64,000 nt of DNA. Source: Shinella zoogloeoides (GTDB lineage Bacteria > Pseudomonadota > Alphaproteobacteria > Rhizobiales > Rhizobiaceae). The notes beneath the pieces were generated by a model, which did not search any database, was not told the DNA's origin, and saw nothing but the letters and a program-made list of their open reading frames with translations. The stretch is from contig NZ_CP132312.1 of the NCBI RefSeq assembly GCF_030733845.1, forward strand, positions 448,501 through 512,500. The letters run 5' to 3'. Of the stretch, positions 1 through 64,000 are shown piece after piece (position 1 is the first letter of the stretch; each line of letters begins with the position of its first letter). Position numbers and translations under genes: made by a program.

Positions 1-1342
1 GGCTGTACTGGTTCCAGCCCTCGATCGCGCCCTCGATCGGCGCGAGCGCGCGGCCGGCGACGATGGATGCGGCAATGACCATGCCGCCCGTCATCTGCCC
101 CTCGATCGCAAGATAGGCGCCCCAGCCGAGCATGCCGATCTGCGTCATCAGGCGGAAGGCCTTGGAAATGGCCGCGATCGCGATGTTGCGATCCTGCGCG
201 ATGACCTGCGACTTGAGCGAGGAGGCCGTATCCTTGCCCCAGATCTGCACGGTCTCCGGAATCATCGCCAGTGCATTGATGATCTGCGAATTGCGCGACA
301 TGGATTCCAGGTGGAGATTGGCCTTCACCTGGTCCCTGTTTGCTTCGGCAAAGGGTTCTGCCGTGACGCGCTGGTTGAACAGCGTGAAGGCCAGCAGCAA
401 CAGGGCCGTGACCACGACGATCAAGCCGAGATGGGGATGGATCAGGAAGACGGCCAGCACGAAAAGCGGGGCGATCGGCGCATCGAGGAAGGACAGCAGG
501 GTGCGCGAGACGAGGAAAGAGCGGACCTGCTGAAGATCGTTGAGGACCTGGTACTCCCGTCCGTTGCTGTGAAGCGAGGCGCGGGCCGCCGCGCTCAGGA
601 TGGGCGCCCCGAGCTGGGCGGCCACTTCCACGGCGGTTCGCATGAGGATGAAGCGGCGCAGGGCATCGAAGGCGGCCTGAAGGATGACGGCCATGACGAT
701 GACGATGGTCAGCATCACGAGCGTATCGAGGGAGCGGCTGGTCAGCACCCGGTCCGATATCTGGAAGAGATAGACCGGAATGGCCAGAACGAGGATATTG
801 CTGGCGATGGTGAACAGCATCACGATCGACAGGTTGAACCGGACCGCCTTGACCCCGGCCCGCAGGCTGGCGGAAAAATCCACCGGCGGAAGGCGTTTGT
901 GAAACGTGCCGCCGCCCGTTCCCGACCCGGATCCGCCGCCGGTATCGCCCGGCATCTTCTTGTCGGAGTCCCGGGCCTCGGTTCGCAGCGGACCGGTATT
1001 GCCGTCGATGGTGATCATCCCTTCAGGCCCCTTGGCCTGGGGGGTGTCGCGTCCCGTTGGCCTGGCGCGGGCTTCGCGGATGGGATCAGCCGTCTTCGCG
1101 CTGCGCGGTATGTCGACGACATCGGCGACGACGACCTGTTCGGGCGGCGTTGGCTGGGTTTTCTGGGGATTGGGGGCCGGACCTGGCCTTGCGGATGTAG
1201 AGAAAGTGCTCGTGGACGACAGTTTCACGCATTCTTCCACGGCCCGCTCCAGTCTCATGTAGGTGTCATCGCTCTCAGGCTGCCGACCGGCTCCCGTATC
1301 CCGGGCCGGCGAAAGCTCTGCCCGCCTTCCTATTTCGGCCAT
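1..1342 (-). CDS. Type I secretion ABC transporter (membrane/ATPase protein), N-terminal part
   Basis: About 447 residues are visible before the gene runs off the window, so the nucleotide-binding domain is outside. The first ~155 residues form a Pro/Gly/Thr-rich cytoplasmic linker. From ~165 the ABC exporter membrane domain begins, with hydrophobic helices at ~165-190 and ~205-225 flanking an SDRVLTSRSLDTL stretch typical of PrtD/HlyB-like type I exporters. I see no C39 peptidase domain. ATG at 1342 has an AGGGGAA ribosome site and lies 11 bases after the stop of the preceding gene, so the two are probably co-transcribed. The likely role is export of the adjacent repeat proteins across both membranes together with a membrane-fusion protein, presumably encoded to the left. 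The family assignment is firm; the substrate is inferred from neighbours. Confidence 0.88.
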   Translation of the reverse strand, partial: MAEIGRRAELSPARDTGAGRQPESDDTYMRLERAVEECVKLSSTSTFSTSARPGPAPNPQKTQPTPPEQVVVADVVDIPRSAKTADPIREARARPTGRDTPQAKGPEGMITIDGNTGPLRTEARDSDKKMPGDTGGGSGSGTGGGTFHKRLPPVDFSASLRAGVKAVRFNLSIVMLFTIASNILVLAIPVYLFQISDRVLTSRSLDTLVMLTIVIVMAVILQAAFDALRRFILMRTAVEVAAQLGAPILSAAARASLHSNGREYQVLNDLQQVRSFLVSRTLLSFLDAPIAPLFVLAVFLIHPHLGLIVVVTALLLLAFTLFNQRVTAEPFAEANRDQVKANLHLESMSRNSQIINALAMIPETVQIWGKDTASSLKSQVIAQDRNIAIAAISKAFRLMTQIGMLGWGAYLAIEGQMTGGMVIAASIVAGRALAPIEGAIEGWNQYS

Positions 1343-1353
1343 GTGCTTCCCCT

Positions 1354-3348
1354 CTATCCAAGCATGTGTTGCAGCCCGTCGCCCTGATCGTAATGGTCGT
1401 GCCCGGACGAGATCGGCGTGCTCGTCTCCTGCACGTCGTCGCCGAGCATCGAATTGTCGAGAAACGCGATCGCCTCGTTGACCAGCGCATCGGGGTCGCA
1501 GGCGGCGAGTTCCGGCTGGTCGGTGACCAGTCCCGCCTGAAACAGCGTTTCCTGGGAATATTGCCCGCCGCCGACATAGGTCTTGCCGATGGAATCCAGG
1601 TCGAGGATCGCGGCGTTGTTGATAAGCGCATTGCCGCCGGTAGAAACCGACCAATCTGCACCCGGTTGCGGCGCGACGGCGTTCATGGCGAGCGCGATCT
1701 GGTCGTTGTCGCCCATGATGCTGACCTGCTTGATGTACTGCGTGTTCACCAGGTCGCCGTGCACGTAGAGCACGCGAAGCCCCGCAAGGCCGGCAAAGGC
1801 TGGATCCTGCAGCACCCCGTTCGAAAGCGACATGTTTCCCGCCGCCATGTCCTGCGCCGTGTCCAGGTAGGCGGAGGGCAGGGTGTCGAACCGGTCCGCG
1901 CTGCCGATGTTCTGGATATGGGCATGGTTCCATAGAAGGTTGCCGGAACTTGCGATCGTGCCGGCGCCCGTCGTCGCGAAATTCGAGACCGCGCCCACGA
2001 CGTCGTTGTCGAAGAGGATGTTGGTCTGCTGAATGATGTTCGCGTCATAGATCGAGCCGCCGACGATGATCAGGTCGTAGGCCGCGCCGATCTCGAAGAT
2101 CGATACCTGATTGGTGCTCAGGTTGCCGCCGGCCATCACGCTCGTCGTGACGCCGGAGGACGACAGGACGCCGATATCGCTGTCCGACATGAAGATGTAT
2201 TGCTGAAGCCAGTTCGTGATGATCAGGTCGCCCTGGATTTCGGCGACGGCCCATGCGCTCGGGAATCCGCCCTTCGCGGTCTGCGCGGCGCCGTCGTCGC
2301 CGATGGGGTCTGTCCGCTCGAAGGTGGCAATATTGTATATCTCGTTCGGCTGGCTTTCCTGCGTCCAGGTCTTCACTGCGTCGGTGATCGCATCGGTGTC
2401 CCAGACCGCGTTGACCTGGATGACGGCGTTGATCTCGACGTGATCGCCGACAGCGGCCGTGACCTTGGCGCCGACCCAGAGATTCTGCACGACGGCATTG
2501 TTGACCGTGGTGTTGCCGCCGGCTTCGACCTCCACCGAATTCTGGATCTTGATCGACCCGTCCGGCGAGATCACCGCATTGGATTTCGGCCCGTCTTCGG
2601 TCTCCGGCGTGTCGTCCGGTTTGTCGAACTTATGAAAATCCTCCAGTTTCGGCGCCTCGTCGACAAGTTCGCCGTTGACGTACACGCCGGCGATGGTTTC
2701 CGACTGAAGGACGAAGTCGTCGCTTACCTCCTCGGAGGCGGTGACGAGCGCCTCCAGCTCAGCCGTCATCGACTGGATGACGGCGATCAGTTCGGCGCTG
2801 GAGCCGGGGATTTCGTGCTCGCCGATCGGAGACGCGGAAAGGACGTCTTCGGCCTTATGCAGGTAGTCGGCGTTGTCGACAGCTTCGGGAGAGAAACGCA
2901 GTCCGTTGCCGCCGACGCTGAAGTAGTCGTCGTCGACGAGCGATGCCGCCTGAATGATATAGTTCGCGATCGATCCGGGCGGGTCGATCTCGAAGATGGC
3001 CTTCGCATGCCCCACGCGGATTGCCGGATCCTCGTCCAGCACGTCGGCGAAGCGGGCGTGGCCGCCCTCAAAGACGGGGGCGGGATGAAAATGGCCTTCG
3101 AACACGTAGGACGGCGGCAAGACCGGCATCACGTCGCCGGGCGCCTTGTACCGGACGTTCGGGTCGAAGCCGAGCAAATCGTAGGAGGCGTCGAAATCCG
3201 CATGCCAGAGCGGGTGCACCGGCACATGGTCCTTCGCGACGAGATAGGAGAAATCCGTGTAGCTTTCGCGCACGCGCGCGTCTTCGACGATCGTATGGAA
3301 AAGGCCGATAAAGTGGGAAATTTCTTCGGTGATCCTGTCCATGACCAT
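1354..3348 (-). CDS. Large repeat-bearing probable type I secretion substrate
   Basis: 664 residues, acidic, with a single Cys (in AACDPD near the C-terminus) and no Sec signal peptide, as is usual for type I substrates. I do not recognise the family. Residues ~1-250 are a non-repetitive head rich in His, Asp and aromatic residues. From ~280 and again from ~368 to 585 I see about eight copies of a degenerate unit of the form G-G/D-N/D-L-x3-N-x-I-x-Q-x2-I (for example GDLIITNWLQQ, GGNLSTNQ, GDLVNTQYIKQ, GGNALINN), which could build a beta-solenoid. The last ~15 residues are His/Asp/Gly-rich and could be the export signal. The start could be 3348 or 3342 (ATG-GTC-ATG); the ribosome site is weak for both. 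It lies between the Gly-rich gene and the exporter gene. Confidence 0.8.
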   Translation of the reverse strand: MVMDRITEEISHFIGLFHTIVEDARVRESYTDFSYLVAKDHVPVHPLWHADFDASYDLLGFDPNVRYKAPGDVMPVLPPSYVFEGHFHPAPVFEGGHARFADVLDEDPAIRVGHAKAIFEIDPPGSIANYIIQAASLVDDDYFSVGGNGLRFSPEAVDNADYLHKAEDVLSASPIGEHEIPGSSAELIAVIQSMTAELEALVTASEEVSDDFVLQSETIAGVYVNGELVDEAPKLEDFHKFDKPDDTPETEDGPKSNAVISPDGSIKIQNSVEVEAGGNTTVNNAVVQNLWVGAKVTAAVGDHVEINAVIQVNAVWDTDAITDAVKTWTQESQPNEIYNIATFERTDPIGDDGAAQTAKGGFPSAWAVAEIQGDLIITNWLQQYIFMSDSDIGVLSSSGVTTSVMAGGNLSTNQVSIFEIGAAYDLIIVGGSIYDANIIQQTNILFDNDVVGAVSNFATTGAGTIASSGNLLWNHAHIQNIGSADRFDTLPSAYLDTAQDMAAGNMSLSNGVLQDPAFAGLAGLRVLYVHGDLVNTQYIKQVSIMGDNDQIALAMNAVAPQPGADWSVSTGGNALINNAAILDLDSIGKTYVGGGQYSQETLFQAGLVTDQPELAACDPDALVNEAIAFLDNSMLGDDVQETSTPISSGHDHYDQGDGLQHMLG

Positions 3349-3403
3349 GACCCCGAACCTCAGCCATCAACTCACTCAGCTGCAAGTTCTTCAGAGATGA
3401 AGA

Positions 3404-3430
3404 GGACTGCGCGGATTTCCCGCGCAGTCC
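3404..3430 (-). terminator. Intercistronic hairpin after the Gly-rich gene
   Basis: A perfect 11-bp inverted repeat (GGACTGCGCGG / CCGCGCAGTCC) with a 5-base loop. It sits 44 bases beyond the stop of the Gly-rich gene and ~56 bases before the start of the 664-residue gene. No clean T-run follows on the minus strand, so it may be an attenuating or mRNA-protecting hairpin rather than a full terminator. It would allow the upstream gene to be made in excess over the exporter. Confidence 0.6.
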
Positions 3431-3473
3431 ATTGACGTAGCCTTCGCCAACTCACGCGAAGGAGGGCTGTGTC

Positions 3474-5162
3474 TTACGTCCCATCGTCGATGTCGTCGCC
3501 GACCGTGGTGCTGGACAGGTTGCCGCCAACGATCGTCATATCGATTGCATTCTGCTGCAGGTTCGCACCCATGACGATGTCCTGGTTGAAGGCGCTCGTA
3601 TCGATGGAGGCGTCCGTCGAGGCCGAGCTCGTACCGGTGACGAACCCGTCGTCGCCGTTGCTCGAACCCCAGGTGCCGCCCGCACCACCCGCACCGCCGT
3701 CACCGGTCGTTGCGCTGCCGCCGGCGCCGCCGCTCCCGGCGTTGCCGCCGAAGGCCCAGCCACCGACCGCGCCGCCGCCGAAGCCGTCGGCCCAGGCACC
3801 GCTGAGCGCGGCCCCACCGGCACCGCCGGTCGCCCAGGCGTCGCCGCCCGTTGCATCGCCGCTCGTGGCGTCGCCGCTTGCGGCATCACCGCCGGCGCCG
3901 TCTCCGCCAGCCCCGCCGGCACCACCGGCGCCAGCGCCGGTGCCTTCGCCGAAGCCTGCGCCGAGGCCTGCACCGAGAGCATCACCACCCCCGCCGCCGG
4001 CACCTGCGCCGGAAGCTGCGCCACCTGCGCCGCCTGCACCGCCTGCGGGATCGCCGCCGTCACCGGCATTATTGGCGCCACCAGCTCCGGTCGATCCGCC
4101 GCTGCCAGCGTCGTTGTCGACGAAAAGCGGATTGATCAAACCCAGGCTGCCGGCCAGGGTCGTTGCCGCGCCGCCGGCGGAAGCACCGCTGTCGCCGCCG
4201 TCGGAGGCATCGCCGCCGTTGGAGTCGCCGGCATCGCCGCCGTCACCGCCGTTGCCGGCCGTGTTGCTGCCGCCGCTGGCACCGTCACCAGCCATTGCAA
4301 GGCCGGCGCCGAGGCCGAGGCCGAGACCCAGGCCGAGCCCGAGGCCGTCACCGCCACGACCGCCATTGCCGCCGTTGCCGTTGCCGCCACTGGCCGAGCC
4401 GGAATCGGCACTGCCGCTGTCGCCGTCGCCGCCGGTGGAATCGCCGCCGTCGCCGTCACCGGCATTGGCCGTGCTTGCTGCCGCGCCGCCTGCACCATCG
4501 CCGCCGAACGCGAAGCCGCCAAGGGCTGCGCCGCCGCTGCCGCCATTGCCGCCGGCGGCATAGGCATCGTTGCCGCCGTCACCGCCGCCGCCGCCGGCAT
4601 CGATGCCGTCAGAGGAGATGGCATGGCCGCCGTCGGAAGTCGGCGTCAGGGTGAAGTTGCCGGAATTGCCGACCGTGGCATTTTGCAGGTGGTCGTTGTC
4701 CTGGATATTGGCGACCTGGCTGAAGACGTTGCCGACGTCGTTGCCGTCGCCCGTCAGGGCATCGTTCATTACGTCGTCGATGCGGATGTTGAACATCCCG
4801 TCGATGGAGCTGTCCTTCATATCGACATCGGCGAAGTCATTGTCTTCCGGCAGGTAGTCTTCCAGCCCGACGCCGACGCTCACGGCGACTGAGGTCGTGC
4901 TGATGTTTTCGTTTACGTTGAGATTGCCGTTGAGATTGCCATTGCCATTCAGGTTGCCGTTACCGTTCAGGTTGCCGTTCCCGTTCCCGTTGGCATTGCC
5001 GTTCCAGGATTCGCTGCTCTGGTGCTGGCCCTGACCTTGGCCCTGTCCTTGGCCTTGTCCCTGGGCCTGCTCTTCCTGCTGCTGCTGCTGCTGCCGTTCC
5101 TGCTGCTGTTGCTGCTGTTCCTGGCTGTCGTCGAACAGATCGAAAAGAGTTTGCTTTACCAT
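3474..5162 (-). CDS. Cys-free low-complexity Gly/Ala/Asn/Gln-rich protein, probable secreted substrate
   Basis: 562 residues from ATG 5162, chosen because a TGAGGA ribosome site lies 8 bases upstream; an in-frame start 28 codons earlier has none. Order: a short head (MVKQTLFDLFDD), a poly-Q tract (~14-30), a Gly-Gln dipeptide run, an Asn-Gly/Leu repeat block (~55-85), a more ordinary segment (~90-190, with two N/Q-rich stretches), then ~320 residues dominated by GG-x-GG and GGDG/GGAG units with a Leu-Gly alternation, and an ordinary tail with VMGANLQQN and VGGNLSS. The tail resembles the repeat unit of the neighbouring 664-residue protein. No Cys and no signal peptide are present. I do not recognise a family. 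The location suggests a type I-exported matrix, adhesive or amyloid-like surface protein; this is inference. Confidence 0.75.
   Translation of the reverse strand: MVKQTLFDLFDDSQEQQQQQQERQQQQQQEEQAQGQGQGQGQGQGQHQSSESWNGNANGNGNGNLNGNGNLNGNGNLNGNLNVNENISTTSVAVSVGVGLEDYLPEDNDFADVDMKDSSIDGMFNIRIDDVMNDALTGDGNDVGNVFSQVANIQDNDHLQNATVGNSGNFTLTPTSDGGHAISSDGIDAGGGGGDGGNDAYAAGGNGGSGGAALGGFAFGGDGAGGAAASTANAGDGDGGDSTGGDGDSGSADSGSASGGNGNGGNGGRGGDGLGLGLGLGLGLGAGLAMAGDGASGGSNTAGNGGDGGDAGDSNGGDASDGGDSGASAGGAATTLAGSLGLINPLFVDNDAGSGGSTGAGGANNAGDGGDPAGGAGGAGGAASGAGAGGGGGDALGAGLGAGFGEGTGAGAGGAGGAGGDGAGGDAASGDATSGDATGGDAWATGGAGGAALSGAWADGFGGGAVGGWAFGGNAGSGGAGGSATTGDGGAGGAGGTWGSSNGDDGFVTGTSSASTDASIDTSAFNQDIVMGANLQQNAIDMTIVGGNLSSTTVGDDIDDGT
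4905..5125 (-). repeat. In-gene tandem repeats (poly-Q, GQ and NGNLNG coding tracts)
   Basis: Three adjoining short-period repeats within the Gly-rich gene. About 4905-5010 has copies of an 18-base unit of the ccgttcaggttgccgtt type, encoding Asn-Gly-Asn-Leu. About 5027-5070 has 6-base units encoding Gly-Gln. About 5074-5125 has CTG/TTG trinucleotide runs encoding poly-Gln. All periods are multiples of three, so copy-number change would alter length without shifting frame. Confidence 0.85.
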
Positions 5163-5546
5163 GACTGCATCCTCACATTTGTCCGCGACGGCGTGGCCTC
5201 CATTCATCTCCTTGGAGTCATCGCCTGCGGGTTGTTGAAGTCGCAAATGTTCACTGTGGCCATCGGATGCGCATCACGCAGCCGATCGCTTGTTCCTTTC
5301 TTCGCAATGTCTGATGAGTGCCTCCTCTCAGTTCCACGAGGCATGATGGTGAGGCGTGGTAAATCCGGCGGCGACGCAATACCTTAAGCCAACGTCTTCC
5401 CGCCCCCCGACCCGAGATCTCGCCTTGGAACGGGCATACTGTGACCCCAACCGGACGAAGTTTTAAGGTGACAGTTCGATTTAGGGCCACTTGGCAGGGA
5501 AGATGTAAATCGGCGGATAAGGGTGGGTAATGGAAGGAACATTAGA

Positions 5547-5570
5547 GGTAGGTTGATTGATGCGCCTACC
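5547..5570. promoter_or_regulatory. Interrupted inverted repeat GGTAGG-N12-CCTACC
   Basis: Perfect 6-bp arms separated by 12 bases in the divergent promoter region. The 24-base dimension suits a dimeric DNA-binding regulator. Candidate operator only. Confidence 0.35.
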
Positions 5571-5680
5571 GCGTAAGGATGGTGGAACCACCGATTTCCC
5601 CCCGGCATGCGGGTTTAATCACGGTTTGTTCCCTTTTTTCGTCCTTGTTTCGCCTTCCCTCAGCCAATTGTACACCCCCG

Positions 5681-5698
5681 ATAGCTCGTTTGAGCTAT
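5681..5698. promoter_or_regulatory. 18-bp palindrome ATAGCTC-gttt-GAGCTAT
   Basis: A perfect 7-bp inverted repeat with a 4-base centre, 98 bases before the start of the LuxR-type regulator. Its 18-bp size is like a LuxR-family box, so autoregulation or control of the divergent secretion genes is plausible. It could instead form a leader hairpin. Confidence 0.45.
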
Positions 5699-5795
5699 TC
5701 CCACCTACTGCTCCATGGCGTACCGTTCGCCCAAGAAAAAGTTCGAAACGACTTCCCTGAAGTCCAACGGATCGAATGGCGAGGGAGCTCAACTT

Positions 5796-6620
5796 ATGCA
5801 CGTAGCGCACAATTTGCAGGATCACCTGAGAGCCAGTTCAACGAATACATCCCCGGTCAACATGAATTCTTTCCGAACATTGCTCTTTATTTGTGGCCCG
5901 GGCACTGTGTCGAATGCGATGGTGGCCGCGATAGAGAGCGATTTCCCCTGGCTTTCGGTCAAAACCGTCTCGGATCTTAGATTGGCTTTGAAGGAATTCG
6001 ACCATCCCGTACAGCTCGTCCTGGTCGAGTCCGGCATGGCGTCGCAGCTCGACGACTATTGGCCCGAGTTCACAAAGATTCACACCGCGGCACGCCTTGC
6101 CTTTCTGAGCGGCGACGATGCCGAAATGGTCGGCCCCGAGCATCTGGGCTCGGTCGATCCGCAGATCGTGCGCGGTCTCCTGGGCCTGAACACGAACCTG
6201 GATGTCTTCCTTTCGGTCCTGCGCCTCGTTCTCAAGGGCGGAACCTATTTTCCGCCGGCCGGCAACCGGCCCGAGAAAAGAGGCTGGCCGGAGCCCCAGG
6301 AGCCGCACAACCTCTCGCAATATGTTCCGCCGGAGCCTGCAAGGCCGGCGCAGTCGTCGATCGACAAGCTGACCAAGCGGGAAAAGGAAATTCTCGTCCG
6401 GATCGCGATGGGCAACCAGAACAAGATCATCGCAGCCGCGCTCGGCCTTTCCGAACACACGGTGAAGATCCACATCCACAACATCATCACCAAGCTCGGC
6501 ATGCACAATCGCACGGAAGTCGTTGCGCTTTATTTCGAACAGAAGAGCAGGGAAGCGGCCAGCCATGCACGCAGCACGGACAACAACGAAGGCGATCCCC
6601 CGGTCAAGGCCGACGACTAG
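5796..6620 (+). CDS. LuxR/NarL-type response regulator with atypical receiver
   Basis: 274 residues from ATG 5796, which has GAGGGAG 8 bases upstream; an earlier in-frame ATG (5715) lacks one. Residues ~25-140 look like a degenerate receiver domain: the beta-3 strand ends LVLVESG, with Glu where the phosphorylated Asp should be, so it may be phosphorylation-independent. A Pro-rich linker follows. Residues ~190-250 are a LuxR helix-turn-helix (LTKREKEILVRIA, SEHTVKIHIHNI). A polar tail ends the protein. It diverges from the type I secretion genes and probably controls them. The small gene downstream overlaps its end. Confidence 0.85.
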   Translation: MHVAHNLQDHLRASSTNTSPVNMNSFRTLLFICGPGTVSNAMVAAIESDFPWLSVKTVSDLRLALKEFDHPVQLVLVESGMASQLDDYWPEFTKIHTAARLAFLSGDDAEMVGPEHLGSVDPQIVRGLLGLNTNLDVFLSVLRLVLKGGTYFPPAGNRPEKRGWPEPQEPHNLSQYVPPEPARPAQSSIDKLTKREKEILVRIAMGNQNKIIAAALGLSEHTVKIHIHNIITKLGMHNRTEVVALYFEQKSREAASHARSTDNNEGDPPVKADD

Positions 6621-7098
6621 CAGGTTCCACGACGTTCTCCTGCTGCTGGGTCAGCTCAACTATACGTGGACGAACACCGAAAGCCTCCTGATCCACATGA
6701 TTGCCGGCCTTGCGAAAGTCGACAAGGAGACGGCAATCGTCATTTTCCTCACCCTCAACACGACGCGCGCGCGCATCGATCTCGTCGAACGGCTGACGAA
6801 GATGCAGAAGACGCCCGCCGACTGCCGCCGGGATATTCTCGAGGCGACGCGCCGGCTCTCGGAAGAATCGAAGCTCCGCAACAAGTACAATCACTGCATC
6901 TATTCGTTCGACCCCGACAGCGGCCGCGGCCTCACGCAGTCGATGCGCATCTTCGACAGCCGGGAGGAGATCAAGTACGGCAAGGTCGAGGAGCTCGACG
7001 ACCGGGAAATCGGGCGTATCGGCGAAAGCATCCAGTCCCTCGGCGAAATAAACCGGCTTTTCTGGGCGATCACCGAGCGTTACGGCTTTCCGAAGTAG
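6565..7098 (+). CDS. Conserved-looking small protein of unknown function
   Basis: 177 residues from ATG 6565, with an AGGGAAG site 9 bases upstream, overlapping the end of the LuxR gene by 56 bases and so probably translationally linked to it. A basic N-terminal ~20 residues precedes a largely helical domain (LLGQLNYTWTNTESLL, then many Lys/Glu/Arg residues and a NKYNHCIYSF stretch). I see no signal peptide or membrane segment. I do not recognise it. The overlap suggests a role in the same regulatory or secretion module. Confidence 0.7.
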   Translation: MHAARTTTKAIPRSRPTTSRFHDVLLLLGQLNYTWTNTESLLIHMIAGLAKVDKETAIVIFLTLNTTRARIDLVERLTKMQKTPADCRRDILEATRRLSEESKLRNKYNHCIYSFDPDSGRGLTQSMRIFDSREEIKYGKVEELDDREIGRIGESIQSLGEINRLFWAITERYGFPK

Positions 7099-7122
7099 GA
7101 CGGGGCAGCGTCGCCCGGGCGA

Positions 7123-7707
7123 TCAGTCGAGGATCGCCATCTGCAGCTCGGCTTCACGCCCGAGCGTCTTCATCCATTCCGTGAACTTCGGTTGGCTCTG
7201 TATCTGGCGGCCATAGTGGCGCGCGAGCGAAGCCGTGAGGTCGCCCTTGCGGCCGAGTTGCTCGTCGGCAAAGCCGACCATCTGCGAGTTGGGCCAGGCC
7301 TGCGGGCGGATGGCGACGAGGCGCTCGAAGAGGCTTTCAGCGGCCTCGTCCGGGTTGGCCTGCGCCATCAAGGTCAGCATGGCGGCGGTCGAGCGCGAGA
7401 TTCCCATATGGCAATGAACGAGCAGGTGGCTTTGCGCCTGCTTGTCCCGCTGCGCCAGGAAATCCGTGCCGAAATTGAGGATCGCGGCGACATGATCCGG
7501 CTGGGGCATCACGCGCTCCGGCGCGGCGGCGATGATGTCGTGGAAGCGCAGCGTCGTGCGGTGATGCTCGCCATAGGTGGAAAAGGCCTCCAGCTCGGGA
7601 AGATCGGGATCGACGATGGACAGGACGTGCGTGACGCTTCGGCCGCGCTGGCCGGGCAGCTCCTCGATCCCACAGACCGTCAGCACTGGAGAGAAAACCA
7701 TGTCCAT
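7123..7707 (-). CDS. Tyrosine / dual-specificity protein phosphatase-like protein
   Basis: 194 residues from ATG 7707, with AAGGA 7 bases upstream; a second ATG two codons in is possible. Residues 98-106 read HCHMGISRS, the Cys-x5-Arg signature of protein tyrosine phosphatases (C99, R105). Asp57 in RFHDI is a candidate general acid. It starts 23 bases after the RpiR regulator's stop and is probably co-transcribed with it. A phosphatase beside a sugar-phosphate-type regulator fits the phosphate-handling theme, though the substrate could be a protein, a lipid or a small molecule. Confidence 0.85.
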   Translation of the reverse strand: MDMVFSPVLTVCGIEELPGQRGRSVTHVLSIVDPDLPELEAFSTYGEHHRTTLRFHDIIAAAPERVMPQPDHVAAILNFGTDFLAQRDKQAQSHLLVHCHMGISRSTAAMLTLMAQANPDEAAESLFERLVAIRPQAWPNSQMVGFADEQLGRKGDLTASLARHYGRQIQSQPKFTEWMKTLGREAELQMAILD

Positions 7708-7730
7708 GTCCGTATCCTTGTCAGTTCCAT

Positions 7731-8519
7731 TCACGAATTGTCGGTGTCGCATTTGCGCGCGAGCAGCGCGAAGAGCACGTCGAGCATAACATACATCGGT
7801 GCGCGGCCCGTCGGCACGATGAGGGGATGGCCGGAGGCGCGGTAGGCGTTGAGATTGATGTTCTCGTCGGCGAGCGAAGCGACGACGGAACCGCCGGGCG
7901 CGATGGATAGAATGCGCGCGCCGGCCTTCCGGGCGATCTCCATATTGGCGATCAGGTAGCTGGTGCGGCCGGAGAAGGAGAGCACGAACAGCACGTCCCT
8001 GGCGGTGAGGCGCGGGGCGGAGACCATTTGCAGGGTGGGATCCGCATAGGCGACGCTGGCCATGCCGAGCGAGGCGAGGCGGTGCTGCGCCTCGCTGGCG
8101 AGAAAGCCGGAGCCGCCATAGCCGTAGACGTCGATGCGCCGGGCATCGGCGAGGAGATCGACGGCGCGGCGCAGCGATTCGAGGTCGAGGTCGAGCCGGG
8201 CTTCGCGCAGGGCCTCGGTGGCGCGGTTGAAGATGTCGTCGACGAGGCCGGTGAAGGGGTCGTCTCCGTTTTCCGCCGGGCTCACCGGCGCCTGGCGCAC
8301 GGCCAGTTGCTGGGCGAGCTTGAGGCGGAAATCGGGAAAGCCGTCGCAATCGAGCCGCCGGCAGAACCGGATGACCGACGGCTCGCTGACCTTGGCGATC
8401 CGCGCGGCATCGGTGATCGACCAGGTGATGGCCGTGCTCGGCGTGTCGAGGATCGCTTCGGCGATCCTGCGCTCGGCGGGCGTGAACTGCGACAGGGACT
8501 GCCTGATCAGGTCGAGCAT
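7731..8519 (-). CDS. MurR/RpiR-family transcriptional regulator
   Basis: 262 residues. The N-terminal ~75 residues are the RpiR helix-turn-helix (ERRIAEAIL, SEPSVIRFCRRL). Residues ~115-250 form a SIS (sugar isomerase) domain with a VYGYGGSG loop and a LSFSGRTS loop that in this family bind phosphosugars. It diverges from a second RpiR gene, with ~284 bases between them, and is followed by the phosphatase gene. The likely ligand is a sugar phosphate, and the likely targets are the divergent importer genes. Confidence 0.92.
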   Translation of the reverse strand: MLDLIRQSLSQFTPAERRIAEAILDTPSTAITWSITDAARIAKVSEPSVIRFCRRLDCDGFPDFRLKLAQQLAVRQAPVSPAENGDDPFTGLVDDIFNRATEALREARLDLDLESLRRAVDLLADARRIDVYGYGGSGFLASEAQHRLASLGMASVAYADPTLQMVSAPRLTARDVLFVLSFSGRTSYLIANMEIARKAGARILSIAPGGSVVASLADENINLNAYRASGHPLIVPTGRAPMYVMLDVLFALLARKCDTDNS

Positions 8520-8554
8520 GAAACCCTTCGTTCCGGCATCAAAGGCCTCGGTGG

Positions 8555-8663
8555 CTGAAGATCACAATATATCCCGTCGGCCATCTGCTTCGACGGGCAG
8601 GACGATTGATAGTCAAAACCGGCCTGCGCCACAACGAACCATTTCACCGAACCGGGCGTATCG
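8555..8663 (-). pseudogene. Decayed 3' end of an inositol-monophosphatase-family gene
   Basis: This stretch aligns by eye with the 3' end of the intact gene at 20938-21795 (region 20931-21037), with about 15 differences and one 2-base indel over ~110 bases. On the minus strand it still reads VVAQAGFDYQSSC and MADG, as in the intact protein. The indel moves the original stop out of frame, and nothing upstream completes a gene. It is probably a relic of a duplication or of an earlier arrangement in which a phosphatase gene lay beside this importer. Confidence 0.75.
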
Positions 8664-8704
8664 TCTTGGGCCCGCCGGGGTGTCCTCCTTCACCTGCGAC
8701 GGCA

Positions 8705-8765
8705 TGCAAATCCTTGCAGAAGTTTGCAAGGAATCTTGCGTTCATTGTATTGACTGCAAGGAGGT
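8705..8765. promoter_or_regulatory. Cluster of TGCAAG/CTTGCA half-sites upstream of the RpiR-importer operon
   Basis: CTTGCA (8713-8718) and TGCAAG (8725-8730) form a perfect dyad with a 6-base spacer. A second pair, CTTGCG (8735-8740) and TGCAAG (8755-8760), and flanking TGCAAA and TTTGC sequences follow within 60 bases. All lie 40-100 bases before the second RpiR gene. This looks like a multi-site operator for one of the two RpiR proteins. Confidence 0.55.
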
Positions 8766-8803
8766 TTGCCAGAACAATCCCTGCAAAGAAACGTGTGAGC
8801 GCC

Positions 8804-9640
8804 ATGACCATCCTCGATCGCATCAAGGCCAAGTCCCGGAAGCTGACGGAGGCCGACCAGAAGCTGATTTCGGCCATGCTGGAGAACCGCGCGGAGGCGG
8901 CGTTCCTGTCCGGGCCGCAGCTTTCCCAGCGCGCCAGCGTGCATGAGGCGACGGCGACGCGGCTGGCGCAGAAGCTCGGCTACAAGGGCTTTCCGGACCT
9001 GCGCGCCGAATTGCAGCGCGAGGTGCTGCTGGATCAGGACGCGGCGGGCCGCATGCGCCGCTCCGTCGCCAAAGTGGAGCATGGCGACTACCTGACCGAC
9101 CTCATCGCCGCCGAGATCGCCGCGCTGGAAACGCTCGCTCGCTCGGTGCCGCAGGCCGATATCGACCGCGCCGCCGACATGATCTTCGAGGCCCGCCGCG
9201 TCTTCGTCTTCGGCCAGGGCCATGCCCAGTCCGTCGCCGGTTTCCTGCAACGCCGGCTCGACCGGTTCGGCATGACGACGATCGCGTTGGCGGGCCGCGG
9301 CCGCGACATCGCCGAGCGGCTGGTCGGCATCGACGGCAACGACGTGGTGGTGGCGCTCGCCTTCCGCAAGCAGCCGCAGAGCTACGCGCCGCTGATGCGC
9401 CATGCCGCCGGCGTCGGCGCACGCACCATCCTCGTTTCCGACCTTGCCGGGCCGCTGATGGAGCCGCCGGCGGACCTCATGCTGTCCGCCCCGCGCGGGC
9501 GCTCGGGCAGCGAGTTCCAGACCCCGACCATCCCCTTTGCCATCGTCAACGGCATCGTGCTGACGATCGCGGGGCGGCATGAGCGCGAGGTCATCGGAAG
9601 ACTGGAGAAGCTGTCGGAGCTGTTCAACGACTTCGACTGA
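8804..9640 (+). CDS. MurR/RpiR-family transcriptional regulator heading the importer operon
   Basis: 278 residues from ATG 8804; the open frame extends upstream but through the operator-like repeats, so I reject earlier starts. An N-terminal RpiR helix-turn-helix (~1-75, with SVHEATATRLAQKL as recognition region) precedes a SIS domain (~110-250) containing VFVFGQGHAQS and VVVALAFRKQ. It lacks the usual Ser-rich FSG loop, so ligand recognition may differ from the paralogue at 7731-8519. Its stop is 25 bases before the binding-protein gene, so it is the first gene of a five-gene operon and probably its local regulator. Confidence 0.9.
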   Translation: MTILDRIKAKSRKLTEADQKLISAMLENRAEAAFLSGPQLSQRASVHEATATRLAQKLGYKGFPDLRAELQREVLLDQDAAGRMRRSVAKVEHGDYLTDLIAAEIAALETLARSVPQADIDRAADMIFEARRVFVFGQGHAQSVAGFLQRRLDRFGMTTIALAGRGRDIAERLVGIDGNDVVVALAFRKQPQSYAPLMRHAAGVGARTILVSDLAGPLMEPPADLMLSAPRGRSGSEFQTPTIPFAIVNGIVLTIAGRHEREVIGRLEKLSELFNDFD

Positions 9641-9665
9641 AAAAGGGAAAGTGGAGGAGGAAACC

Positions 9666-10787
9666 ATGCTGAAACATCTGTACGCATCCGCCCTTGCGGC
9701 CTGTCTCGTCCTGCCGGCCGCCGCGCTGGCGGACGATCTTGACAGCCTGACGCCGGAACAATTGCTGCCGATCGCCCAGAAGGAGGGCAGCGTCACGGTC
9801 TTTTCGCTGTCGAGCCGCATCGCCAAGATCGAGAAGGCCTTCGAGGACGCCTATCCGGGCATCGACCTCATCGGCGTCGACATGAGCTCGACCAAGCAGA
9901 TCGCCCGCGTGGAGGCCGAGCAGCAGGCGGGCGTTCACGCCGTCGACGTGCTCTACATCGCCGATACGCCCATCGTCTTCTCCAAGCTGGTGGAGGAAAA
10001 GCGCGTCGTGAACTATGTGCCGCCGCGCATCGCCGGCGAGCTGGAGGACCGCTTCAAGACGCCGCTCCTGACGCAGCGTCTTTCCACCAAAGTCCTGATG
10101 TACAATGAGAAGGCCTTCCCCGACGGCTCGCCCGTCACCAATCTCTGGCAGCTCACCGAGCCGGAATGGCAGGGCCGCGTGCTGATGGTCGATCCGAGCC
10201 AGCGCGGCGAACTGCTCGATCTCCTCACCGAGATTTCGCTGCACCCGGACGAGATGGCCGCGGCCTACAAGGCCAAGTACGGCAAGGATATCGAAGTCGA
10301 GGAAGGCCTCGAGGGCGCCGGGGAACAGTTCATCAAGGCGCTCTTCGAGAACGACCTGATCCTGCTGCCCAACAGCGACGTGCTCAACAAGTCGATCGGC
10401 GACGTCGACGCCAAGAACCCGCCCGTCGGTTTCGGCACCTATTCGGACCGTCGCGACAACGAGGAGGAAGGCTGGGCGCTGCAGGTCGCCAACAATGTCG
10501 AGCCGGCCAACGGCATCCTCTTCCCGGCTGTGCTGACCATTGCCGACAAGGCGCCGCATCCGGCCGCAGCGCGCCTGCTCATCGACTTCATGTTCGGCGA
10601 CAATTCCCCGACCGGCGGGCCGGGCTTCGCGCCCTTCAACGTGCCCGGCGACTATGCGGTGCGCAAGTCCATCGCCGACCATCCCGACTCCGTCAAGCTC
10701 GGCGACCTGAAGGCCTGGACCATCGATCCGGCGAAAACCGCCGCCGCCCGCGGCCGTATCGCCGATCTCATCATCACGCTCCAGTAA
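9666..10787 (+). CDS. ABC transporter periplasmic binding protein, 'Fe3+-type' fold
   Basis: 373 residues from ATG 9666 with a strong GGAGGAGG site. The signal peptide (LVLPAAALA) is cleaved near residue 22. The mature protein is an extracellular solute-binding protein of the ferric/thiamine/phosphonate superfamily, with motifs such as LMYNEKAF and NVPGDYAV. I see no adjacent Tyr-Tyr pair, so ferric binding is doubtful. It lacks the C-x6-C pair of the other three such proteins in this window and is more distant from them. Its neighbours are RpiR upstream and a permease, ATPase and histidine phosphatase downstream, which suggests an organic, perhaps phosphorylated, ligand. Confidence 0.88.
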   Translation: MLKHLYASALAACLVLPAAALADDLDSLTPEQLLPIAQKEGSVTVFSLSSRIAKIEKAFEDAYPGIDLIGVDMSSTKQIARVEAEQQAGVHAVDVLYIADTPIVFSKLVEEKRVVNYVPPRIAGELEDRFKTPLLTQRLSTKVLMYNEKAFPDGSPVTNLWQLTEPEWQGRVLMVDPSQRGELLDLLTEISLHPDEMAAAYKAKYGKDIEVEEGLEGAGEQFIKALFENDLILLPNSDVLNKSIGDVDAKNPPVGFGTYSDRRDNEEEGWALQVANNVEPANGILFPAVLTIADKAPHPAAARLLIDFMFGDNSPTGGPGFAPFNVPGDYAVRKSIADHPDSVKLGDLKAWTIDPAKTAAARGRIADLIITLQ

Positions 10788-10794
10788 TGGGGCG

Positions 10795-10825
10795 GCCTGC
10801 CGGCATGGAGAACGTGCCGGCAGGC
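10795..10825 (+). terminator. Intercistronic hairpin between binding protein and permease
   Basis: A perfect 11-bp inverted repeat GCCTGCCGGCA / TGCCGGCAGGC with a 9-base loop, starting 8 bases after the binding-protein stop. There is no T-run, so it is more likely an mRNA 3'-end stabiliser or partial terminator that raises binding-protein levels over permease. Confidence 0.6.
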
Positions 10826-10839
10826 TTGGAGGAGTTTTC

Positions 10840-12585
10840 ATGACATCGTCTTCGCTTTCCGTGCCATCGGGCAGCCGGCTGCTCCGATCGGGCTTTCTAT
10901 TGCCGGCCGTGCTCGTCGTCATCGTCGCCATCCTGGTGGTCGCGCCGCTCGCCCGCATCCTGCTCTCCACGCTGACGCCCGAGGGCATCGAGGCGTGGAA
11001 GGCGGTGCTCGCCAGCCGTCTCTCTGCCAATCTGTGGTGGTGGCCGCTGTTCAACACCATGGTCCTCGGCTTCTCGGTGGCCAGCGGCTGCCTGCTGATC
11101 GGCGGCTTCCTCGCCTGGCTCGTCGTTTTGACGGACGTGCCCGGCCGCCGCTTCCTCGGCCTCATGGCGACGCTGCCCTACATGATCCCGAGCTTTGCCG
11201 CCGCGCTCGCCTGGGGCACGCTGTTCCGCAATTCCCGCCTCGGCGGCTCTGCGGGCTTCTTCGAGACCAACGGCCTTGTCATTCCAGACTGGCTCGCCTG
11301 GGGCCTGATCCCGACCGCCGTCGTGCTCATCGCGCACTACTATTCGCTCGCCTATACGATCATCGCCGCCGCGCTCGGCTCGGTCGGGGCCGATCTGGTC
11401 GAGGCCGGGCAGATGGCCGGCGCCAAGCGCCCCCGCATCTTCTTCGGCATCATCCTGCCGGTCGTTACCCCTGCGCTGGTCGCTGCCGCCTCGCTCACCT
11501 TTGCCGGTGCCGTCGCCAATTTCGCAGCGCCCGCCTTGCTCGGCCTGCCGGTGCGCATGCAGACGCTCTCCACCCGCCTCTTCGGCATGATCGAGACCGG
11601 CCAGAACGAGCGCGGCTTCGTGCTGGCCCTGCTGCTGATCGCCGTATCAGCCCTGTTCCTCTTCTTTTCCGACCGGCTTGTTTCCGGGCGCAAGGCCTTC
11701 ATCACCGTCACCGGCAAGGGCGGGCGCACCAAGCGCTTTCCGCTCGGCGCCTGGCGCTGGCCGCTCTTTGCGCTCGCCGTCCTCATCGGACTGCTGACAA
11801 CGGTCGTGCCGGTGCTGGTGCTGGCGGCATCGAGCCTTGCACCGCAGAGCGGGGCGCTGTTCTCCAACTGGACGCTGCATTTCTGGATCGGCGAGGGCGG
11901 CGGCCAGATGGCCCAAGGCCAGGCCGGCATCTTCCGCAATCCCGTGCTGATCGATGCGCTGTGGAACACCATCCGCCTCGGCCTCGTCGTCGCCTTCACG
12001 ACGATGCTGCTCGGCCTCGCGCTCGCCTATACCATCGTGCAGCGCAAGGGCAGCCTGCTTGCCACGCTGCTCAGCCAGCTCGCCTTCCTGCCGCTGCTTG
12101 TGCCGAGCATCGCGTTTGCCGCCGCCTATATCGCGCTGTTTGGCGCGCCCATCGGCCCGCTGCCCTCGCTCTACGGCACGTTCGCGCTGCTGGTTATCGC
12201 GGCTTCCGCGCACAACCTTCCCTTTGCCGTGCAGTCCGGCCGCTCCGTGCTCGGCCAGATCTCGGCCGATATCGAAGAGAGCGCGCGGCTGACCGGGGCG
12301 AGCCTCGTGCGACGCCTCTTCGCGATCGTCTTCCCGCTGGCGATCCGCGGCCTCTTTGCCGGCGCCATCCTCGTCTTCGTCAAGATGGTGCGCGACCTCT
12401 CGCTGGTCGTGCTCCTCTTCACGGCCACCTCGCCGGTGCTCTCCATGGTCGCCTATCGCTATGCGTCGGAAGGCTTCATGCAGTTCGCCAACGCCATCAC
12501 CCTCGTCATCCTCGTGGTCTGCCTTGCGGCGTCGTTCCTCGCCCATAGCCTGCAGAACCGCGTCCAGAAATGGAAAGAGTCATGA
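10840..12585 (+). CDS. ABC transporter permease, fused two-domain (Fe3+-type)
   Basis: 581 residues from ATG 10840 with a GGAGGAG site. About twelve hydrophobic helices are arranged as two tandem binding-protein-dependent permease domains. Each carries an EAA-type cytoplasmic loop that contacts the ATPase (VEAGQMAGAKRP in the first half, IEESARLTGASL in the second). The fused layout is that of the AfuB/FbpB family. Its stop overlaps the ATPase start as ATGA. It is the inner-membrane channel of the importer encoded with the genes on either side. Confidence 0.92.
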   Translation: MTSSSLSVPSGSRLLRSGFLLPAVLVVIVAILVVAPLARILLSTLTPEGIEAWKAVLASRLSANLWWWPLFNTMVLGFSVASGCLLIGGFLAWLVVLTDVPGRRFLGLMATLPYMIPSFAAALAWGTLFRNSRLGGSAGFFETNGLVIPDWLAWGLIPTAVVLIAHYYSLAYTIIAAALGSVGADLVEAGQMAGAKRPRIFFGIILPVVTPALVAAASLTFAGAVANFAAPALLGLPVRMQTLSTRLFGMIETGQNERGFVLALLLIAVSALFLFFSDRLVSGRKAFITVTGKGGRTKRFPLGAWRWPLFALAVLIGLLTTVVPVLVLAASSLAPQSGALFSNWTLHFWIGEGGGQMAQGQAGIFRNPVLIDALWNTIRLGLVVAFTTMLLGLALAYTIVQRKGSLLATLLSQLAFLPLLVPSIAFAAAYIALFGAPIGPLPSLYGTFALLVIAASAHNLPFAVQSGRSVLGQISADIEESARLTGASLVRRLFAIVFPLAIRGLFAGAILVFVKMVRDLSLVVLLFTATSPVLSMVAYRYASEGFMQFANAITLVILVVCLAASFLAHSLQNRVQKWKES

Positions 12586-13682
12586 ACGCGCTAGCCTCCG
12601 GGGCAGCGGATGCCATCAAGATCCGCAATCTCGTCAAACGTTTCGGCGCCTTCACCGCGGTGAAGGACATCGACCTCTCCGTTCCCGCCGGGGCGTTCCT
12701 CGTGCTCGTCGGTCCGTCCGGCTGCGGCAAGTCGACCCTGCTGCGCATGCTGGCCGGCCTCGAAAGCCCGAGCGAGGGGGAAATCGCCTTTGTCGGGCAA
12801 ACCGTGTCCAGCGGGGCGGGCGGCGTCATCGCCGATGCCGGCCGCAGGAATGCCGGCCTCGTCTTCCAGAGCTATGCGCTCTGGCCGCACATGACAGTCG
12901 CCGGCAACATCGCCTGGCCGCTGAAAGTGGCGAAGTGGCCGCGGGAAAAACGCGAGAAGCGGGTGAAGGAAGTGCTGGCCTTTCTCAGCATCGACGCCCT
13001 TGCCGAGCGCTATCCGGCGGAAATCTCCGGCGGCCAGCAGCAGCGCGTGGCGATCGCCCGCACCATCGCGCCCGAGCCGAGCATCCTGCTCTTCGACGAG
13101 CCGCTATCCAACCTCGATGCGAAACTGCGCATCGAGATGCGCAGCGAGCTGATGCGCATCCACCGGGCGACCGGGGCGACTTCGGTCTATGTCACGCACG
13201 ATCAGGTCGAGGCGATGACCATGGCGACCCATGTCGCCGTGCTCAACAACGGCCGCGTCGAGCAGTTCGGCAAGCCCATCGATCTGCTGCGCAATCCCGA
13301 GACGACCTTCGTCGCCACCTTCCTCGGCACGCCGCCGGCGAACCTCCTGCCGGCCCGCCGGTCGGGCGAAAACCTCGTCTTCGGCGAGACGGCGCTTGCG
13401 CCGGCGGCCATGGCCGCGAACCGCGACGAGGTTCAGCTCCTCTACCGTGCCGAGGACGTGCGCGTCGGTGCGGTCGCGGGTGCCCCGTCGCTGACCGCGC
13501 GGTTCGCCGAGGCGGCGCCGATCGCCGGGCGCACCATGGTGACCGCCATGATCGGGGACCTGCGCGTCACCGGCATGGCCGGCGGCTATTTCACGGCGAC
13601 GCCCGGCGAGCCGATAAGCCTCTCGTTCATTCGCACACCCGATGCGGTCTTCGCGACCACCGGAGAAAGGATACATCAATGA
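12582..13682 (+). CDS. ABC transporter ATP-binding protein
   Basis: 366 residues from ATG 12582, which overlaps the permease stop (ATGA); an ATG four codons earlier is possible. Walker A GPSGCGKST, ABC signature SGGQQQRVA and Walker B ILLFDEPLSNLD are all intact. The C-terminal ~120 residues are the regulatory TOBE-like region. The Q-loop reads VFQSYALWPH. Its stop overlaps the following histidine phosphatase start (ATGA), which ties the phosphatase to the transporter. Confidence 0.93.
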   Translation: MNALASGAADAIKIRNLVKRFGAFTAVKDIDLSVPAGAFLVLVGPSGCGKSTLLRMLAGLESPSEGEIAFVGQTVSSGAGGVIADAGRRNAGLVFQSYALWPHMTVAGNIAWPLKVAKWPREKREKRVKEVLAFLSIDALAERYPAEISGGQQQRVAIARTIAPEPSILLFDEPLSNLDAKLRIEMRSELMRIHRATGATSVYVTHDQVEAMTMATHVAVLNNGRVEQFGKPIDLLRNPETTFVATFLGTPPANLLPARRSGENLVFGETALAPAAMAANRDEVQLLYRAEDVRVGAVAGAPSLTARFAEAAPIAGRTMVTAMIGDLRVTGMAGGYFTATPGEPISLSFIRTPDAVFATTGERIHQ

Positions 13683-14284
13683 GGCTGATCCTCATGCGTC
13701 ACGGCGAAACGGAATGGAACGCCGAACAGCGGTTGCAGGGCCAGGACAACTCGCTGCTCTCCGAGCGCGGCGTCGCCCAGGTCAAGCGCTTCCGTCCCTA
13801 TGCCAAGGCGTTGCAGCCAGCCCGCATCATCGCATCGGATCTTGGCCGCACCCGGCAGACGGTCGCGCTGATCGGCCACCCGGATGCGCCCTCCGACGAG
13901 CGGTTCCGCGAGCTGGACATGGGTGAATGGACCGGCCGGCGCAAGCCGGACCTCATTGCGGAGCAACCGGAGGAATATACCGCCTGGCGGGCGGGAACGT
14001 TCACCCCGGACCGCGGCGAGACCTGGGGCGCCTTCCGCACCCGCGTCGCCGAAGGCGTGCGTGACTGGATGGCCTGCACGGAAGGGGACCTGCTCGTCGT
14101 TGCCCACGGCGGCGTCATCCGTGCCGCATGCCACGAATTCCTCGACCTGCCGCCCTCACGCGTCGTCCCGGTCACGCCGGGAACCGCGACCATCCTGCAT
14201 TTTCCGAAACGGGACGGACGCATCGCGCAACTGGAAGGCTACAACATCGGCGCCGTCGCGCCCGATGTGTCGGTCGCCGACTGA
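13679..14284 (+). CDS. Histidine phosphatase superfamily protein (phosphoglycerate-mutase-like)
   Basis: 201 residues from ATG 13679. RHG at 7-9 supplies the phosphorylated His8. Arg58, Glu78 (RELDMGEW) and His143 (VAHGG) complete the usual catalytic set, so it should be an active phosphomonoesterase. It is cytoplasmic, with no signal peptide. The 4-base overlap with the ATPase gene implies co-translation. Its place in an RpiR-ABC operon suggests it removes phosphate from an imported compound or its product. A mutase or protein-phosphatase role cannot be excluded. Confidence 0.9.
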   Translation: MRLILMRHGETEWNAEQRLQGQDNSLLSERGVAQVKRFRPYAKALQPARIIASDLGRTRQTVALIGHPDAPSDERFRELDMGEWTGRRKPDLIAEQPEEYTAWRAGTFTPDRGETWGAFRTRVAEGVRDWMACTEGDLLVVAHGGVIRAACHEFLDLPPSRVVPVTPGTATILHFPKRDGRIAQLEGYNIGAVAPDVSVAD

Positions 14285-14310
14285 CGCCGTTCGAAAGGTA
14301 GCCGCACGAT

Positions 14311-16539
14311 CTATAAGGCTTGTTCCGGCTCGACAGGTCGGCGGTCCGAGCGCACCAGACGGGCGTGATCCGCGATGAAGGCCGCGATGCGTGCCGCTCC
14401 GTTCTGCCAGGGGATCGAGCGGCACCGCGCACGCACGCGGGAGCGTTCCCAGGGATCGAGCAGGCGGGCGACGATGTCCCGGCAGGCCGGCAGATCCGTG
14501 TCGCGCCGCATCATCCAGCCGTAGCCGTTGAGCTGCGCCCAGAGTGCGCGGTTGGCTTGAAGATCCATCTCCGGCGCTTCGTTGGGCACGAACAGCGTCG
14601 GCAGGGCGCCGAGCAGGTTTTCGTGGAAGCTGTTGTAGCCGACGGCCGAGACCGCCGCGTCGAAGGCCTGACTGTAGCGGAAGGCCGGGAAGGCCTTCCG
14701 GACGAAATGGCGCTCGTTGCCGGAAGCGGCATTCGTTCCGCCGTTGCTGATGGGAGACTTGAGCTCGACGAGAAAAGTGTCCCTGTGGGCGAGGACGGCC
14801 TGGATGACGGCCGCGCGGGCCTCGCTCATGTCGAAATTGCTGCCCGAGCCGAGCTGGAGAAGCACCGCCGTTCCGTCCGCCGGCAGGTCGAGCAGCCGTC
14901 GAGCCGTTGCCGCATCCTCCCGGCTGGCCGGATCCACATGCAGCACCGGCGGCACGACGAGGCTGCGCGCCTGAAATTCCTTGGTCGGGCCAAGATCGAA
15001 CGCATCGGCCAGTTCGCCGCGCTCTATCACGGCGTCGAATATGTCATGGTAATCGAGGAACTTGCGATGCACCTCCCGCCACATCGGCCTGCGCACCCAG
15101 ATGGAATAGATGTCCGGGAAGAGGGCCAGCACTTCGGCGACGGCCGGATAGACCGGTGTCGCGTCATAGGCGATGACCGCCGGCCTGACATGGCGCACGA
15201 GTTCGAAAAGCTCCTCGGCAAAGACGGTGTTCCAATCGTCGGGCTCCGCATCCATCGCCCGGTGATGCGGCAGGAAATGCACCTGATAGCCGGCGTCCAC
15301 CGCGACCTTCAGCGCATAGGACATGGTCGCGAAGACGTGCGTCAGATCGGGCGGCAGGCGCTCGGCTATCGCCATCTGCTGGGTGAGGTGGCCCATGCCG
15401 ATGCCGTTGGAGGAGATGAAAAGTACGGTTCGTGAAGGCAGTGGCGGCATCAGCGGCGGCGCGGAAAGCGTCTCCGTCTTCGCCTGTGGAAGCAGGGCGG
15501 CAATTCGATCCGCGAAGCGGTCGAGGCGATGTCTCGTTTCGGCGAACCGGCGCGCCCGGTCGCTCTGGCTGGCATAGAGGTCGGCATCGGCGGCATAGCG
15601 CTCTATGATGGACACGACATCCTGCGGCGTGCCGTAGAGCGCGGCGTCGCCGAAAACCGGCTCGAAGCTCGCGGGCAGAATGGTGACCAGCCCGACCGAC
15701 AGCGCCTCGAGAATGCACCGGCCGAACGCTTCCGACCAGGCATCGCTGTGATAGTAGACGTAGAAATCCAGCTTGCGCAGGAAACCGGCGACGTCCTCCT
15801 GCCGGAATGGCAGCAGGGTCCAGCTTGCAGGCAGTTCGCCATAGTGTTCGCGCAGGAAATCGCCGCCGCCCAGCATCCAGGTTTCGTAGCGCCTGCCGTC
15901 GGTCGGATAGGCCGCCTGCGCATCTTCGAGCCGGTCGGGCCACTTCTGGATATGCGGCCGGGAATGCCGCCCGATCCGGATCGGCAGGCCGACGGGTCGC
16001 GCCTGCCGCGGCGGCCAGCAGTCGAGGTCGATGAGATTGTCCCAGTTTTCCTCCGTCAGGCGGCAATTGCCGGGAAGCCGCCGCGGCAGGCTTTCGCGCA
16101 CGCTGGCGCTGACGGGCGCCAGCGACACCGGCCGGCCGAACGCGGCGACCGCGTTGCGGACCACGCTGGGGATATCGTACTGGACCGTACCTGCATGATC
16201 CACGGCCGGATGATGCAGCACGACGACGACCTGCTCCGCTTCAATGAGCGGTCGCGGTTGCAGCGGGTTCATCAGGATGCCCGGATGATGCAGCAGGAGG
16301 AGGCGCGTTTCGACCTTCTGCAGCGGATCGAGCCGCGTCGTGGTCCCGGTGTCGAGATGCCTGCGGATTGCCGCGTGAACCGGCAGGGGCAGGCCGATGA
16401 TCGGGCCTTTTACCATGAGCAGGCCGCTGTCGTAGCCGGCCCGGGCAGCAGCCGCCATCTCGGCCGCGAGCGCGGTCGAAGAACCGCCCTCGAAGCGCGC
16501 GTCCGCGACAAAGACGATGTCGAGGCGGCTTATCGCCAT
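14311..16539 (-). CDS. Two-domain glycosyltransferase
   Basis: 742 residues from ATG 16539, overlapping the upstream gene by 10 bases. Residues ~1-355 look like a GT-B fold transferase of the GT4 type (WSEAFGRCILEALSVG resembles the donor-binding E-x7-E region). A Pro-rich hinge leads to a second GT-B domain at ~370-735 with a SSNGIGMGHLTQ loop, as in MurG/UDP-glycosyltransferases, and a GYNSFHE donor-site stretch. The protein would therefore catalyse two glycosyl transfers, or use one domain structurally. No membrane helix is seen. Together with the next two genes upstream it forms a surface-polysaccharide-like set; the product is unknown. Confidence 0.85.
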   Translation of the reverse strand: MAISRLDIVFVADARFEGGSSTALAAEMAAAARAGYDSGLLMVKGPIIGLPLPVHAAIRRHLDTGTTTRLDPLQKVETRLLLLHHPGILMNPLQPRPLIEAEQVVVVLHHPAVDHAGTVQYDIPSVVRNAVAAFGRPVSLAPVSASVRESLPRRLPGNCRLTEENWDNLIDLDCWPPRQARPVGLPIRIGRHSRPHIQKWPDRLEDAQAAYPTDGRRYETWMLGGGDFLREHYGELPASWTLLPFRQEDVAGFLRKLDFYVYYHSDAWSEAFGRCILEALSVGLVTILPASFEPVFGDAALYGTPQDVVSIIERYAADADLYASQSDRARRFAETRHRLDRFADRIAALLPQAKTETLSAPPLMPPLPSRTVLFISSNGIGMGHLTQQMAIAERLPPDLTHVFATMSYALKVAVDAGYQVHFLPHHRAMDAEPDDWNTVFAEELFELVRHVRPAVIAYDATPVYPAVAEVLALFPDIYSIWVRRPMWREVHRKFLDYHDIFDAVIERGELADAFDLGPTKEFQARSLVVPPVLHVDPASREDAATARRLLDLPADGTAVLLQLGSGSNFDMSEARAAVIQAVLAHRDTFLVELKSPISNGGTNAASGNERHFVRKAFPAFRYSQAFDAAVSAVGYNSFHENLLGALPTLFVPNEAPEMDLQANRALWAQLNGYGWMMRRDTDLPACRDIVARLLDPWERSRVRARCRSIPWQNGAARIAAFIADHARLVRSDRRPVEPEQAL

Positions 16540-16967
16540 GACGCGGCCTCTCCTTCCCGCGCCGGTGCGGCCGTAAGGAAACGATCGATGTTGAGGCCGT
16601 AGGCGAGCACATGTTCCGGCTGCCACTTGGCGAGCAGCAGGTCCCAGCGGATGCGCAGATAGCCCGGCCAGTCGAGCGCGTTCACATGAGCGGCCTGCCG
16701 CTCGAGGGAGGGAAAGTATTCGAACGCCGCGCCCGCCGCCCGGAAATGAAGGAACTCCGGTATGTCGGTGACATAGACGATCCTGTCGACGCGGGCGAAG
16801 GTCGCGCCCACTTTCGCGACGATCTCGTCGTGCCCTTCGCGCGGGACGGTGAAGAGTGTCACCATGACGATGCGCTTGCGCCCCTGCGAGCGGTAGATAT
16901 GAAGCTCGTTGTCCTCGTCGGGCGTCGGTGGCGGCTGGCGGCGGAGGAATCGCAGAAGATCAGCCAT
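16530..16967 (-). CDS. Small protein of unknown function in the glycosyltransferase operon
   Basis: 145 residues from ATG 16967, chosen because GGGAG lies 7 bases upstream; a GTG two codons earlier sits too close to it. It overlaps the upstream gene by 8 bases and the downstream gene by 10. A Rossmann-like alternation appears (RIVMVTLFTVP, RIVYVTDIPEF), with a WPGYLRIRWDLLLAKWQPEH stretch near the end. It could be a lone N-terminal half of a glycosyltransferase fold. I do not recognise the family. Confidence 0.72.
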   Translation of the reverse strand: MADLLRFLRRQPPPTPDEDNELHIYRSQGRKRIVMVTLFTVPREGHDEIVAKVGATFARVDRIVYVTDIPEFLHFRAAGAAFEYFPSLERQAAHVNALDWPGYLRIRWDLLLAKWQPEHVLAYGLNIDRFLTAAPAREGEAASWR

Positions 16968-18684
16968 CGACACGCTCCCGTTTCATCGCATGCACATCCG
17001 GCCACCGATCCCTCGCAATCCGCGTCAGCCAGCCGGACAGGCCGGCAGGGTCGGGCCGGCGCGCATCATGGCAAAAGAGGCATGCCACGAACAGGCCGTC
17101 GGCCGGCACCGGAAGCGTGGCCGTCATGCGCGCGACGGGGATGGGCTGCTGGATGACACCGCTCATCGGGGCGAGCGTCAGCGCCGTTCCCGAGGGAGAC
17201 AGCAGGCGGGCGGACAGGCCTTCGGCGGGTCCGCCGAAGCGGACGGCGCCATCGACGGCCTTGACGGGCATCTGCGTATGGCATTGCCATGTCACCGCGG
17301 GTGGCAGGGCTCCTCTCGGAATGAGAAGATCCGCGACGATCGCCGCATCCGCGTCGAGCTGAAATGCGCGGAGGTGGCGAAACGGGGAGGCCGGGTCCGA
17401 CACCTCGATCGCGAAACGGGTCTCGTCCGCTTCATCGACGATTGTATCGGCTTGCGCGTCGATTGACTGTTCCTGTGCGAAGACGAGGTTGTGTGCGCTG
17501 GTTTGCGCCAAGAAATGGGAGAAGCGCTTCTGCGGATCGAAGTAGCCCTCTGCCGCATAATCGCCCCTGCCGAGATCGCAGGCGAGGCGTTGCGCGCCGA
17601 TCTCCAGCACGAAGCTGCCGAGATCGAGATGGGCGTGATTGGTCCTGTTGCGCCCGGTGCGGACGGCAAGGTAGCTGTCGCCGTGCCGAAGCACGGCATA
17701 GCCCGCATCGAAGACCTGTCTTCGCGGCACTTCGCCCGCGCTTTCCGCAGCCCGAGGGGAATTGTACCAGATGAGGTCGAAGGCGTGCGGCTTGCCGGGC
17801 GTTTCCCATTGCCACGCCGCCGCCGCCCGGTCGCCGTCGCGCCGGGCGAACCAGCCGGCTACCGGCGAGCGCTCGGGCGTCGCGAGGCTGTCGCCGGCGT
17901 TGAAGGTCATTCCTGATGGCCCGACCATCGCACGCGGGAAATCCGGGTGCCGCAACCAGCCACCCTTTGCCGCCGGCCAGCGTTGCGCGAGGCCGGCTTC
18001 CTGCAAGGCTTCCTGCGCGAGGACGGCATAGCGGGCGCCATATTCGCCGTAGGTCGCGCCCTCCGGCCATCCGCCTGCGGCGTCGAATTGATCGAGGCCC
18101 GATTGCAGGATGGGCAAAGCAAGGTCCAGAACCTCAGTACACAGCGGCGCCAGATCGTCGCGTAGCAAGGCGGCTGCGACGATCAGGCCGCCGCTGCAAA
18201 CGAGCGTCCAGTTGGTGCCCGCCGTCGTCCAGCCGGACGCGCCCTTCAGCGAGCCGAGGCCCGGGTGGAGCCCGAGGCGGGCAATGCCCTCGACGACCGT
18301 CTCCCTCTGCCCCCCGGTCATCACGTCCTTCGACCAGTCGTAGCCGATCGCCACGGCGGCCATCATCTCGGCGGTGTCGATGAAGTGCTGCCGGTTCCAG
18401 TCGGGAAAGGCTGTCGCCGCCAGCAGTTCCGCAACGATGCGGTTGCGAAAGGCGGCATGGCCCGTCACCATCCATGCCGCGCCAAGCGTGAACACCCGCC
18501 GGCCGAGGAGGCGGCTGGTTTCGAGCAGCATGCCGCGCTGCGGATCCAGCACATGGGAAATGATCTCCGAGCGGCAGATATCGGCGGCCTGCTCAACAAT
18601 ATCTTCCGCGATTTCGGCCGCGTGGGCGCTATCGGCAACGCGCAGCCGCAATGTCTGGGCGCCGGACGGGCCGAACAGGATCAA
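16960..18684 (-). CDS. Heparinase II/III-like polysaccharide lyase family protein
   Basis: 574 residues. A helical N-terminal toroid (~60-310, with YDWSKDV and WPEGATYGEYG) is followed by a beta-sandwich heparinase II/III domain beginning near NHAHLDLGSF (~348), the stretch that holds a catalytic His in this family. The family cleaves uronate-containing polysaccharides or modifies capsule. The start is uncertain: the only one available is TTG 18684, two codons after an in-frame TGA and with a poor ribosome site, so the annotated N-terminus may be short or the frame may have been disturbed. No signal peptide is visible. It is first in the operon with the small gene and the glycosyltransferase. 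Confidence 0.82.
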   Translation of the reverse strand: MILFGPSGAQTLRLRVADSAHAAEIAEDIVEQAADICRSEIISHVLDPQRGMLLETSRLLGRRVFTLGAAWMVTGHAAFRNRIVAELLAATAFPDWNRQHFIDTAEMMAAVAIGYDWSKDVMTGGQRETVVEGIARLGLHPGLGSLKGASGWTTAGTNWTLVCSGGLIVAAALLRDDLAPLCTEVLDLALPILQSGLDQFDAAGGWPEGATYGEYGARYAVLAQEALQEAGLAQRWPAAKGGWLRHPDFPRAMVGPSGMTFNAGDSLATPERSPVAGWFARRDGDRAAAAWQWETPGKPHAFDLIWYNSPRAAESAGEVPRRQVFDAGYAVLRHGDSYLAVRTGRNRTNHAHLDLGSFVLEIGAQRLACDLGRGDYAAEGYFDPQKRFSHFLAQTSAHNLVFAQEQSIDAQADTIVDEADETRFAIEVSDPASPFRHLRAFQLDADAAIVADLLIPRGALPPAVTWQCHTQMPVKAVDGAVRFGGPAEGLSARLLSPSGTALTLAPMSGVIQQPIPVARMTATLPVPADGLFVACLFCHDARRPDPAGLSGWLTRIARDRWPDVHAMKRERVDG

Positions 18685-18878
18685 GGCTCAAAAGACCGGC
18701 ACAGGTGCATTTTCCGCCTCGCTTCCCCCGAAATTTTCCACCGTCGCCAACTGCAACCATTACAGCACGCCCTACATTAGCTTGACAAGCTGAGGCTGCC
18801 GATCTCAAACTGCGCTTAGACTTCCTTCGTTGTTGTATAGTGGTTCCAGTTAGAAGCAACGCCACCCGGGATGCGGCC

Positions 18879-19103
18879 ATGACGAAATTGCTTGCAGGGA
18901 AGATTTCTACGCTTATCGCAGCTTTTACGACATCCGTGATCCTCAGCGGATGCGAAACCAGGTCGTCCGGGCGTCCGGAGCTTTGCGAGATCAATCCCGA
19001 TGCGGCGAGCTGTGCGAAAGCCCGGGTCGTGCGGCCGAAGGCCAAGGTCGTGAAGCCGAAGCGCGCCGTCACCAGAATAAAGCAGAACCGCAACGACTAT
19101 TGA
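18879..19103 (+). CDS. Small lipoprotein
   Basis: 74 residues from ATG 18879. A basic start (MTKLLAGK), a hydrophobic stretch and a lipobox ILSGC predict a lipid-anchored Cys at about residue 24. The mature part has two further Cys and a strongly basic, repetitive tail (VVRPKAKVVKPKRAV) that could bind an anionic surface polymer or peptidoglycan. The ribosome site is weak. The caspase-Sel1 gene follows 38 bases later and may be co-transcribed. I do not recognise a family. Confidence 0.65.
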   Translation: MTKLLAGKISTLIAAFTTSVILSGCETRSSGRPELCEINPDAASCAKARVVRPKAKVVKPKRAVTRIKQNRNDY

Positions 19104-19141
19104 CGGTCGGCGAGGGCCGGACCGGATTAAGGAGCGGCAGG

Positions 19142-20833
19142 ATGACGACGCGTCCAGCATATCTCGCGGTCCTATTCGCGTTTGTCGTGTTCGCGCTGCC
19201 CGCAGCGGCCTTTGCGCAGGCCGGATCGACGCGTCTTGCGCTTGTCATCGGCAACCAGAATTACAAGGATCTGCCTGCCCTCAAGAACGCACGCGCCGAT
19301 GCCGATGCCATGAAGGGTGCGCTCACCGACGTGGGCTTCGACGTCCAGCTCATCGCGGATGCGGAAAAGGCCGGCATGGAGCGGGCGCTGATCGAGTTTC
19401 GCAACAAGATCACCGCCGATTCGGTCGTGCTGGTTTACTACGCCGGCCATGGGCTTCAGGCCTCGGAGGAAAACTACCTCGTTCCGACGGATGCCAAGGT
19501 CACCGACGCGCTCGACCTGCCTCTTGTGGCTCTGTCCGCCAACCAGATCCTGAGCCAGTTCGAGAATACCGAAGCCGGATCGATCATCTTCATCCTCGAT
19601 GCCTGCCGGGACAATCCGTTCCTCGACAAGGGCGGCAAGACGCGCTCCATCGGCAACAAGGATTCCATGTCGCGAGGCCTTGCGCGCATTGCCAGCAAGC
19701 ACACCGGCACGCTGATCGCCTTTTCCACTTCGCCTGGTGACGTCGCCCAGGACGGGACGGGCAAGAACAGCCCCTACACGCAGGCCCTGACGGCGGCGCT
19801 GCGCACGCCCGGCAAGTCGATCGAAGCCATCTTCAAGGAAACCCGCGCGAAGGTGGTCGAGACCACTGAAGGCAAGCAGATCCCCTGGGAGAACTCTTCG
19901 CTGGTCAGCGACGTCGTGCTGATCCCCGAGGAGGGTGGGCCGAAGGTGGTGGAGGCTTCGCCCTGCGATCTTGCCGCAGCGCATCCGTCCGATCCGGATC
20001 GCGTCGGGCCGAGCGTCGAATACGCCAACCTGGATACGCAGGTCGCAATTCCGGCCTGCGAGGCGGCGGTGAAGGGCGATCCCGAGAATATGCGCTTCAA
20101 GACGCTTCTCGCCCGCTCCCTCGACAAGGCGGGCCGTGGCGACGAGGCCTACAAGCTCAACGAGGTGGCCATGGCCGCAGGCAGCCTCGCGGCCTACCAC
20201 AACATGGGCAACCTCTACCGCAAGGGGCTGGGCGTGAAGAAGGACTTCGCCAAGGCCTTCGAGCTCTACCAGTATGCCGCCGAGCGAGGCCACCCGGAGG
20301 ACCAGAACAACGTCGGCTACATGTATTTTCAGGGCCAGGGCGTCAAGCAGGACTATGCGAAGGCGCGGGTCTGGCTGGAGAAGGCCGCCAATCAGAACTG
20401 GGGCGCTTCCTACGACAAGCTGGGGCTGATCTACCTGAAAGGCCTCGGCGCGAAAAAGGATATGGAGCGCGCCACCGATTATTTCCAGAAGGGATCCGAC
20501 CTCGGCGATCGCAGCGCCATGGTCAACCTGGCCAATCTCTACAAGAGCGGAACGGGCGTTAAACAGGACCTGAAAAAGGCGTTCGACACCTATTCGCGCG
20601 CCGCGCGCCTTGGCGCCGTCGCGGCCTATGTCAATCTGGGCAACCTTTTCGCGCAGGGCCAGGGCGTGGAGAAGGATCCCGTCGAAGCCGCCTTCTGGTT
20701 CACGCTGGCCTCCCGCGAGGGCCACGAGGAGGCGATGGAGCGCCTGCGCGAGGCGCTTTCGAAATTGTCCGACGAGGAAAAGGAGACGGTAAAGCAACGT
20801 CTCGAGGATTGGGCCCGCTCCCGGTTCGGTTGA
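19142..20833 (+). CDS. Caspase (peptidase C14)-like protein with Sel1 repeats
   Basis: 563 residues from ATG 19142 (AGGAG 7 bases upstream). A signal peptide (residues 1-~26, ending AAAFAQA) sends it to the periplasm. Residues ~30-270 are a metacaspase/caspase-like fold with His103 in YYAGHG and Cys155 in DACRDNPF, so the catalytic dyad is intact. Residues ~290-540 hold about six Sel1/TPR-like repeats (such as AYHNMGNLYRKGLGVKKD). This architecture is widespread in rhizobia, where its role is mostly unknown; export excludes a simple cytosolic cell-death role. A short lipoprotein gene precedes it. Confidence 0.9.
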   Translation: MTTRPAYLAVLFAFVVFALPAAAFAQAGSTRLALVIGNQNYKDLPALKNARADADAMKGALTDVGFDVQLIADAEKAGMERALIEFRNKITADSVVLVYYAGHGLQASEENYLVPTDAKVTDALDLPLVALSANQILSQFENTEAGSIIFILDACRDNPFLDKGGKTRSIGNKDSMSRGLARIASKHTGTLIAFSTSPGDVAQDGTGKNSPYTQALTAALRTPGKSIEAIFKETRAKVVETTEGKQIPWENSSLVSDVVLIPEEGGPKVVEASPCDLAAAHPSDPDRVGPSVEYANLDTQVAIPACEAAVKGDPENMRFKTLLARSLDKAGRGDEAYKLNEVAMAAGSLAAYHNMGNLYRKGLGVKKDFAKAFELYQYAAERGHPEDQNNVGYMYFQGQGVKQDYAKARVWLEKAANQNWGASYDKLGLIYLKGLGAKKDMERATDYFQKGSDLGDRSAMVNLANLYKSGTGVKQDLKKAFDTYSRAARLGAVAAYVNLGNLFAQGQGVEKDPVEAAFWFTLASREGHEEAMERLREALSKLSDEEKETVKQRLEDWARSRFG

Positions 20834-20867
20834 CCGCACCAAAGCCGTTTGGATTTGACTTGGAGGT

Positions 20868-20893
20868 CGACGGCACCGTTGAAGACGCCGTCG
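20868..20893. terminator. Possible terminator between convergent genes
   Basis: A 7-bp inverted repeat CGACGGC / GCCGTCG with a 12-base loop, 35 bases after the caspase gene and followed by a pyrimidine-rich run. It is weak and could serve the plus-strand gene. Confidence 0.35.
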
Positions 20894-20937
20894 TCGCTCC
20901 CCTTCTTCTCAGGATTGAAGGGCCTGCTGATTGAAGA

Positions 20938-21795
20938 TCACAGTACCCCGTCGGCCATCAGCTTCGACAGGCAGGACGACTGGTAGTCGAAACCGGCTTG
21001 CGCCACGACGATCCGTTTCACCGAGCCGAGCGTGTCTTCCTGCGGCTCGACGGCGCGGCCGTCCGCGTCCTGCGCGTAGACCTGTCCGCCTGCCGCCTGG
21101 ACGAGCTGGATGCCGGCCGCGATATCCCAGGCGCTGAACTTCGATTCGTAGGCCACCGCCACGCGGCCGACCGCGACATAGGCGAGGTGCAGGGCGCAGG
21201 AGCCGAGCCGGCGCGTGGCGCGGAATGAGTTGACGAGGTCGGCATGGGCCTCCTGCGCGGCGCGGGAGGGGCGCTCGCCTTCATAGGGGGCGTTGCTCAG
21301 CACCTCGACTTCCCGGTCGGTTCGCCCGCGCAGGAAATGTTTGACGGTCGTGCCGTTCAGCGTGAGACGGCCGCCGGCGGCCAGGAACAGTTCCTCGCGC
21401 ACCGGATCGTAGACGACGCCGCAGACCGGCTCCCCCTTGTGGTAGGCGGCGATCGAGACGCAGAAGAACGGCAGGCCCGAGGCGAAATTGCTGGTGCCGT
21501 CGATCGGATCGATGATCCAGGTCGTCTCGCCTTCGCCCTGCCAGCCGCCTTCCTCGCCGAGGATGCGGGAGGCCGGAATGCGCGACCAGATCGTGTCGCA
21601 GGCGGCGCGCTCGGCCGCCTTGTCGGAGGCGGTCACGATATCGAAGAAACCCGCCTTCTGCTGGGTTGCAAGGCTTTCCGGGCTGGCATTGACGAAGCCT
21701 CGGTGCGCTACCATGCCGGCGGCGAGCGCCGCCTCGCAGGCGACGGTGGAAATGGTTTCATAGAGGTCGTTGGGGGCGGGCTTGGAGAGGGTCAT
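20938..21795 (-). CDS. Inositol-monophosphatase-family phosphatase, importer-linked
   Basis: 285 residues. Metal-binding residues of the family are present: Glu81 (GEEGG), Asp96 and Asp99 (IDPIDGTSNF) and Asp224 (AWDIAAG). The family dephosphorylates inositol phosphates, sugar phosphates or PAP in the cytoplasm with Mg2+. Its ATG overlaps the stop of the ABC ATPase gene (ATGA), so it is the last gene of the importer operon and should act on what the importer brings in. A second, clearly divergent family member ends the importer operon at 53281-54102, and a 3' relic of a close copy lies at 8555-8663. Confidence 0.93.
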   Translation of the reverse strand: MTLSKPAPNDLYETISTVACEAALAAGMVAHRGFVNASPESLATQQKAGFFDIVTASDKAAERAACDTIWSRIPASRILGEEGGWQGEGETTWIIDPIDGTSNFASGLPFFCVSIAAYHKGEPVCGVVYDPVREELFLAAGGRLTLNGTTVKHFLRGRTDREVEVLSNAPYEGERPSRAAQEAHADLVNSFRATRRLGSCALHLAYVAVGRVAVAYESKFSAWDIAAGIQLVQAAGGQVYAQDADGRAVEPQEDTLGSVKRIVVAQAGFDYQSSCLSKLMADGVL

Positions 21796-22889
21796 GCGGC
21801 TTTTCCGATAGTGGCTGCTTCATTTTCCGGCAGGATCCAGACCGGCCGGCTGTCGATGGATAGTTTCAGCGTCTGGCCGACCTCGGCGACGCCGGACTTG
21901 TAGTAATCCGTGTCGAGGAAGACGCATTCCTGGCCTTCGAGATCGGTGAGGTATTCGACATAGGCGCCCTGGAAGACGACGCGGCGCACCTTCGCCTCCA
22001 TCGTGCCCGCGGGGTCGACGCGGATATGCTCCGGCCGCACGACGCAGCGCACGGCCTCGCCGACCTTGAAGGCGCGGTCGCCGCGCGCCAGCATGAAGGC
22101 GACCGTCGAGGCGATGCGCACGCGCACCGTGGTGTCATCGACCGCCTCGACCTTGCCGTTCAGGATGTTCGCCTTGCCCATGAACTCGGCGACGAAGCCG
22201 GTGCCGGGGCGCGAATAGACGTTGAGCGGCGAATCGTCCTGCTCGATGACGCCGCCGCGCATCACGACCACGCGGTCGGTGATCGCCATGGCTTCGCTCT
22301 GGTCGTGGGTAACGTAGAGGCTGGTGATGCCGAGGCGCAGCTGGATGGCGCGCAGCTCGTCGCGCATGCGCTCGCGCAACTGCGCGTCGAGGTTGGAGAG
22401 CGGCTCGTCGAACAGCAGCACCTTCGGCTGGGTGACGACGGCGCGAGCGAGCGCCACGCGCTGCTGCTGGCCGCCCGACAGGCGGGCCGGCGAGCGGTCG
22501 GCATATTGGGTGAGCGCCATCGTATCGAGGATCGAGCCGACGCGGTCCTTCATCTCGGCCTTTGGCAGGTTGAGGAGGCGCACGCCGTATTCGACGTTTT
22601 CCCGGACGCTCATGTGCGGGAAGAGCGCGTAGCTCTGGAACACCATGCCGACATTGCGGGCATTGACCGGCACGTTGGTGACGTCGCGTCCGCCGATGGT
22701 GATCGTGCCGTCGGAGGGGGTCTCGAAGCCGGCGAGCATGCGCAGCGTCGTCGTCTTGCCGCAGCCCGAGGGACCGAGCAGGGTGACGAGCGTGCCTTCC
22801 TCGATGGTGAGGTTCAGGCGGTCGACGGCGGTGGCGCCGGCAACGCCGGGGAAGCGCTTGGTGATATTGGAGAAGACGACTTTCGACAT
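21792..22889 (-). CDS. ABC transporter ATP-binding protein (AfuC/PotA-like)
   Basis: 365 residues from ATG 22889 (AGAGG upstream). Walker A GPSGCGKTT, signature [10 protein letters not shown], Walker B VLLFDEPLSNLD and the switch His in YVTHDQSEA are intact. A C-terminal TOBE domain (~240-355) follows, as in the ferric/spermidine/sugar ATPases. It is third of four genes in a binding protein-permease-ATPase-phosphatase operon and overlaps the phosphatase start by 4 bases. Close similarity to the ATPase at 52214-53275 suggests paralogous systems. Confidence 0.93.
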   Translation of the reverse strand: MSKVVFSNITKRFPGVAGATAVDRLNLTIEEGTLVTLLGPSGCGKTTTLRMLAGFETPSDGTITIGGRDVTNVPVNARNVGMVFQSYALFPHMSVRENVEYGVRLLNLPKAEMKDRVGSILDTMALTQYADRSPARLSGGQQQRVALARAVVTQPKVLLFDEPLSNLDAQLRERMRDELRAIQLRLGITSLYVTHDQSEAMAITDRVVVMRGGVIEQDDSPLNVYSRPGTGFVAEFMGKANILNGKVEAVDDTTVRVRIASTVAFMLARGDRAFKVGEAVRCVVRPEHIRVDPAGTMEAKVRRVVFQGAYVEYLTDLEGQECVFLDTDYYKSGVAEVGQTLKLSIDSRPVWILPENEAATIGKAA

Positions 22890-22894
22890 GGGGC

Positions 22895-24577
22895 TTACCT
22901 CTTCGATGTCGAATTGAGAACGAGCTGCATGACCGCCAGGATGGCGAGCACGACGAAGACGAGGATGCTGCAATAGGCCGCGGCGACGCCGAGTTTCAGC
23001 GTTTCCACCTGCGAGAGGATGGTGACGGTGATCAGCGTCCAGTTGGCCGAGACGAGGAAGATGACCGCCGAGAGCGTCGTCAGCGAGCGCGTCAGGGCAT
23101 AGGAGAGCGAGGTGAACAGCGCGGGCTTCAAGAGCGGCAGCGTGACCTGAAAGAAGGTCCGCGTGTTCGACGCGCCGAGGATGGTGGAGGCCTCCTCGAT
23201 CGACTTGTCGATCTGGCGCAGCTGGTTGGAGCCTGCCTCGATGCCCACCTGCAGGTTCTTCACCACCATGGCGGCGACGACGATGAAGGCGGTGCCGGTG
23301 AGCAGCAGCGGCGCGGCGTTGAACGTGCTGACGTAGCCGATGCCGAGGATGGTGCCGGGCGCGGCGAAGGAGAGCAGCGTCGCCCAGCGCAGCAGGAAGC
23401 TGCCCGGAAACGCCTTGCGGATCAAGAGATAGGCGATCAGCATGCCGGCGACGGCGGTGATCGGGGTGGCGATGCCGGCCAAGAGCAGCGAATTGCTGAG
23501 CGTCTGGAAGCCGGCGGTGAAGACGGTGGCGTAGTGGTCGAGCGTCAGCGTGTTGTTGACGCCGGGCAGCTTGGTGAAGGAGACGTAGACCACCGTCAGA
23601 TAGAACAGCAGGATGGCAAAGACGATGGCGTAGCAGCCGATGGCGAGCGGCACGACCACGCCGCCGGAAATGCGGATCGTCTGGGCGGACGGCTTGCCGG
23701 TGACGGTGACGTAGCTGCGCTTGCTCACCCAATAGCGGTGGACGAGGAAGGCGGTCATCGAGGGCACGAGCATGAGGCTTGCGAGCAGCGCGCCGGCCTG
23801 CAGGTTGAAATACCCCACCATCTGCGAATAGGCCTCGACGGCGAGCGTATTGAAGTTGCCGCCGATCAGCATCGGATTGCCGAAATCCTCGACCGACTTG
23901 ACGAAGACGAGCAGCGTCGAGGAGAGGATGGCCGGCGTGACGAGTGGCAGCGTTACCCGCGAGAAGGTCGTCCAGCGCGAGGCGCCGAGCGATGCCGAGG
24001 CGTCCTCCAGCGCGGTATCGATGGACTGCAGCATGCCGCGGATGTTGAGATAGGCGATCGGCGTGAAGGCGAGCGACTGGATCAGCACCAGGCTATGGAA
24101 GCCATAGACATTGGCGTTGCGGATGCCGAGCAATTCGCGGGTGATGAGGCCGGAGCGGCCGAACAGGATGACCACCGCCAGCGCCATGACGAAGGGCGGC
24201 GAGATGATCGGCAGCAGCGCCACGCCATGCACGAAGGTCTTGCCCGGCATGGTGGTGCGCGTCGCGGAAAAGGCAAGCAGGAAGCCGGCGGCCGTGGCGA
24301 TGACCGCCGAGGTCGCGCCGAGCAGCAGCGTGTTGGCAAAGGATTCCCAGACGAAGGACTGGGACAGCGTATCGGCCAGCACGCCGAAATCGAAACCTTG
24401 CTCGGTGACGACCGCCTGCTTCATGACGATGAAGATCGGCAGGGCGGCGAAGAGCAGCACCGAAAGCGTGACGAGGGCGAAGATGCCGAACAGCCACGGA
24501 TCGACGACGATCTTGCGCAGGAAGGCTGGCGAAGCTCCCGTCCTGCCGGACGGGACCGCTTGCGAAACGAGGGTCAT
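22895..24577 (-). CDS. ABC transporter permease, fused two-domain (AfuB-like)
   Basis: 560 residues from ATG 24577, which has AAGGAGC 7 bases upstream; the frame continues upstream without a ribosome site. About twelve membrane helices lie in two halves, each with an EAA loop (LEDASASLGASRW and IEEASTILGASNT). The gap to the ATPase gene is only 5 bases. The overall layout is that of ferric/hexose-phosphate AfuB permeases. Transport specificity cannot be read from the permease. Confidence 0.92.
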   Translation of the reverse strand: MTLVSQAVPSGRTGASPAFLRKIVVDPWLFGIFALVTLSVLLFAALPIFIVMKQAVVTEQGFDFGVLADTLSQSFVWESFANTLLLGATSAVIATAAGFLLAFSATRTTMPGKTFVHGVALLPIISPPFVMALAVVILFGRSGLITRELLGIRNANVYGFHSLVLIQSLAFTPIAYLNIRGMLQSIDTALEDASASLGASRWTTFSRVTLPLVTPAILSSTLLVFVKSVEDFGNPMLIGGNFNTLAVEAYSQMVGYFNLQAGALLASLMLVPSMTAFLVHRYWVSKRSYVTVTGKPSAQTIRISGGVVVPLAIGCYAIVFAILLFYLTVVYVSFTKLPGVNNTLTLDHYATVFTAGFQTLSNSLLLAGIATPITAVAGMLIAYLLIRKAFPGSFLLRWATLLSFAAPGTILGIGYVSTFNAAPLLLTGTAFIVVAAMVVKNLQVGIEAGSNQLRQIDKSIEEASTILGASNTRTFFQVTLPLLKPALFTSLSYALTRSLTTLSAVIFLVSANWTLITVTILSQVETLKLGVAAAYCSILVFVVLAILAVMQLVLNSTSKR

Positions 24578-24642
24578 GTCGAAGCTCCTTGGGCAATTCC
24601 AGGGACGGCTTTCCGCTCGGAATCGCATGTAGACAAAGGGGC

Positions 24643-24679
24643 GGAGCATTCCCGCTTCGGAGAAAAGCGGGAATGCTCC
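24643..24679 (-). terminator. Strong intercistronic hairpin between binding protein and permease
   Basis: A perfect 15-bp inverted repeat (GGAGCATTCCCGCTT / AAGCGGGAATGCTCC) with a 7-base loop, between the binding-protein stop (24695) and the permease start (24577). No T-run follows on the minus strand. Probably an mRNA stabiliser or partial terminator that favours the binding protein. Confidence 0.75.
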
Positions 24680-24694
24680 TGCCTGCCGCGTTAC

Positions 24695-25714
24695 TTACTT
24701 GGCGTCCGCCTTGTGGCGGACGTCGTTTTCGTAACGTTCAAGCAGGCGTGCTCGGTTCTCGCCGGCCCAGGTGAAGTTGTAGTCGATCATCTTCACGCTG
24801 GTGAGGTCGATCTTGGCATCCGGGTTCTTGTAGCCGGGAACGATGGGCCCGCGGAAGGTCGCGCCGATGGCGGCCTGGCCCTTTTCGGTCAGCACCCAGT
24901 CGAGGAAGGCGGCAGCGCCCTTGGCCTGCTCTTCCGGCGCATTGGCGACGGCGGCGGCGGCGTTCACCTCGAAGCCCGTGCCTTCCTCCGGGAAGGAATA
25001 GCCGACCGGATAGCCCTGCGCGAGCGCGGCTTCAATGTCCTGCGTATAGGCCATGGCGAGCGCGATCGCGTTGTTGGCGACCATGCGCGACGGTGCGACG
25101 CCCGAACGGGTATACTGCACGACGTTCTTGTCAATCTCCTTCATGAGGGTGAAGGCCGGCTCCTCGCCGTCGAGCTGGACGATGGAGGCGAGCGCCACAT
25201 AGGCGGTGCCCGACGAGGCCGGATGGGCGAGCGCGATGCTGTCCTTGAAGACTGGGTCGGCGAAGGATTTCCAGCTCGTCGGCGGCTTGGCGCCGATTTC
25301 GTCGAGGACCTCCCGGCTGTAGGCGAAGACGATGGGCGACAGCGAGATCGGCGTCCAGCGGCCTTCCTTGTCGGTATAACGCTGGTCGACCTTGTCGATG
25401 CCGACCGCCTTGTGCGAGGCAAGCAGGCCCTCGCTGGCGGCCTGAATGAAGTTGTCCGCGGCGCCCGCCAGCCACAGGCCGGCCTGCGGATTGGCTTTTT
25501 CGGCGCGGATGCGGGCGAGGATCTCACCGGCGCCGATGCGCACGAATTGCGCCTCGATGCCGGTATCGTCCTTGAAGGCCTTCAGGACGGCGCCGCAATC
25601 GTCTTCCGACATCGGGCAATAGGCGGTCAATCCCGCGGCAGCGGCGCTGCCGGCCGAGAAGACGTGCGAGCACAGGACTACGAGCGCTGAAGCCAGCGCG
25701 AAACGGCGTGACAT
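24695..25714 (-). CDS. ABC periplasmic binding protein, AfuA-like
   Basis: 339 residues from ATG 25714 (GGAGGAA 6 bases upstream). A signal peptide with cleavage near AAAA-GL (~27). The mature protein shows a C-x6-C pair near its N-terminus (YCPMSEDDC), shared with the two binding proteins at 47761-49934, and a PASSGTAY loop. Where ferric-binding relatives carry Tyr-Tyr it reads AYTQD (Asp226), followed by EEGTGFE (Glu249). This points away from iron and towards an organic anion. It is first in the operon; the promoter region has three CTACAT-type repeats. Confidence 0.9.
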   Translation of the reverse strand: MSRRFALASALVVLCSHVFSAGSAAAAGLTAYCPMSEDDCGAVLKAFKDDTGIEAQFVRIGAGEILARIRAEKANPQAGLWLAGAADNFIQAASEGLLASHKAVGIDKVDQRYTDKEGRWTPISLSPIVFAYSREVLDEIGAKPPTSWKSFADPVFKDSIALAHPASSGTAYVALASIVQLDGEEPAFTLMKEIDKNVVQYTRSGVAPSRMVANNAIALAMAYTQDIEAALAQGYPVGYSFPEEGTGFEVNAAAAVANAPEEQAKGAAAFLDWVLTEKGQAAIGATFRGPIVPGYKNPDAKIDLTSVKMIDYNFTWAGENRARLLERYENDVRHKADAK

Positions 25715-25807
25715 ATCGATTTCCTCCAGATGAACGTCACGGCCCCCTTGAAGGCCAATGCGGGCCATCAGGTCTCACTCACCGTGCGTGGCTGGTGTCA
25801 TAATAAA

Positions 25808-25867
25808 GGAAACTACATTTGTCAAAAGAAATGTAAGGAAGCTACATTTTATTCCGGCGATGTAGCC
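25808..25867 (-). promoter_or_regulatory. CTACAT repeats upstream of the AfuA-like operon
   Basis: GGAAACTACATTT (25808-25820) and GGAAGCTACATTT (25837-25849) are direct repeats 29 bases apart, close to three helical turns. An inverted GATGTAGCC copy lies at 25859-25867. The sequence TGTA-N7-TACA at 25832-25846 has the same symmetry as known RpiR-family (HexR) sites. They lie ~95-150 bases before the start codon, in AT-rich DNA, and are a good operator candidate. Confidence 0.55.
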
Positions 25868-25900
25868 TTGTCGTAAATTTCCGCACCCGAATGCCATACG

Positions 25901-25929
25901 CAAAATCGCCGCGGTGGTGCCGCGGCGAT
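25901..25929 (-). terminator. Rho-independent terminator of the orphan binding-protein gene
   Basis: A perfect 10-bp stem ATCGCCGCGG / CCGCGGCGAT with a 5-base loop, 27 bases beyond the stop at 25956. On the minus strand it is followed by TTTTG. Confidence 0.7.
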
Positions 25930-25955
25930 CCGTCTTGCTTGCTGATATGAACCGC

Positions 25956-26966
25956 TCAGCGGGCCGGCGGGGCGTACATCAGGCCGCCGTCGCTCCACAG
26001 CCGGTTGAGGCCGCGGTCGATCTTCAGCGGGCTGTCCTTACCGAGATGGCGCTCGAAGATCTCGCCGTAATTGCCGACGGCAGATATTGCCTGGTAGGCC
26101 CATTTCGCATCGAGGCCCATTGCCTTGCCGGCCTCGCTCTCGACGCCGAGGAAGCGCTTCTGCGCGACGGTGCCGGTTTCGACGAGCGCGGCGGCATTCT
26201 CCTTGTCGATGCCCATCTCCTCGGCCTCGATCAGCGCGAAGAGCGTCCAGCGCACGATCTTGAACCACTGGTCGTCGCCCTGGCGCACGGCCGGGCCGAG
26301 CGGTTCCTTGGAGATCACCTCGGGAAGGACGACAAAGCGGTCGGGGTCGTTCAGCGTCAGGCGCTGGGCGTAGAGCGCCGAGGCATCGGTGGAGTAGACG
26401 TCGCAGCGCCCCGTGTTGAAGGCCTGGACCGTCTGGTCCGGCTTCTCGAAGGCGATGACCTGGTACTCGATCTTGTTGGCGCCGAAATAGTCGGCCATGT
26501 TCTGTTCGGTCGTCGTGCCGGTCTCCGTGCAGACGGAGGCGCCGGAGATTTCCTTGACGCTGTTCACGCCAAGCTCCTTGTTGATCATGAAGGCCTGGCC
26601 GTCATAGTAGTTGACGCCGACGAAGCTCATGCCGAGATCGGTATCGCGCGAGAGCGTCCAGGTCGTCTGGCGCGAGAGCAGGTCGACTTCACCAGATTGC
26701 AGAGCCGTGAAGCGATCCTTGGTGGACAGCGGCACATAGGCCACCTTGTCCGGATCGCCGAGCGTCGCGGCGGCAATCGCGCGGCAGAAGTCGACGTCGA
26801 AACCGCTCCAGGCGCCGTTCTTGTCGGGCGCGGAAAAGCCGAGCACGCCCTGGCTGACGCCGCAGCGCACTTCGCCGCGCTCCTTGACGATATCGAGCGT
26901 GCCGGCCTCGGCAGCCGTTCCGGCTGCAAGCGTTGCTGCTGCCATGGCCAGAATTTTTAGTTTCAT
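25956..26966 (-). CDS. Orphan amino-acid ABC binding protein (AapJ-like)
   Basis: 336 residues from ATG 26966 with an AAGGAGGAG site. Signal peptide MKLKILAMAAATLAAG with cleavage near residue 21. The SBP_bac_3 fold is indicated by RGEVRCGVSQG, GFDVDFCRAIAAA and AVGNYGEIFERHLG. It clearly resembles AapJ at 60058-61089, but no permease or ATPase genes accompany it. It may deliver its ligand to permeases encoded elsewhere, perhaps AapQMP. It is followed by its own terminator and preceded (95 bases) by the kinase/M23/aminotransferase fusion, so the ligand may be that enzyme's substrate. Confidence 0.9.
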   Translation of the reverse strand: MKLKILAMAAATLAAGTAAEAGTLDIVKERGEVRCGVSQGVLGFSAPDKNGAWSGFDVDFCRAIAAATLGDPDKVAYVPLSTKDRFTALQSGEVDLLSRQTTWTLSRDTDLGMSFVGVNYYDGQAFMINKELGVNSVKEISGASVCTETGTTTEQNMADYFGANKIEYQVIAFEKPDQTVQAFNTGRCDVYSTDASALYAQRLTLNDPDRFVVLPEVISKEPLGPAVRQGDDQWFKIVRWTLFALIEAEEMGIDKENAAALVETGTVAQKRFLGVESEAGKAMGLDAKWAYQAISAVGNYGEIFERHLGKDSPLKIDRGLNRLWSDGGLMYAPPAR

Positions 26967-27061
26967 AGGGTTCTCCTCCTTGGTTGTTTTGGGCATGCGT
27001 GGTCCGGGCCGGGAAAAGGCCTTCCCCGGCTGCAAGCTGTTCTCCCGGTGGTGTCGGTCGC

Positions 27062-30000
27062 CTAGCCGAGCGCCTTCTCGACGTCGGCGAAGGTCTCTTC
27101 GAGCACGGCGATCAGGTGGTCGGCGTCGCGCCTGGAAAAGATCATCGGCGGGCGCATTTTGAGCACGTTGTCATGCGGTCCCTCGGTGCCCATCAGCACG
27201 CCGCGGCGGCGCGCGCCGTTGCAGACGGCGCGGGCGAACGCGGTCGCAGGCGCTCTGGTCGTGCGGTCCGTCACCAGTTCGATGCCGAGGAAGAGGCCGA
27301 GGCCGCGCACGTCGCCGATCACCGCATGGCGCTTCTGCATGTCGCGGAAGGCGTCCATCAGGTGGTTGCCGATGGCAAGCGCGTTGCCGCGCAGGTCCTC
27401 CTTCTCGATGGTGTCGAGCACCGCCAGGCCCACGGCGCAGGACACCGGGTTGCCGCCGAACGTGTTGAAATATTCCATGCCGTTGTCGAAGCTGTCGGTC
27501 ACCTCGCGGGTCGTCACCACGGCCGCCAGCGGATGGCCGTCACCGATCGGCTTGCCCATCGTCACGATGTCGGGCACGACGCCCTGCGTCTCGAACGCCC
27601 ACCAATGGCTGCCGACACGGCCGAAACCGACCTGCACCTCATCGGCGATGCAGACGCCGCCCGCCTCGCGCACGAGCCGGTAGACCTCCTTGAGGTAGCC
27701 TTGCGGCAGGAAGACTTGGCCGGCGACGCTCGGGATGGATTCGGCGATGAAGAAACCGGGCGCCTCGCCCCTGGCTTGCATGGCGGCGATCAGCTCGGCC
27801 ACGCTTTCGGCAAAACGCCTGCCGTGCTCCTCGGCCGGCCAGTCCGCCGGCGCATGGTAGCTGTCCGGGACGGCCGCGACATGGACATGTGGCTTCCGGC
27901 CCTTGCCGCCCTTGCGGCGGAACTTGTAGGGGCTGATGTCGATCAGCTCCTGCGTCGTGCCGTGATAGGACCAGTCGAGCGTGATGGCGTTCTCGCGGCC
28001 GGTATGCGCCCGCATCAGCCGCAGCGCCAGGCTGTTGGCCTCCGAGCCGCTGTTGACGAAGCCGGCGACGGTCAGTTCCTTCGGCAGCGTCGCCGTCAGG
28101 CGCTCGGCATAGGCGACGATATTGTCGTGCAGGTAGCGGGTGTTGGTGTTGAGCGTCGCGGCCTGCTTCGCCATCGCCTCCACCACGGCCGGATGGGCGT
28201 GGCCGATATGGCAGACATTGTTGAAGCAATCGAGATAGGCCCGGCCGCCGTCGTCGATCAGCCAGACGCCTTCGCCGCGCACGAACTTGATCGGCTTGTC
28301 GTAGGAGATGGAAAGGTTCGGCAGCAGCAGTTCACGGCGCAGCGCGACGATCTCCTCGTGCGAGCGGCCCTGCCGTTCGTAGAACTCTTCGGCAATGCCA
28401 CCGAAGGTGCGGGCATCGGGAAAGAGTTCCGCCCAGACGTCGAGGTAGCGCGGCTCGCCGACGCCGAGGATTTCGGTGGCGGAGAGGCTGGTATCGGTGG
28501 AAAGCTGCAAATGGAGATGCGGCGCCCAGCCGCCGTTTTCCGCCGGCGCGCCCATTTCGCCGACGAGGGCACCGGCCTCTAGCCGCTCGCCGGGCGTGAG
28601 CCGGTGCATGGCCTCATGCGCGAGATGCCCCCAGAGCGAGGTGAAGGGCGGGCAACCTTCCGGCTCGTGGCGGAGCGCGATGAGGCAGCCGTAGCCGAGC
28701 GGGTCCTCTTCGATCTCGACGCTGACGACGGTGGCGGGAAGCGGCGTGAAGACCTTGGTGCCGGCGGCCATGAAGAGATCGAGGCCGAGATGGCGGGTGC
28801 GGCGCGTCTTCTCGATAAAGCGCGAGACGAACATCTCGCCGGCATAGACGCTGCGCTCCTCGCCCCAGGGGCCGATACCGAGCGCGATGCCGTTGTCCCG
28901 GCAATGGGCTTGCCAGATCGCCTGCGCTTCGTCCGGCTGTTGGACGGCGGATTTCACCGTCATCGGATGCTCCGGATCGCCATAGGGCACGAGCGCAGCC
29001 GGATAGGTCGCGGCCGGCCGCTCCAGCAGCGGGGCGAGTGCCTTGCGGTTTCGCGCGATCCAGTCCGTCACACGGCGCGCGCCTGGCACGGCCTCGAAGC
29101 CGCAGGCCTTGCGCATGATCGCGGTCGCGAACCGCGGGTTCATCCGGTCGAGCTTGCGCAGCAGCGTCCAGGCCGGCCGCTCGCTGATCGCAAGATAGGG
29201 GTTGCTTCCGGTATGCGCATGACGCGAGGCCGACATGGTGACCGACGTGACGAGCCGGATGGCGATGAGGTCGTAGAGAAGGTCGACCTCTTCTTCGAGC
29301 AATGGATACTCGGCATTGAAGCCCCTGACGATGGCGGCGGCCGCGCCGATCGGATCGGCATGGTCGAGGCCGGCATAGGCGGCGGCGATCGCGACTTCCG
29401 CGATCAGCGGCGCGTAGAGCGCGTCGCCGAAATCGATGAGGCCCGAAATGCGGTCGTGATCGGCAGCGTCGACCAGTACGTTCCAGTCGTTCGCGTCGTT
29501 ATGGATGACGGCGGCGCGAAGGGTCGCAAGACGCGGCGCGATCGCGGCAAAGCGCTTGAGGAAGCGGTCCAGCAGGGCTCGGTCCTCCGCCGACGCGATA
29601 TGCTGCAACCGCTCGGCCGACCGGCCGGCCTTGCGGATATCCCAGTCGAGGTCGCGCAGGGCGCCGGGATGCATGAAGCCCTTCAAGGCGGCGTCGAAAC
29701 GGCCGAGCAAGCGGCCGAGGGATTCGAGCGCGGTGTCGCTGCGGCCCGTCTCGGCGAGCGGCTGGCCATCGACCCAGCTCACCAGCCGGATGCGGTGGCC
29801 GACGCCGCTCGCGCTCGTCGTGTGGGCAAGGCTGGCGCCGGCAAGCGTCGGGCGGATATGCGGTACCGGCAGGTCGCCGGCATGGGTGCCGATATGGGCG
29901 AGTAGAGCGGTCTGGAAATCGCTTTCCGCCTCCGGCTCGGCGGCGTTGACGATCTTCAGGATGAAGACGCCCTCGGCCGTTTCCACCTTGAAATTCTGGT

Positions 30001-30112
30001 CGCGCTCGCTGGCGAGCGGCGAGAGCGTGCCGGAGAGCCCGTAGTGCTCGGCAAGGAGCGCGGCGGCCGCGTCGATGGAAAAATCGGGCGTCGTCTTCAG
30101 CATGTCGTTCAT
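27062..30112 (-). CDS. Triple fusion: APH-type kinase, M23 peptidase-like domain, class III aminotransferase/phospho-lyase
   Basis: 1016 residues from ATG 30112 (AAGAGGA upstream). Residues ~10-330: choline/aminoglycoside-kinase fold, with catalytic HNDANDWNVL (~200) and metal-site IDFGD. Residues ~430-580: M23/LytM-like fold retaining WGHLA (~494) and HLHLQ (~532). Residues ~600-1015: PLP fold-type I class III aminotransferase with the lysine in MGKPIGDGHP (~853). That loop is characteristic of the mammalian phospho-lyases ETNPPL/PHYKPL, which eliminate phosphate and ammonia from phosphoethanolamine or phosphohydroxylysine. A hydroxylysine-kinase-like domain fused to such a lyase suggests phosphorylation of an amino alcohol followed by its elimination in one polypeptide. 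The middle domain's role is unclear. An Lrp regulator diverges upstream. Confidence 0.9.
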   Translation of the reverse strand: MNDMLKTTPDFSIDAAAALLAEHYGLSGTLSPLASERDQNFKVETAEGVFILKIVNAAEPEAESDFQTALLAHIGTHAGDLPVPHIRPTLAGASLAHTTSASGVGHRIRLVSWVDGQPLAETGRSDTALESLGRLLGRFDAALKGFMHPGALRDLDWDIRKAGRSAERLQHIASAEDRALLDRFLKRFAAIAPRLATLRAAVIHNDANDWNVLVDAADHDRISGLIDFGDALYAPLIAEVAIAAAYAGLDHADPIGAAAAIVRGFNAEYPLLEEEVDLLYDLIAIRLVTSVTMSASRHAHTGSNPYLAISERPAWTLLRKLDRMNPRFATAIMRKACGFEAVPGARRVTDWIARNRKALAPLLERPAATYPAALVPYGDPEHPMTVKSAVQQPDEAQAIWQAHCRDNGIALGIGPWGEERSVYAGEMFVSRFIEKTRRTRHLGLDLFMAAGTKVFTPLPATVVSVEIEEDPLGYGCLIALRHEPEGCPPFTSLWGHLAHEAMHRLTPGERLEAGALVGEMGAPAENGGWAPHLHLQLSTDTSLSATEILGVGEPRYLDVWAELFPDARTFGGIAEEFYERQGRSHEEIVALRRELLLPNLSISYDKPIKFVRGEGVWLIDDGGRAYLDCFNNVCHIGHAHPAVVEAMAKQAATLNTNTRYLHDNIVAYAERLTATLPKELTVAGFVNSGSEANSLALRLMRAHTGRENAITLDWSYHGTTQELIDISPYKFRRKGGKGRKPHVHVAAVPDSYHAPADWPAEEHGRRFAESVAELIAAMQARGEAPGFFIAESIPSVAGQVFLPQGYLKEVYRLVREAGGVCIADEVQVGFGRVGSHWWAFETQGVVPDIVTMGKPIGDGHPLAAVVTTREVTDSFDNGMEYFNTFGGNPVSCAVGLAVLDTIEKEDLRGNALAIGNHLMDAFRDMQKRHAVIGDVRGLGLFLGIELVTDRTTRAPATAFARAVCNGARRRGVLMGTEGPHDNVLKMRPPMIFSRRDADHLIAVLEETFADVEKALG

Positions 30113-30163
30113 GGCAATCCTCTTCGTGACGGAAAGAGTTGCATGGACGACGGCGTGGCGCAT

Positions 30164-30192
30164 CCGGCATTATGCCGGTTGTGCCGGCACAA
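30164..30192. promoter_or_regulatory. Two abutting palindromes between the fusion gene and its Lrp regulator
   Basis: CCGGCAT-t-ATGCCGG (30164-30178) is directly followed by the perfect 14-bp palindrome TTGTGCCGGCACAA (30179-30192), giving three TGCCGG-type repeats within 29 bases. It lies in the 126-base divergent promoter region, a natural place for an Lrp/AsnC operator acting on both genes. Confidence 0.6.
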
Positions 30193-30238
30193 TGTTTATA
30201 ATAACCGTCATCTTGTCGGCGGAAACGGGGAGGGGCCC

Positions 30239-30673
30239 ATGCAGGATACGGACGCCATCGACCGGACGATCCTCAGCATCCTGTCGCGGGAAGCGCGCAT
30301 TCCGATGAAGTCGCTCGCCGGGCGGATCGGTCTTTCGCGCAGCGCGACCACGGAGCGCGTGAACCGGCTGGAAAAAGCCGGCATCATCCGCGGCTACCGC
30401 GCGGATATCGGCCAGCTCGACGACGGGCAGATCCAGGCCTTCCTGCTCGTCACGCTGAAGCGCACGCCCTCGATCGGCGTGCTCGACCGCCTTGCCGGCT
30501 TTTCCGCCGTGCGCAAGGTTTCGTCCGTCAGCGGCCAGCTCGATCTGGTGGTGGAGGTCGAGGTCGGCTCGATCAATGCGCTCAACGAACTGCGCAACGA
30601 GGTCTCGACCATGGACAATGTCGAGGACCTGACCACCTCCATCGTCCTCAGGCGGGATATCGAGCGGAGCTGA
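30239..30673 (+). CDS. Lrp/AsnC-family regulator, divergent from the fusion gene
   Basis: 144 residues from ATG 30239 (GGGGAGG just upstream). N-terminal AsnC helix-turn-helix (ILSILSREARIPM, SRSATTERVNRLEKAGII) and C-terminal RAM/ligand-binding domain (~65-144). Proteins of this type respond to amino acids. The divergent arrangement with shared palindromes indicates control of the kinase/aminotransferase gene and itself, with the pathway's amino compound as probable effector. Confidence 0.92.
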   Translation: MQDTDAIDRTILSILSREARIPMKSLAGRIGLSRSATTERVNRLEKAGIIRGYRADIGQLDDGQIQAFLLVTLKRTPSIGVLDRLAGFSAVRKVSSVSGQLDLVVEVEVGSINALNELRNEVSTMDNVEDLTTSIVLRRDIERS

Positions 30674-30695
30674 TACCTTGAGGCGCGGCCTTGCG

Positions 30696-31223
30696 TCAGG
30701 CCGTCGCCCGCTGGAACAGCTTGATATCCGCGCCGGCATATTTGGTCATGGCGAATTCCCGGAATCCGTGCTTTTGCGCGAGGCGTATGGAAGCCTCGTT
30801 GTCCTTGTCGATGATGCAGGTGATGGGCTTGCCGCGGTGGTTTTGCGCCGCCCAGGAAAGCATTGCAATCAGGGCTTCGTTGGCATAGCCGCGCCCCTGG
30901 GCATCGGGAACGAGACCCCAGCCCGCTTCCATCGTGTTCTCGATGCTGGGCGTGAGGGCCCGGCGCATCTCATGGAACCCGGCTTCGCCCACCAGCGCGC
31001 CCGTGCCCTTTTCGATGATCGCCCAGAAGCCGAAGCCCATGATGTGCCACATGCCTATGTGGCGCATGAGACGGATCCAGGATTGCTCGCGGGTGAGGGG
31101 AACACCGCCGATGAACCGCACGACCTCGGGCATGGCCCACATATCGGTCATCGCGTCGAGATCGCCGGGCTGGAAGCCGCGCAGGAGGAGGCGGTCAGTT
31201 TCGATTTCTGGAATGTCTATCAT
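30696..31223 (-). CDS. GNAT-family N-acetyltransferase (RimJ/RimL type)
   Basis: 175 residues from ATG 31223; the frame extends 17 codons upstream without a better start and the ribosome site is weak. The opening IETDRLLLRGFQPGD, the acetyl-CoA loop QGRGYANEA and the AQKHGFRE end segment identify the Acetyltransf_3 type. It probably acetylates a small amine or an N-terminal residue. It is monocistronic and convergent with the Lrp gene. The substrate is unknown. Confidence 0.85.
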   Translation of the reverse strand: MIDIPEIETDRLLLRGFQPGDLDAMTDMWAMPEVVRFIGGVPLTREQSWIRLMRHIGMWHIMGFGFWAIIEKGTGALVGEAGFHEMRRALTPSIENTMEAGWGLVPDAQGRGYANEALIAMLSWAAQNHRGKPITCIIDKDNEASIRLAQKHGFREFAMTKYAGADIKLFQRATA

Positions 31224-31429
31224 CTGGTTTGGCGTCGTCGGGACGGTGCACCCCTGCGGTGCGATCGCGTGCAATAGAAAGGCAAACGTGTTGGTGGTCC
31301 AACGGAATTTTTGCGTATGCCGGTATTTTTTGAAGGGGCCAAGCGGTCTTCCGAAGCGATCCCGCTTTAGGTCGTTGTTCAGTTTTCTGGCCTAACGTCG
31401 GGCGAGCTGCTGCATGCGGGGAATTCGGG

Positions 31430-32608
31430 ATGGGCGTCGTGACGCTGGATCAGGTGGAGCGCCAGATAGCGCGCGGCTTTCGCCTTCTGCGCTTTGCGCC
31501 GGATATCGAGGCCGCGTTCCGCAAGGACTATGCGGCGGAGCGCGTCCGGCTCGCCGCGATCTGGGGCGTGGTCGGCACGCTGATCTATGATCTCGTCTAT
31601 TTCGGCGATCGCACCATGATGGCCGACGTCTTCAGCGAGCTGGTCGTCCTGCGCTTCCTCGTGTTCACGCCCTTCGTGATCGGATGTATTCTTGCCGTCC
31701 GCCGCTGGCCGCACGCGCTGTTCTACGACATTCTCTCCATCGCGATTGCCGTGCTGGGCGTCACCTTGCCGATGGCTGCCGCCACGCAGAGTGCAAGCCC
31801 CTATCTCTTCGTCTACCAGAACGGCAATTCCGCCGCCTTCCTGTTCTTCGTCATCGCGTTGCGCCCGCGTTTCCCCGCCGTGCTGGCGGGGCTTGTGCTG
31901 ATGTGCGCCTCGCACTTCACCACAACGCAGATGACGGGCGCCTTCGACGCCGTCACCTATTCCGGCATCGTCACTTTCTATGTGACGCTGTCGATCTTCC
32001 TGGCGGTGAGTGCCTATTTCCTGGAGCAGAAGGACCGGCAGAATTTTCTCAACCAGCTTCGCGGCAGCCTGCTCTACCGGCAGCTCGAACACAATTCCGA
32101 GCGCGACGAGCTGACGGGGCTGCTGAACCGGCGCTCGCTGGCGCGCACCGCCGAAGGGCTGTGGAGCGACGCGGGGCACCGTATCGCGGCCGTCCTGCTC
32201 GACATCGATCACTTCAAGCGGTTCAACGACGTTCACGGCCATATCGAGGGTGATGCATGCCTGCGCGCCGTCTCGCAATGCATTCGCGACACGGTGGACG
32301 AGGCATCGTTCGTGTTCCGCTTCGGCGGGGAGGAGATGCTGGTGCTCTCCGTCGATCGGGAGCCGCTTGCGGCGCTGGCGATGGCGGAGCGCATCCGCGC
32401 CGCGATCGAGGGCCTTGCCATGCGCCATCGCGGGCTCGACGGCGGCTGCGTGACAGTCAGTCTCGGCGTCGCCCTGGCGGTGCCGTCCGAGGCGACGCTC
32501 GAAGGGCTGCTGCGGGATGCCGACAGCGCGCTCTATGAAGCAAAGCGCACGGGCAGGAACGCCGTGGTGCTTGCGGGCGAACTGGCGGCCGGTGCCCGCG
32601 TCGCCTGA
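31430..32608 (+). CDS. Membrane diguanylate cyclase (GGDEF)
   Basis: 392 residues. Five or six hydrophobic helices at ~45-205 form a membrane sensor region, followed by a GGDEF domain (~225-385) with DELTGLLNRRSL and the active site GGEEM (~299-303), an accepted GGDEF variant with Glu. I see no RxxD inhibitory site just upstream (the stretch reads DEASFVFRF), so product feedback is probably absent. It would make cyclic di-GMP from GTP in response to an unknown signal. It stands alone. Confidence 0.92.
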   Translation: MGVVTLDQVERQIARGFRLLRFAPDIEAAFRKDYAAERVRLAAIWGVVGTLIYDLVYFGDRTMMADVFSELVVLRFLVFTPFVIGCILAVRRWPHALFYDILSIAIAVLGVTLPMAAATQSASPYLFVYQNGNSAAFLFFVIALRPRFPAVLAGLVLMCASHFTTTQMTGAFDAVTYSGIVTFYVTLSIFLAVSAYFLEQKDRQNFLNQLRGSLLYRQLEHNSERDELTGLLNRRSLARTAEGLWSDAGHRIAAVLLDIDHFKRFNDVHGHIEGDACLRAVSQCIRDTVDEASFVFRFGGEEMLVLSVDREPLAALAMAERIRAAIEGLAMRHRGLDGGCVTVSLGVALAVPSEATLEGLLRDADSALYEAKRTGRNAVVLAGELAAGARVA

Positions 32609-32617
32609 CCTCGTTGG

Positions 32618-32995
32618 CTATACCTCGAACACGTCCTCGAAGGATTCCGGGAAGCTCTGGCGGGCGACCTTCTCGTTGATGACGAGAAGGGCCTCGTAGG
32701 ACAACGGGTCGAAGTCCTTCTCCGCCGCTAGCACCTCACGGCCGAAGAGCAGGTTGAGGCGTGCGGCGTCGAGATTGCCGCGCTCGAAGGGCTCGTCGCC
32801 GAAATGGTGCCAGAGGGCATGCAGGAAAGCCGCGTCGATGCGGTGTTCCGCCGTGCCCGGCCGCGCCTTGCGGGGCAGGGCCTTGATCGGCGTCACGCCC
32901 TTCGGATTGGCGCGGCGGATGGTGAACTGGACGCCCGTGCCCGGCATGCCGGATGGGAAGCCACGGTGCTTGGTCATGTCGGGCAGGTTCGCCAT
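32618..32995 (-). CDS. Small protein of unknown function
   Basis: 125 residues from ATG 32995 with AAGGAGC 7 bases upstream. It starts with a Gly/Pro-rich basic segment and continues as a mostly helical soluble domain (AFLHALWHHFGDEPF, NLLFGREVL). No signal peptide or membrane segment. The stop lies 10 bases from the convergent GGDEF gene and its start 10 bases after the GST gene's stop, so it is probably co-transcribed with the GST. Not recognised. Confidence 0.75.
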   Translation of the reverse strand: MANLPDMTKHRGFPSGMPGTGVQFTIRRANPKGVTPIKALPRKARPGTAEHRIDAAFLHALWHHFGDEPFERGNLDAARLNLLFGREVLAAEKDFDPLSYEALLVINEKVARQSFPESFEDVFEV

Positions 32996-33005
32996 CCGAT
33001 GCTCC

Positions 33006-33920
33006 TTACTCCGTACCGGCCGGGTTGATCTTGTCCTGCGTCTTCGTCTCGAAGTCGGAGGCGTCGTGCCGCTCGTGCAACTGCTCGGACGGATCGCCCG
33101 TCAGCCGGTTGACCATGCGGCCGCGGATGACCGCCGGACGGGCGGCGATCTCCGCCGTCCAGCGCTGGACGTGCTTGTAGGTCTCGACCTCCAGGAACGT
33201 GCCGGCATCGCCATACTGCTTGTTCTGGGCGAGGCTGCCGTACCAGGGCCAGATCGCCATGTCGGCGATGGTATAATCCTGACCGGCGACGAAGCGGTTG
33301 TCGGCAAGCCGGCGGTCGAGCACGTCGAGCTGCCGCTTTACCTCCATGGCGTAGCGGTCGATGGCATACTGGATGCGCATCGGCGCATAGGCGTAGAAAT
33401 GGCCGAAGCCGCCGCCGAGGAACGGCGCGGATCCCATCTGCCAGAACAGCCAGTTGAAGGTTTCGGTGCGGGCGCGAAGCTCGCCCGACAGGAAGGCGCC
33501 GAACTTTTCCGCGAGATAGAGCAGGATGGAGGCCGATTCGAAGACGCGGACCGGCGTACCGCCGCCCGTCGGCGCACGGTCCATCAGCGCCGGGATCTTG
33601 GAATTCGGATTGACGTCGACAAAGCCGGAACCGAACTGGTCGCCGTCCCCGATGCGGATCGGCCAGGCATCGTATTCGGCGCCTGCATGACCGGCGGCCA
33701 GGAGCTCCTCCAGCATGATCGTCACCTTCACGCCGTTGGGCGTGGCGAGCGAATAGAGCTGCAGCGGGTGCTTGCCGACCGGCAGGTCCTTGTCATGGGT
33801 CGGGCCGGCAATCGGGCGGTTGATGTTGGCGAAGGCGCCGCCGTTGCCCTTTTCCCAGGTCCAGACTTTCGGCGGCTCGTAGCCGGCGGGGAAGTTGTCG
33901 GCGGGGGATTTCTCGGTCAT
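33006..33920 (-). CDS. yghU: Glutathione-dependent oxidoreductase, YghU-type GST
   Basis: 304 residues from ATG 33920 (AAGGATC upstream). An N-terminal extension typical of YghU precedes a thioredoxin-like domain (~50-135: LYSLATPNGVKV, SKIPAL, FESASILLYLAEKFG) and an all-helical C-terminal domain with IADMAIWPWYG. The length and the N-terminal PAGYEPPKVW stretch match E. coli YghU/YfcG-type proteins, which use glutathione to reduce disulfides or peroxides. Cytosolic. Confidence 0.9.
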   Translation of the reverse strand: MTEKSPADNFPAGYEPPKVWTWEKGNGGAFANINRPIAGPTHDKDLPVGKHPLQLYSLATPNGVKVTIMLEELLAAGHAGAEYDAWPIRIGDGDQFGSGFVDVNPNSKIPALMDRAPTGGGTPVRVFESASILLYLAEKFGAFLSGELRARTETFNWLFWQMGSAPFLGGGFGHFYAYAPMRIQYAIDRYAMEVKRQLDVLDRRLADNRFVAGQDYTIADMAIWPWYGSLAQNKQYGDAGTFLEVETYKHVQRWTAEIAARPAVIRGRMVNRLTGDPSEQLHERHDASDFETKTQDKINPAGTE

Positions 33921-34073
33921 GAAATGATCCTTGTCGTCGAAGAACGCGCGGTGCGCCGACGCGGGGAGGGGCCGGCTGCTTCGCGCAGTTCTATACCGTC
34001 CGTGCGCGACCTTCCAGACATGCAGGTTCCGGTTCGGCCGCGCCCAAGGAATTTTCGTCCGCCGTCGCGAACG

Positions 34074-34102
34074 GCCCGGTCGCAGGATGCCTGCGGCCGG
34101 GC
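34074..34102 (-). terminator. Hairpin downstream of ridA-like gene
   Basis: A 13-bp stem with one wobble pair (GCCCGGTCGCAGG / CCTGCGGCCGGGC) and a 3-base loop, 15 bases beyond the stop of the RidA gene. No T-run. It is the probable end of the amino-acid importer-ridA transcript. Confidence 0.5.
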
Positions 34103-34117
34103 GTGTCTTGCACGTCT

Positions 34118-34507
34118 CTAGGCGCGGTCGGCGCGGTAGGCCACGCAGTCGATTTCCACCCGGCAGTCGACCATCATGCGCGACTGCACGCAGGCGCGGG
34201 CCGGCGGGTTCTTGCCGAAATATTCGGCATAGACGCCGTTGAAGCTCCAGAAGTCGCGGGGATCGTCGAGCCAGACGCCGATGCGTACGATATCTTCGAG
34301 GCCGTAGCCGGCCTCGTCGAGGATGGCGATCATGTTCTCGATGGCCTTGCGGCTCTCGGCGACGATGCCGCCGGAGACGATCTCGCCCTTTTCCATCGGC
34401 ACCTGGCCGGAGACATAGAGCCAGCCGGCCGCCTCTGTCGCGCGGGCGAAGGGCAGCGGCTGGCCGCCGGCACCGGTTTCCCCGGCGCCATAACGCTTGA
34501 TCGTCAT
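34118..34507 (-). CDS. RidA/YjgF/YER057c-family protein
   Basis: 129 residues. Signature elements: GWLYVSGQVP, the helix ESRKAIENMIAILDEAG, and the C-terminal ARACVQSRMMVDCRVEIDCVAY with the conserved Arg that binds the carboxylate. RidA proteins hydrolyse reactive enamine/imine intermediates made by PLP enzymes. The gene is 19 bases downstream of the ABC ATPase and is probably last in that operon, so it may handle a deamination product of the imported amino acid. Confidence 0.9.
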   Translation of the reverse strand: MTIKRYGAGETGAGGQPLPFARATEAAGWLYVSGQVPMEKGEIVSGGIVAESRKAIENMIAILDEAGYGLEDIVRIGVWLDDPRDFWSFNGVYAEYFGKNPPARACVQSRMMVDCRVEIDCVAYRADRA

Positions 34508-34526
34508 GAGATATTTCTCTTTCTGC

Positions 34527-35297
34527 TTAGTTGAAACTGGAGGTTTTCAGGAATTCGGCAAGCCGTTCCGTCTTCGGCTGCACGAACATCTCCTTCGGGT
34601 CGCCCTCCTCGCAGATGACGCCCTGGTTCATGAAGATGACCCGGGAGGAGACCTCGAAGGCGAAGCGCATCTCGTGGGTGACGAGCAGCATGGTCATGCC
34701 GTCGGCGGCAAGGCCCTTGATGACCTGCAGCACCTCGCCCACCAGTTCCGGATCGAGCGCGGAGGTCACCTCGTCGAACAGCATCAGGCGCGGCGACATG
34801 GCGATGGCGCGGGCGATGGCGACGCGCTGCTGCTGGCCGCCGGAGAGCTGGCCGGGATAATGGTCGGTGCGGGCGGCAAGGCCGACGCGCTCTAGCCATT
34901 TTTCCGCGATGGCGCGGGCCTCGGGCTTGGCCATCTTCTTCACCTTAATGAGGCCGAGCATGACGTTTTCGGCGGCCGTCATATGGGGGAAGAGGTTGAA
35001 TTGCTGGAAGGCCATGCCGGTCAGTGCGCGCTGGCGGGCGATCTCCTTCTCGCTCTTGCGCCGGCGCGTGGTTCCCTCGACATGGTAGCCGATCTCCTCG
35101 CCGTCGAGGCGGATCGTGCCGCCCTGGAATTCCTCCAGCATGTTGATGCAGCGCAGCATGGTCGTCTTGCCGGAGCCGGACGAGCCGATGATCGAAATGA
35201 CCTCGCCTTCCTCGACGGCGCAGTCGACGCTCTTCAGCACTTCGTTCTGCCCGTAGACTTTGCGCAGGCCCTTGATGTCGAGAATGGTCTTGGCCAT
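34527..35297 (-). CDS. Polar amino-acid ABC transporter ATP-binding protein
   Basis: 256 residues from ATG 35297 (GAGGAGA upstream). Walker [10 protein letters not shown], signature [10 protein letters not shown], Walker [13 protein letters not shown] and the GlnQ/HisP-like size and spacing identify the PAAT family. It follows two permease genes (14-base gap) and precedes ridA. It powers import of the ligand bound by the protein at 36691-37533. Confidence 0.94.
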
Positions 35298-35310
35298 CGG
35301 TCGGGTCTCC

Positions 35311-35973
35311 TCAGGACGGCAGGGCGGTCTTGCGCTCGACATATTTGCCGAACCGCTCGATGCCGAAGTTGACGATGAAATAGAGTGCGCCGGCCAGGAA
35401 GTAGAACTGCAGGCTCATGAAGTTGCGTGAGATGATCTCCTGCGTGCGCAGCAGCAGCTCGGCAACGCCGATTACGGAGAGCAGCGTCGAGGCCTTCACC
35501 ATCTCGGCAGCGGTGTTGACCCAGGCCGGCAGGCATTGGCGCAGCGCCTGCGGCCAGAGCACCGAGGTAAAGGTCTGGCCGAAGGTGAGGCCGATCGCCT
35601 TGGCGGCCTCGGTCTGCCCCTTGGGGATCGCCTGCAGCGCGCCGCGCACGATCTCGCCGATATGGGACGAGCAGAAGACGGCGAGCGCCAGGATGCCCGC
35701 CGAGAAGGGGCCGAGATCGACGCCAGCGGCGGCCGAGACGTAGTAGCTCGCCAGGACCAGCACCAGCACCGGCGTGCCGCGGATGATGTCGGTATAGGCC
35801 CGCACGATGACGCGCAGCACCGTGCCGCCGTAGACGAGGGCGAGGCCGACGAGCACGCCGAACAGCGAGCCTGCGACGATGGCGAGCAGCGAAATGGATA
35901 CGGTGGTACCGAGGCCGCTCAGGATGACGTAGCGGGCGATCCAGAGCTGTTCGAGGAAGGCGAAGGAGGACAT
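35311..35973 (-). CDS. Polar amino-acid ABC permease
   Basis: 220 residues with about five helices, the HisM/GlnP family size. [14 protein letters not shown] and the EAA loop [16 protein letters not shown] are diagnostic. It is separated by 5 bases from the other permease gene and would form a heterodimer with it. Confidence 0.93.
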
Positions 35974-35978
35974 CCGGA

Positions 35979-36641
35979 TTACCTCGGCAGGGCCAGCCGA
36001 CGCTCGACGCGGCGGAGCAGGGCGGCAATGAGGAAGCAGGTGACGACATAGAGCGCCGAGGTCACCATCCAGGTCTCGACGACGCGGAAGCTCTCGACGT
36101 TGATCTTGCGCGCCGCGAAGGTCAGTTCCGGCACCGCGATCGCCGCGGCGAGCGAGGTGTCCTTGAATAGCGAGATCACGGTCGAGGAGAGCGAGGGCAG
36201 CACGTTGCGGAACATCAGCGGCGCGATGATCGAGCTGCGGATCTGCATGGGTGTGAGGCCGATGGCGAGCCCCGCCTCGGTGAGGCCCCGCGGAATGGAC
36301 AGCAGCCCGGCGCGAAAAACCTCGGCGAGATAGGCGCCGGAATAGAGCGACAGCACCATCACGAAGCTCTCGATCTTGCCGAGCCGGAAGCCCATCTGCG
36401 GCAGCGCGAAATAGGCGAAGAGTACCAGCACGAGGATCGGCAAATTGCGGATGACGGTGACGTACAGCCGCGCGGGCGCGCCGACGAGCCGGCTCTTCGA
36501 CGTCAGCGCGAAGGCGACGGCAAGGCCGATGGCGGCACCGATGAAGATGGAGATGACGGCGAGGCCGAGGCTGAGCGCAAGGCCGCTCAGAAGAAGGTCG
36601 AAGCTCCGCCAGACGGCGGCAAAATTCAGCGTGTAACCCAT
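35979..36641 (-). CDS. Polar amino-acid ABC permease
   Basis: 220 residues from ATG 36641; the frame runs upstream through the hairpin, so I reject earlier starts. HisM/GlnP family: VIRNLPILVLVL and EAA loop IPRGLTEAGLAIGLTP. It is the first permease after the binding-protein gene and its hairpin, and partners the protein at 35311-35973. Confidence 0.93.
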   Translation of the reverse strand: MGYTLNFAAVWRSFDLLLSGLALSLGLAVISIFIGAAIGLAVAFALTSKSRLVGAPARLYVTVIRNLPILVLVLFAYFALPQMGFRLGKIESFVMVLSLYSGAYLAEVFRAGLLSIPRGLTEAGLAIGLTPMQIRSSIIAPLMFRNVLPSLSSTVISLFKDTSLAAAIAVPELTFAARKINVESFRVVETWMVTSALYVVTCFLIAALLRRVERRLALPR

Positions 36642-36659
36642 GTCAGGTCGCCCCGGCTG

Positions 36660-36684
36660 GGGGAGCGGGATCAACCCGCTCCCC
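36660..36684 (-). terminator. Intercistronic hairpin between binding protein and permease
   Basis: A perfect 10-bp stem GGGGAGCGGG / CCCGCTCCCC with a 5-base loop, 6 bases beyond the binding-protein stop (36691) and 18 before the permease start. No T-run. Confidence 0.65.
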
Positions 36685-36690
36685 TGACGA

Positions 36691-37533
36691 TTACTTGTAT
36701 TCGACCGGGAAGCCGATCTGCGGCGGGGCAAGTTCCTTGCCGAACCAGGTCTTGTAGGACGTGGCGTAGAAGTCGAACTCGACGCCGGTCATGGCCTCGT
36801 GCAGGGCGGTGTTGACGAAGTTCAGCCAGTCCTGGTCGCCGCGCTTGACGCCGCAGGCATAGGTCTGCGGGTTCCAGCCGTAGCTGGCGTCCTTGTAGCG
36901 GCCGGGGTTCTGCGTCATGTACCAGCCGAGCGACGACTGGTCGGTGGCGACCGCATCGGCGCGGCCCGATTCCAGCGCCTGGTAGATGAGGTCGACGGAT
37001 TCGTACTGGTCGACCGTCGCGTCCGGCAGCGCGGCATGCACCATCGCCTCGGCATAGACGTTCTGCAGGACGGAGATGGTGACGGAGGATCCCGCCGCCT
37101 TCAGCGCCGCATAGTCGGCATACTGCCCGTCCGCCTTGAGCATCAGGCCGACACCTTCGCGATAGTAGGGAATGGTGAAGGCGATCTGCTGGGCGCGCTC
37201 GCCGGTGACCGTCATGAACTGGCAGGTGAGGTCCACCTTGTCCGTCGTGATGTTCGGAATGCGCGCGTCGGACGACTGGTTGACATATTCGATCTTGTCG
37301 GGATCGCCGAACAGCGCCTTGGCGATGATGCGGCCCATGTCGACGTCGAAGCCCTGCAGCTTGTCTTCCGCACTCTTGAAGTGCCAGGGCGCGTTCGTGC
37401 TGCCGGTGCCGAGGATCAGGTGGCCGCGGGCAATCACCTCATCGAGCTTGCTGCCGTCGGCAAATGCCGGCGCCGAAAACAGCGCGGCGGAAACGGCCAG
37501 CGACAGGGCGCCGGCGCGGAAGGAAATGGTCAT
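36691..37533 (-). CDS. Polar amino-acid ABC binding protein
   Basis: 280 residues. A signal peptide ends APAFA (~25). SBP_bac_3 fold: RGHLILGTGS, GFDVDMGRIIAKALFG, DLTCQFMTVTGERA, ESGRADAVATDQ. It is the first gene of a binding protein-permease-permease-ATPase-RidA operon. A 34-bp interrupted palindrome lies just upstream. The ligand is not readable from sequence; a cationic or polar amino acid is usual for this group. Confidence 0.92.
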   Translation of the reverse strand: MTISFRAGALSLAVSAALFSAPAFADGSKLDEVIARGHLILGTGSTNAPWHFKSAEDKLQGFDVDMGRIIAKALFGDPDKIEYVNQSSDARIPNITTDKVDLTCQFMTVTGERAQQIAFTIPYYREGVGLMLKADGQYADYAALKAAGSSVTISVLQNVYAEAMVHAALPDATVDQYESVDLIYQALESGRADAVATDQSSLGWYMTQNPGRYKDASYGWNPQTYACGVKRGDQDWLNFVNTALHEAMTGVEFDFYATSYKTWFGKELAPPQIGFPVEYK

Positions 37534-37560
37534 GATGCTCCCCCAAAAGAATCCTCAACG

Positions 37561-37594
37561 TCCAATATAACGGACATCTGTCTGTTTTATTGGA
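37561..37594 (-). promoter_or_regulatory. 34-bp nested palindrome upstream of the amino-acid importer operon
   Basis: Outer arms TCCAATA / TATTGGA (37561-37567 and 37588-37594) and inner arms GACA / TGTC (37573-37576 and 37579-37582) share exactly the same centre (37577.5). The site starts 28 bases before the binding-protein start codon, where a repressor would block transcription. Candidate GntR- or LacI-type operator. Confidence 0.55.
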
Positions 37595-37756
37595 TGAGTA
37601 TTATCAAGCTGCATGAGGGACGGCTTGTCAATAGGTTTTCCGGGGAAAAACCGCTGGAATCCGCCTGAACCTGCGCGCTTTGACGCACGCGCGGGCCGAT
37701 CCGTCGGCCGCGGGCGCCGCGGATAGCGAAGGAGGATGTCGAGAGGGCGAAGCTGC

Positions 37757-39406
37757 TCAGGCTTTCGATATTTGCTCGCGTGTCTGGAGAACCCCGTCGA
37801 GCCAGTCGAAACGCATTTCCGGAACCGAGGACAGCAGGAGCTCGGTATAGGGGTGGTACGGCGGCGAGAAGATTTCGGACGTCTCGCCATAGGCGACGAC
37901 CTCACCCTTGCGCATGACCGCCACCTTGTTCGCGATGCGGCGAACGGTGCTGAGATCGTGGGTGATGAACAGGTAGGCGAGGCCGAGCGTCTCCTGCAGC
38001 CGTCGCAGGAGGCCGAGGATTTCCTCGGCCACCAGCGGGTCGAGGGCGGAGACGACCTCGTCGCAGATGACGATGTCCGGTTCGGCGGCAAGGGCGCGCG
38101 CGATGCAGACGCGCTGCTTCTGGCCGCCCGACAGCTCCGGCGGCCGGCGCATGAGGTAGCTTTCCGGAAGCTCGATCTGCCGGAGCAGTTCGACGACGCG
38201 TGCACGCACCTCCTGCCGGGATTTACCGAGGTAGAATTCGATTGGCCGGCCGATGATCTCCAGAAGCGTCTGCTTCGGGTTCAGCGCGAGGTCCGGGATC
38301 TGATAGATCATCTGGATCCGCCGGAGCGTGTCACGCGAGCGCTGGCCGAGCGCCGGCGGAAGGTCTTCGCCCTTGAAGACGATGCGGCCGCTTTCGCGCG
38401 GCAGGAGACCGACGACGACACGCGCCAGCGTGCTCTTGCCCGAGCCGGATTCCCCGACGATGGCAAGGGTGTCGCCGCGCTTCAGGTCCATGCTGACATC
38501 TTCGATGGCGCGTGCCAGTCCGCTATAGCTGGCCGTCAGGGCCTCCAGTTGTAGGACCGGCTGTTCGCCGTCTTTCTTGTCCTCGACGAAACGCCCCGCC
38601 ATGGCGGCGTTGCGCTCGGCGACGAGCCGTCTAGTGTAATCCTCCTGCGGGTTCTGCAGGATGTCTTCCGCATCGCCCGCCTCGACCGTCTTGCCGTGCC
38701 GGAGCACCATGATGCGGTCGGCGATCTGGGCGACGACGGCGAGATCGTGGGTGATGTAGAGCGCCGCCGTGCCGCGCTCGCGGATCAGCTTGCGGAAGGC
38801 CGCCAGCACTTCGACCTGGGTGGTGACGTCGAGCGCCGTGGTGGGCTCGTCGAAGACGAGAAGATCGGGCTCGGCCATCATCGCCATGGCTGCCATGGCG
38901 CGCTGAAGCTGGCCGCCGGAGGCCTGATGCGGATAGCGGTTGCCGAACGTCTCGGGGTCGGGCAGCTCCAGCGAGCGGAACAGCGCTACGGCCCGCGCCT
39001 TCGCCGCGGCCTTGCCGAGCAGCTTGTGGCGGATCGCCACCTCGCATACCTGCCGGCCGATGGTCAGCGACGGGTTGAACGAAGCGGCCGCGCTTTGTGC
39101 GATATAGGCGATCTTGGCGCCTCGTAGCGCTCGTCCTTCGCGCTCGGAAAGGGCTAGGATGTCCTTGCCGTCGAAGAGGATGCGGCCCCCGGTGATCGCG
39201 CAGCCCGCCCGCGTGTAGTTCATGCTGGAGAGGCCGATGGTGGATTTGCCGGCGCCCGATTCCCCGATCAGGCCCAGCACCTCCCCGCGCTTCAGCGAAA
39301 AGCTGGCATTGTCGACCAGAACGGCCCCGCCGCCCGAGCGCGATACCGCCTCGATGCGCAAGCCCTCGACTTCCAGCAGTGTCGTGTCCCGTTGCCTGTC
39401 GTTCAT
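37757..39406 (-). CDS. Dipeptide/oligopeptide-type ABC ATPase, two ATPase domains fused
   Basis: 549 residues from ATG 39406 (GAGGATC upstream). Two complete nucleotide-binding domains: the first has GESGAGKST, ASGGQLQRA and LLVFDEPTTALD; the second has GESGSGKST, LSGGQKQRV and IVICDEVVSALD. This is the fused DppD-DppF arrangement (GsiA/YejF-like). It is the last transporter gene of the operon, 8 bases after the DppC-like permease gene, with the remainder encoded upstream. Confidence 0.94.
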   Translation of the reverse strand: MNDRQRDTTLLEVEGLRIEAVSRSGGGAVLVDNASFSLKRGEVLGLIGESGAGKSTIGLSSMNYTRAGCAITGGRILFDGKDILALSEREGRALRGAKIAYIAQSAAASFNPSLTIGRQVCEVAIRHKLLGKAAAKARAVALFRSLELPDPETFGNRYPHQASGGQLQRAMAAMAMMAEPDLLVFDEPTTALDVTTQVEVLAAFRKLIRERGTAALYITHDLAVVAQIADRIMVLRHGKTVEAGDAEDILQNPQEDYTRRLVAERNAAMAGRFVEDKKDGEQPVLQLEALTASYSGLARAIEDVSMDLKRGDTLAIVGESGSGKSTLARVVVGLLPRESGRIVFKGEDLPPALGQRSRDTLRRIQMIYQIPDLALNPKQTLLEIIGRPIEFYLGKSRQEVRARVVELLRQIELPESYLMRRPPELSGGQKQRVCIARALAAEPDIVICDEVVSALDPLVAEEILGLLRRLQETLGLAYLFITHDLSTVRRIANKVAVMRKGEVVAYGETSEIFSPPYHPYTELLLSSVPEMRFDWLDGVLQTREQISKA

Positions 39407-39414
39407 GGTGATCC

Positions 39415-40230
39415 TCAATGCTCGGCTGCGGTCGTCGAGGTCAGCCAGTCGACCAGGAGGTTGATGCCGATGGTCAGCAGGGCGATCGCGCCCGCCGGAT
39501 AGAACACGGTGGGCACGCCCAGCATGATCATGGCCGAATAGTCCTTCACCATGCTGCCCCAGTCGGCATTGGGCGGCTGGATGCCGAGGCCGAGGAAGCT
39601 CAGGGCCGAGATGAAGAGGAAGGTGAAGCAGAAGCGCAGCCCGAATTCGGCGACGAGGGGCAGGGCCGCGTTCGGCAGAACCTCGCGGCGCACGATCCAC
39701 CACAGCCCTTCGCCGCGCAGCCGTGCCGCCTCGACGAAGTCCAGCGCGACAATGTTCATCGCAAGCGCCCGGCTGACGCGGAAGATGCGGGTCGCGTCGA
39801 GAACGCAGATCGTGACGACGAGCACGACGAGATCGGTGCCGAGGACCGACAGCACGACCATGGCGAAGATGAGCGCGGGCATGGACAGCAGCAGGTCGAC
39901 GATGCGCGACAGCACCATGTCCGTCGTCTTGCCGAGAACGGCGGCGGCAAAGCCGGTGAACACGCCCAGCGAGAAGGAGAGGGAGGTGATCAGCATCGAA
40001 AGGCCGATGGAAAGGCGCGCGCCGTAGAGCAGGCGCGACAGCACGTCGCGCCCGAGATTGTCGAGGCCGAGCCAGTGGGCGGCGCTGATGCCCTCCCAGG
40101 CGCGCCCGACCACCTCCGCTTCCGGATAGGGGGCGATGACCGGGACGAGGAGCGCCGCAAGGGCATTGATCGTCACGATGGCAAGCCCGACCTGTGCCTT
40201 GAGCGGCATATGATGACCGAAAAGCCGCAT
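39415..40230 (-). CDS. Dipeptide-type ABC permease (DppC-like)
   Basis: 271 residues from ATG 40230 (GAGGTGAT upstream); the frame continues upstream only as a shadow of the other permease. About six helices, with GLDNLGRDVLSRLLYGAR and the EAA loop VEAARLRGEGLWW typical of DppC/OppC. It is 5 bases after the DppB-like gene. Confidence 0.93.
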   Translation of the reverse strand: MRLFGHHMPLKAQVGLAIVTINALAALLVPVIAPYPEAEVVGRAWEGISAAHWLGLDNLGRDVLSRLLYGARLSIGLSMLITSLSFSLGVFTGFAAAVLGKTTDMVLSRIVDLLLSMPALIFAMVVLSVLGTDLVVLVVTICVLDATRIFRVSRALAMNIVALDFVEAARLRGEGLWWIVRREVLPNAALPLVAEFGLRFCFTFLFISALSFLGLGIQPPNADWGSMVKDYSAMIMLGVPTVFYPAGAIALLTIGINLLVDWLTSTTAAEH

Positions 40231-40235
40231 GGGGA

Positions 40236-41183
40236 TCACCTCGGATGCCGCAGGCGCGGGTTGCTGACGATCGCCAGAATGTCCGCGATCATGTTGAGCG
40301 ATATGAAGACGGCCGCGAAGATCAGGCCGCAGGCCTGCACGACGGGCACGTCCCGCTTGGAGACGGCATCCACCATCAATTGACCGAGGCCCGGATAGAC
40401 GAAGACCACCTCGATCACCACGACGCCGACGATGAGATAAGCAAGGTTCAGCGCAACGACGTTGATGATCGGCGCCAGCGCGTTGGGCAGGGCGTGCTCG
40501 ACCACGACGCGCCATTTCGGCAGGCCCTTCAGGAAGGCCATCTCGATATAGGGGTTGGACATGACCGAGATCACCGAGGCTCGCGTCATGCGCATGACAT
40601 GCGCCATGATGACCAGCACGAGCGTCAGCATCGGCAGGAACGTCATGTAGAGCCGCTCCGCGAAGGAGGTCTCGGGCGTCACGCTCGCCAGGACCGGAAA
40701 CAGCCCCCACTGCACCGCCACCCACTTGATCAGCAGGTAGCCGAGGAAATATTCGGGCAGCGAGATCGCCAGCAGCGTCAGCGCATTAGCCGCGCTGTCG
40801 AAGATGCTGCCCTGCCAGGCCGCCGCGAGGACGCCAAGCCCGACGGAAAGCGGAATGGCGATGGCCGCGGCATAGAGCGCCAGGAAAAGCGTGTTGTAGA
40901 GACGGGGCGCAAGGTCCTGCGCCACGTCGCGTCGGTTGACGAGGGATGTCCCGAGGTCGCCCTTGGCCGCGTTGCCGAGCCATTCGGCATACCGCTCCAC
41001 GGCGGGCCGGTCGAGGCCGAGCTCCTCGCGCAGCGCGGCCACGTTCTCGGGCGTCGCGTTGTTCTGCAGCACCGCCTGCGCCAGGTCTCCGGGGAGAATC
41101 TGGGTTCCGGCGAAGATGAGCACAGACGCGGCCCACAAGGTTATCAGCCCGAGTGCCGCCCGTTTTAGCACGAGATTGAGCAC
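40236..41183 (-). CDS. Dipeptide-type ABC permease (DppB-like)
   Basis: 315 residues from GTG 41183, chosen because AGGAGGGG lies 5 bases upstream; the open frame extends 26 codons further without a site. DppB features: PGDLAQAVL, LREELGLDRPAVERYAEWL, and an EAA-type loop near YIEMAFLKGLPKW. Pairs with the DppC-like permease. Confidence 0.92.
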   Translation of the reverse strand: MLNLVLKRAALGLITLWAASVLIFAGTQILPGDLAQAVLQNNATPENVAALREELGLDRPAVERYAEWLGNAAKGDLGTSLVNRRDVAQDLAPRLYNTLFLALYAAAIAIPLSVGLGVLAAAWQGSIFDSAANALTLLAISLPEYFLGYLLIKWVAVQWGLFPVLASVTPETSFAERLYMTFLPMLTLVLVIMAHVMRMTRASVISVMSNPYIEMAFLKGLPKWRVVVEHALPNALAPIINVVALNLAYLIVGVVVIEVVFVYPGLGQLMVDAVSKRDVPVVQACGLIFAAVFISLNMIADILAIVSNPRLRHPR

Positions 41184-41233
41184 GGTTCCCCTCCTGTTGC
41201 GCGGCTTGATGCCGGATCGGTCGTCCTGACGGA

Positions 41234-42790
41234 TCAGGCGTCGAGCCAGACCTTCTCGCAAAGCCGGCCGTTGGCAAGATCGAACTGCGTGTGCGGCGTA
41301 TGCCCCTTCACATGCGAGCGGTGCGCATCGAGCCAGTCGGAGAACACGGGAATGAGCGCGCCGCCGTCGTCGGACAGCATGGTCTGCATATCGCCGATCA
41401 GGATCTTGCGCTTGGCCTCGTCCACTTCGGCTTTGGCCGATTGGAGGAGCTTGTCGAAGGTTTCGTTCTTCCAGTGCGTCTCGTTCCAGTTCGCCCCGGA
41501 ATAGTAGGCGGAGGCCAGCATGTCCGTGGCCGAGGCGCGGCCGGCCCAGTAGGAGGTGCAGAACGGCGCCTTCAGCCAGACATTGCTCCAGAAACCGTCA
41601 TGCGGCTCCTTCTTGACGTCCACCGTGATGTCGGCTTTGGCGGCCGAGGCCTGGAAGAGCACGCTCATGTCGACGGCGCCGACATAGGCCGCGTCGGAGG
41701 CCGAGAGCGTGACGGCATCGGCGAGGCCCGATTTCTTCAGGTGGAATTTCGCCTTGTCGAGATCGAACGTCCGTTGCGGGAGATCGGCATTGAAGAACGG
41801 GTCCGAAACCGGGATCGGATGGTCGTTGCCGATCCGTCCGAAGCCGTTGAACAGCGCGTTGAGGATCTGTTCGCGGTCGCAGGCATATTTCAGCGCGAGG
41901 CGGAAATCCGGGTTGTTGAACGGCGCGACGTCGCTCTGCATGGCCATGATGGTGTGCCAGCCGCCGGGCGCCTGCACCAGCTCGATGCCGGGGGCGGCGC
42001 GGAAGAGATCGACGGCGCGCTTGTCCACGTCGTTGATCACGTCGACCTGCCCGGCGACGAGTGCATTCATGCGCTGCACGATGTCGTTGACGACGGTGAT
42101 CTCGATGCGCTCGACATTGCCGCGGCCCGTCTTCCAGTAGTTCCCGGCATTGGCGAGCACGCAGCGCACGCCCGGATCGAAGCTCTCGACGGTGAAGGCG
42201 CCCGTGCCGACGGGCTTTGCCCAGTCGGTGAAGCCATCCGGCACGACCAGCAGGTGATAGTCGGCAAGCGCGTAGTGGAGATCGACGTCGGAGGACGACA
42301 GCACGATCTTGATCTGGTGCGTGCCGAGCTTCTGCATGTTCGAAATGTGCTTCAGGCCGCTGGCGGCCGGTGACTTGCTGGCTTCCCCGGTATGCAGCGA
42401 GAGCGAATAGAGCACGTCGTCGGCGGTCATTTCCTTCCCGTTGTGGAAGGTGATGCCCTTGCGGACGTTGAAGGTCCATTCCTTGGCAGCGGCGCCGATC
42501 TCCCAGCTTTCGAAGAGTTCGGGCTGCGGGACGCCCTTCTCGTCGATCTCGATCAGGCCGTTCATGACGGCGTAGCCGACGAGGAGCGGAACCGCGTTGG
42601 AATAGGAGGTCGGGTTCAAGGTGTCGGTGGTGCTGCCGCCGCGCATGCCGATCTTGAGCGTGCCGCCCTTTTTGGGCGTCTCCTGCGCAAAAGCCGGCTT
42701 GATCATGTAGGGCGCTGCCGCCGTGGACAGGCCGAGTGCGGCGGCCGTCTTCAGGAAGTCGCGTCGGGATTGCTGACCGATCAGTTTCAT
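41234..42790 (-). CDS. Dipeptide-type ABC binding protein with Tat signal
   Basis: 518 residues with GGGAGGAATGGA before the ATG. The N-terminus SRRDFLKTAA is a twin-arginine signal, so it is exported folded; cleavage is probably after PAFAQ (~36). SBP_bac_5 fold: ESWEIGAAAKEWTFNVRKGITFHNG, NNPDFRLALKYACDRE, DPFFNADLP. First of the four transporter genes. The ligand may be a peptide or another organic compound; the PLP enzyme next door suggests a sulfur- or amino-linked compound. Confidence 0.93.
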   Translation of the reverse strand: MKLIGQQSRRDFLKTAAALGLSTAAAPYMIKPAFAQETPKKGGTLKIGMRGGSTTDTLNPTSYSNAVPLLVGYAVMNGLIEIDEKGVPQPELFESWEIGAAAKEWTFNVRKGITFHNGKEMTADDVLYSLSLHTGEASKSPAASGLKHISNMQKLGTHQIKIVLSSSDVDLHYALADYHLLVVPDGFTDWAKPVGTGAFTVESFDPGVRCVLANAGNYWKTGRGNVERIEITVVNDIVQRMNALVAGQVDVINDVDKRAVDLFRAAPGIELVQAPGGWHTIMAMQSDVAPFNNPDFRLALKYACDREQILNALFNGFGRIGNDHPIPVSDPFFNADLPQRTFDLDKAKFHLKKSGLADAVTLSASDAAYVGAVDMSVLFQASAAKADITVDVKKEPHDGFWSNVWLKAPFCTSYWAGRASATDMLASAYYSGANWNETHWKNETFDKLLQSAKAEVDEAKRKILIGDMQTMLSDDGGALIPVFSDWLDAHRSHVKGHTPHTQFDLANGRLCEKVWLDA

Positions 42791-42859
42791 TCCATTCCTC
42801 CCAGTGTCATTCTTAAGCTGGCGGATTGCCGCCGCAGGTGCCGGTTTGCGCGAGCCGCG

Positions 42860-43993
42860 TCAACCGAGCGCTGTCTTGAGGTCGTCGATAAGGTCCGATA
42901 CCGCCTCCACGCCCACCGAAAGGCGCAGGAGGCCCGGTTCGACATGCGAGGCGGCTCCCTCGACCGCCGCGCGCCGCTCGATCAGGCTTTCCACCCCGCC
43001 AAGCGAGGTCGCCGGCTTCCAGATGCGTGTGCGCGTCATGACGCGCTCCGCTTCCTCCAGGCCGCCTTTGACGACGATCGACACCATGCCGCCGAAACCA
43101 CCCGTCATCTGGCGTACCGCCAGCGCATGTCCCGGATGCGACGGCAGGCCCGGATAGAAGACCGCTTCCACCTTGGGATGGTCGAGACACGCCGTCGCGA
43201 TGGCCATGGCGGATTCGCTTGCGCGCTGGATACGCAGGTGCAGCGTGCGCATGCCGCGCATCAGAAGGGCGGCGGGGAACTGGCCGAGAATTCCGCCCTG
43301 ATAGTCGCGGGTGAAGCAGATGCGCTCCCAGAACTCATCCACCGTAGCCGTCATGGCGACGCCCGCGAGCACGTCGCTGTGGCCGTTCAGGTATTTCGTG
43401 GCGGAGTGCACGACGATATCGGCGCCGAGGGACAGCGGTTGCGTCAGAAGGGGCGTTGGGACCGTATTGTCCACCACAAGCCTTGCGTCGGCGGCATGGG
43501 CGATCTCCGCAAGGGCCGCGATGTCATAGATGTACCAGTGCGGATTGGACGGCGTTTCGGCCCACAGGATGGCCGTGACCCCTGGAACGACGGCGGCGCG
43601 GACCTTGTCGAGGTCCGTCATATCGACATGATCGATGCGGATGTTCCAGTGGGCCGAGTACCGCTTCAGCCAAGTCCGCATGCCGTGATACATGTCGATC
43701 GGAAAGACGCAGTGCGCGCCGGGCTTCAGCGCCATCATGACGGCGGTCATGGCCGACATGCCGGAGCTGAACAGCCTGCAGTCCGCGGCGCCTTCCAGCG
43801 CCTTCAGCGTGGCCTCGGGCTGTTCCAGCCCCGGATAGCCGTAGCGGCTGTAGCTCCAACCGGTGTCGGAATAGCCTTCCGGCGGGCGCAGGAACGTGGT
43901 GGCGAGATGGATGGGCGGAATGACCGCGCCGGTGGGATCATGCTCGTCGCAAGTGCCCTGGGCGAGGATCGTATCGGAAATGTACTGACGCAT
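42860..43993 (-). CDS. Cys/Met-metabolism PLP-dependent enzyme (cystathionine gamma-synthase/lyase family)
   Basis: 377 residues. Fold-type I features: YSRYGYPGLEQ near the start, SSGMSAMTAVMMALKPG, the ETPSNP loop, and the PLP lysine K200 in HSATKYLNGHSD. Members catalyse gamma- or beta-elimination/replacement on thioether amino acids; the specific reaction is not readable. It is the first gene of an operon with the dipeptide-type transporter (69-base gap) and diverges from an Lrp regulator. This suggests import and cleavage of a sulfur-containing amino acid or peptide. Confidence 0.9.
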   Translation of the reverse strand: MRQYISDTILAQGTCDEHDPTGAVIPPIHLATTFLRPPEGYSDTGWSYSRYGYPGLEQPEATLKALEGAADCRLFSSGMSAMTAVMMALKPGAHCVFPIDMYHGMRTWLKRYSAHWNIRIDHVDMTDLDKVRAAVVPGVTAILWAETPSNPHWYIYDIAALAEIAHAADARLVVDNTVPTPLLTQPLSLGADIVVHSATKYLNGHSDVLAGVAMTATVDEFWERICFTRDYQGGILGQFPAALLMRGMRTLHLRIQRASESAMAIATACLDHPKVEAVFYPGLPSHPGHALAVRQMTGGFGGMVSIVVKGGLEEAERVMTRTRIWKPATSLGGVESLIERRAAVEGAASHVEPGLLRLSVGVEAVSDLIDDLKTALG

Positions 43994-44224
43994 GAGAAGC
44001 CGACACCAAGCCTGAAAGAGCTGACCCGCCGCTCCGGCAAGCCCTGCATTCCGAGGAGTATGGCACCCTTCACTTTGATGGATTTCTCATTCTCGGTCCC
44101 GCCGCCGAGAAATTTATAACCGGGGGACCGTTGCGGCGCATAAAACTCTCACGCCCTCGAAACGGCTCGTCTTGCGGTCGGCCAGGCTTTCCCCTAGAGC
44201 AGAAGTCCCCATTTGGAGTGCCCG

Positions 44225-44707
44225 ATGTCCTCGTCGAAAGTGAGCCTCGATCGCATCGATCGCAAGCTGCTCAACCTGTTGCAGCAGTCGAGCATGCTCA
44301 CCTTCCAGCAGCTTGCGGACAAGGTCGGAATTTCCCAGCCCGCCTGCCACCGCCGCATACACAGGCTACGCGATGCCGGCGTGATCGCCGGCGACGTTTC
44401 GCTCGTCAATCCGGCCTATGCGGAACGCAGGATGGCCATCTGGATCGAGATGTCGCTGTCGTCGCATGAGCTGAAAATGTTCAACGAACTCATCGAGATG
44501 CTGCGGACGTCGCCCTACGTCTCCTGCTGCGACGTCATCACCGGCGACACGGACATCCTCGCCTGCATCACCGTGGCCGACATGGACGAATTTCGCGAGG
44601 TCACGCGCGAATTCATGCGCAAGTGCCCGATCATCAAGACTTATCGCTCGATCACGGTCGCCCAGCGCGTGAAGCTGAACCCCGTCTATCTCTTCGACGA
44701 GAACTGA
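44225..44707 (+). CDS. Lrp/AsnC-family regulator divergent from the PLP-enzyme/transporter operon
   Basis: 160 residues from ATG 44225 (GGAG ~6 bases upstream; a TTG four codons earlier is possible). AsnC helix-turn-helix (RKLLNLLQQSSMLTF, SQPACHRRIHRLRDAGVI) and C-terminal effector domain (~75-160). The 231-base gap to the PLP-enzyme gene should hold both promoters; I see AT-rich boxes but no clear dyad there. Its last 22 bases overlap the 3' end of the convergent sensor kinase gene. The effector is probably the amino compound processed by the operon. Confidence 0.9.
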   Translation: MSSSKVSLDRIDRKLLNLLQQSSMLTFQQLADKVGISQPACHRRIHRLRDAGVIAGDVSLVNPAYAERRMAIWIEMSLSSHELKMFNELIEMLRTSPYVSCCDVITGDTDILACITVADMDEFREVTREFMRKCPIIKTYRSITVAQRVKLNPVYLFDEN

Positions 44708-46806
44708 CCGGTGGACGCCGGGAATGTCATCTCGATGGTCGTTCCACTCTTCAGTGCTGAGAGGATGCGGGCTTCCCCGCCGCTCTGGCGCACGAAGCCA
44801 TAGACGACGGCGAGACCCAGGCCGGCGCCGCCCGCCTCGTTGCGGGTGGTGAAATAGGGCTCGAAGGCCTTGTCGACGGCTTCCGGCGACATGCCGATGC
44901 CTTCGTCGCTGACGGAGACCATGACACCCGTTTCGTTTCGCGCGCAACGGATGAGGATCGTGCCGCCCTCGGGCATGGCGGCGGCGGCGTTGAGGCAGAG
45001 GTTGAGAACGGATTGTTCGAAGAGCGCCGCATCGAGCATCACGGACGGCAACCCGTCGGCGATATCGAAGGCGAGGCTGCATCTTTCGCCGATGGCGATT
45101 TCCAGGATATCCGCCATGCCGCGCAGCAGGGCTCCAACCTCGACGCTGCCGGGATGGATCGGCTGCTGGCTGCCGATCGACAGCATGCTGCCGGCCAGCG
45201 ACCGGCCGCGGTCGGCCGCCTTGCGGATACGGGCAAGATGGCGCTTCTGCCGGTCGTTGAAGCCGGTTTCGCGCTCCAGGAGGCCGAGGCTGCCGGTGAT
45301 GATGCCGATCATGTTGCCGACCTCGTGACTGACCTGGTGGGTCATGCGCATGATGCCGTCGAGGCGCTGGATCTTTGCCGCCTCCGCCTCCTGCCGGTCC
45401 ATGTCGGTAACGTCGCGCGCCAGAAGCACGATGCCGCCGTCCCTTTGGCGCGACAGCGAGACCTCCGTCACCTGGCCGGTAGCGGAGCGGTGGCGCAGCA
45501 CGGAGCGGTCGCCGAGCGTGCCGCGCTCCTCTTCGGCAGGCAACAGCGCCGGGTCGATCTCTGGCAGCGGCGCGGCGAACTTGCGCAGTGGCAGCTTTCT
45601 TGCCGAGCCGGACCAGCCGACGAGCTCCATGACGCGCCGGTTCATGGTGATCGGCCGGCCGCGCGGATCGAACAGCGCGATGCCCTCGTTCATGCTGCGG
45701 AAGGTGGAGCGGATGGTGCGCGCCGCCGCCTCCGCGGTGCGCCGGAGGCGCGAGACGCGCTCGACGCTGTCGCGGAAGGCGCTGAACGCTTCGAGCAGGC
45801 GGACCAGCTCCGTCTCCGTGCCGTCGTAGCGCGGCGTTTCGACATCCTTGCGTCCCTCGGCCAGCGCGTTCATGCCGTTCGAGAGCGCGACGATGCCGCG
45901 CGAAACGCGCATGACGGAGCGGATGGAGAACACCGCCATGACGAGCACGAGCAGGGCGGCGAAGGCGACGATGACGAGGAGGCGGCTCAGCGCATCGGAG
46001 GTCGAGACGAGGTCGTCGTTGAGCCCGCGGGCGACGGCTTCGCTCTGCGTTTCCGTGGCGTGGGAGAGATCACGCGAGACGGAGTGCAGCCGCGAGACGG
46101 CGGCGCGGATCGAGAACATTTCCAGGAGATAACGGGTCTGCGCCTCGAAGACCCGCTCGTAGGGTGCAAGCTCTGCGGCGGAAATGCGCGCATCGGGCGA
46201 AGCGCGCTCCAGCCGCGGCAGGGTTTCGGAGACATAGCGCCGGCGCAGTTCGCCGAGCTGGAACAGGCTGTCGGAGTTGGAGGCCGATTGTACGATGGCA
46301 TTGAGACGGCGGCGGAAATCCGCGTCGGAAAGGCCGCTGCCGGTCGCGATCTCGCCAAGCGCCGCGGCCGCCTCCGCCTTGTGCTGCTGGGCGGAATCGG
46401 CATCGCTTGCGAGCGTCATGGTCTGGGTGCGGATCGTTTCGAGCAGCTCGACGATGCGGGCGCTGGCAAATCCCTTCACCGCGGTCTCGCCGTTGTCGGG
46501 CGCCATGGCGCGCAGCAGCGTGTCGACCTGCGCGACCACCGAGCGGCTTTCGCTGGAGACGCGGTAGGGTGAGGTGGCGTTCATCAGGAACGGCGCGCTC
46601 GAGACGAGATCGGAGACCTGGCGCGAGACGAGCGAAGCCTTGGCGAGGCTGGAAAAGGCCTGCAGGCCATAGGCCGCCATCTCCTCGCGCGCCCGCTGCA
46701 GGCCGAAGATTGCGACCGTCGCCAGGCTGAAGACCAGCACGCAGATGAAGGCGATGGCAAAGGGCAGGCGGAAGGCGATGGAGGAGAGGAACGGGCGGCT
46801 GATCAC
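44686..46806 (-). CDS. Sensor histidine kinase
   Basis: 706 residues from GTG 46806, overlapping the response-regulator stop (GTGA). One membrane helix at ~14-35, a large helical periplasmic domain (~36-280), a second helix at ~283-305, HAMP-like region, PAS-like domain (~370-470), then the phospho-acceptor stretch HQVSHEVGN (~490), N box (LNLCLNAAAAMPEGG, ~600) and G boxes (DEGIGM, GAGLGLAVV). It is an orthodox membrane kinase; the periplasmic domain could sense a ligand directly or through a binding protein. The divergent genes encode two periplasmic binding proteins and an importer, its probable targets. Confidence 0.92.
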   Translation of the reverse strand: MISRPFLSSIAFRLPFAIAFICVLVFSLATVAIFGLQRAREEMAAYGLQAFSSLAKASLVSRQVSDLVSSAPFLMNATSPYRVSSESRSVVAQVDTLLRAMAPDNGETAVKGFASARIVELLETIRTQTMTLASDADSAQQHKAEAAAALGEIATGSGLSDADFRRRLNAIVQSASNSDSLFQLGELRRRYVSETLPRLERASPDARISAAELAPYERVFEAQTRYLLEMFSIRAAVSRLHSVSRDLSHATETQSEAVARGLNDDLVSTSDALSRLLVIVAFAALLVLVMAVFSIRSVMRVSRGIVALSNGMNALAEGRKDVETPRYDGTETELVRLLEAFSAFRDSVERVSRLRRTAEAAARTIRSTFRSMNEGIALFDPRGRPITMNRRVMELVGWSGSARKLPLRKFAAPLPEIDPALLPAEEERGTLGDRSVLRHRSATGQVTEVSLSRQRDGGIVLLARDVTDMDRQEAEAAKIQRLDGIMRMTHQVSHEVGNMIGIITGSLGLLERETGFNDRQKRHLARIRKAADRGRSLAGSMLSIGSQQPIHPGSVEVGALLRGMADILEIAIGERCSLAFDIADGLPSVMLDAALFEQSVLNLCLNAAAAMPEGGTILIRCARNETGVMVSVSDEGIGMSPEAVDKAFEPYFTTRNEAGGAGLGLAVVYGFVRQSGGEARILSALKSGTTIEMTFPASTGQFSSKR

Positions 46807-47543
46807 GAGACAAGCTCGCCGTCGTCCGTGCTCAGCACATAGCCCTTGCCGCGGCGCGTCAGGATATGGCGCGGCAGGTCCGGGTTGCGCTCGATCTTGC
46901 GCCGGAGCCGCAGCACCAGAACATCGACATTGCGGTCGATATAGCGGTCGCTTTCCGCCCCCAGCCGGTCGAGGATCTGGGCGCGGCTGACCGGCACGTT
47001 CGGCGCTTCGGCAAGGATTTCGAGCAGGGCGAATTCGGCGCTCGTCAGCGATTTCGCGGGGTCGGATAGGCAGATGGCACGGCGGTTCTTGAGGTCGATG
47101 GACCAGTCGCCCAGCCGCAGCGATGCCGGTTCGTGCTCCCGCTCGGCCTCCCGTTCGGGTTTCAGCGTCGGGATCGTGCGGCGCAGGACGGCCTTGATGC
47201 GCGCCGTCAGCTCGATCGGCTCGAAGGGTTTGACGACATAGTCGTCCGCTGCCGTTTCGAGGCCGAGCACCCGGTCCGCCGCACTTCCCGCCGCCGTCAC
47301 CATCACGATGCCGATATTGGTTTGCGCCCGCAGGCGCTGGGCAAACGTACGGCCGGAGGCGCCGGGCAGGTTATGGTCGACGAGCACGAGATGCACCGTC
47401 TCGTGTGCCAGGACGCCCGCGGCCGCTTCCGCCGATGGCGCGGTCAGCGGCGTCCAGCCCTCGGCCTCCACGAGATCGGAAATCAGCTCGGCCATGTCCG
47501 GATCGTCCTCGACGATCAGAATCCGTATCCTCTCATTCAGCAT
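46803..47543 (-). CDS. OmpR-family response regulator
   Basis: 246 residues from ATG 47543 (GGGAGGAC upstream). Receiver domain with D13/D14, phospho-acceptor D56 (LVLVDHNLPG), T83 and K105. A winged-helix DNA-binding domain occupies ~140-240 (LTSAEFALLEILA, DRYIDRNVDVLVLRLRRKIE). It is co-transcribed with the kinase. The intergenic region upstream carries GTAAC direct repeats of the kind OmpR-type regulators bind, so it should control the divergent importer genes. Confidence 0.94.
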   Translation of the reverse strand: MLNERIRILIVEDDPDMAELISDLVEAEGWTPLTAPSAEAAAGVLAHETVHLVLVDHNLPGASGRTFAQRLRAQTNIGIVMVTAAGSAADRVLGLETAADDYVVKPFEPIELTARIKAVLRRTIPTLKPEREAEREHEPASLRLGDWSIDLKNRRAICLSDPAKSLTSAEFALLEILAEAPNVPVSRAQILDRLGAESDRYIDRNVDVLVLRLRRKIERNPDLPRHILTRRGKGYVLSTDDGELVS

Positions 47544-47611
47544 GCACGTCCTCCCGGAGCCATCATAGGCAGGGCTGTGCCAATCTTCAAAGCGGCCTCG
47601 CATTATGCGGA

Positions 47612-47677
47612 TTGTAACATTTGTAACCTTTGTCATTTTGTGCGCTTGGCGACAGCCGGAACTGTAAGAACCGTAAC
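47612..47677. promoter_or_regulatory. GTAAC direct repeats between response regulator and importer operon
   Basis: TTGTAAC at 47612-47618 and 47621-47627, then a TTGTCAT copy at 47630, are spaced by exactly 9 bases. A second pair, CTGTAAG (47662) and CCGTAAC (47671), has the same 9-base spacing. They lie ~85-150 bases before the first binding-protein gene. Tandem direct repeats like these suit an OmpR-type regulator. Confidence 0.6.
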
Positions 47678-47760
47678 CATTCTTCGATTGCGGCGCGCGG
47701 TGGATATGACATCCTGACTGTGGAGATCGGGGCGCATGCGCTCCGAATGGGAGGAACATC

Positions 47761-48783
47761 GTGAAAGGCATCACCGCTATCAGCGCGGTCGCAGCCCTGT
47801 GGCTGGCGAGCGCCACGGCCGGCCTTGCGGCCCCGTCGCTCACCGTCCTGTGCGGTGTGGACGAGGCGTGGTGCGCCGCGATGAAGAAGGCCTATGAAGC
47901 CAAGACCGGCCTCGAAGTCTCGGTGACCCGCAGGAGCACCGGCGACATCCTCAACCAGATCCGCGCCGAGAAGGCGGCCCCAACGGTCGATGTCTGGTGG
48001 GGCGGGACGGGCGACACGCATCTTCAGGCCGGTTCGGAAAACCTGCTCGAACCCTATCAGCCGGCCCATGGGCGCGACATGCTGCCCTGGGCGCAGAACT
48101 TCTTCGCCATGTCCGGCGGCCGGTCGGCAGGCATCTATGCCGGCGCGCTCGGCTTTGCCTACAATGCCGACCTGCTGCGCGAATTGAAACTGCCGGCGCC
48201 GACCTGCTGGAAGGATCTGACGGACATCGCCTATCGCGGCCGTATCCAGAGCGGCAATCCAAATTCCTCGGGCACCGCCTTCACCACGCTGGCGACGCTC
48301 GTCCAGCTCTTCGGCGAAGAGGAGGCGTTCCGTTATCTCGCCGCGCTCAATCGTAATATAGAGCGCTATACGACCTCGGGCGCCGCCCCCGTCAAGGCGG
48401 CGGCGCGGGGGGAAACGTTGATCGGCATTTCGTTCATGCATGACGCCGTGACGCAGAAGCAGGCGGGCTCGCCCCTCGTCATCGTCGCGCCCTGCGAGGG
48501 CACCGGCTACGAGATCGGCGCCGTCAGCATCGTCAAGGGCGCGCGGCATATCGAGGAGGCCAAGCGGTTCGTCGATTTCGCGCTGAGCCCGGAAGGGCAG
48601 GGCACCGGTGCCCTGTCCGGCCAGAATCAGGTGCCGTCCAATGCGATGGCCACCCTGCCGCTCGCCGCCCCCGACATCTCGCTGATCAAGATGGTTGACT
48701 ACGACTTCGCCACCTTCGGCTCGCCCGAGGAACGAAGTCGGCTGCTCGAAAGGTTCGCCGCGGAGATAACCGCGACGAACTGA
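47761..48783 (+). CDS. ABC periplasmic binding protein, AfuA-like (first of two)
   Basis: 340 residues from GTG 47761 with a GGAGGAAC site. Signal peptide to about AGLA (~23). The mature start has the C-x6-C pair (LCGVDEAWC). Where ferric-binding relatives carry Tyr-Tyr it reads MHDA (H227, D228), followed by PCEGTGYE (C245, E251); Cys149 (PTCW) may pair with Cys245. It is strikingly similar to the next gene product and likewise lies before the permease. Having two binding proteins suggests different ligands, or that one serves the sensor kinase. Induction by the divergent two-component system is likely. Confidence 0.92.
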   Translation: MKGITAISAVAALWLASATAGLAAPSLTVLCGVDEAWCAAMKKAYEAKTGLEVSVTRRSTGDILNQIRAEKAAPTVDVWWGGTGDTHLQAGSENLLEPYQPAHGRDMLPWAQNFFAMSGGRSAGIYAGALGFAYNADLLRELKLPAPTCWKDLTDIAYRGRIQSGNPNSSGTAFTTLATLVQLFGEEEAFRYLAALNRNIERYTTSGAAPVKAAARGETLIGISFMHDAVTQKQAGSPLVIVAPCEGTGYEIGAVSIVKGARHIEEAKRFVDFALSPEGQGTGALSGQNQVPSNAMATLPLAAPDISLIKMVDYDFATFGSPEERSRLLERFAAEITATN

Positions 48784-48905
48784 TCGGGACCACTCAAAAG
48801 CCAAACCCGGAATCGTGAACGAGCCGCCTTGCTGGCAGCCCGAAGGCCCCCGCATGCGCCCGTTCACGGACAGAAGACCAAACAAGGCAACAGGAGGATG
48901 CCCCA

Positions 48906-49934
48906 ATGAAAATGAAGACCCTTTCCCTCATGCTCTTCGCAGGTACGGCGATCGGTGCGCTGCCGGCGCAGGCGGCCGGCGAGCTCAACCTCATTTGCTC
49001 GGCCGACGTCGTCATCTGCGAGCAGATGAAGGGCGACTTCGAGAAGGCGCACAGCGATATCAAGGTGAACATGGTTCGCCTGTCCTCCGGCGAGACCTAT
49101 GCCAAGGTGCGTGCCGAGGCCCGCAACCCGAAGACCGACATCTGGTGGGCCGGCACGGGCGATCCGCATCTGCAGGCGGCGTCGGAGAACCTGACGCTGG
49201 AATACAAGTCGCCGAAGCTCGACGAGCTCAACGATTGGGCCAAGAAGCAGGCGGAAAGCTCCGGCTACAAGACGGTCGGCGTCTATGCCGGCGCGCTCGG
49301 CTGGGGCTACAACACGGAAATCTTCAAGTCGAAGGGTTACAAGGAGCCCAAGTGCTGGGCCGACCTGCTGGCTCCCGAGCTGAAGGGTGAGATCCAGATC
49401 GCCAACCCGAACTCTTCGGGCACGGCCTATACGGCGCTCGCCTCCCTCGTTCAGATCATGGGCGAGGACCCGGCCTTCGACTACCTGAAGAAGCTCAATG
49501 ACAACGTCTCGCAATACACCAAGTCCGGTTCGGCGCCGGTGAAGGCCGCAGCCCGCGGCGAGACGGCGCTCGGCATCGTCTTCGTGCATGATGCGGTGGC
49601 GCAGACGTCGGAAGGTTTCCCGGTCAAGTCCATCACGCCCTGCGAAGGCACCGGCTACGAGATCGGCTCCATGTCGATCATCAAGGGTGCGCGCAATCTC
49701 GACAATGCGAAGATCTGGTACGACTGGGCGCTGACCCCGGAAGTCCAGTCGCGCATGAAGGACGCCAAGTCCTTCCAGCTCCCCTCGAACAAGAGCGCCG
49801 AAATCCCGAAGGAAGCGCCGCGCTTCGAGGACATCAAGCTGATCGACTACGACTTCAAGACCTATGGCGATCCGGCAAAGCGCAAGGAACTGCTGGAGCG
49901 CTGGGACCGCGAAGTCGGCGCCGCCGCCAACTGA
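48906..49934 (+). CDS. ABC periplasmic binding protein, AfuA-like (second of two)
   Basis: 342 residues with an AGGAGG site. Signal peptide to AQAA (~23). Same layout as its neighbour: C-x6-C (ICSADVVIC), WWAGTGDPHLQ, PNSSGTAY, FVHDA (H228, D229) and PCEGTGYE (C246, E252), with no Tyr-Tyr pair. The 122-base gap after the first binding-protein gene contains 8-bp arms CGTGAACG/CGTTCACG 39 bases apart. From memory, the hexose-phosphate-binding AfuA structure uses a His-Asp and a Glu from this region; I cannot verify that here. Paralogue of the protein at 24695-25714. Confidence 0.93.
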   Translation: MKMKTLSLMLFAGTAIGALPAQAAGELNLICSADVVICEQMKGDFEKAHSDIKVNMVRLSSGETYAKVRAEARNPKTDIWWAGTGDPHLQAASENLTLEYKSPKLDELNDWAKKQAESSGYKTVGVYAGALGWGYNTEIFKSKGYKEPKCWADLLAPELKGEIQIANPNSSGTAYTALASLVQIMGEDPAFDYLKKLNDNVSQYTKSGSAPVKAAARGETALGIVFVHDAVAQTSEGFPVKSITPCEGTGYEIGSMSIIKGARNLDNAKIWYDWALTPEVQSRMKDAKSFQLPSNKSAEIPKEAPRFEDIKLIDYDFKTYGDPAKRKELLERWDREVGAAAN

Positions 49935-49944
49935 TGTCCTGACC

Positions 49945-49973
49945 GGCGGCGCCCGTCTCCCCCAGGCGCCGCC
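49945..49973 (+). terminator. Intercistronic hairpin between second binding protein and permease
   Basis: A perfect 9-bp stem GGCGGCGCC / GGCGCCGCC with an 11-base loop, 10 bases after the binding-protein stop. No T-run. Confidence 0.5.
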
Positions 49974-50003
49974 TCCTTACACCCAATGACAGCGAGGTCG
50001 GCC

Positions 50004-52217
50004 ATGAGACATGGCAATCGCAGGCTGGACGTCGTCCTGGTCCTGGGAGCGGTCGCATTGACGCTTCTGCCGTGGTACCGGATCGAGGGCGGCTTCTTCG
50101 GGCTAGGTTGGCTGGCCGGTTTTCCTCTTTCCGCGGAGGCCGCGCCGGGCCTCGTGCAGATTTTCGCGCATGGCCGGCTGTGGCTTGCCGGCGCGCTCGC
50201 GCTCCTTCTTCTGGCCGGTGCGGCCCGCGGCATGGCGGACCCAATGCGCCGCGGCGCCGCGCTGGCCTGGCTTGGAGCGGCCGGCGTCGCCTTCCTGACG
50301 CTTCAGGGCCTCGCCATCGGCTATACCGGCTGGACCTGGGGCGTGAGCGACAGGATGTTCGGCGCGCTCGCGGAAGGCCAGCCCTCGATGGGGGCCGGCG
50401 CGGTGCTTTGCGCCATCACCTTCGTGCTGCTCTTCGCCTTCGGCCTTGCCGAGCGCGGCGTCATGAAGGGCGATGCCTTCGTCGTCAGCGCCATATCGCT
50501 GCTCGTCTTCCTCGTCGCCGTCTTCGTTTTCTACCCGATCGGCAGCATGTTCATCGGCGCGGTGCAGGACTTCGACGGCTCATTCAATGCCGACAACTTC
50601 ATCCGCAACGTGCAGGATCCGAGCATCTGGAGCCTCAACTGCGTGATCGGCGCCGGCCGCTGCGGTGTCGCATGGCGAACGCTGTGGCTCGCCATCATGA
50701 CCGGCCTCGGCTCGACCCTGCTCGGCCTTGCCTTCGCGCTCGTCGCCACCCGCACGCGCTTTCCCTTCAAGAAGGGCCTGCGCCTCCTGACGATCCTGCC
50801 GATCATCACGCCGCCCTTCGTCATCGGCCTCGCTCTGACCTTGCTCTTCGGCCGCGCCGGCGTCGTCACGCAGGGCCTTTCCGATCTTTTCGGCATCGAG
50901 CCCGGCCGCTGGCTCTACGGCCTCACCGGCATCTGGATCGCCCAGGTGCTGTCCTTCACGCCGATCTCCTTCCTCGTGCTGATCGGTGTCGTCGAGGGCG
51001 TCAGCCCGTCGATGGAGGAGGCCTCGACCACCCTGCGCGCCGACCGCTGGCGCACCTTCCGCCGCGTCTCGCTGCCGCTGATGAAGCCGGGCCTTGCCAA
51101 TGCCTTCCTCATCGGCTTCATCGAAAGCATGGCCGACTTCGGCAATCCGCTGGTGCTCGGCGGCAGCCACGGCGTGCTCTCGACGGAGATATTCTTCGCC
51201 GTCGTCGGCTCGCAGAACGATCCTTCGCGGGCGGCGGTGCTTGCCATGGTGCTGCTCGCCTTCACGCTCTCGGCCTTCCTTGCCCAGCGCTTCTGGCTGT
51301 CGGGCAAGAACTTCGCCACCGTCACCGGCAAGGGCGACAGCGGCGCGCACATCGCGCTGCCGAAGGGGCTGTCGATCGGCGTGCACGCCGTCGTCATCCC
51401 CTGGATCCTCTTCACGCTCGTCATCTACGGCATGATCCTGATCGGCGGCTTCGTGAAGACCTGGGGCCTCGACAATTCGCTGACGCTCGACCACTACGCC
51501 AAGGCCTTCTCCGTCAGCTTCGGCGACGGCATCGCCTGGACGGGCGTCGCCTGGAACTCGTTCTGGACGACGATGGAGATTGCGCTGATCTCCGCCCCGC
51601 TGACGGCCGCCGTCGGCCTGCTCACGGCCTATATCATCGTGCGCCAGAAATTCGCCGGCAAGAACGCCTTCGAATTCGCGCTCATGATGAGCTTCGCCAT
51701 TCCCGGCACGGTCATCGGCGTCAGCTACATCATGGCCTTCAACCTGCCGCCGCTGGAAATGACCGGCTCGGCGCTGATCCTGATCGCCTGCTTCGTCTTC
51801 CGCAACATGCCGGTCGGCGTGCGCGGCGGCATCGCGGCGATGAGCCAGCTCGACAAGAGCCTGGACGAAGCCTCGCTGACGCTGAGGGCGGGCAGCTTCC
51901 GCACCATCCGCAAGGTCATCCTGCCGTTGCTGCGCCCCGCCATCACCGCCGCGCTCGTCTATTCCTTCGTGCGCGCCATCACCTCCATCAGCGCCGTCAT
52001 CTTCCTCGTCAGCGCCGAGTACAACATGGCGACCTCCTATATCGTCGGACTCGTCGAGAACGGCGAATACGGCGTGGCGATCGCCTATTCCTCCATGCTG
52101 ATCGTCGTGATGATCACCGTCATCGCCGGCTTCCAGCTTCTCGTGGGCGAGCGGCGCCTCCGGCGCGAGAACCGCGTCGCCGGCCTCACCCCCTCCCGTC
52201 AGGAGAAAACCGCATGA
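50004..52217 (+). CDS. ABC transporter permease, fused two-domain, with N-terminal membrane extension
   Basis: 737 residues from ATG 50004 (GCGAGG 6 bases upstream); an ATG six codons earlier has no site. The family core (~165-730) has two permease halves with EAA loops (MEEASTTLRADRW and LDEASLTLRAGSF). Before it are ~160 extra residues with about four more hydrophobic helices (DVVLVLGAVALTLL, LWLAGALALLLLAG and others). This makes it far longer than the 560- and 581-residue paralogues in the window. The stop overlaps the ATPase start (ATGA). The extension might interact with the sensor kinase or with the second binding protein; this is inference. Confidence 0.92.
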   Translation: MRHGNRRLDVVLVLGAVALTLLPWYRIEGGFFGLGWLAGFPLSAEAAPGLVQIFAHGRLWLAGALALLLLAGAARGMADPMRRGAALAWLGAAGVAFLTLQGLAIGYTGWTWGVSDRMFGALAEGQPSMGAGAVLCAITFVLLFAFGLAERGVMKGDAFVVSAISLLVFLVAVFVFYPIGSMFIGAVQDFDGSFNADNFIRNVQDPSIWSLNCVIGAGRCGVAWRTLWLAIMTGLGSTLLGLAFALVATRTRFPFKKGLRLLTILPIITPPFVIGLALTLLFGRAGVVTQGLSDLFGIEPGRWLYGLTGIWIAQVLSFTPISFLVLIGVVEGVSPSMEEASTTLRADRWRTFRRVSLPLMKPGLANAFLIGFIESMADFGNPLVLGGSHGVLSTEIFFAVVGSQNDPSRAAVLAMVLLAFTLSAFLAQRFWLSGKNFATVTGKGDSGAHIALPKGLSIGVHAVVIPWILFTLVIYGMILIGGFVKTWGLDNSLTLDHYAKAFSVSFGDGIAWTGVAWNSFWTTMEIALISAPLTAAVGLLTAYIIVRQKFAGKNAFEFALMMSFAIPGTVIGVSYIMAFNLPPLEMTGSALILIACFVFRNMPVGVRGGIAAMSQLDKSLDEASLTLRAGSFRTIRKVILPLLRPAITAALVYSFVRAITSISAVIFLVSAEYNMATSYIVGLVENGEYGVAIAYSSMLIVVMITVIAGFQLLVGERRLRRENRVAGLTPSRQEKTA

Positions 52218-53275
52218 TCAACCAGAAAGCCGGTTCCGTCGTCTTCGAGAACGTGAGGAAGAGCTTCGGTGCCTTCACCGCCATTCCCGACCTTTCGCTC
52301 ACCATCGAGCCCGGTACGCTCGTCACCCTGCTCGGCCCGTCCGGCTGCGGCAAGACGACGACGCTCAGGATGCTCGCCGGCCTCGAACATCCCTCGGCGG
52401 GCAGGATTCTCATCGGCGGCAAGGATGTGACGATGCTGCCGGCCAACGAGCGCGACGTCTCGATGGTCTTCCAGTCCTATGCGCTCTTCCCGCATATGAA
52501 TGCGCGCGATAATGTCGCCTATGGCCTGGAATCCTCGGGCCTTTCCAAGAAGGAAGCGCGCGAGAAGGCGGAGGAGGGGCTTGTCCTCGTCGGCCTTTCG
52601 GGCATGGGGCACCGCCTGCCGGCGGAACTCTCCGGCGGCCAGCAGCAGCGCGTTGCGGTCGCCCGCGCGCTGGTGCTGGAGCCGCAGGTGCTGCTGCTCG
52701 ACGAGCCGCTGTCGAACCTCGACGCGCGCCTGCGCCGCAAGGTGCGCACGGATATCCGCGAACTGCAGCAGCGCCTCGGCTTCACCGCCGTCTATGTCAC
52801 GCACGACCAGGACGAGGCGCTTGCCGTCTCCGACCGCATCATCGTCATGAAGGACGGCGAGGTCGCCCAGTCCGGCGCCCCGCGCGATCTCTACGAGGCG
52901 CCCGCCTCCGCCTTCATCGCCGACTTCATGGGCGAGGCGAACGTGATCGCCTGCGAGGTCGTCGGCATCGAGGACGGTGAGGCGCAGATCCGCATCGGCA
53001 CGCTGGAGCATCGCGTGCCCGCGGGCAGGGCCACACCCGGTGCGGCAAGCCTTGCCGTGCGCCCCGGCGCCATCGCTCTTTCCGAAGGGCGAGGGCAGGG
53101 ACTGGCCGGCCGCATCCTGCATTCGGCCTATCTCGGCGACCATGTCGAATACGAGGTCGAGACCGATGTCGGCACGCTCTTCGTCGTCGATCACACCATC
53201 GACCGTATTCTGCCGGCGGCGGCGGATACGTCCATCAACTTCAAGAACCGCGGCATCGCAATCATCGACAGATAG
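52214..53275 (+). CDS. ABC transporter ATP-binding protein (AfuC/PotA-like)
   Basis: 353 residues, ATGA overlap with the permease. Walker A GPSGCGKTT, signature [10 protein letters not shown], Walker B VLLLDEPLSNLD and YVTHDQDEA are intact; the C-terminal ~115 residues are a TOBE domain. Five bases separate it from the phosphatase gene, so the importer and phosphatase are one operon, as at 20938-25714. Confidence 0.93.
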   Translation: MINQKAGSVVFENVRKSFGAFTAIPDLSLTIEPGTLVTLLGPSGCGKTTTLRMLAGLEHPSAGRILIGGKDVTMLPANERDVSMVFQSYALFPHMNARDNVAYGLESSGLSKKEAREKAEEGLVLVGLSGMGHRLPAELSGGQQQRVAVARALVLEPQVLLLDEPLSNLDARLRRKVRTDIRELQQRLGFTAVYVTHDQDEALAVSDRIIVMKDGEVAQSGAPRDLYEAPASAFIADFMGEANVIACEVVGIEDGEAQIRIGTLEHRVPAGRATPGAASLAVRPGAIALSEGRGQGLAGRILHSAYLGDHVEYEVETDVGTLFVVDHTIDRILPAAADTSINFKNRGIAIIDR

Positions 53276-53280
53276 GCACC

Positions 53281-54102
53281 ATGAACATGGCAAATCCCGA
53301 CACGACCTCGCCCGAGACCTCCCTCGACACCCGCTTTGCCCTGGCGCGGGCTCTCGCGCAGGAGGCGGGGGCGATGGCGCTCGACTACTTCAACCGGCGC
53401 GATACGCTCGTCATCGAAACCAAGCGCGACATGCAGGACGTCGTCTCCATCGCTGACCGCAATGTGGAGAAGATGATCCGCGAGCGCGTCGCGGCGATGC
53501 TCCCGGAAGACGGTTTCCTCGGCGAGGAGTTCGGCCATACCGAAGGCGCTTCCGGCTATACCTGGGTGGTCGACCCCATCGACGGAACCGCGCCCTTCGT
53601 CAACGGCATGCCGACCTGGTGCGTGTCGATCGCCGTGGTGCATGGCGGCGAACCGGTGATCGGCGTCATCGGCGCGCCCTGCCAGAACGAACTCTATGCC
53701 GCGGCCCTCGGCAGGGGCGCGAAGCTCAACGGCAGGGTGCTGACGCTCGATCCGACCCGCACCATGCAGAATGCCCTCACCGGCATCGGCGCCAACAGCC
53801 ATGTCACGCCCGAGGTCGTGTCCGACATCGTCAACCGGCTGCTGCAGGCCGGCGGCAATTTCATCCGCAACGGATCCGGCGCGCTGATGCTCGCCTATGT
53901 CGCGGCGGGCCGGCTCGTCGGCTACTACGAGCCGTACATGCATGCCTGGGATTGCCTTGCCGGCTATTGCCTCGTGAAGGAGGCCGGCGGTTGGTATCAC
54001 CCGTTCCCGGTGGAGGGGGAGGGGCTTACCAAGGGCGCGCCCGTGGTCGCCGCCGGGCCCGGCGCGCGCGCCGATATCGGCAAGCTTGCGGGCGTGTGCT
54101 GA
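53281..54102 (+). CDS. Inositol-monophosphatase-family phosphatase, importer-linked
   Basis: 273 residues (ATG 53281 or 53287; both have weak ribosome sites). Family metal ligands: Glu82/83 (GEEFG), Asp98 and Asp101 (VDPIDGTAPF) and Asp224 (AWDCLAG). DGTAPF in place of the common DGTxNF suggests a substrate pocket different from inositol monophosphatase proper. It is the last gene of the two-component-linked importer operon, with a terminator after it. A role in dephosphorylating an imported phosphate ester is inferred. Confidence 0.93.
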   Translation: MNMANPDTTSPETSLDTRFALARALAQEAGAMALDYFNRRDTLVIETKRDMQDVVSIADRNVEKMIRERVAAMLPEDGFLGEEFGHTEGASGYTWVVDPIDGTAPFVNGMPTWCVSIAVVHGGEPVIGVIGAPCQNELYAAALGRGAKLNGRVLTLDPTRTMQNALTGIGANSHVTPEVVSDIVNRLLQAGGNFIRNGSGALMLAYVAAGRLVGYYEPYMHAWDCLAGYCLVKEAGGWYHPFPVEGEGLTKGAPVVAAGPGARADIGKLAGVC

Positions 54103-54119
54103 GCCGCGTTCCTCGCGCC

Positions 54120-54150
54120 GCGCCTCCCGGAAAAGCGCGTCGGGAGGCGC
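54120..54150. terminator. Terminator between convergent phosphatase and D-serine deaminase genes
   Basis: A perfect 10-bp stem GCGCCTCCCG / CGGGAGGCGC with an 11-base loop, 17 bases after the plus-strand gene and 9 before the end of the minus-strand gene. It is followed by TCTTG on the plus strand and could serve both. Confidence 0.65.
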
Positions 54151-54159
54151 TCTTGCAGG

Positions 54160-55482
54160 TTAGCCGATCTCGTTTGCCATGTTCAGGAAGGCCTGGAACT
54201 GGTCTTCCGGCACGAAGGAGCCGCCGGTTGTCCAGACGACGTGGGTCGCTCGTTCGAGGCGGTCGGCGATATTCCATCGGTCGCGGAAGGCCTTGCCCAG
54301 GGGATGGCTTGCGATGAAGCCCGGGCCGGCAAAACCGGCCGCCGCCGAGGGCTCCAGACGCAGGTTCTGGCTCTCGTGGGCGTCGCGAAGCCAGCGGAAC
54401 AGGGATGCGTCGTCGACGGTGAACACGCCGGCCAGCATGCCGCGCATGACAGTGGCGACGAAGGCGGACATGCGAGCGACCGCCATGCCATCGGCTTCCG
54501 TCCGGTTCGTCAGGCCGACATCGTAGACGGAAACGAGATCCTCGCTATCGCTCATGAGATGAACCAGCGCGCAGGGCGATTGAACCGGCTCCACGAAGAA
54601 GCAATGCACGTTGTCGGCGAAAACGTTCTTTGCGCCATAGGCCACGCCGCCGGGCGCTCCACCGATTCCACAGGGCAGGTAGAGAAACAGCGGATGGTCG
54701 GCATCGACGACGATGCCGCGGGCCTGAAGCTGCTCGGCGAGTTCCAGTGCGGCGACGCTGTAGCCGAGAAACAGATGCCTGGATTGCTCATCGTCAACGA
54801 AATAGATCGTCGGATCACCTTCGGCGACGACGCGGGCATTTTCGACCGCGGTCGTATAGTCGGCATCGTGCTTTACGACCTCGACGCCGAGCCGCGTCAA
54901 CCGCTCCACCTTCCAGGTCTTGGCATCCGACGACATGTGGACGGTCGCCTTGAAGCCGAGGGCGCGCGCGGCGATGCCCACGCTGAGCCCCAGGTTTCCC
55001 GTGCTGCCGACCGCGATCGTGTAGTGGGAGAAGAAGGCTTTCGCATCCGGCTCCGCAAGGCGCCGGATGTCCTGTCCTTCCTTCAGCAAGCCCTCGCGTT
55101 TTGCCAGCTGCTCGGCGAAGACGAAGACCTCGTAGACGCCGCCGCGGGCCTTGATCGATCCGGCGACGGGAAGGGCGCTGTCGGCCTTGACCAGGACGGT
55201 GCCATATTCGGCGCCTGCATAGCCAAGAGCGTCGCGAATGCTTTCCAGGGGTACGAGGTCGGAGCGGATCGCGCCGCTATCGGGTTTCAGCTCGGGAAAG
55301 CAGGTTTTCAGCAGAGGCGCGAGCCGTCGCCAGTTCTCCTGCGCCGCGTCCACATCCGAGGGCCGCACGGGAAGCGCCGCATCCTCGATCGCGTTCCTGA
55401 CATAGTGCGGGTTCGTCCAGAGTGTCGGGCGCGCCGCGAGCACATCGGAACGGGCGGGATTGTCGGGAAGCTGTATGGGCAT
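54160..55482 (-). CDS. dsdA: D-serine ammonia-lyase
   Basis: 440 residues from ATG 55482. PLP fold-type II enzyme converting D-serine to pyruvate and ammonia. The PLP lysine is K111 in GSIKARGG, and the phosphate cradle is GSTGNLGLS (~159-167). The length and the flanking FFSHYTIAVGS and PCGIGGAPGG stretches match DsdA. It lies 43 bases downstream of purU on the same strand and may be co-transcribed with the one-carbon genes. The usual dsdC/dsdX partners are absent. Confidence 0.93.
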   Translation of the reverse strand: MPIQLPDNPARSDVLAARPTLWTNPHYVRNAIEDAALPVRPSDVDAAQENWRRLAPLLKTCFPELKPDSGAIRSDLVPLESIRDALGYAGAEYGTVLVKADSALPVAGSIKARGGVYEVFVFAEQLAKREGLLKEGQDIRRLAEPDAKAFFSHYTIAVGSTGNLGLSVGIAARALGFKATVHMSSDAKTWKVERLTRLGVEVVKHDADYTTAVENARVVAEGDPTIYFVDDEQSRHLFLGYSVAALELAEQLQARGIVVDADHPLFLYLPCGIGGAPGGVAYGAKNVFADNVHCFFVEPVQSPCALVHLMSDSEDLVSVYDVGLTNRTEADGMAVARMSAFVATVMRGMLAGVFTVDDASLFRWLRDAHESQNLRLEPSAAAGFAGPGFIASHPLGKAFRDRWNIADRLERATHVVWTTGGSFVPEDQFQAFLNMANEIG

Positions 55483-55525
55483 ATCGTGATCCTGCTTGGA
55501 TTGGTCTATCTGCCGGCCTCGGCGT

Positions 55526-56422
55526 TCATCCCATGCGCTCGGAGACGTAGGAGCCCGGCGACGGCGGGAAGACGATGGTCCGGTTGCCGTTGATGAACAC
55601 CCGGCCGTGGATATGGGCGTGAATGGCGCGGGCAAGCACCTGGCTTTCGACGTCGCGGCCGAGGCTGACATAGTCGTCGGCGCTTTGCGCATGGGTTACC
55701 CGCACGATGTCCTGCTCGATGATCGGGCCCTCGTCGAGGTCGGCCGTCACATAGTGCGAGGTCGCGCCGATCAGCTTCACGCCGCGCTCGAAAGCCTGCT
55801 TGTAGGGGTTCGCACCCTTGAAGGACGGCAGGAACGAGTGGTGGATGTTGATGATCCGGCCGGACATCTTCCTGCACATCTCGTCGGAGAGAACCTGCAT
55901 GTAGCGGGCGAGCACGATGAGTTCTGCGCCGGTCTCCTCCACGATGCGCATCTGCTCGGCTTCGGCTTCCGGCTTGTTTTCCTTCGTCACCTTGATGTGG
56001 TGGAAGGGAATGTCGTGGTTCACCACAACCTTCTGGTAGTCGAAGTGATTGGAGATGACGCCGACGATGTCGATCGGCAGCGCGCCGATCTTCCAGCGGT
56101 AGAGCAGGTCGTTCAGGCAATGGCCGAAGCGTGAGACCATGAGGATGACCTTGCGCTTGGCCGTCTCGTCGAAGAATTCCGCCTCCGCCTCATACGTCGC
56201 GGCGATCTCGGCGAAGCCTTCGCGCAGTTCCGCCAGCGTGCGGCCTTCCTCGGACTGGAAGCTGACGCGCATGAAATAGCGGCCGGTGCTCTTGTCGTCG
56301 AACTGGGCGCTGTCGGAGATGTTGCAGCCGTTGGCGGACAGATAAGTCGCGATCGCGGCGGTCACGCCCCGGATGGAGGGGCAGGCGACGCGCAGGGCAT
56401 AGCGGTTGGCAAGAGCGGACAT
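55526..56422 (-). CDS. purU: Formyltetrahydrofolate deformylase
   Basis: 298 residues from ATG 56422 (AAGGGATC upstream). N-terminal ACT-type domain (~7-85) and C-terminal formyl-transferase fold with ARYMQVLSDEM, NIHHSFLPSFKGANPYKQA and ATSHYVTADLDEGPIIEQ, which contain the catalytic Asn/His/Asp set. It hydrolyses 10-formyl-THF to formate and THF. It follows folD by 20 bases in a glyA-folD-purU order, matching a route that drains one-carbon units released by serine or glycine breakdown. Confidence 0.96.
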   Translation of the reverse strand: MSALANRYALRVACPSIRGVTAAIATYLSANGCNISDSAQFDDKSTGRYFMRVSFQSEEGRTLAELREGFAEIAATYEAEAEFFDETAKRKVILMVSRFGHCLNDLLYRWKIGALPIDIVGVISNHFDYQKVVVNHDIPFHHIKVTKENKPEAEAEQMRIVEETGAELIVLARYMQVLSDEMCRKMSGRIINIHHSFLPSFKGANPYKQAFERGVKLIGATSHYVTADLDEGPIIEQDIVRVTHAQSADDYVSLGRDVESQVLARAIHAHIHGRVFINGNRTIVFPPSPGSYVSERMG

Positions 56423-56442
56423 TGGCGATCCCTTCGGGTCGG

Positions 56443-57336
56443 TCAGTCGATATGGACGGAGTGCTGGTGGCGGAAGGCCGTGAGCGTATTGGCGAGGAGG
56501 CAGGCGATGGTCATGGGGCCGACGCCGCCCGGAACTGGCGTGATGGCACCGGCATGACGGGCTTCCTCGAAGGCGACGTCGCCGACGATGCGCGACTTGC
56601 CGTCGATCTCCACGCGGTTGATGCCGACGTCGATGACCACGGCCCCCGGCTTGATCCAGTCGCCGCGCACGAGACCGGGCCGCCCGACGGCGACGACGAG
56701 GATATCGGCGGTGCGGCAAAGCTCCGGCGTATTCTTCGTGCGCGAATGGGCGACGGTCACCGTGCAGTTTTCCGAAAGCAGCAGCTGCGCCATCGGCTTG
56801 CCGACGATGTTGGATTTGCCGATCACCACGGCATGCAGGCCGGAGAGGTTGTTGCCCAGCCGGTCCTTCAGCAGCATGAGGCAGCCGAGCGGCGTGCAGG
56901 GCACCATCGCCGGCTGGCCGGTCGAAAGGCGCCCGGCATTGGAGATATGGAAGCCGTCGACATCCTTGTCGGGGTTGATGCCCTGGATGACGGCGCTGGC
57001 ATCGAGATGGGCGGGCAGCGGAAGCTGGACGAGGATGCCGTGCACGGCGGGATCGACATTCAGCCGGTCGATCAGCGCCATCAGTTCGTCCTGCGTGGTG
57101 TCTGCCGCAAGCTCGTGCTTGAAGGAATTCATTCCGGCGGCGACCGTCTGGCGATGCTTCGATCCGACATAGACGGCGCTGGCCGGATCGCTGCCGACGA
57201 GGACCACGGCAAGGCCCGGCACGGCGCCGGTCGCCTCTTTCAGCCGGGCAACCTTCCCGGCGACATCTTCTAGCAAGCCGGCCGCGAACGTCTTGCCGTC
57301 GATGATCGCGCTGTCCGTAATCCTGTCCATTCCCAT
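56443..57336 (-). CDS. folD: Bifunctional methylenetetrahydrofolate dehydrogenase/cyclohydrolase
   Basis: 297 residues from ATG 57336 (GGGGG upstream; an ATG two codons later is possible). The YVGSKHRQ motif gives the catalytic Lys (~60), PLPAHLD and the GKSNIVGKP nucleotide loop are typical, as is the PGGVGPMT ending. It interconverts methylene-, methenyl- and 10-formyl-THF with NADP. It is placed between glyA and purU in a one-carbon operon, possibly as an extra copy of a housekeeping gene. Confidence 0.96.
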
Positions 57337-57423
57337 GGTGTCCCCCTTTCGCGTCACTCGATGCCCGTCAGGGGCCGGAAGGCGCGCCGTGCAGGAGAGG
57401 CGCGCCTTCGCTTGATGGAGGTC

Positions 57424-58701
57424 CTAGTGTGCGTAGACCGGGAAGGCGGCGGTCAGCCTGGCCACCGTCGCCTTCGCGCCCTCGACGACATCATCCGCCT
57501 TGCCGGCAGCTTCCGCCTCGATGAGGTCGGCGATGACGTCGCCCAGCGCCTTGAATTCGTCTTCCTTCAGGCCGCGCGTCGTCGCCGCCGACGTGCCGAG
57601 ACGCATGCCGACCCATTCGGCGGGGCGGGGGCTGTCGCCGGGGATCGGATTCTTGTTCGAGGTGATGTTGGCGCGCGCCAGCACGTCCTCGACCTGCTTG
57701 CCGTTGAGGCCCTTGCTGGAGAGGTCGAGCAGTACGATATGCGTGTCCGTGCCGCCGGAAACGATGCGGATGCCGCGATCCGCCAGGGTCTCGGCCAGCA
57801 CCCTGGCATTCGCCTTCACCTGATGCGCATAGGCCTTGAAATCGTCACGCAGCGCTTCGCCGAGGCAGATCGCCTTGGCCGCAAGCACGTTGCTGTGCAG
57901 CGAGCCCTGCACGCCGGGGAAGACGGCGGCCTGCAGCTTCTTGAACCATTCCTCGTTGTTGGTGAGGATGAGGCCGCCGCGCGGGCCGCGAAGCGTCTTC
58001 GTGGTCGTGCAGGTGACGATATCCGCATGCGGGAAGGGGGAGGGATGGGCCCCACCGGCGACCAGCCCGGCGATATGCGCCATGTCGACCATGAAATAGG
58101 CGCCGACCTTCTTCGCGATCTTCGCCATGCGCTCGAAGTCGAGCTCACGCGGATAGGCCGAGCCGCCGGTGATGAGGAGCTTCGGGCGAACCTCTTCCGC
58201 GATGCGCTCCATCTCGTCGTAGTCGATGACTTCGTTCTGCGAATTGACATTGTAGTTGTGCGCCTCGAACCAGCGGCCCGAAAGGTTGCCCTTCATGCCG
58301 TGCGAGAGGTGGCCGCCGGCGGCGAGGTCGAGCGACAGGACCTTCTCGCCCGGCTTCATCAGCAGGAAGAAGACGGCAAGGTTTGCCTGCGTGCCGGAAT
58401 GCGGCTGGACGTTGGCATAGGCGCAGCCGAAGAGTTCCTTGGCGCGGTCGATGGCCGCCTGCTCGACGACATCGACGAACTGGCCGCCGCCATGGAAACG
58501 GTTGCCCGGATAGCCTTCGAGCGTCTTGTTGGTCATCTCGTGGCCGAGCGCGTCGAGAACGGCGCGGCTGACGATGTTTTCCGAGGCAATCAGCTCGATC
58601 TGGTTCTGCTGGCGGGCGCGTTCGTTGTCGAGCGCCTGCGCGACGATCGGATCGCATTCGTGCACCGGCGAATTGAAGTGGGCGTTTGTCTGTTGGGTCA
58701 T
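57424..58701 (-). CDS. glyA: Serine hydroxymethyltransferase
   Basis: 425 residues from ATG 58701. PLP lysine in VTCTTTKTLRGPRGG, and ENIVSRAVL, YPGNRFHGG and MVDMAHIAGLVAGG are all diagnostic. It interconverts serine/THF and glycine/methylene-THF. It is the first gene of the run glyA-folD-purU-dsdA with a divergent LysR regulator, so it is probably an inducible copy for serine or glycine catabolism rather than the only housekeeping enzyme. Confidence 0.97.
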   Translation of the reverse strand: MTQQTNAHFNSPVHECDPIVAQALDNERARQQNQIELIASENIVSRAVLDALGHEMTNKTLEGYPGNRFHGGGQFVDVVEQAAIDRAKELFGCAYANVQPHSGTQANLAVFFLLMKPGEKVLSLDLAAGGHLSHGMKGNLSGRWFEAHNYNVNSQNEVIDYDEMERIAEEVRPKLLITGGSAYPRELDFERMAKIAKKVGAYFMVDMAHIAGLVAGGAHPSPFPHADIVTCTTTKTLRGPRGGLILTNNEEWFKKLQAAVFPGVQGSLHSNVLAAKAICLGEALRDDFKAYAHQVKANARVLAETLADRGIRIVSGGTDTHIVLLDLSSKGLNGKQVEDVLARANITSNKNPIPGDSPRPAEWVGMRLGTSAATTRGLKEDEFKALGDVIADLIEAEAAGKADDVVEGAKATVARLTAAFPVYAH

Positions 58702-58793
58702 GACCTGTCTCCGCGGAAGGGTATGAGGGCTTGGGAGAAAGGCTAGCGAGGGCTTCGATCCAGAAAAAGTTAATAATATTTGCACATGCGTTC

Positions 58794-58820
58794 TGATCTG
58801 CTAATCATTTACTTCTGATT
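58794..58820. promoter_or_regulatory. Overlapping dyads in the glyA-lysR intergenic region
   Basis: TGAT-N6-ATCA (58794-58807) overlaps AATCA-N8-TGATT (58803-58820), giving three evenly placed half-sites within 27 bases of AT-rich DNA just before the LysR start codon. Such imperfect dyads are typical LysR recognition sites. Confidence 0.5.
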
Positions 58821-58833
58821 TCAGGAGAGGCGA

Positions 58834-59802
58834 ATGGACCTTGCCCGCTTGCGTGCGCTACGCGAATTGTCGATCCGCAAGACCATGGCGGCGGTGGCGG
58901 AGGCGCTCTACGTTTCGCCGTCGGCCGTCTCACAGCAGATCGCGCTGCTCGAACAGGAGGTGGGGATCGACCTCATCGAGCGGCGCGGCCGGGGCGTCGA
59001 GCTGACGCCGGCCGGCAAGCAGCTCGTCGAGCGGGCGGAGCGCATCCTGATCGAGCTGGAATCGGCGCGGGCCGATATCGCCGAGCTGAAGAAGGTCATT
59101 GCCGGCGAGCTGCGGGTGGCGGCCTTTCCTTCCGTCGCGGCGGCTGTGGTGGCGGGCGCGATCCACGAGCTGCATCGCCTCCATCCGCGCCTGACGGTGC
59201 AGTTCGACGAGATGGAGCCGGCCGAAAGCCTTGCTGCCCTGCGCAGTTGGCAAACCGACATCGCGATCATCGACGACCTCAACGTGCCCGCCGGCGCGAT
59301 CGATCCGAACATCGAGACGATCCCGCTCATGGAAGACGTCTTCAACGTCATGGTCTCGCAAACCCATCCCCTTGCCGGCCAGGCCACGGTGATGCTGCAC
59401 CAGTTGCGCGAGGAGCGTTGGGCGCTGGATACCGCCTCTTCCACCTACAACCGCATGATCACCGATGCCTGCCAGGAGGCCGGCTTCACGCCCGACATCG
59501 TCGCCCGCTGCAAGGGCTTCGAGGTGACCATCGCGCTGATCCGGGTAGGCTACGGCATCTCGATCCTGCCGGGCCTTCGGGCCAGCTACGACCTCGAGGA
59601 CGTCTGGGTCTGCAAGATCGAGCCGGAGATCCGCCGCCAGATTTCCCTGGCGTTCCGCAAGGGCGAGAAGCGTAGCCCGGCGGTTCAGGCCTTCATTGCG
59701 GAAGTGAATGCGAGGAGCGGTTCCCGCCGCCGGCTCCCCACCGGCAAGGGCGAGCCGCGGATCGCGCCCGACGATGGTGCGCAAGAGGGGTTGGGAAGCT
59801 AA
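58834..59802 (+). CDS. LysR-family transcriptional regulator
   Basis: 322 residues from ATG 58834 (AGGAGAGG upstream). N-terminal winged helix (LRALRELSIRKTMAAVAEAL, SPSAVSQQIALLEQEVGI) and a periplasmic-binding-like effector domain (~90-295), with a basic tail. Divergent from glyA, so the likely role is control of the one-carbon operon in response to an amino acid such as serine or glycine; the effector is not determinable. Confidence 0.93.
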   Translation: MDLARLRALRELSIRKTMAAVAEALYVSPSAVSQQIALLEQEVGIDLIERRGRGVELTPAGKQLVERAERILIELESARADIAELKKVIAGELRVAAFPSVAAAVVAGAIHELHRLHPRLTVQFDEMEPAESLAALRSWQTDIAIIDDLNVPAGAIDPNIETIPLMEDVFNVMVSQTHPLAGQATVMLHQLREERWALDTASSTYNRMITDACQEAGFTPDIVARCKGFEVTIALIRVGYGISILPGLRASYDLEDVWVCKIEPEIRRQISLAFRKGEKRSPAVQAFIAEVNARSGSRRRLPTGKGEPRIAPDDGAQEGLGS

Positions 59803-60057
59803 AACACAACAGTTTTACTAAAGAGTACGTAAAGCAGAATTAAGTAGACCTGAACAAATCGTGTTCCTATCGTCCCCCTGTCGATTGATATGGGTTCGCA
59901 GCTTGGATACCAGACGGCGAACTTAGGCCAATGGCGGGAACATCAGCTACAGAACGGCAAGAGCCGCTGTTGCCTATCGCCCAAATCAGCTCTCGGCATG
60001 AGAACCGGGCTCTGCACCAGCGTGCAGGGCACCTCGCGATATTCACAGGGGAACGCA
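59803..60057 (+). promoter_or_regulatory. aapJ leader and promoter region
   Basis: 255 bases between lysR and aapJ. The first ~80 bases are AT-rich and should hold the promoter. A small hairpin CTGCAC-cagc-GTGCAG (60012-60027, extendable with one wobble) lies 30 bases before the aapJ start. I see no sigma-54 type GG-N10-GC element and no gene here. Confidence 0.45.
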
Positions 60058-61089
60058 ATGAAACTGATCAAGCTTCTCACGGCCGGCGTGTTTGCCGGTC
60101 TCGCCCTGACCGCAGGTCAGGCGTCCGCCTCCGTACTCGATACCGTCAAGCAACGCGGCACCCTGAACTGCGGTACCGACAACACGGCGCCCGGTTTCGG
60201 CTACCTCAACACGACGACGGGCCAGATGGAAGGCCTGGACGTGGACTTCTGCCGTGCCGTTGCCGCCGCCGTCCTCGGCGATGCCTCGAAGGTCAAGTTC
60301 GTCACGGTCACGGACAAAAGCCGCTTCGACGCGGTACTCACCAATCAGGTCGACGTCGTCTTCGCGCACACCACCATGAAGCCGGCGCGCGAATCCTCCA
60401 TCGCCATCGACTTCCTGCCGATCAACTTCTACGACGGCACCGGCATCATGGTGAAGACGGATTCGGGCGTAAAGGAGTTCGCCGATCTCGATGGCGCCAC
60501 CTTCTGCACGACGCAGGGCTCCGTGACCGAAACGGTCCTCACCAGCGCCTTCAAGGCGCGCGGCTGGGAAGGCTCCAAGGTCCTCACCTACGAGAACCTC
60601 GAAAAGCTGTTCGCCGCCCTCAATTCCGGCCGCTGCAACGCGATGAGCACCGACAAGTCCGCGCTAGCCGCCTGGGCCGGCAACTCGCCGAAGCCGACCG
60701 ACTATCTGATCCTTCCCGACACGCTCGACAAGTCGCCCTTCGGCGGTTTCGTCGCGGCCAACGATTCCAAGTGGCGCAACGCGCTGCGCTGGATCACCTA
60801 CGGCCTGTTCCAGGCTGAGGAATCCGAGATCACGCAGGCCAACCTCGAAGAGAAGCAGAAGAGCGAAGATCCGTTCGTTCAGAAGTTCCTCGGCGTCGGC
60901 GGCGGCTACGGCAAGGACTTCGGCCTTTCCGACGACTTCGTCGCGCAGGCGATCAAGGCCGTCGGCAACTACGGCGAAATCTACGACCGCAACCTCGGTC
61001 CGGACACCAGCATGTTCCTCGACCGCAAGGGCACGCCGAACGCCCTGTGGACGCAGGGCGGCGCGATCTATTCGCCCCTCTGGAACTGA
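60058..61089 (+). CDS. aapJ: General L-amino-acid ABC binding protein
   Basis: 343 residues from ATG 60058 (AGGGGAA upstream). Signal peptide ends ASA (~24). AapJ signature: QRGTLNCGTDNTAPGFGYLN, GLDVDFCRAVAAAVLG and AVGNYGEIYDRNLG. It binds a broad range of L-amino acids in the periplasm of rhizobia. It is followed by a strong hairpin and the aapQ, aapM and aapP genes, and is related to the orphan protein at 25956-26966. Confidence 0.95.
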   Translation: MKLIKLLTAGVFAGLALTAGQASASVLDTVKQRGTLNCGTDNTAPGFGYLNTTTGQMEGLDVDFCRAVAAAVLGDASKVKFVTVTDKSRFDAVLTNQVDVVFAHTTMKPARESSIAIDFLPINFYDGTGIMVKTDSGVKEFADLDGATFCTTQGSVTETVLTSAFKARGWEGSKVLTYENLEKLFAALNSGRCNAMSTDKSALAAWAGNSPKPTDYLILPDTLDKSPFGGFVAANDSKWRNALRWITYGLFQAEESEITQANLEEKQKSEDPFVQKFLGVGGGYGKDFGLSDDFVAQAIKAVGNYGEIYDRNLGPDTSMFLDRKGTPNALWTQGGAIYSPLWN

Positions 61090-61103
61090 TCCTCTTCCTG
61101 ACA

Positions 61104-61131
61104 GGACCGGGGCGGCATCCCGCCCCGGTCC
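61104..61131 (+). terminator. Intercistronic hairpin between aapJ and aapQ
   Basis: A perfect 12-bp GC-rich stem GGACCGGGGCGG / CCGCCCCGGTCC with a CATC tetraloop, 14 bases after the aapJ stop. No T-run. Confidence 0.7.
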
Positions 61132-61154
61132 CCAATCGGTTCTGGTATCTCGAC

Positions 61155-62363
61155 ATGACTGTGCACCAAGCGAACGTGGCCCTAAACACGGCTGACGACG
61201 ACGTTCCGGCCCGCCGCCGGCGCAACCGGATCAGGTACAACGCGATCCAGTTCGCCATTGTCGCGGCCGCTGTCGTCCTTGTCGCCCTCTTCGCCCTTGC
61301 CGTGAAGGAAGGACTTGCCCGGCACGGGATCAGGTTCAGCTTCTCGTTCCTCCAGGATGCGGCGGGCTTCGACATCAGCGAAGGCAAGACCGTCGTCTTC
61401 GACGGCGGCTTCTGGCCGGGCTTCCTAGACTTCACGTCGGATCGCCTGATCGCCCAGGCGTTCGTCACCGGCATCTTCAACACGATCAAGGTGGCCATCC
61501 TCGCCATCCTTCTCAGCACCGTGCTCGGGACGTTGCTCGGCGTCGGCCGGCTCTCGACCAACTGGGTCATTCGCAACCTCTCCTTCTGGTGCGTGGAGTT
61601 CGTGCGAAACACGCCGCTTCTGATCCAGCTCGTCTTCTGGTACTTCGCCGTCGTCTTGCATTTTCCTCCGATTGCGGCCGCGGCAAAGTTCTACGGTGTC
61701 GTCATCAGCCAGCAGGGCCTCTATTTTCCGGCGCCCGTCTGGCAGGGCGATGGCTCGCTGATCGCGATCGGAACGGTGACGGCCTTCTGGGTTGCCCTCC
61801 TCGGGCTTTTCCTCGATCGGAAGAAACCGGTTCGCTGGATTTGCGCCGGCGTGGCGATCGTGCTTGCCGTCGTGATGTTCGCGACGGGCATCCTGGGCAT
61901 AGATGTCCCCGTCACCTCGCGGTTCCAGGCGCGCGGCGGCACGAGCATGAGCCCGGAAATGGCCGCGCTGCTGCTCGCCATTGTCGTCAACAGCGCGTCC
62001 TACATTGCGGAGATCGTGCGCGGCGCCATCGACGCGCTGCCGAAGGGGCAGTGGGAGGCGGCGGCCTCGCTCAGCCTTACACGCCGCGATACCGTCAACG
62101 ACATCATCCTGCCGCAGGTCTTCCGGGTCGTGCTGCCGTCCTTCGGCAACCAGTATATCAGCCTGACGAAGAATACGGCGCTCGGCATCGCCATCGGTTA
62201 TCCCGAGCTCTTCAACATCTACGGCACGATTGCGAACCAGACCGGCCACAGCCTTGAAGGCATCGTCATCGTGATGGTGTCCTACCTGATCCTCAGCTGG
62301 GCCATCAGCGCCGCTGTCGGCTGGGCCGACCGCCGGATGACCAAACGCGGAGCTTCGCGATGA
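61155..62363 (+). CDS. aapQ: General L-amino-acid ABC permease
   Basis: 402 residues from ATG 61155. About eight helices, larger than ordinary HisM-type permeases as expected for AapQ. FVRNTPLLIQLVFWYF and the EAA loop LPKGQWEAAASLSLTR are present. The stop overlaps aapM (ATGA). Confidence 0.95.
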   Translation: MTVHQANVALNTADDDVPARRRRNRIRYNAIQFAIVAAAVVLVALFALAVKEGLARHGIRFSFSFLQDAAGFDISEGKTVVFDGGFWPGFLDFTSDRLIAQAFVTGIFNTIKVAILAILLSTVLGTLLGVGRLSTNWVIRNLSFWCVEFVRNTPLLIQLVFWYFAVVLHFPPIAAAAKFYGVVISQQGLYFPAPVWQGDGSLIAIGTVTAFWVALLGLFLDRKKPVRWICAGVAIVLAVVMFATGILGIDVPVTSRFQARGGTSMSPEMAALLLAIVVNSASYIAEIVRGAIDALPKGQWEAAASLSLTRRDTVNDIILPQVFRVVLPSFGNQYISLTKNTALGIAIGYPELFNIYGTIANQTGHSLEGIVIVMVSYLILSWAISAAVGWADRRMTKRGASR

Positions 62364-63490
62364 TCGCAAAATCCCTCAAATGGTCGCGGCACAACCTGTT
62401 CGCCAAGCCGTTCGACGTCCTCCTCTCCCTCACCGTCATTCCGGGCGTTCTCTGGCTTGTCTGGCAGATCGTCGCCTGGGCGCTGACGGTGGCGAAATGG
62501 GACATCATCCCGCAGAGCCTGCGCGTCCTGATGATCGGCATCTTCCCGGTCGATCAGGTGTGGCGGACCTGGGTTGCGGCCATGATCATCGCGGCCCTCA
62601 TCGGTGCGGCTTTGGGCTGCGTCTTCACGTTCCGCAAGCGGCATGCCGGCGGTCTTCTCGTCGTGATGGCGGCTTCGCTCGTCCTGACCGGAACGAACGA
62701 CCCGACGAACGTCCTGCTGGTCGCGGCGACGGTCGCCCTCTTCGGGCTGCTGTGGGCGCTGATCTCGCTCGTTCCGGTGATGCGCACGGTTCTCCTGCCG
62801 GCCGCCTTCACCGGCATGATCGCGATCTTCGCCGTGATGGCGCCGCCCGGCGCCGGCCTTTGGGGCGGGCTGCTGCTCAGCATCCTCATGACGCTCGTCA
62901 CCGCGGTCGTCACCCTTCCCATCGGCATCCTGCTCGCCTTCGGCCGTCGCAGCCGCTTCTCCAGCGTGCGGTGGATCTGCACGGCCTATATCGAGGTGAT
63001 GCGCTCCGTGCCGCTGATTATGGTGGTCTACTGGATCTGGATCCTGATGCCCGTGCTGACGCCGCAGCTCAACCTGGCGGACGTGGTGCGCGGCATGATC
63101 GGCTTCACGCTGTTCTATTCCGCCTATGTCGCCGAATATGTCCGCAGCGGCCTGCAGGCCGTACCGCGCGGGCAGACGGAAGGCGCCCGCTCGCTCGGCA
63201 TGAGCGAGTTCGACATCAACCGGTCGATCGTCCTGCCGCAGGCCCTTCGCGTGGTGGTGCCGCCGCTCGTCGGCAACGTGCTTGACATCTTCAACACGGC
63301 GCCGCTGGTCTTCATCATCGGTCTCACCGATTTCCTGCGCGCCGGCCAGATGATCCTCGCCAATCCGCAAAGTGGCGACCGCACCTACGAAGTCTATTCG
63401 TTCCTGTTCCTGACCTATTTCCTCGTCGGTTCCCTGATCACCTTCGTCGCCCGGAAGCTCGAAAAGCACCTTGCGCGGGGCAGCCGATGA
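62360..63490 (+). CDS. aapM: General L-amino-acid ABC permease
   Basis: 376 residues from ATG 62360. AapM family size with an extra N-terminal membrane region; VMRSVPLIMVVYW and EAA loop VPRGQTEGARSLGMSE. Partners AapQ. The stop lies within the start region of aapP. Confidence 0.95.
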   Translation: MIAKSLKWSRHNLFAKPFDVLLSLTVIPGVLWLVWQIVAWALTVAKWDIIPQSLRVLMIGIFPVDQVWRTWVAAMIIAALIGAALGCVFTFRKRHAGGLLVVMAASLVLTGTNDPTNVLLVAATVALFGLLWALISLVPVMRTVLLPAAFTGMIAIFAVMAPPGAGLWGGLLLSILMTLVTAVVTLPIGILLAFGRRSRFSSVRWICTAYIEVMRSVPLIMVVYWIWILMPVLTPQLNLADVVRGMIGFTLFYSAYVAEYVRSGLQAVPRGQTEGARSLGMSEFDINRSIVLPQALRVVVPPLVGNVLDIFNTAPLVFIIGLTDFLRAGQMILANPQSGDRTYEVYSFLFLTYFLVGSLITFVARKLEKHLARGSR

Positions 63491-64000
63491 CCGAAACGAA
63501 CCATGCCGGAGGCAGCTCCATGAGCCCCATCGTCGAAATGCAGAACCTCAACAAGTTCTACGGAAGCCATCACGTCCTCAAGAGCATCGATCTTTCCGTC
63601 GCGCGCGGCGAGGTGGTGGTGGTGATCGGCGCGAGCGGCTCGGGCAAGTCCACGCTCATCCGCTGCGTCAACGGGCTGGAAATGTACCAGAACGGCAGCC
63701 TGCGCGTGGACGGCTACCAGGTGCCGGTGGAAGAGGACCGTCTTCTTGGCGGCGAGAAGGAGCTTGCGGCCATCCGAAAGGGGGTCGGCATGGTGTTCCA
63801 GCAGTTCAACCTGTTCCCGCACAAGACCGTCGTTGAGAACATCACCATCGCGCCGATGCGCGTGCACCGGAAATCGAAGGCCGACGCCGAGGCGACGGCC
63901 CTCAAGCTGCTCGACCGCGTCGGCCTGAAGGCGCATGCGCACAAATATCCCGGCCAGCTTTCCGGCGGCCAGCAGCAGCGCGTGGCGATTGCCCGCTCGC
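63487..64000 (+). CDS. aapP: General L-amino-acid ABC ATPase, N-terminal part
   Basis: About 171 residues are visible before the window ends. Walker A GASGSGKST, Q-loop [11 protein letters not shown] and signature [10 protein letters not shown] are present; Walker B is outside. Two starts are possible: ATG 63487, overlapping the aapM stop, or ATG 63520, which has GGAGGC 6 bases upstream and would give the usual AapP N-terminus. Confidence 0.93.
   Translation, partial: MTETNHAGGSSMSPIVEMQNLNKFYGSHHVLKSIDLSVARGEVVVVIGASGSGKSTLIRCVNGLEMYQNGSLRVDGYQVPVEEDRLLGGEKELAAIRKGVGMVFQQFNLFPHKTVVENITIAPMRVHRKSKADAEATALKLLDRVGLKAHAHKYPGQLSGGQQQRVAIARS

Follow-up and report, generated by a model that had tools for sequence, protein, structure and literature searches.

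A 64,000-nucleotide stretch of DNA from the soil bacterium Shinella zoogloeoides (contig NZ_CP132312.1; here called the window) carries three operons for ABC importers of a kind whose relatives are automatically annotated as iron transport, and each includes a phosphatase gene, raising the question of what these importers carry and what the phosphatases are for. The original prediction read them as modules that take up organophosphates and dephosphorylate them. Pfam searches, performed for several genes inside longer open reading frames (ORFs), together with translation confirmed the gene families of all three operons and their predicted order: binding protein(s), fused permease, ATPase and phosphatase. 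The phosphatase motifs are intact, and the enzyme is a histidine phosphatase once and a member of the inositol-monophosphatase family twice. The ATPase and phosphatase genes meet at a 4-bp overlap in operon 1, a 4-bp overlap in operon 2 and a 5-bp gap in operon 3, in keeping with the predicted junctions of 4-5 bases, and no export signal was seen by eye in the three phosphatases (HP1, IMP2 and IMP3).

Operon 1 (8804-14284, plus strand) encodes an RpiR-family regulator (8804-9640; Pfam HTH_6 in a longer ORF, start from translation), binding protein 1 with a type II periplasmic binding protein fold (9666-10787; Pfam SBP_bac_11 in a longer ORF, structural model and Foldseek), a fused two-domain permease (10840-12585; two stretches of BPD_transp_1), an ATPase (12582-13682; ABC_tran, start from translation) and HP1, of the histidine phosphatase superfamily (13679-14284; His_Phos_1 in a longer ORF, 2e-44). 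HP1 scored 151.9 bits against a Pfam cut-off of 21.7, and RHG and a second histidine motif are present (RHGET and HGGV, both intact); we take these, and the motifs given below for IMP2 and IMP3, to be catalytic or metal-site motifs. Its top named model was cobC, at 103.8 bits under a cut-off of 162.9. On the minus strand alongside lie a protein-tyrosine/dual-specificity-phosphatase-like gene (7123-7734; HCxxxxxRS motif, Pfam DSPc below its cut-off) and a second RpiR-family gene (7731-8519; HTH_6 and SIS). In Shinella WSC3-e, a 78% relative of the former is convergent and comes after a histidine phosphatase gene.

Operon 2 (20938-25714, minus strand) comprises the AfuA-like binding protein 2 (24695-25714; Pfam, structure-relative search and pocket table), a fused permease (22895-24649; two stretches of BPD_transp_1) whose true start, judging from a shorter relative, is perhaps 24577, an ATPase with a TOBE domain (21792-22889; Pfam in a longer ORF, start from translation) and IMP2 (20938-21795; Inositol_P, 6e-51). 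IMP2 scored 173.9 bits against the Inositol_P cut-off of 27 with GEE, DPIDGT and WDIAAG intact, and fell within none of the named equivalogs searched (HisN, SuhB/inositol-1-monophosphatase, CysQ; best HisN, 140.6 bits, cut-off 275.15). The regulators had been predicted to be RpiR proteins or a two-component system, which held for operons 1 and 3, respectively; at operon 2 no adjacent regulator was found, and the likely regulator type is the RpiR gene at 7731-8519, 12.4 kb away beside operon 1 and adjoining the tyrosine-phosphatase-like gene. Relatives of this gene stand directly 3' of imp2-type phosphatase genes in three loci (L019, L020, L191); in a fourth (L192), the relative precedes the operon. 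A putative operator/promoter (25808-25849) consists of two GGAARCTACATTT half-sites flanking a TTGACA box, and ATGTAG-like elements also precede the operon in L019 and L020 and, more weakly, in L191. Among 385 species genomes of the class, operon 2 was found in one, its own (E ≤ 1e-50).

Operon 3 (47761-54102, plus strand) encodes two AfuA-like binding proteins, 3a (47761-48783) and 3b (48906-49934), both identified by Pfam, structure-relative search and the pocket table, followed by a fused permease with an extra N-terminal membrane segment (49986-52217; Pfam, hydropathy), an ATPase (52214-53275; Pfam within a longer ORF, start from translation) and IMP3 (53281-54102; Inositol_P, 6e-55). IMP3 scored 187.2 bits against the same cut-off of 27, with GEE, DPIDGT and WDCLAG intact, and likewise joined none of the same three named equivalogs (best HisN, 170.9 bits, cut-off 275.15). 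Divergent from operon 3 are genes for the sensor histidine kinase HK3 (44686-46806, minus strand; Pfam, hydropathy, low-confidence model) and the OmpR-type response regulator RR3 (46803-47543, minus strand; Pfam in a longer ORF, start placed by eye). A promoter scan of the operon-3 region gave no useful outcome.

The adjacency of phosphatase and importer genes in this genome is not due to chance. The genome holds eight PF00459 and six PF00300 genes, and five of these 14 have an ABC domain on their own strand no more than 1.3 kb upstream; one apparent pair, msbA-dapB-gpm, which is unrelated and has a gene in between, was dropped, leaving 4 of 14 directly 3' of an importer ATPase gene. None of 20,000 random placements gave four and the maximum was three, a comparison that used the best 150 of 265 candidate ABC domains and a uniform placement that ignores operon structure.

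The linkage is also conserved in relatives, in favor of the original prediction, which had named a lack of such conservation as a point against itself. An operon-3-type phosphatase gene lies 3' of the ATPase gene in 76 of the best 80 of 577 confirmed loci, which are not independent since most are from Rhizobiaceae (five come from Pantoea, Erwinia or Enterobacter); in the other four it is absent, and one of these (L075) has a convergent HAD-type gene instead. An HP1-type gene follows the ATPase gene in all 20 genome matches outside the own genome. Among plasmids, the records examined were 10 of 63 for HP1, 4 of 12 for IMP2, 1 of 210 for IMP3 and 3 of 20 for HP4. The ten HP1 loci show the phosphatase gene directly after the ATPase gene in eight, after an intervening gph gene in one and, in Klebsiella, beside a DASS symporter with no ABC importer. 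Phosphatases are furthermore swapped: an operon-1-type importer occurs with an IMP2-type enzyme and a HAD gene, a module-4-type importer with gph and an HP1-type gene, and HAD genes are inserted in two loci (L039 and L042). Two of the 10 plasmid HP1 loci, from Martelella and Fuscovulum, have a Na/Pi cotransporter gene after the phosphatase gene, one AfuABC relative is embedded in zwf-pgl-SBP-permease-ATPase-edd, and pyruvate kinase adjoins a module-4 relative. The exchange of phosphatase families between importer types, together with these neighbors, points to phosphoesters rather than iron as the cargo.

Since the histidine phosphatase superfamily includes phosphoglycerate mutases, HP1 might instead act as a mutase on an imported phospho-acid, e.g., phosphoglycerate. 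The module-4 relative, whose regulation is presumably Pgt-like, carries a histidine phosphatase with pyruvate kinase, or gph, as such a role would lead one to expect. However, the top-scoring model for HP1, HP4 and their relatives is that of alpha-ribazole phosphatase, with scores under its cut-off, mutase models score lower, and the Na/Pi cotransporter neighbors fit phosphate release, so that we regard a mutase as improbable.

The binding proteins themselves bear on whether the annotation as ferric or metal-chelate importers, with the phosphatase a bystander, could be correct. For binding protein 1, the Foldseek order of matches to the predicted model was MctA (a metal-citrate binder), IbpS, the glucose-6-phosphate (G6P) binder VcA0625, HitA and AfuA; the high placing of MctA and of the ferric binder HitA would suit the annotation, and no clear ligand emerged. 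Profile comparison of operon-1 with AfuA-type binding proteins aligned just 129 columns at 66% probability. For the binding proteins of operons 2 and 3, the closest solved relatives bind hexose phosphates: they are AfuA and VcA0625, with AfuA (4r72) far ahead of ferric binders at E-values of 3e-46 for binding protein 2, 2e-83 for 3a and 3e-91 for 3b. In AfuA, H205, D206 and E229 contact the sugar ring and T150 the phosphate (PMC4546632). All four are kept in 3a and 3b, where the ring residues are H228, D229 and E252 in 3b and the same in 3a. Ferric import by operons 2 and 3 was rejected on the AfuA matches and the pocket table, and the conserved linkage with exchanged phosphatase types also speaks against a bystander, making the annotated function very unlikely overall. 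The prediction that these are not iron importers is supported for operons 2 and 3, while the model for operon 1 is nearest to a metal-citrate binder.

Since 3a and 3b keep the three sugar-ring residues of AfuA, hexose or heptose phosphates (G6P, F6P or S7P-like) are most likely the cargo of operon 3, which also shares the fused permease and ATPase of AfuABC. Binding protein 2 departs from this set: D206 and E229 are kept, H205 is Q and S37 is A. With its pocket changed in this way, operon 2 may import an ester that is related but differs in its organic part. In contrast to the original expectation of new ligand classes, operon 3 is predicted to share the ligands of AfuA, and the cyclitol and glycerophospho ligands also proposed found no specific support. 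Pyridoxal phosphate was considered for operon 3, with the phosphatase yielding pyridoxal, because P5PA (6wce) ranks in the top three when binding proteins 2, 3a and 3b are each compared with solved structures, and P5PAB resembles operon 3 in having an AfuA-like binding protein and a permease. However, its pocket signature is another one: the two P5PA-like rows of the pocket table read TYLSTSHGT and TYLSTSHAA, while 3a and 3b keep G129, D229 and E252. The source describes P5PA only from Pasteurellaceae, and its main text does not mention a phosphatase (PMC8427247). The P5PA pocket (defined by the L105 position and by absence of AfuA D206 and E229) was not found in operon 3, and we rejected this cargo as extremely unlikely.

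The phosphatase may serve as the main route or as a side branch. Relatives were divided into 'long' and 'short' permease groups post hoc, after the data had been seen. Phosphatase genes were found in none of 12 wide regions around short-permease relatives by tblastn with seed proteins, a search in which an unrelated phosphatase could be missed; the set excludes one locus at a contig end (L153). By pocket, 11 of these 12 are AfuA-like and one P5PA-like, and 10 share the signature of 3b, so that AfuA-type ligands appear usable without a phosphatase; the pocket table omits second binding proteins below 40% identity and the short loci L134-L155, most of the latter being present via their wide regions. 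The sole short-permease locus with Pfam-scanned neighbors (L161) has UhpABC-like genes upstream. In the phylum set, the 16 long-permease relatives included three without a phosphatase seed match, one with the phosphatase 3 kb away and one with edd instead. The phosphatase-free loci with a 3b-type pocket speak against a simple account of what the phosphatase is for. RpiR regulators sense sugar phosphates, and imported sugar phosphates might mainly feed central metabolism directly, the phosphatase serving as a safety valve to keep sugar-phosphate stress in check. This would agree with the pockets shared by phosphatase-less relatives, with the edd-coupled relative, which leads straight to the Entner-Doudoroff pathway, with the pyruvate kinase beside a module-4 relative, and with the growth on G6P and F6P that AfuABC supports in Actinobacillus (PMC4546632). 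However, that the coupling is so close and nearly invariant, and that several phosphatase families have been recruited, suggests a principal role, and the Na/Pi cotransporter suggests release of phosphate; we therefore consider a mere safety valve rather unlikely, and dephosphorylation as the principal step the better reading.

The second binding protein of operon 3 may have a separate task. Among the best 80 of 577 confirmed loci, 3a was found in all 23 with HK3 and in none of the 57 without it, four of which (L061, L078, L102 and L103) begin too near the match to reveal an upstream two-component system. HK3 has a helical segment of ~240 residues between two membrane helices, according to hydropathy and a low-confidence model (pTM 0.34), and Foldseek matches to this model were dominated by the kinase core. 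An alignment (A3) was attempted with 16 of the 23 HK3 loci, excluding L056 (extra stop) and L042 (near-duplicate). In Staphylococcus aureus, HptASR combines a secreted G6P-binding sensor with a histidine kinase and a response regulator (PMC8774646). Operon 3 is similar in that a dedicated binding protein is encoded with a kinase pair, and 3a may be an HptA-like sensor protein, with 3b the proposed importer binding protein; HptASR differs in that its target is UhpT rather than an ABC importer, and the role of 3a is deduced from its co-occurrence with the two-component system.

Within the literature searched, such coupling of importer and phosphatase appears little described, as originally supposed. 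The hexose/heptose-phosphate ABC importers AfuABC of Actinobacillus and VcA0625 of Vibrio resemble operon 3 in the sequence and pocket of the binding protein and in having a fused permease and an ATPase, and differ in the phosphatase, absent from the 12 short-permease relatives in the seed search. AccA, of the acc operon, represents another class of binding protein, and the binding protein and permease of UgpBAEC belong to other families. The acc operon also differs in its other importer subunits and in placing a phosphodiesterase step first, and UgpBAEC-UgpQ is activated by PhoB, whereas no Pho-box-like site precedes any operon here: a scan with the consensus gave three matches, against 4.1 expected, with none in front of the operons, and Pho-box control was rejected. 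The acc operon of Agrobacterium Ti plasmids, with the importer AccABCDE, the phosphodiesterase AccF and the putative phosphatase AccG, nevertheless resembles the operons in coupling ABC import of a sugar phosphoester to cytoplasmic enzymes (PMC4526662). Similarly, UgpBAEC-UgpQ unites in one locus a glycerol-3-phosphate importer and a phosphate-releasing cytoplasmic phosphodiesterase (PMC10715179).

Taken as a whole, the operons are probably best explained as three uptake-and-dephosphorylation modules. In the periplasm, a binding protein from the AfuA/Fbp superfamily would capture a small phosphate ester. Fused permease and ATPase would then take up this ester unchanged, and the co-translated phosphatase would release inorganic phosphate from it in the cytoplasm, leaving the organic part free. 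Operon 3 would import hexose or heptose phosphates, and 3a would probably signal their presence to HK3/RR3, much as HptA serves HptS. Operon 2 would import its related ester and operon 1 another phosphorylated compound, with RpiR-type regulators controlling these two operons. More broadly, in a proposal for and against which the balance seems to us even, these operons would represent a modular class in Alphaproteobacteria, in which AfuABC/Fbp-type importers for different esters have repeatedly and independently gained cytoplasmic phosphatases of unrelated superfamilies (inositol monophosphatase, histidine phosphatase, HAD and possibly tyrosine phosphatase), with a duplicated binding protein turned into an HptA-like two-component sensor. 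The class, which would then be mis-annotated as iron transport, would complement the known periplasmic phosphatases with a route inside the cell to organic phosphorus and carbon, one that is independent of a Pho box. Many 'iron(III) transport' genes in rhizobia and their relatives may in fact serve to import phosphorylated organic compounds. This would change annotation, iron-uptake inventories and models of the soil phosphorus cycle, a neighboring phosphatase gene would be a cheap genomic marker of importer cargo, and the phosphatase-coupled, edd-coupled and uncoupled relatives would make the question of why an ester is dephosphorylated after import directly testable.

All three operons of the window (G000:C3:448501-512500, in a genome of 5.18 Mb) encode one or more binding proteins, a fused two-domain permease, an ATPase, and a phosphatase. 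The ATPase and phosphatase genes overlap by 4 bp in operon 1 (8804-14284; overlap at 13679-13682) and operon 2 (20938-25714; 21792-21795), and a 5-bp gap separates them in operon 3 (47761-54102; 53276-53280). An RpiR gene opens operon 1, and divergent genes beside this operon encode another RpiR protein (7731-8519) and a tyrosine-phosphatase-like protein (7123-7734). No regulator gene adjoins operon 2, and an OmpR-type response regulator and a histidine kinase (HK3) are divergent from operon 3. Other genes in the window encode a heparinase II/III-like protein between operons 1 and 2 (16960-18684, - strand), a caspase-domain protein with Sel1 repeats directly adjoining operon 2 (18950-20833, + strand), and a 1033-residue ORF with phosphotransferase (APH), M23 peptidase, and class III aminotransferase domains (27062-30163, - strand). 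Among plasmids, the window's phosphatases matched best to Shinella records and to a single entry under the name Roseateles sp. XES5, followed by other Rhizobiaceae.

The genome carries 8 inositol-monophosphatase-family (IMP) and 6 histidine-phosphatase genes, and 5 of these 14 lie on the same strand and ≤1.3 kb downstream of an ABC ATPase domain (150 best domains). One pair, msbA-dapB-gpm, was set aside as not meaningful. None of 20,000 random placements reached four pairs, the maximum being three. The fourth genuine pair is module 4, which lies outside the window (G000:C2:2676000-2695500, 3510-13323, - strand) in the order binding protein, kinase, sigma-54 regulator, binding protein, permease, ATPase, histidine phosphatase (HP4). 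With its two binding proteins, kinase, and sigma-54 regulator, this module resembles the Pgt phosphoglycerate system. Pyruvate kinase comes next in a Pseudochrobactrum relative and is missing from that place in an Aminobacter relative. Approximately nine fused-permease importers appear to occur in the genome, four of them with a phosphatase neighbor. On a Shinella sumterensis plasmid (L205, 7984-9660), an HP4 relative directly follows sequence that aligns with 317 of the 390 residues of the module-4 ATPase. Neither a permease nor a binding protein was found at this locus, insertion sequences are close by, and the module is apparently truncated.

For operon 3, the alignment used to scan species genomes consisted of binding proteins alone, which kept the phosphatase out of the selection. 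A relative of the operon-3 phosphatase (IMP3) followed the ATPase on the same strand in 76 of the best 80 of 577 confirmed loci, which are not 80 independent observations since most are close relatives. Among these best 80 of 577, the BLAST-estimated ATPase-IMP distance was <150 bases in 74 of the 76, and in the other two a HAD phosphatase gene lies between. No IMP3 relative followed the ATPase in four of the best 80 of 577 (L040, L075, L099, and L113); in L075, a convergent HAD-type gene adjoins the ATPase. The best 80 of 577 include Rhizobiaceae, Phyllobacteriaceae, Brucellaceae, Roseobacteraceae, Paracoccaceae, and Thalassospira, as well as five Pantoea/Erwinia/Enterobacter loci. A tree of 34 IMP proteins places its four enterobacterial members among proteins from Rhizobiaceae, Brucellaceae, and Stappiaceae, an arrangement that suggests whole-operon transfer. 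In S. meliloti ABS7 pSymB (L018, 4513-8940), the binding protein, permease, and ATPase of an operon-3 relative appear broken over several frames, perhaps by sequencing error or decay.

Relatives of the operon-1 histidine phosphatase (HP1; E ≤ 1e-28) were present in 7 of 249 order and 15 of 297 family genomes, own genome counted in both, and all 20 outside the own genome come after the permease and ATPase of an operon-1-type importer. Ten plasmid records were opened out of 63 that contain an HP1 relative, and this relative directly followed an importer ATPase in 8; in one, from Chelatococcus, a gph gene intervenes. In the tenth, Klebsiella sp. PL-2018 plasmid pmk2 (L021, 6378-10418), the HP1 relative (50%) occurs with a DASS anion symporter and a LysR regulator, i.e., beside an unrelated transporter, with an IS6 element nearby. 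Relatives of the operon-2 phosphatase (IMP2) are rare, with 12 plasmid records (E ≤ 1e-30) and, among 385 class genomes, the own genome only (E ≤ 1e-50). In all four opened of the 12, the IMP2-type phosphatase comes after the importer ATPase and an RpiR gene related to 7731-8519 is present; therefore, in the window, the operon-2 regulator type adjoins operon 1.

Partners also vary. Shinella PSBB067 pairs an operon-1-type importer with both an IMP2-type phosphatase and a HAD hydrolase, and in Chelatococcus a module-4-type importer is accompanied by an HP1-type enzyme and a phosphoglycolate phosphatase (220 bits, cut-off 180). IMP2 and IMP3 form separate supported clades, with a long-branch warning for proteins including the PSBB067 one; HP1 and HP4 share 29% identity. 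The simplest reading of these sequences would be that phosphatases were recruited several separate times. Directly after HP1, Martelella and Fuscovulum (2 of 10 opened loci) carry a Na/Pi cotransporter gene, as expected if phosphate is released inside the cell. L173 (G082:C14:51500-66500, 2768-11351) has an AfuABC relative flanked by zwf-pgl on one side and edd on the other, all three genes scoring above their NCBIfam cut-offs. These genes constitute the glucose-6-phosphate entry to the Entner-Doudoroff pathway, which the importer perhaps feeds with 6-phosphogluconate or glucose-6-phosphate. A nucleoside hydrolase follows one operon-2 relative (a single case). Taken together, the Na/Pi cotransporter, zwf-pgl/edd, pyruvate kinase, and nucleoside hydrolase neighbors speak for a predicted cargo of phosphate esters of more than one kind.

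Across the phylum, 28 of 398 genomes, own genome counted, had a match to the operon-3 permease. Besides operon 3, 29 loci were fetched, 16 with a long and 13 with a short permease (groups defined post hoc). By BLAST distance, an IMP gene was the neighbor in 11 of the 16 long-permease loci (six lie downstream in the same orientation, two are convergent, and three lie upstream); it was 3 kb off in L157, edd took its place in L173, and no phosphatase was found with seed proteins in L158-L160. No seed phosphatase was found within the stretch in the 12 short-form loci with wide regions, of which 11 have an AfuA-like and one a P5PA-like pocket (P5PA being a pyridoxal-phosphate binding protein). L161, the one short-form locus Pfam-scanned for neighbors, has UhpABC-like genes upstream.

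AfuA (4r72), a hexose-phosphate binding protein, matched both operon-3 binding proteins (3b, 3e-91; 3a, 2e-83) and that of operon 2 (3e-46). Nine pocket positions, from residues named in PMC4546632 and PMC8427247, were mapped by alignment onto 138 proteins, of which 87 read SYGSTSHDE and 17 AYGSTSHDE. The first-listed binding proteins of the best 80 of 577 loci comprised 65 of the former and 15 of the latter, and 10 of 12 short-form loci also had one or the other. The 3a-type proteins (23 from the best 80 of 577 loci, and the window's) are T....HDE-like, with H, D, and E kept. Three operon-2 proteins, the window's included, read ASSSTSQDE, whereas a more distantly related fourth has AASSTSHGE. 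The signatures of two P5PA-like proteins are TYLSTSHGT and TYLSTSHAA. In the edd-coupled L173 protein (ASGSTSFDE), phenylalanine replaces the AfuA ligand histidine, and in L159 (long permease, no phosphatase detected) Q replaces H. From these signatures, operon 3 should therefore bind AfuA's ligands and operon 2 a related but different one, and neither pocket is P5PA-like. Since coupled and uncoupled AfuA proteins share a pocket, the phosphatase does not mark a new operon-3 ligand, and this sharing is a point against a simple story. The modeled binding protein of operon 1 (mean pLDDT 85.7) was nearest to metal-citrate MctA (E 2.5e-16), followed by IbpS, VcA0625 (also hexose-phosphate binding), HitA, AfuA, and P5PA (to ~1e-13).

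HK3 and 3a occurred together in 23 of the best 80 of 577 loci and were both absent from 57, four of these too short upstream to judge, with no mixed case. By analogy with S. aureus HptA, a secreted glucose-6-phosphate-binding protein that signals via HptS (PMC8774646), 3a may be a sensor and 3b the cargo binder. In a structure model of HK3, the region separating the two membrane helices is predicted to form a helical domain; a structure search with this model gave no useful match. Upstream of operon 2, two GGAARCTACATTT half-sites flank a TTGACA box; the window holds 4 matches at ≤2 mismatches (0.5 expected), and both perfect ones lie there. Similar elements, ATGTAG-like, occur upstream of operon 2 in three relatives, most weakly in L191. 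No Pho-box-like match was found upstream of the operons.

We favor a mechanism in which the intact ester would be imported into the cell and then dephosphorylated in the cytoplasm, for which AccABCDE-AccF-AccG (PMC4526662) and UgpBAEC-UgpQ (PMC10715179) are precedents. The word "phosphatase" does not occur in the main text of the AfuA-family papers PMC4546632 and PMC8427247, and no description of AfuABC-phosphatase coupling was found among titles and abstract beginnings in a body of literature that takes in a minority of subscription journals. In Salmonella, glucose-6-phosphate or fructose-6-phosphate imported by UhpT serves as sole phosphorus source (PMC10715179). Dephosphorylation of a hexose phosphate that is usable directly may bring a gain of phosphorus or protection from sugar-phosphate stress, or the ester may be a non-glycolytic one.
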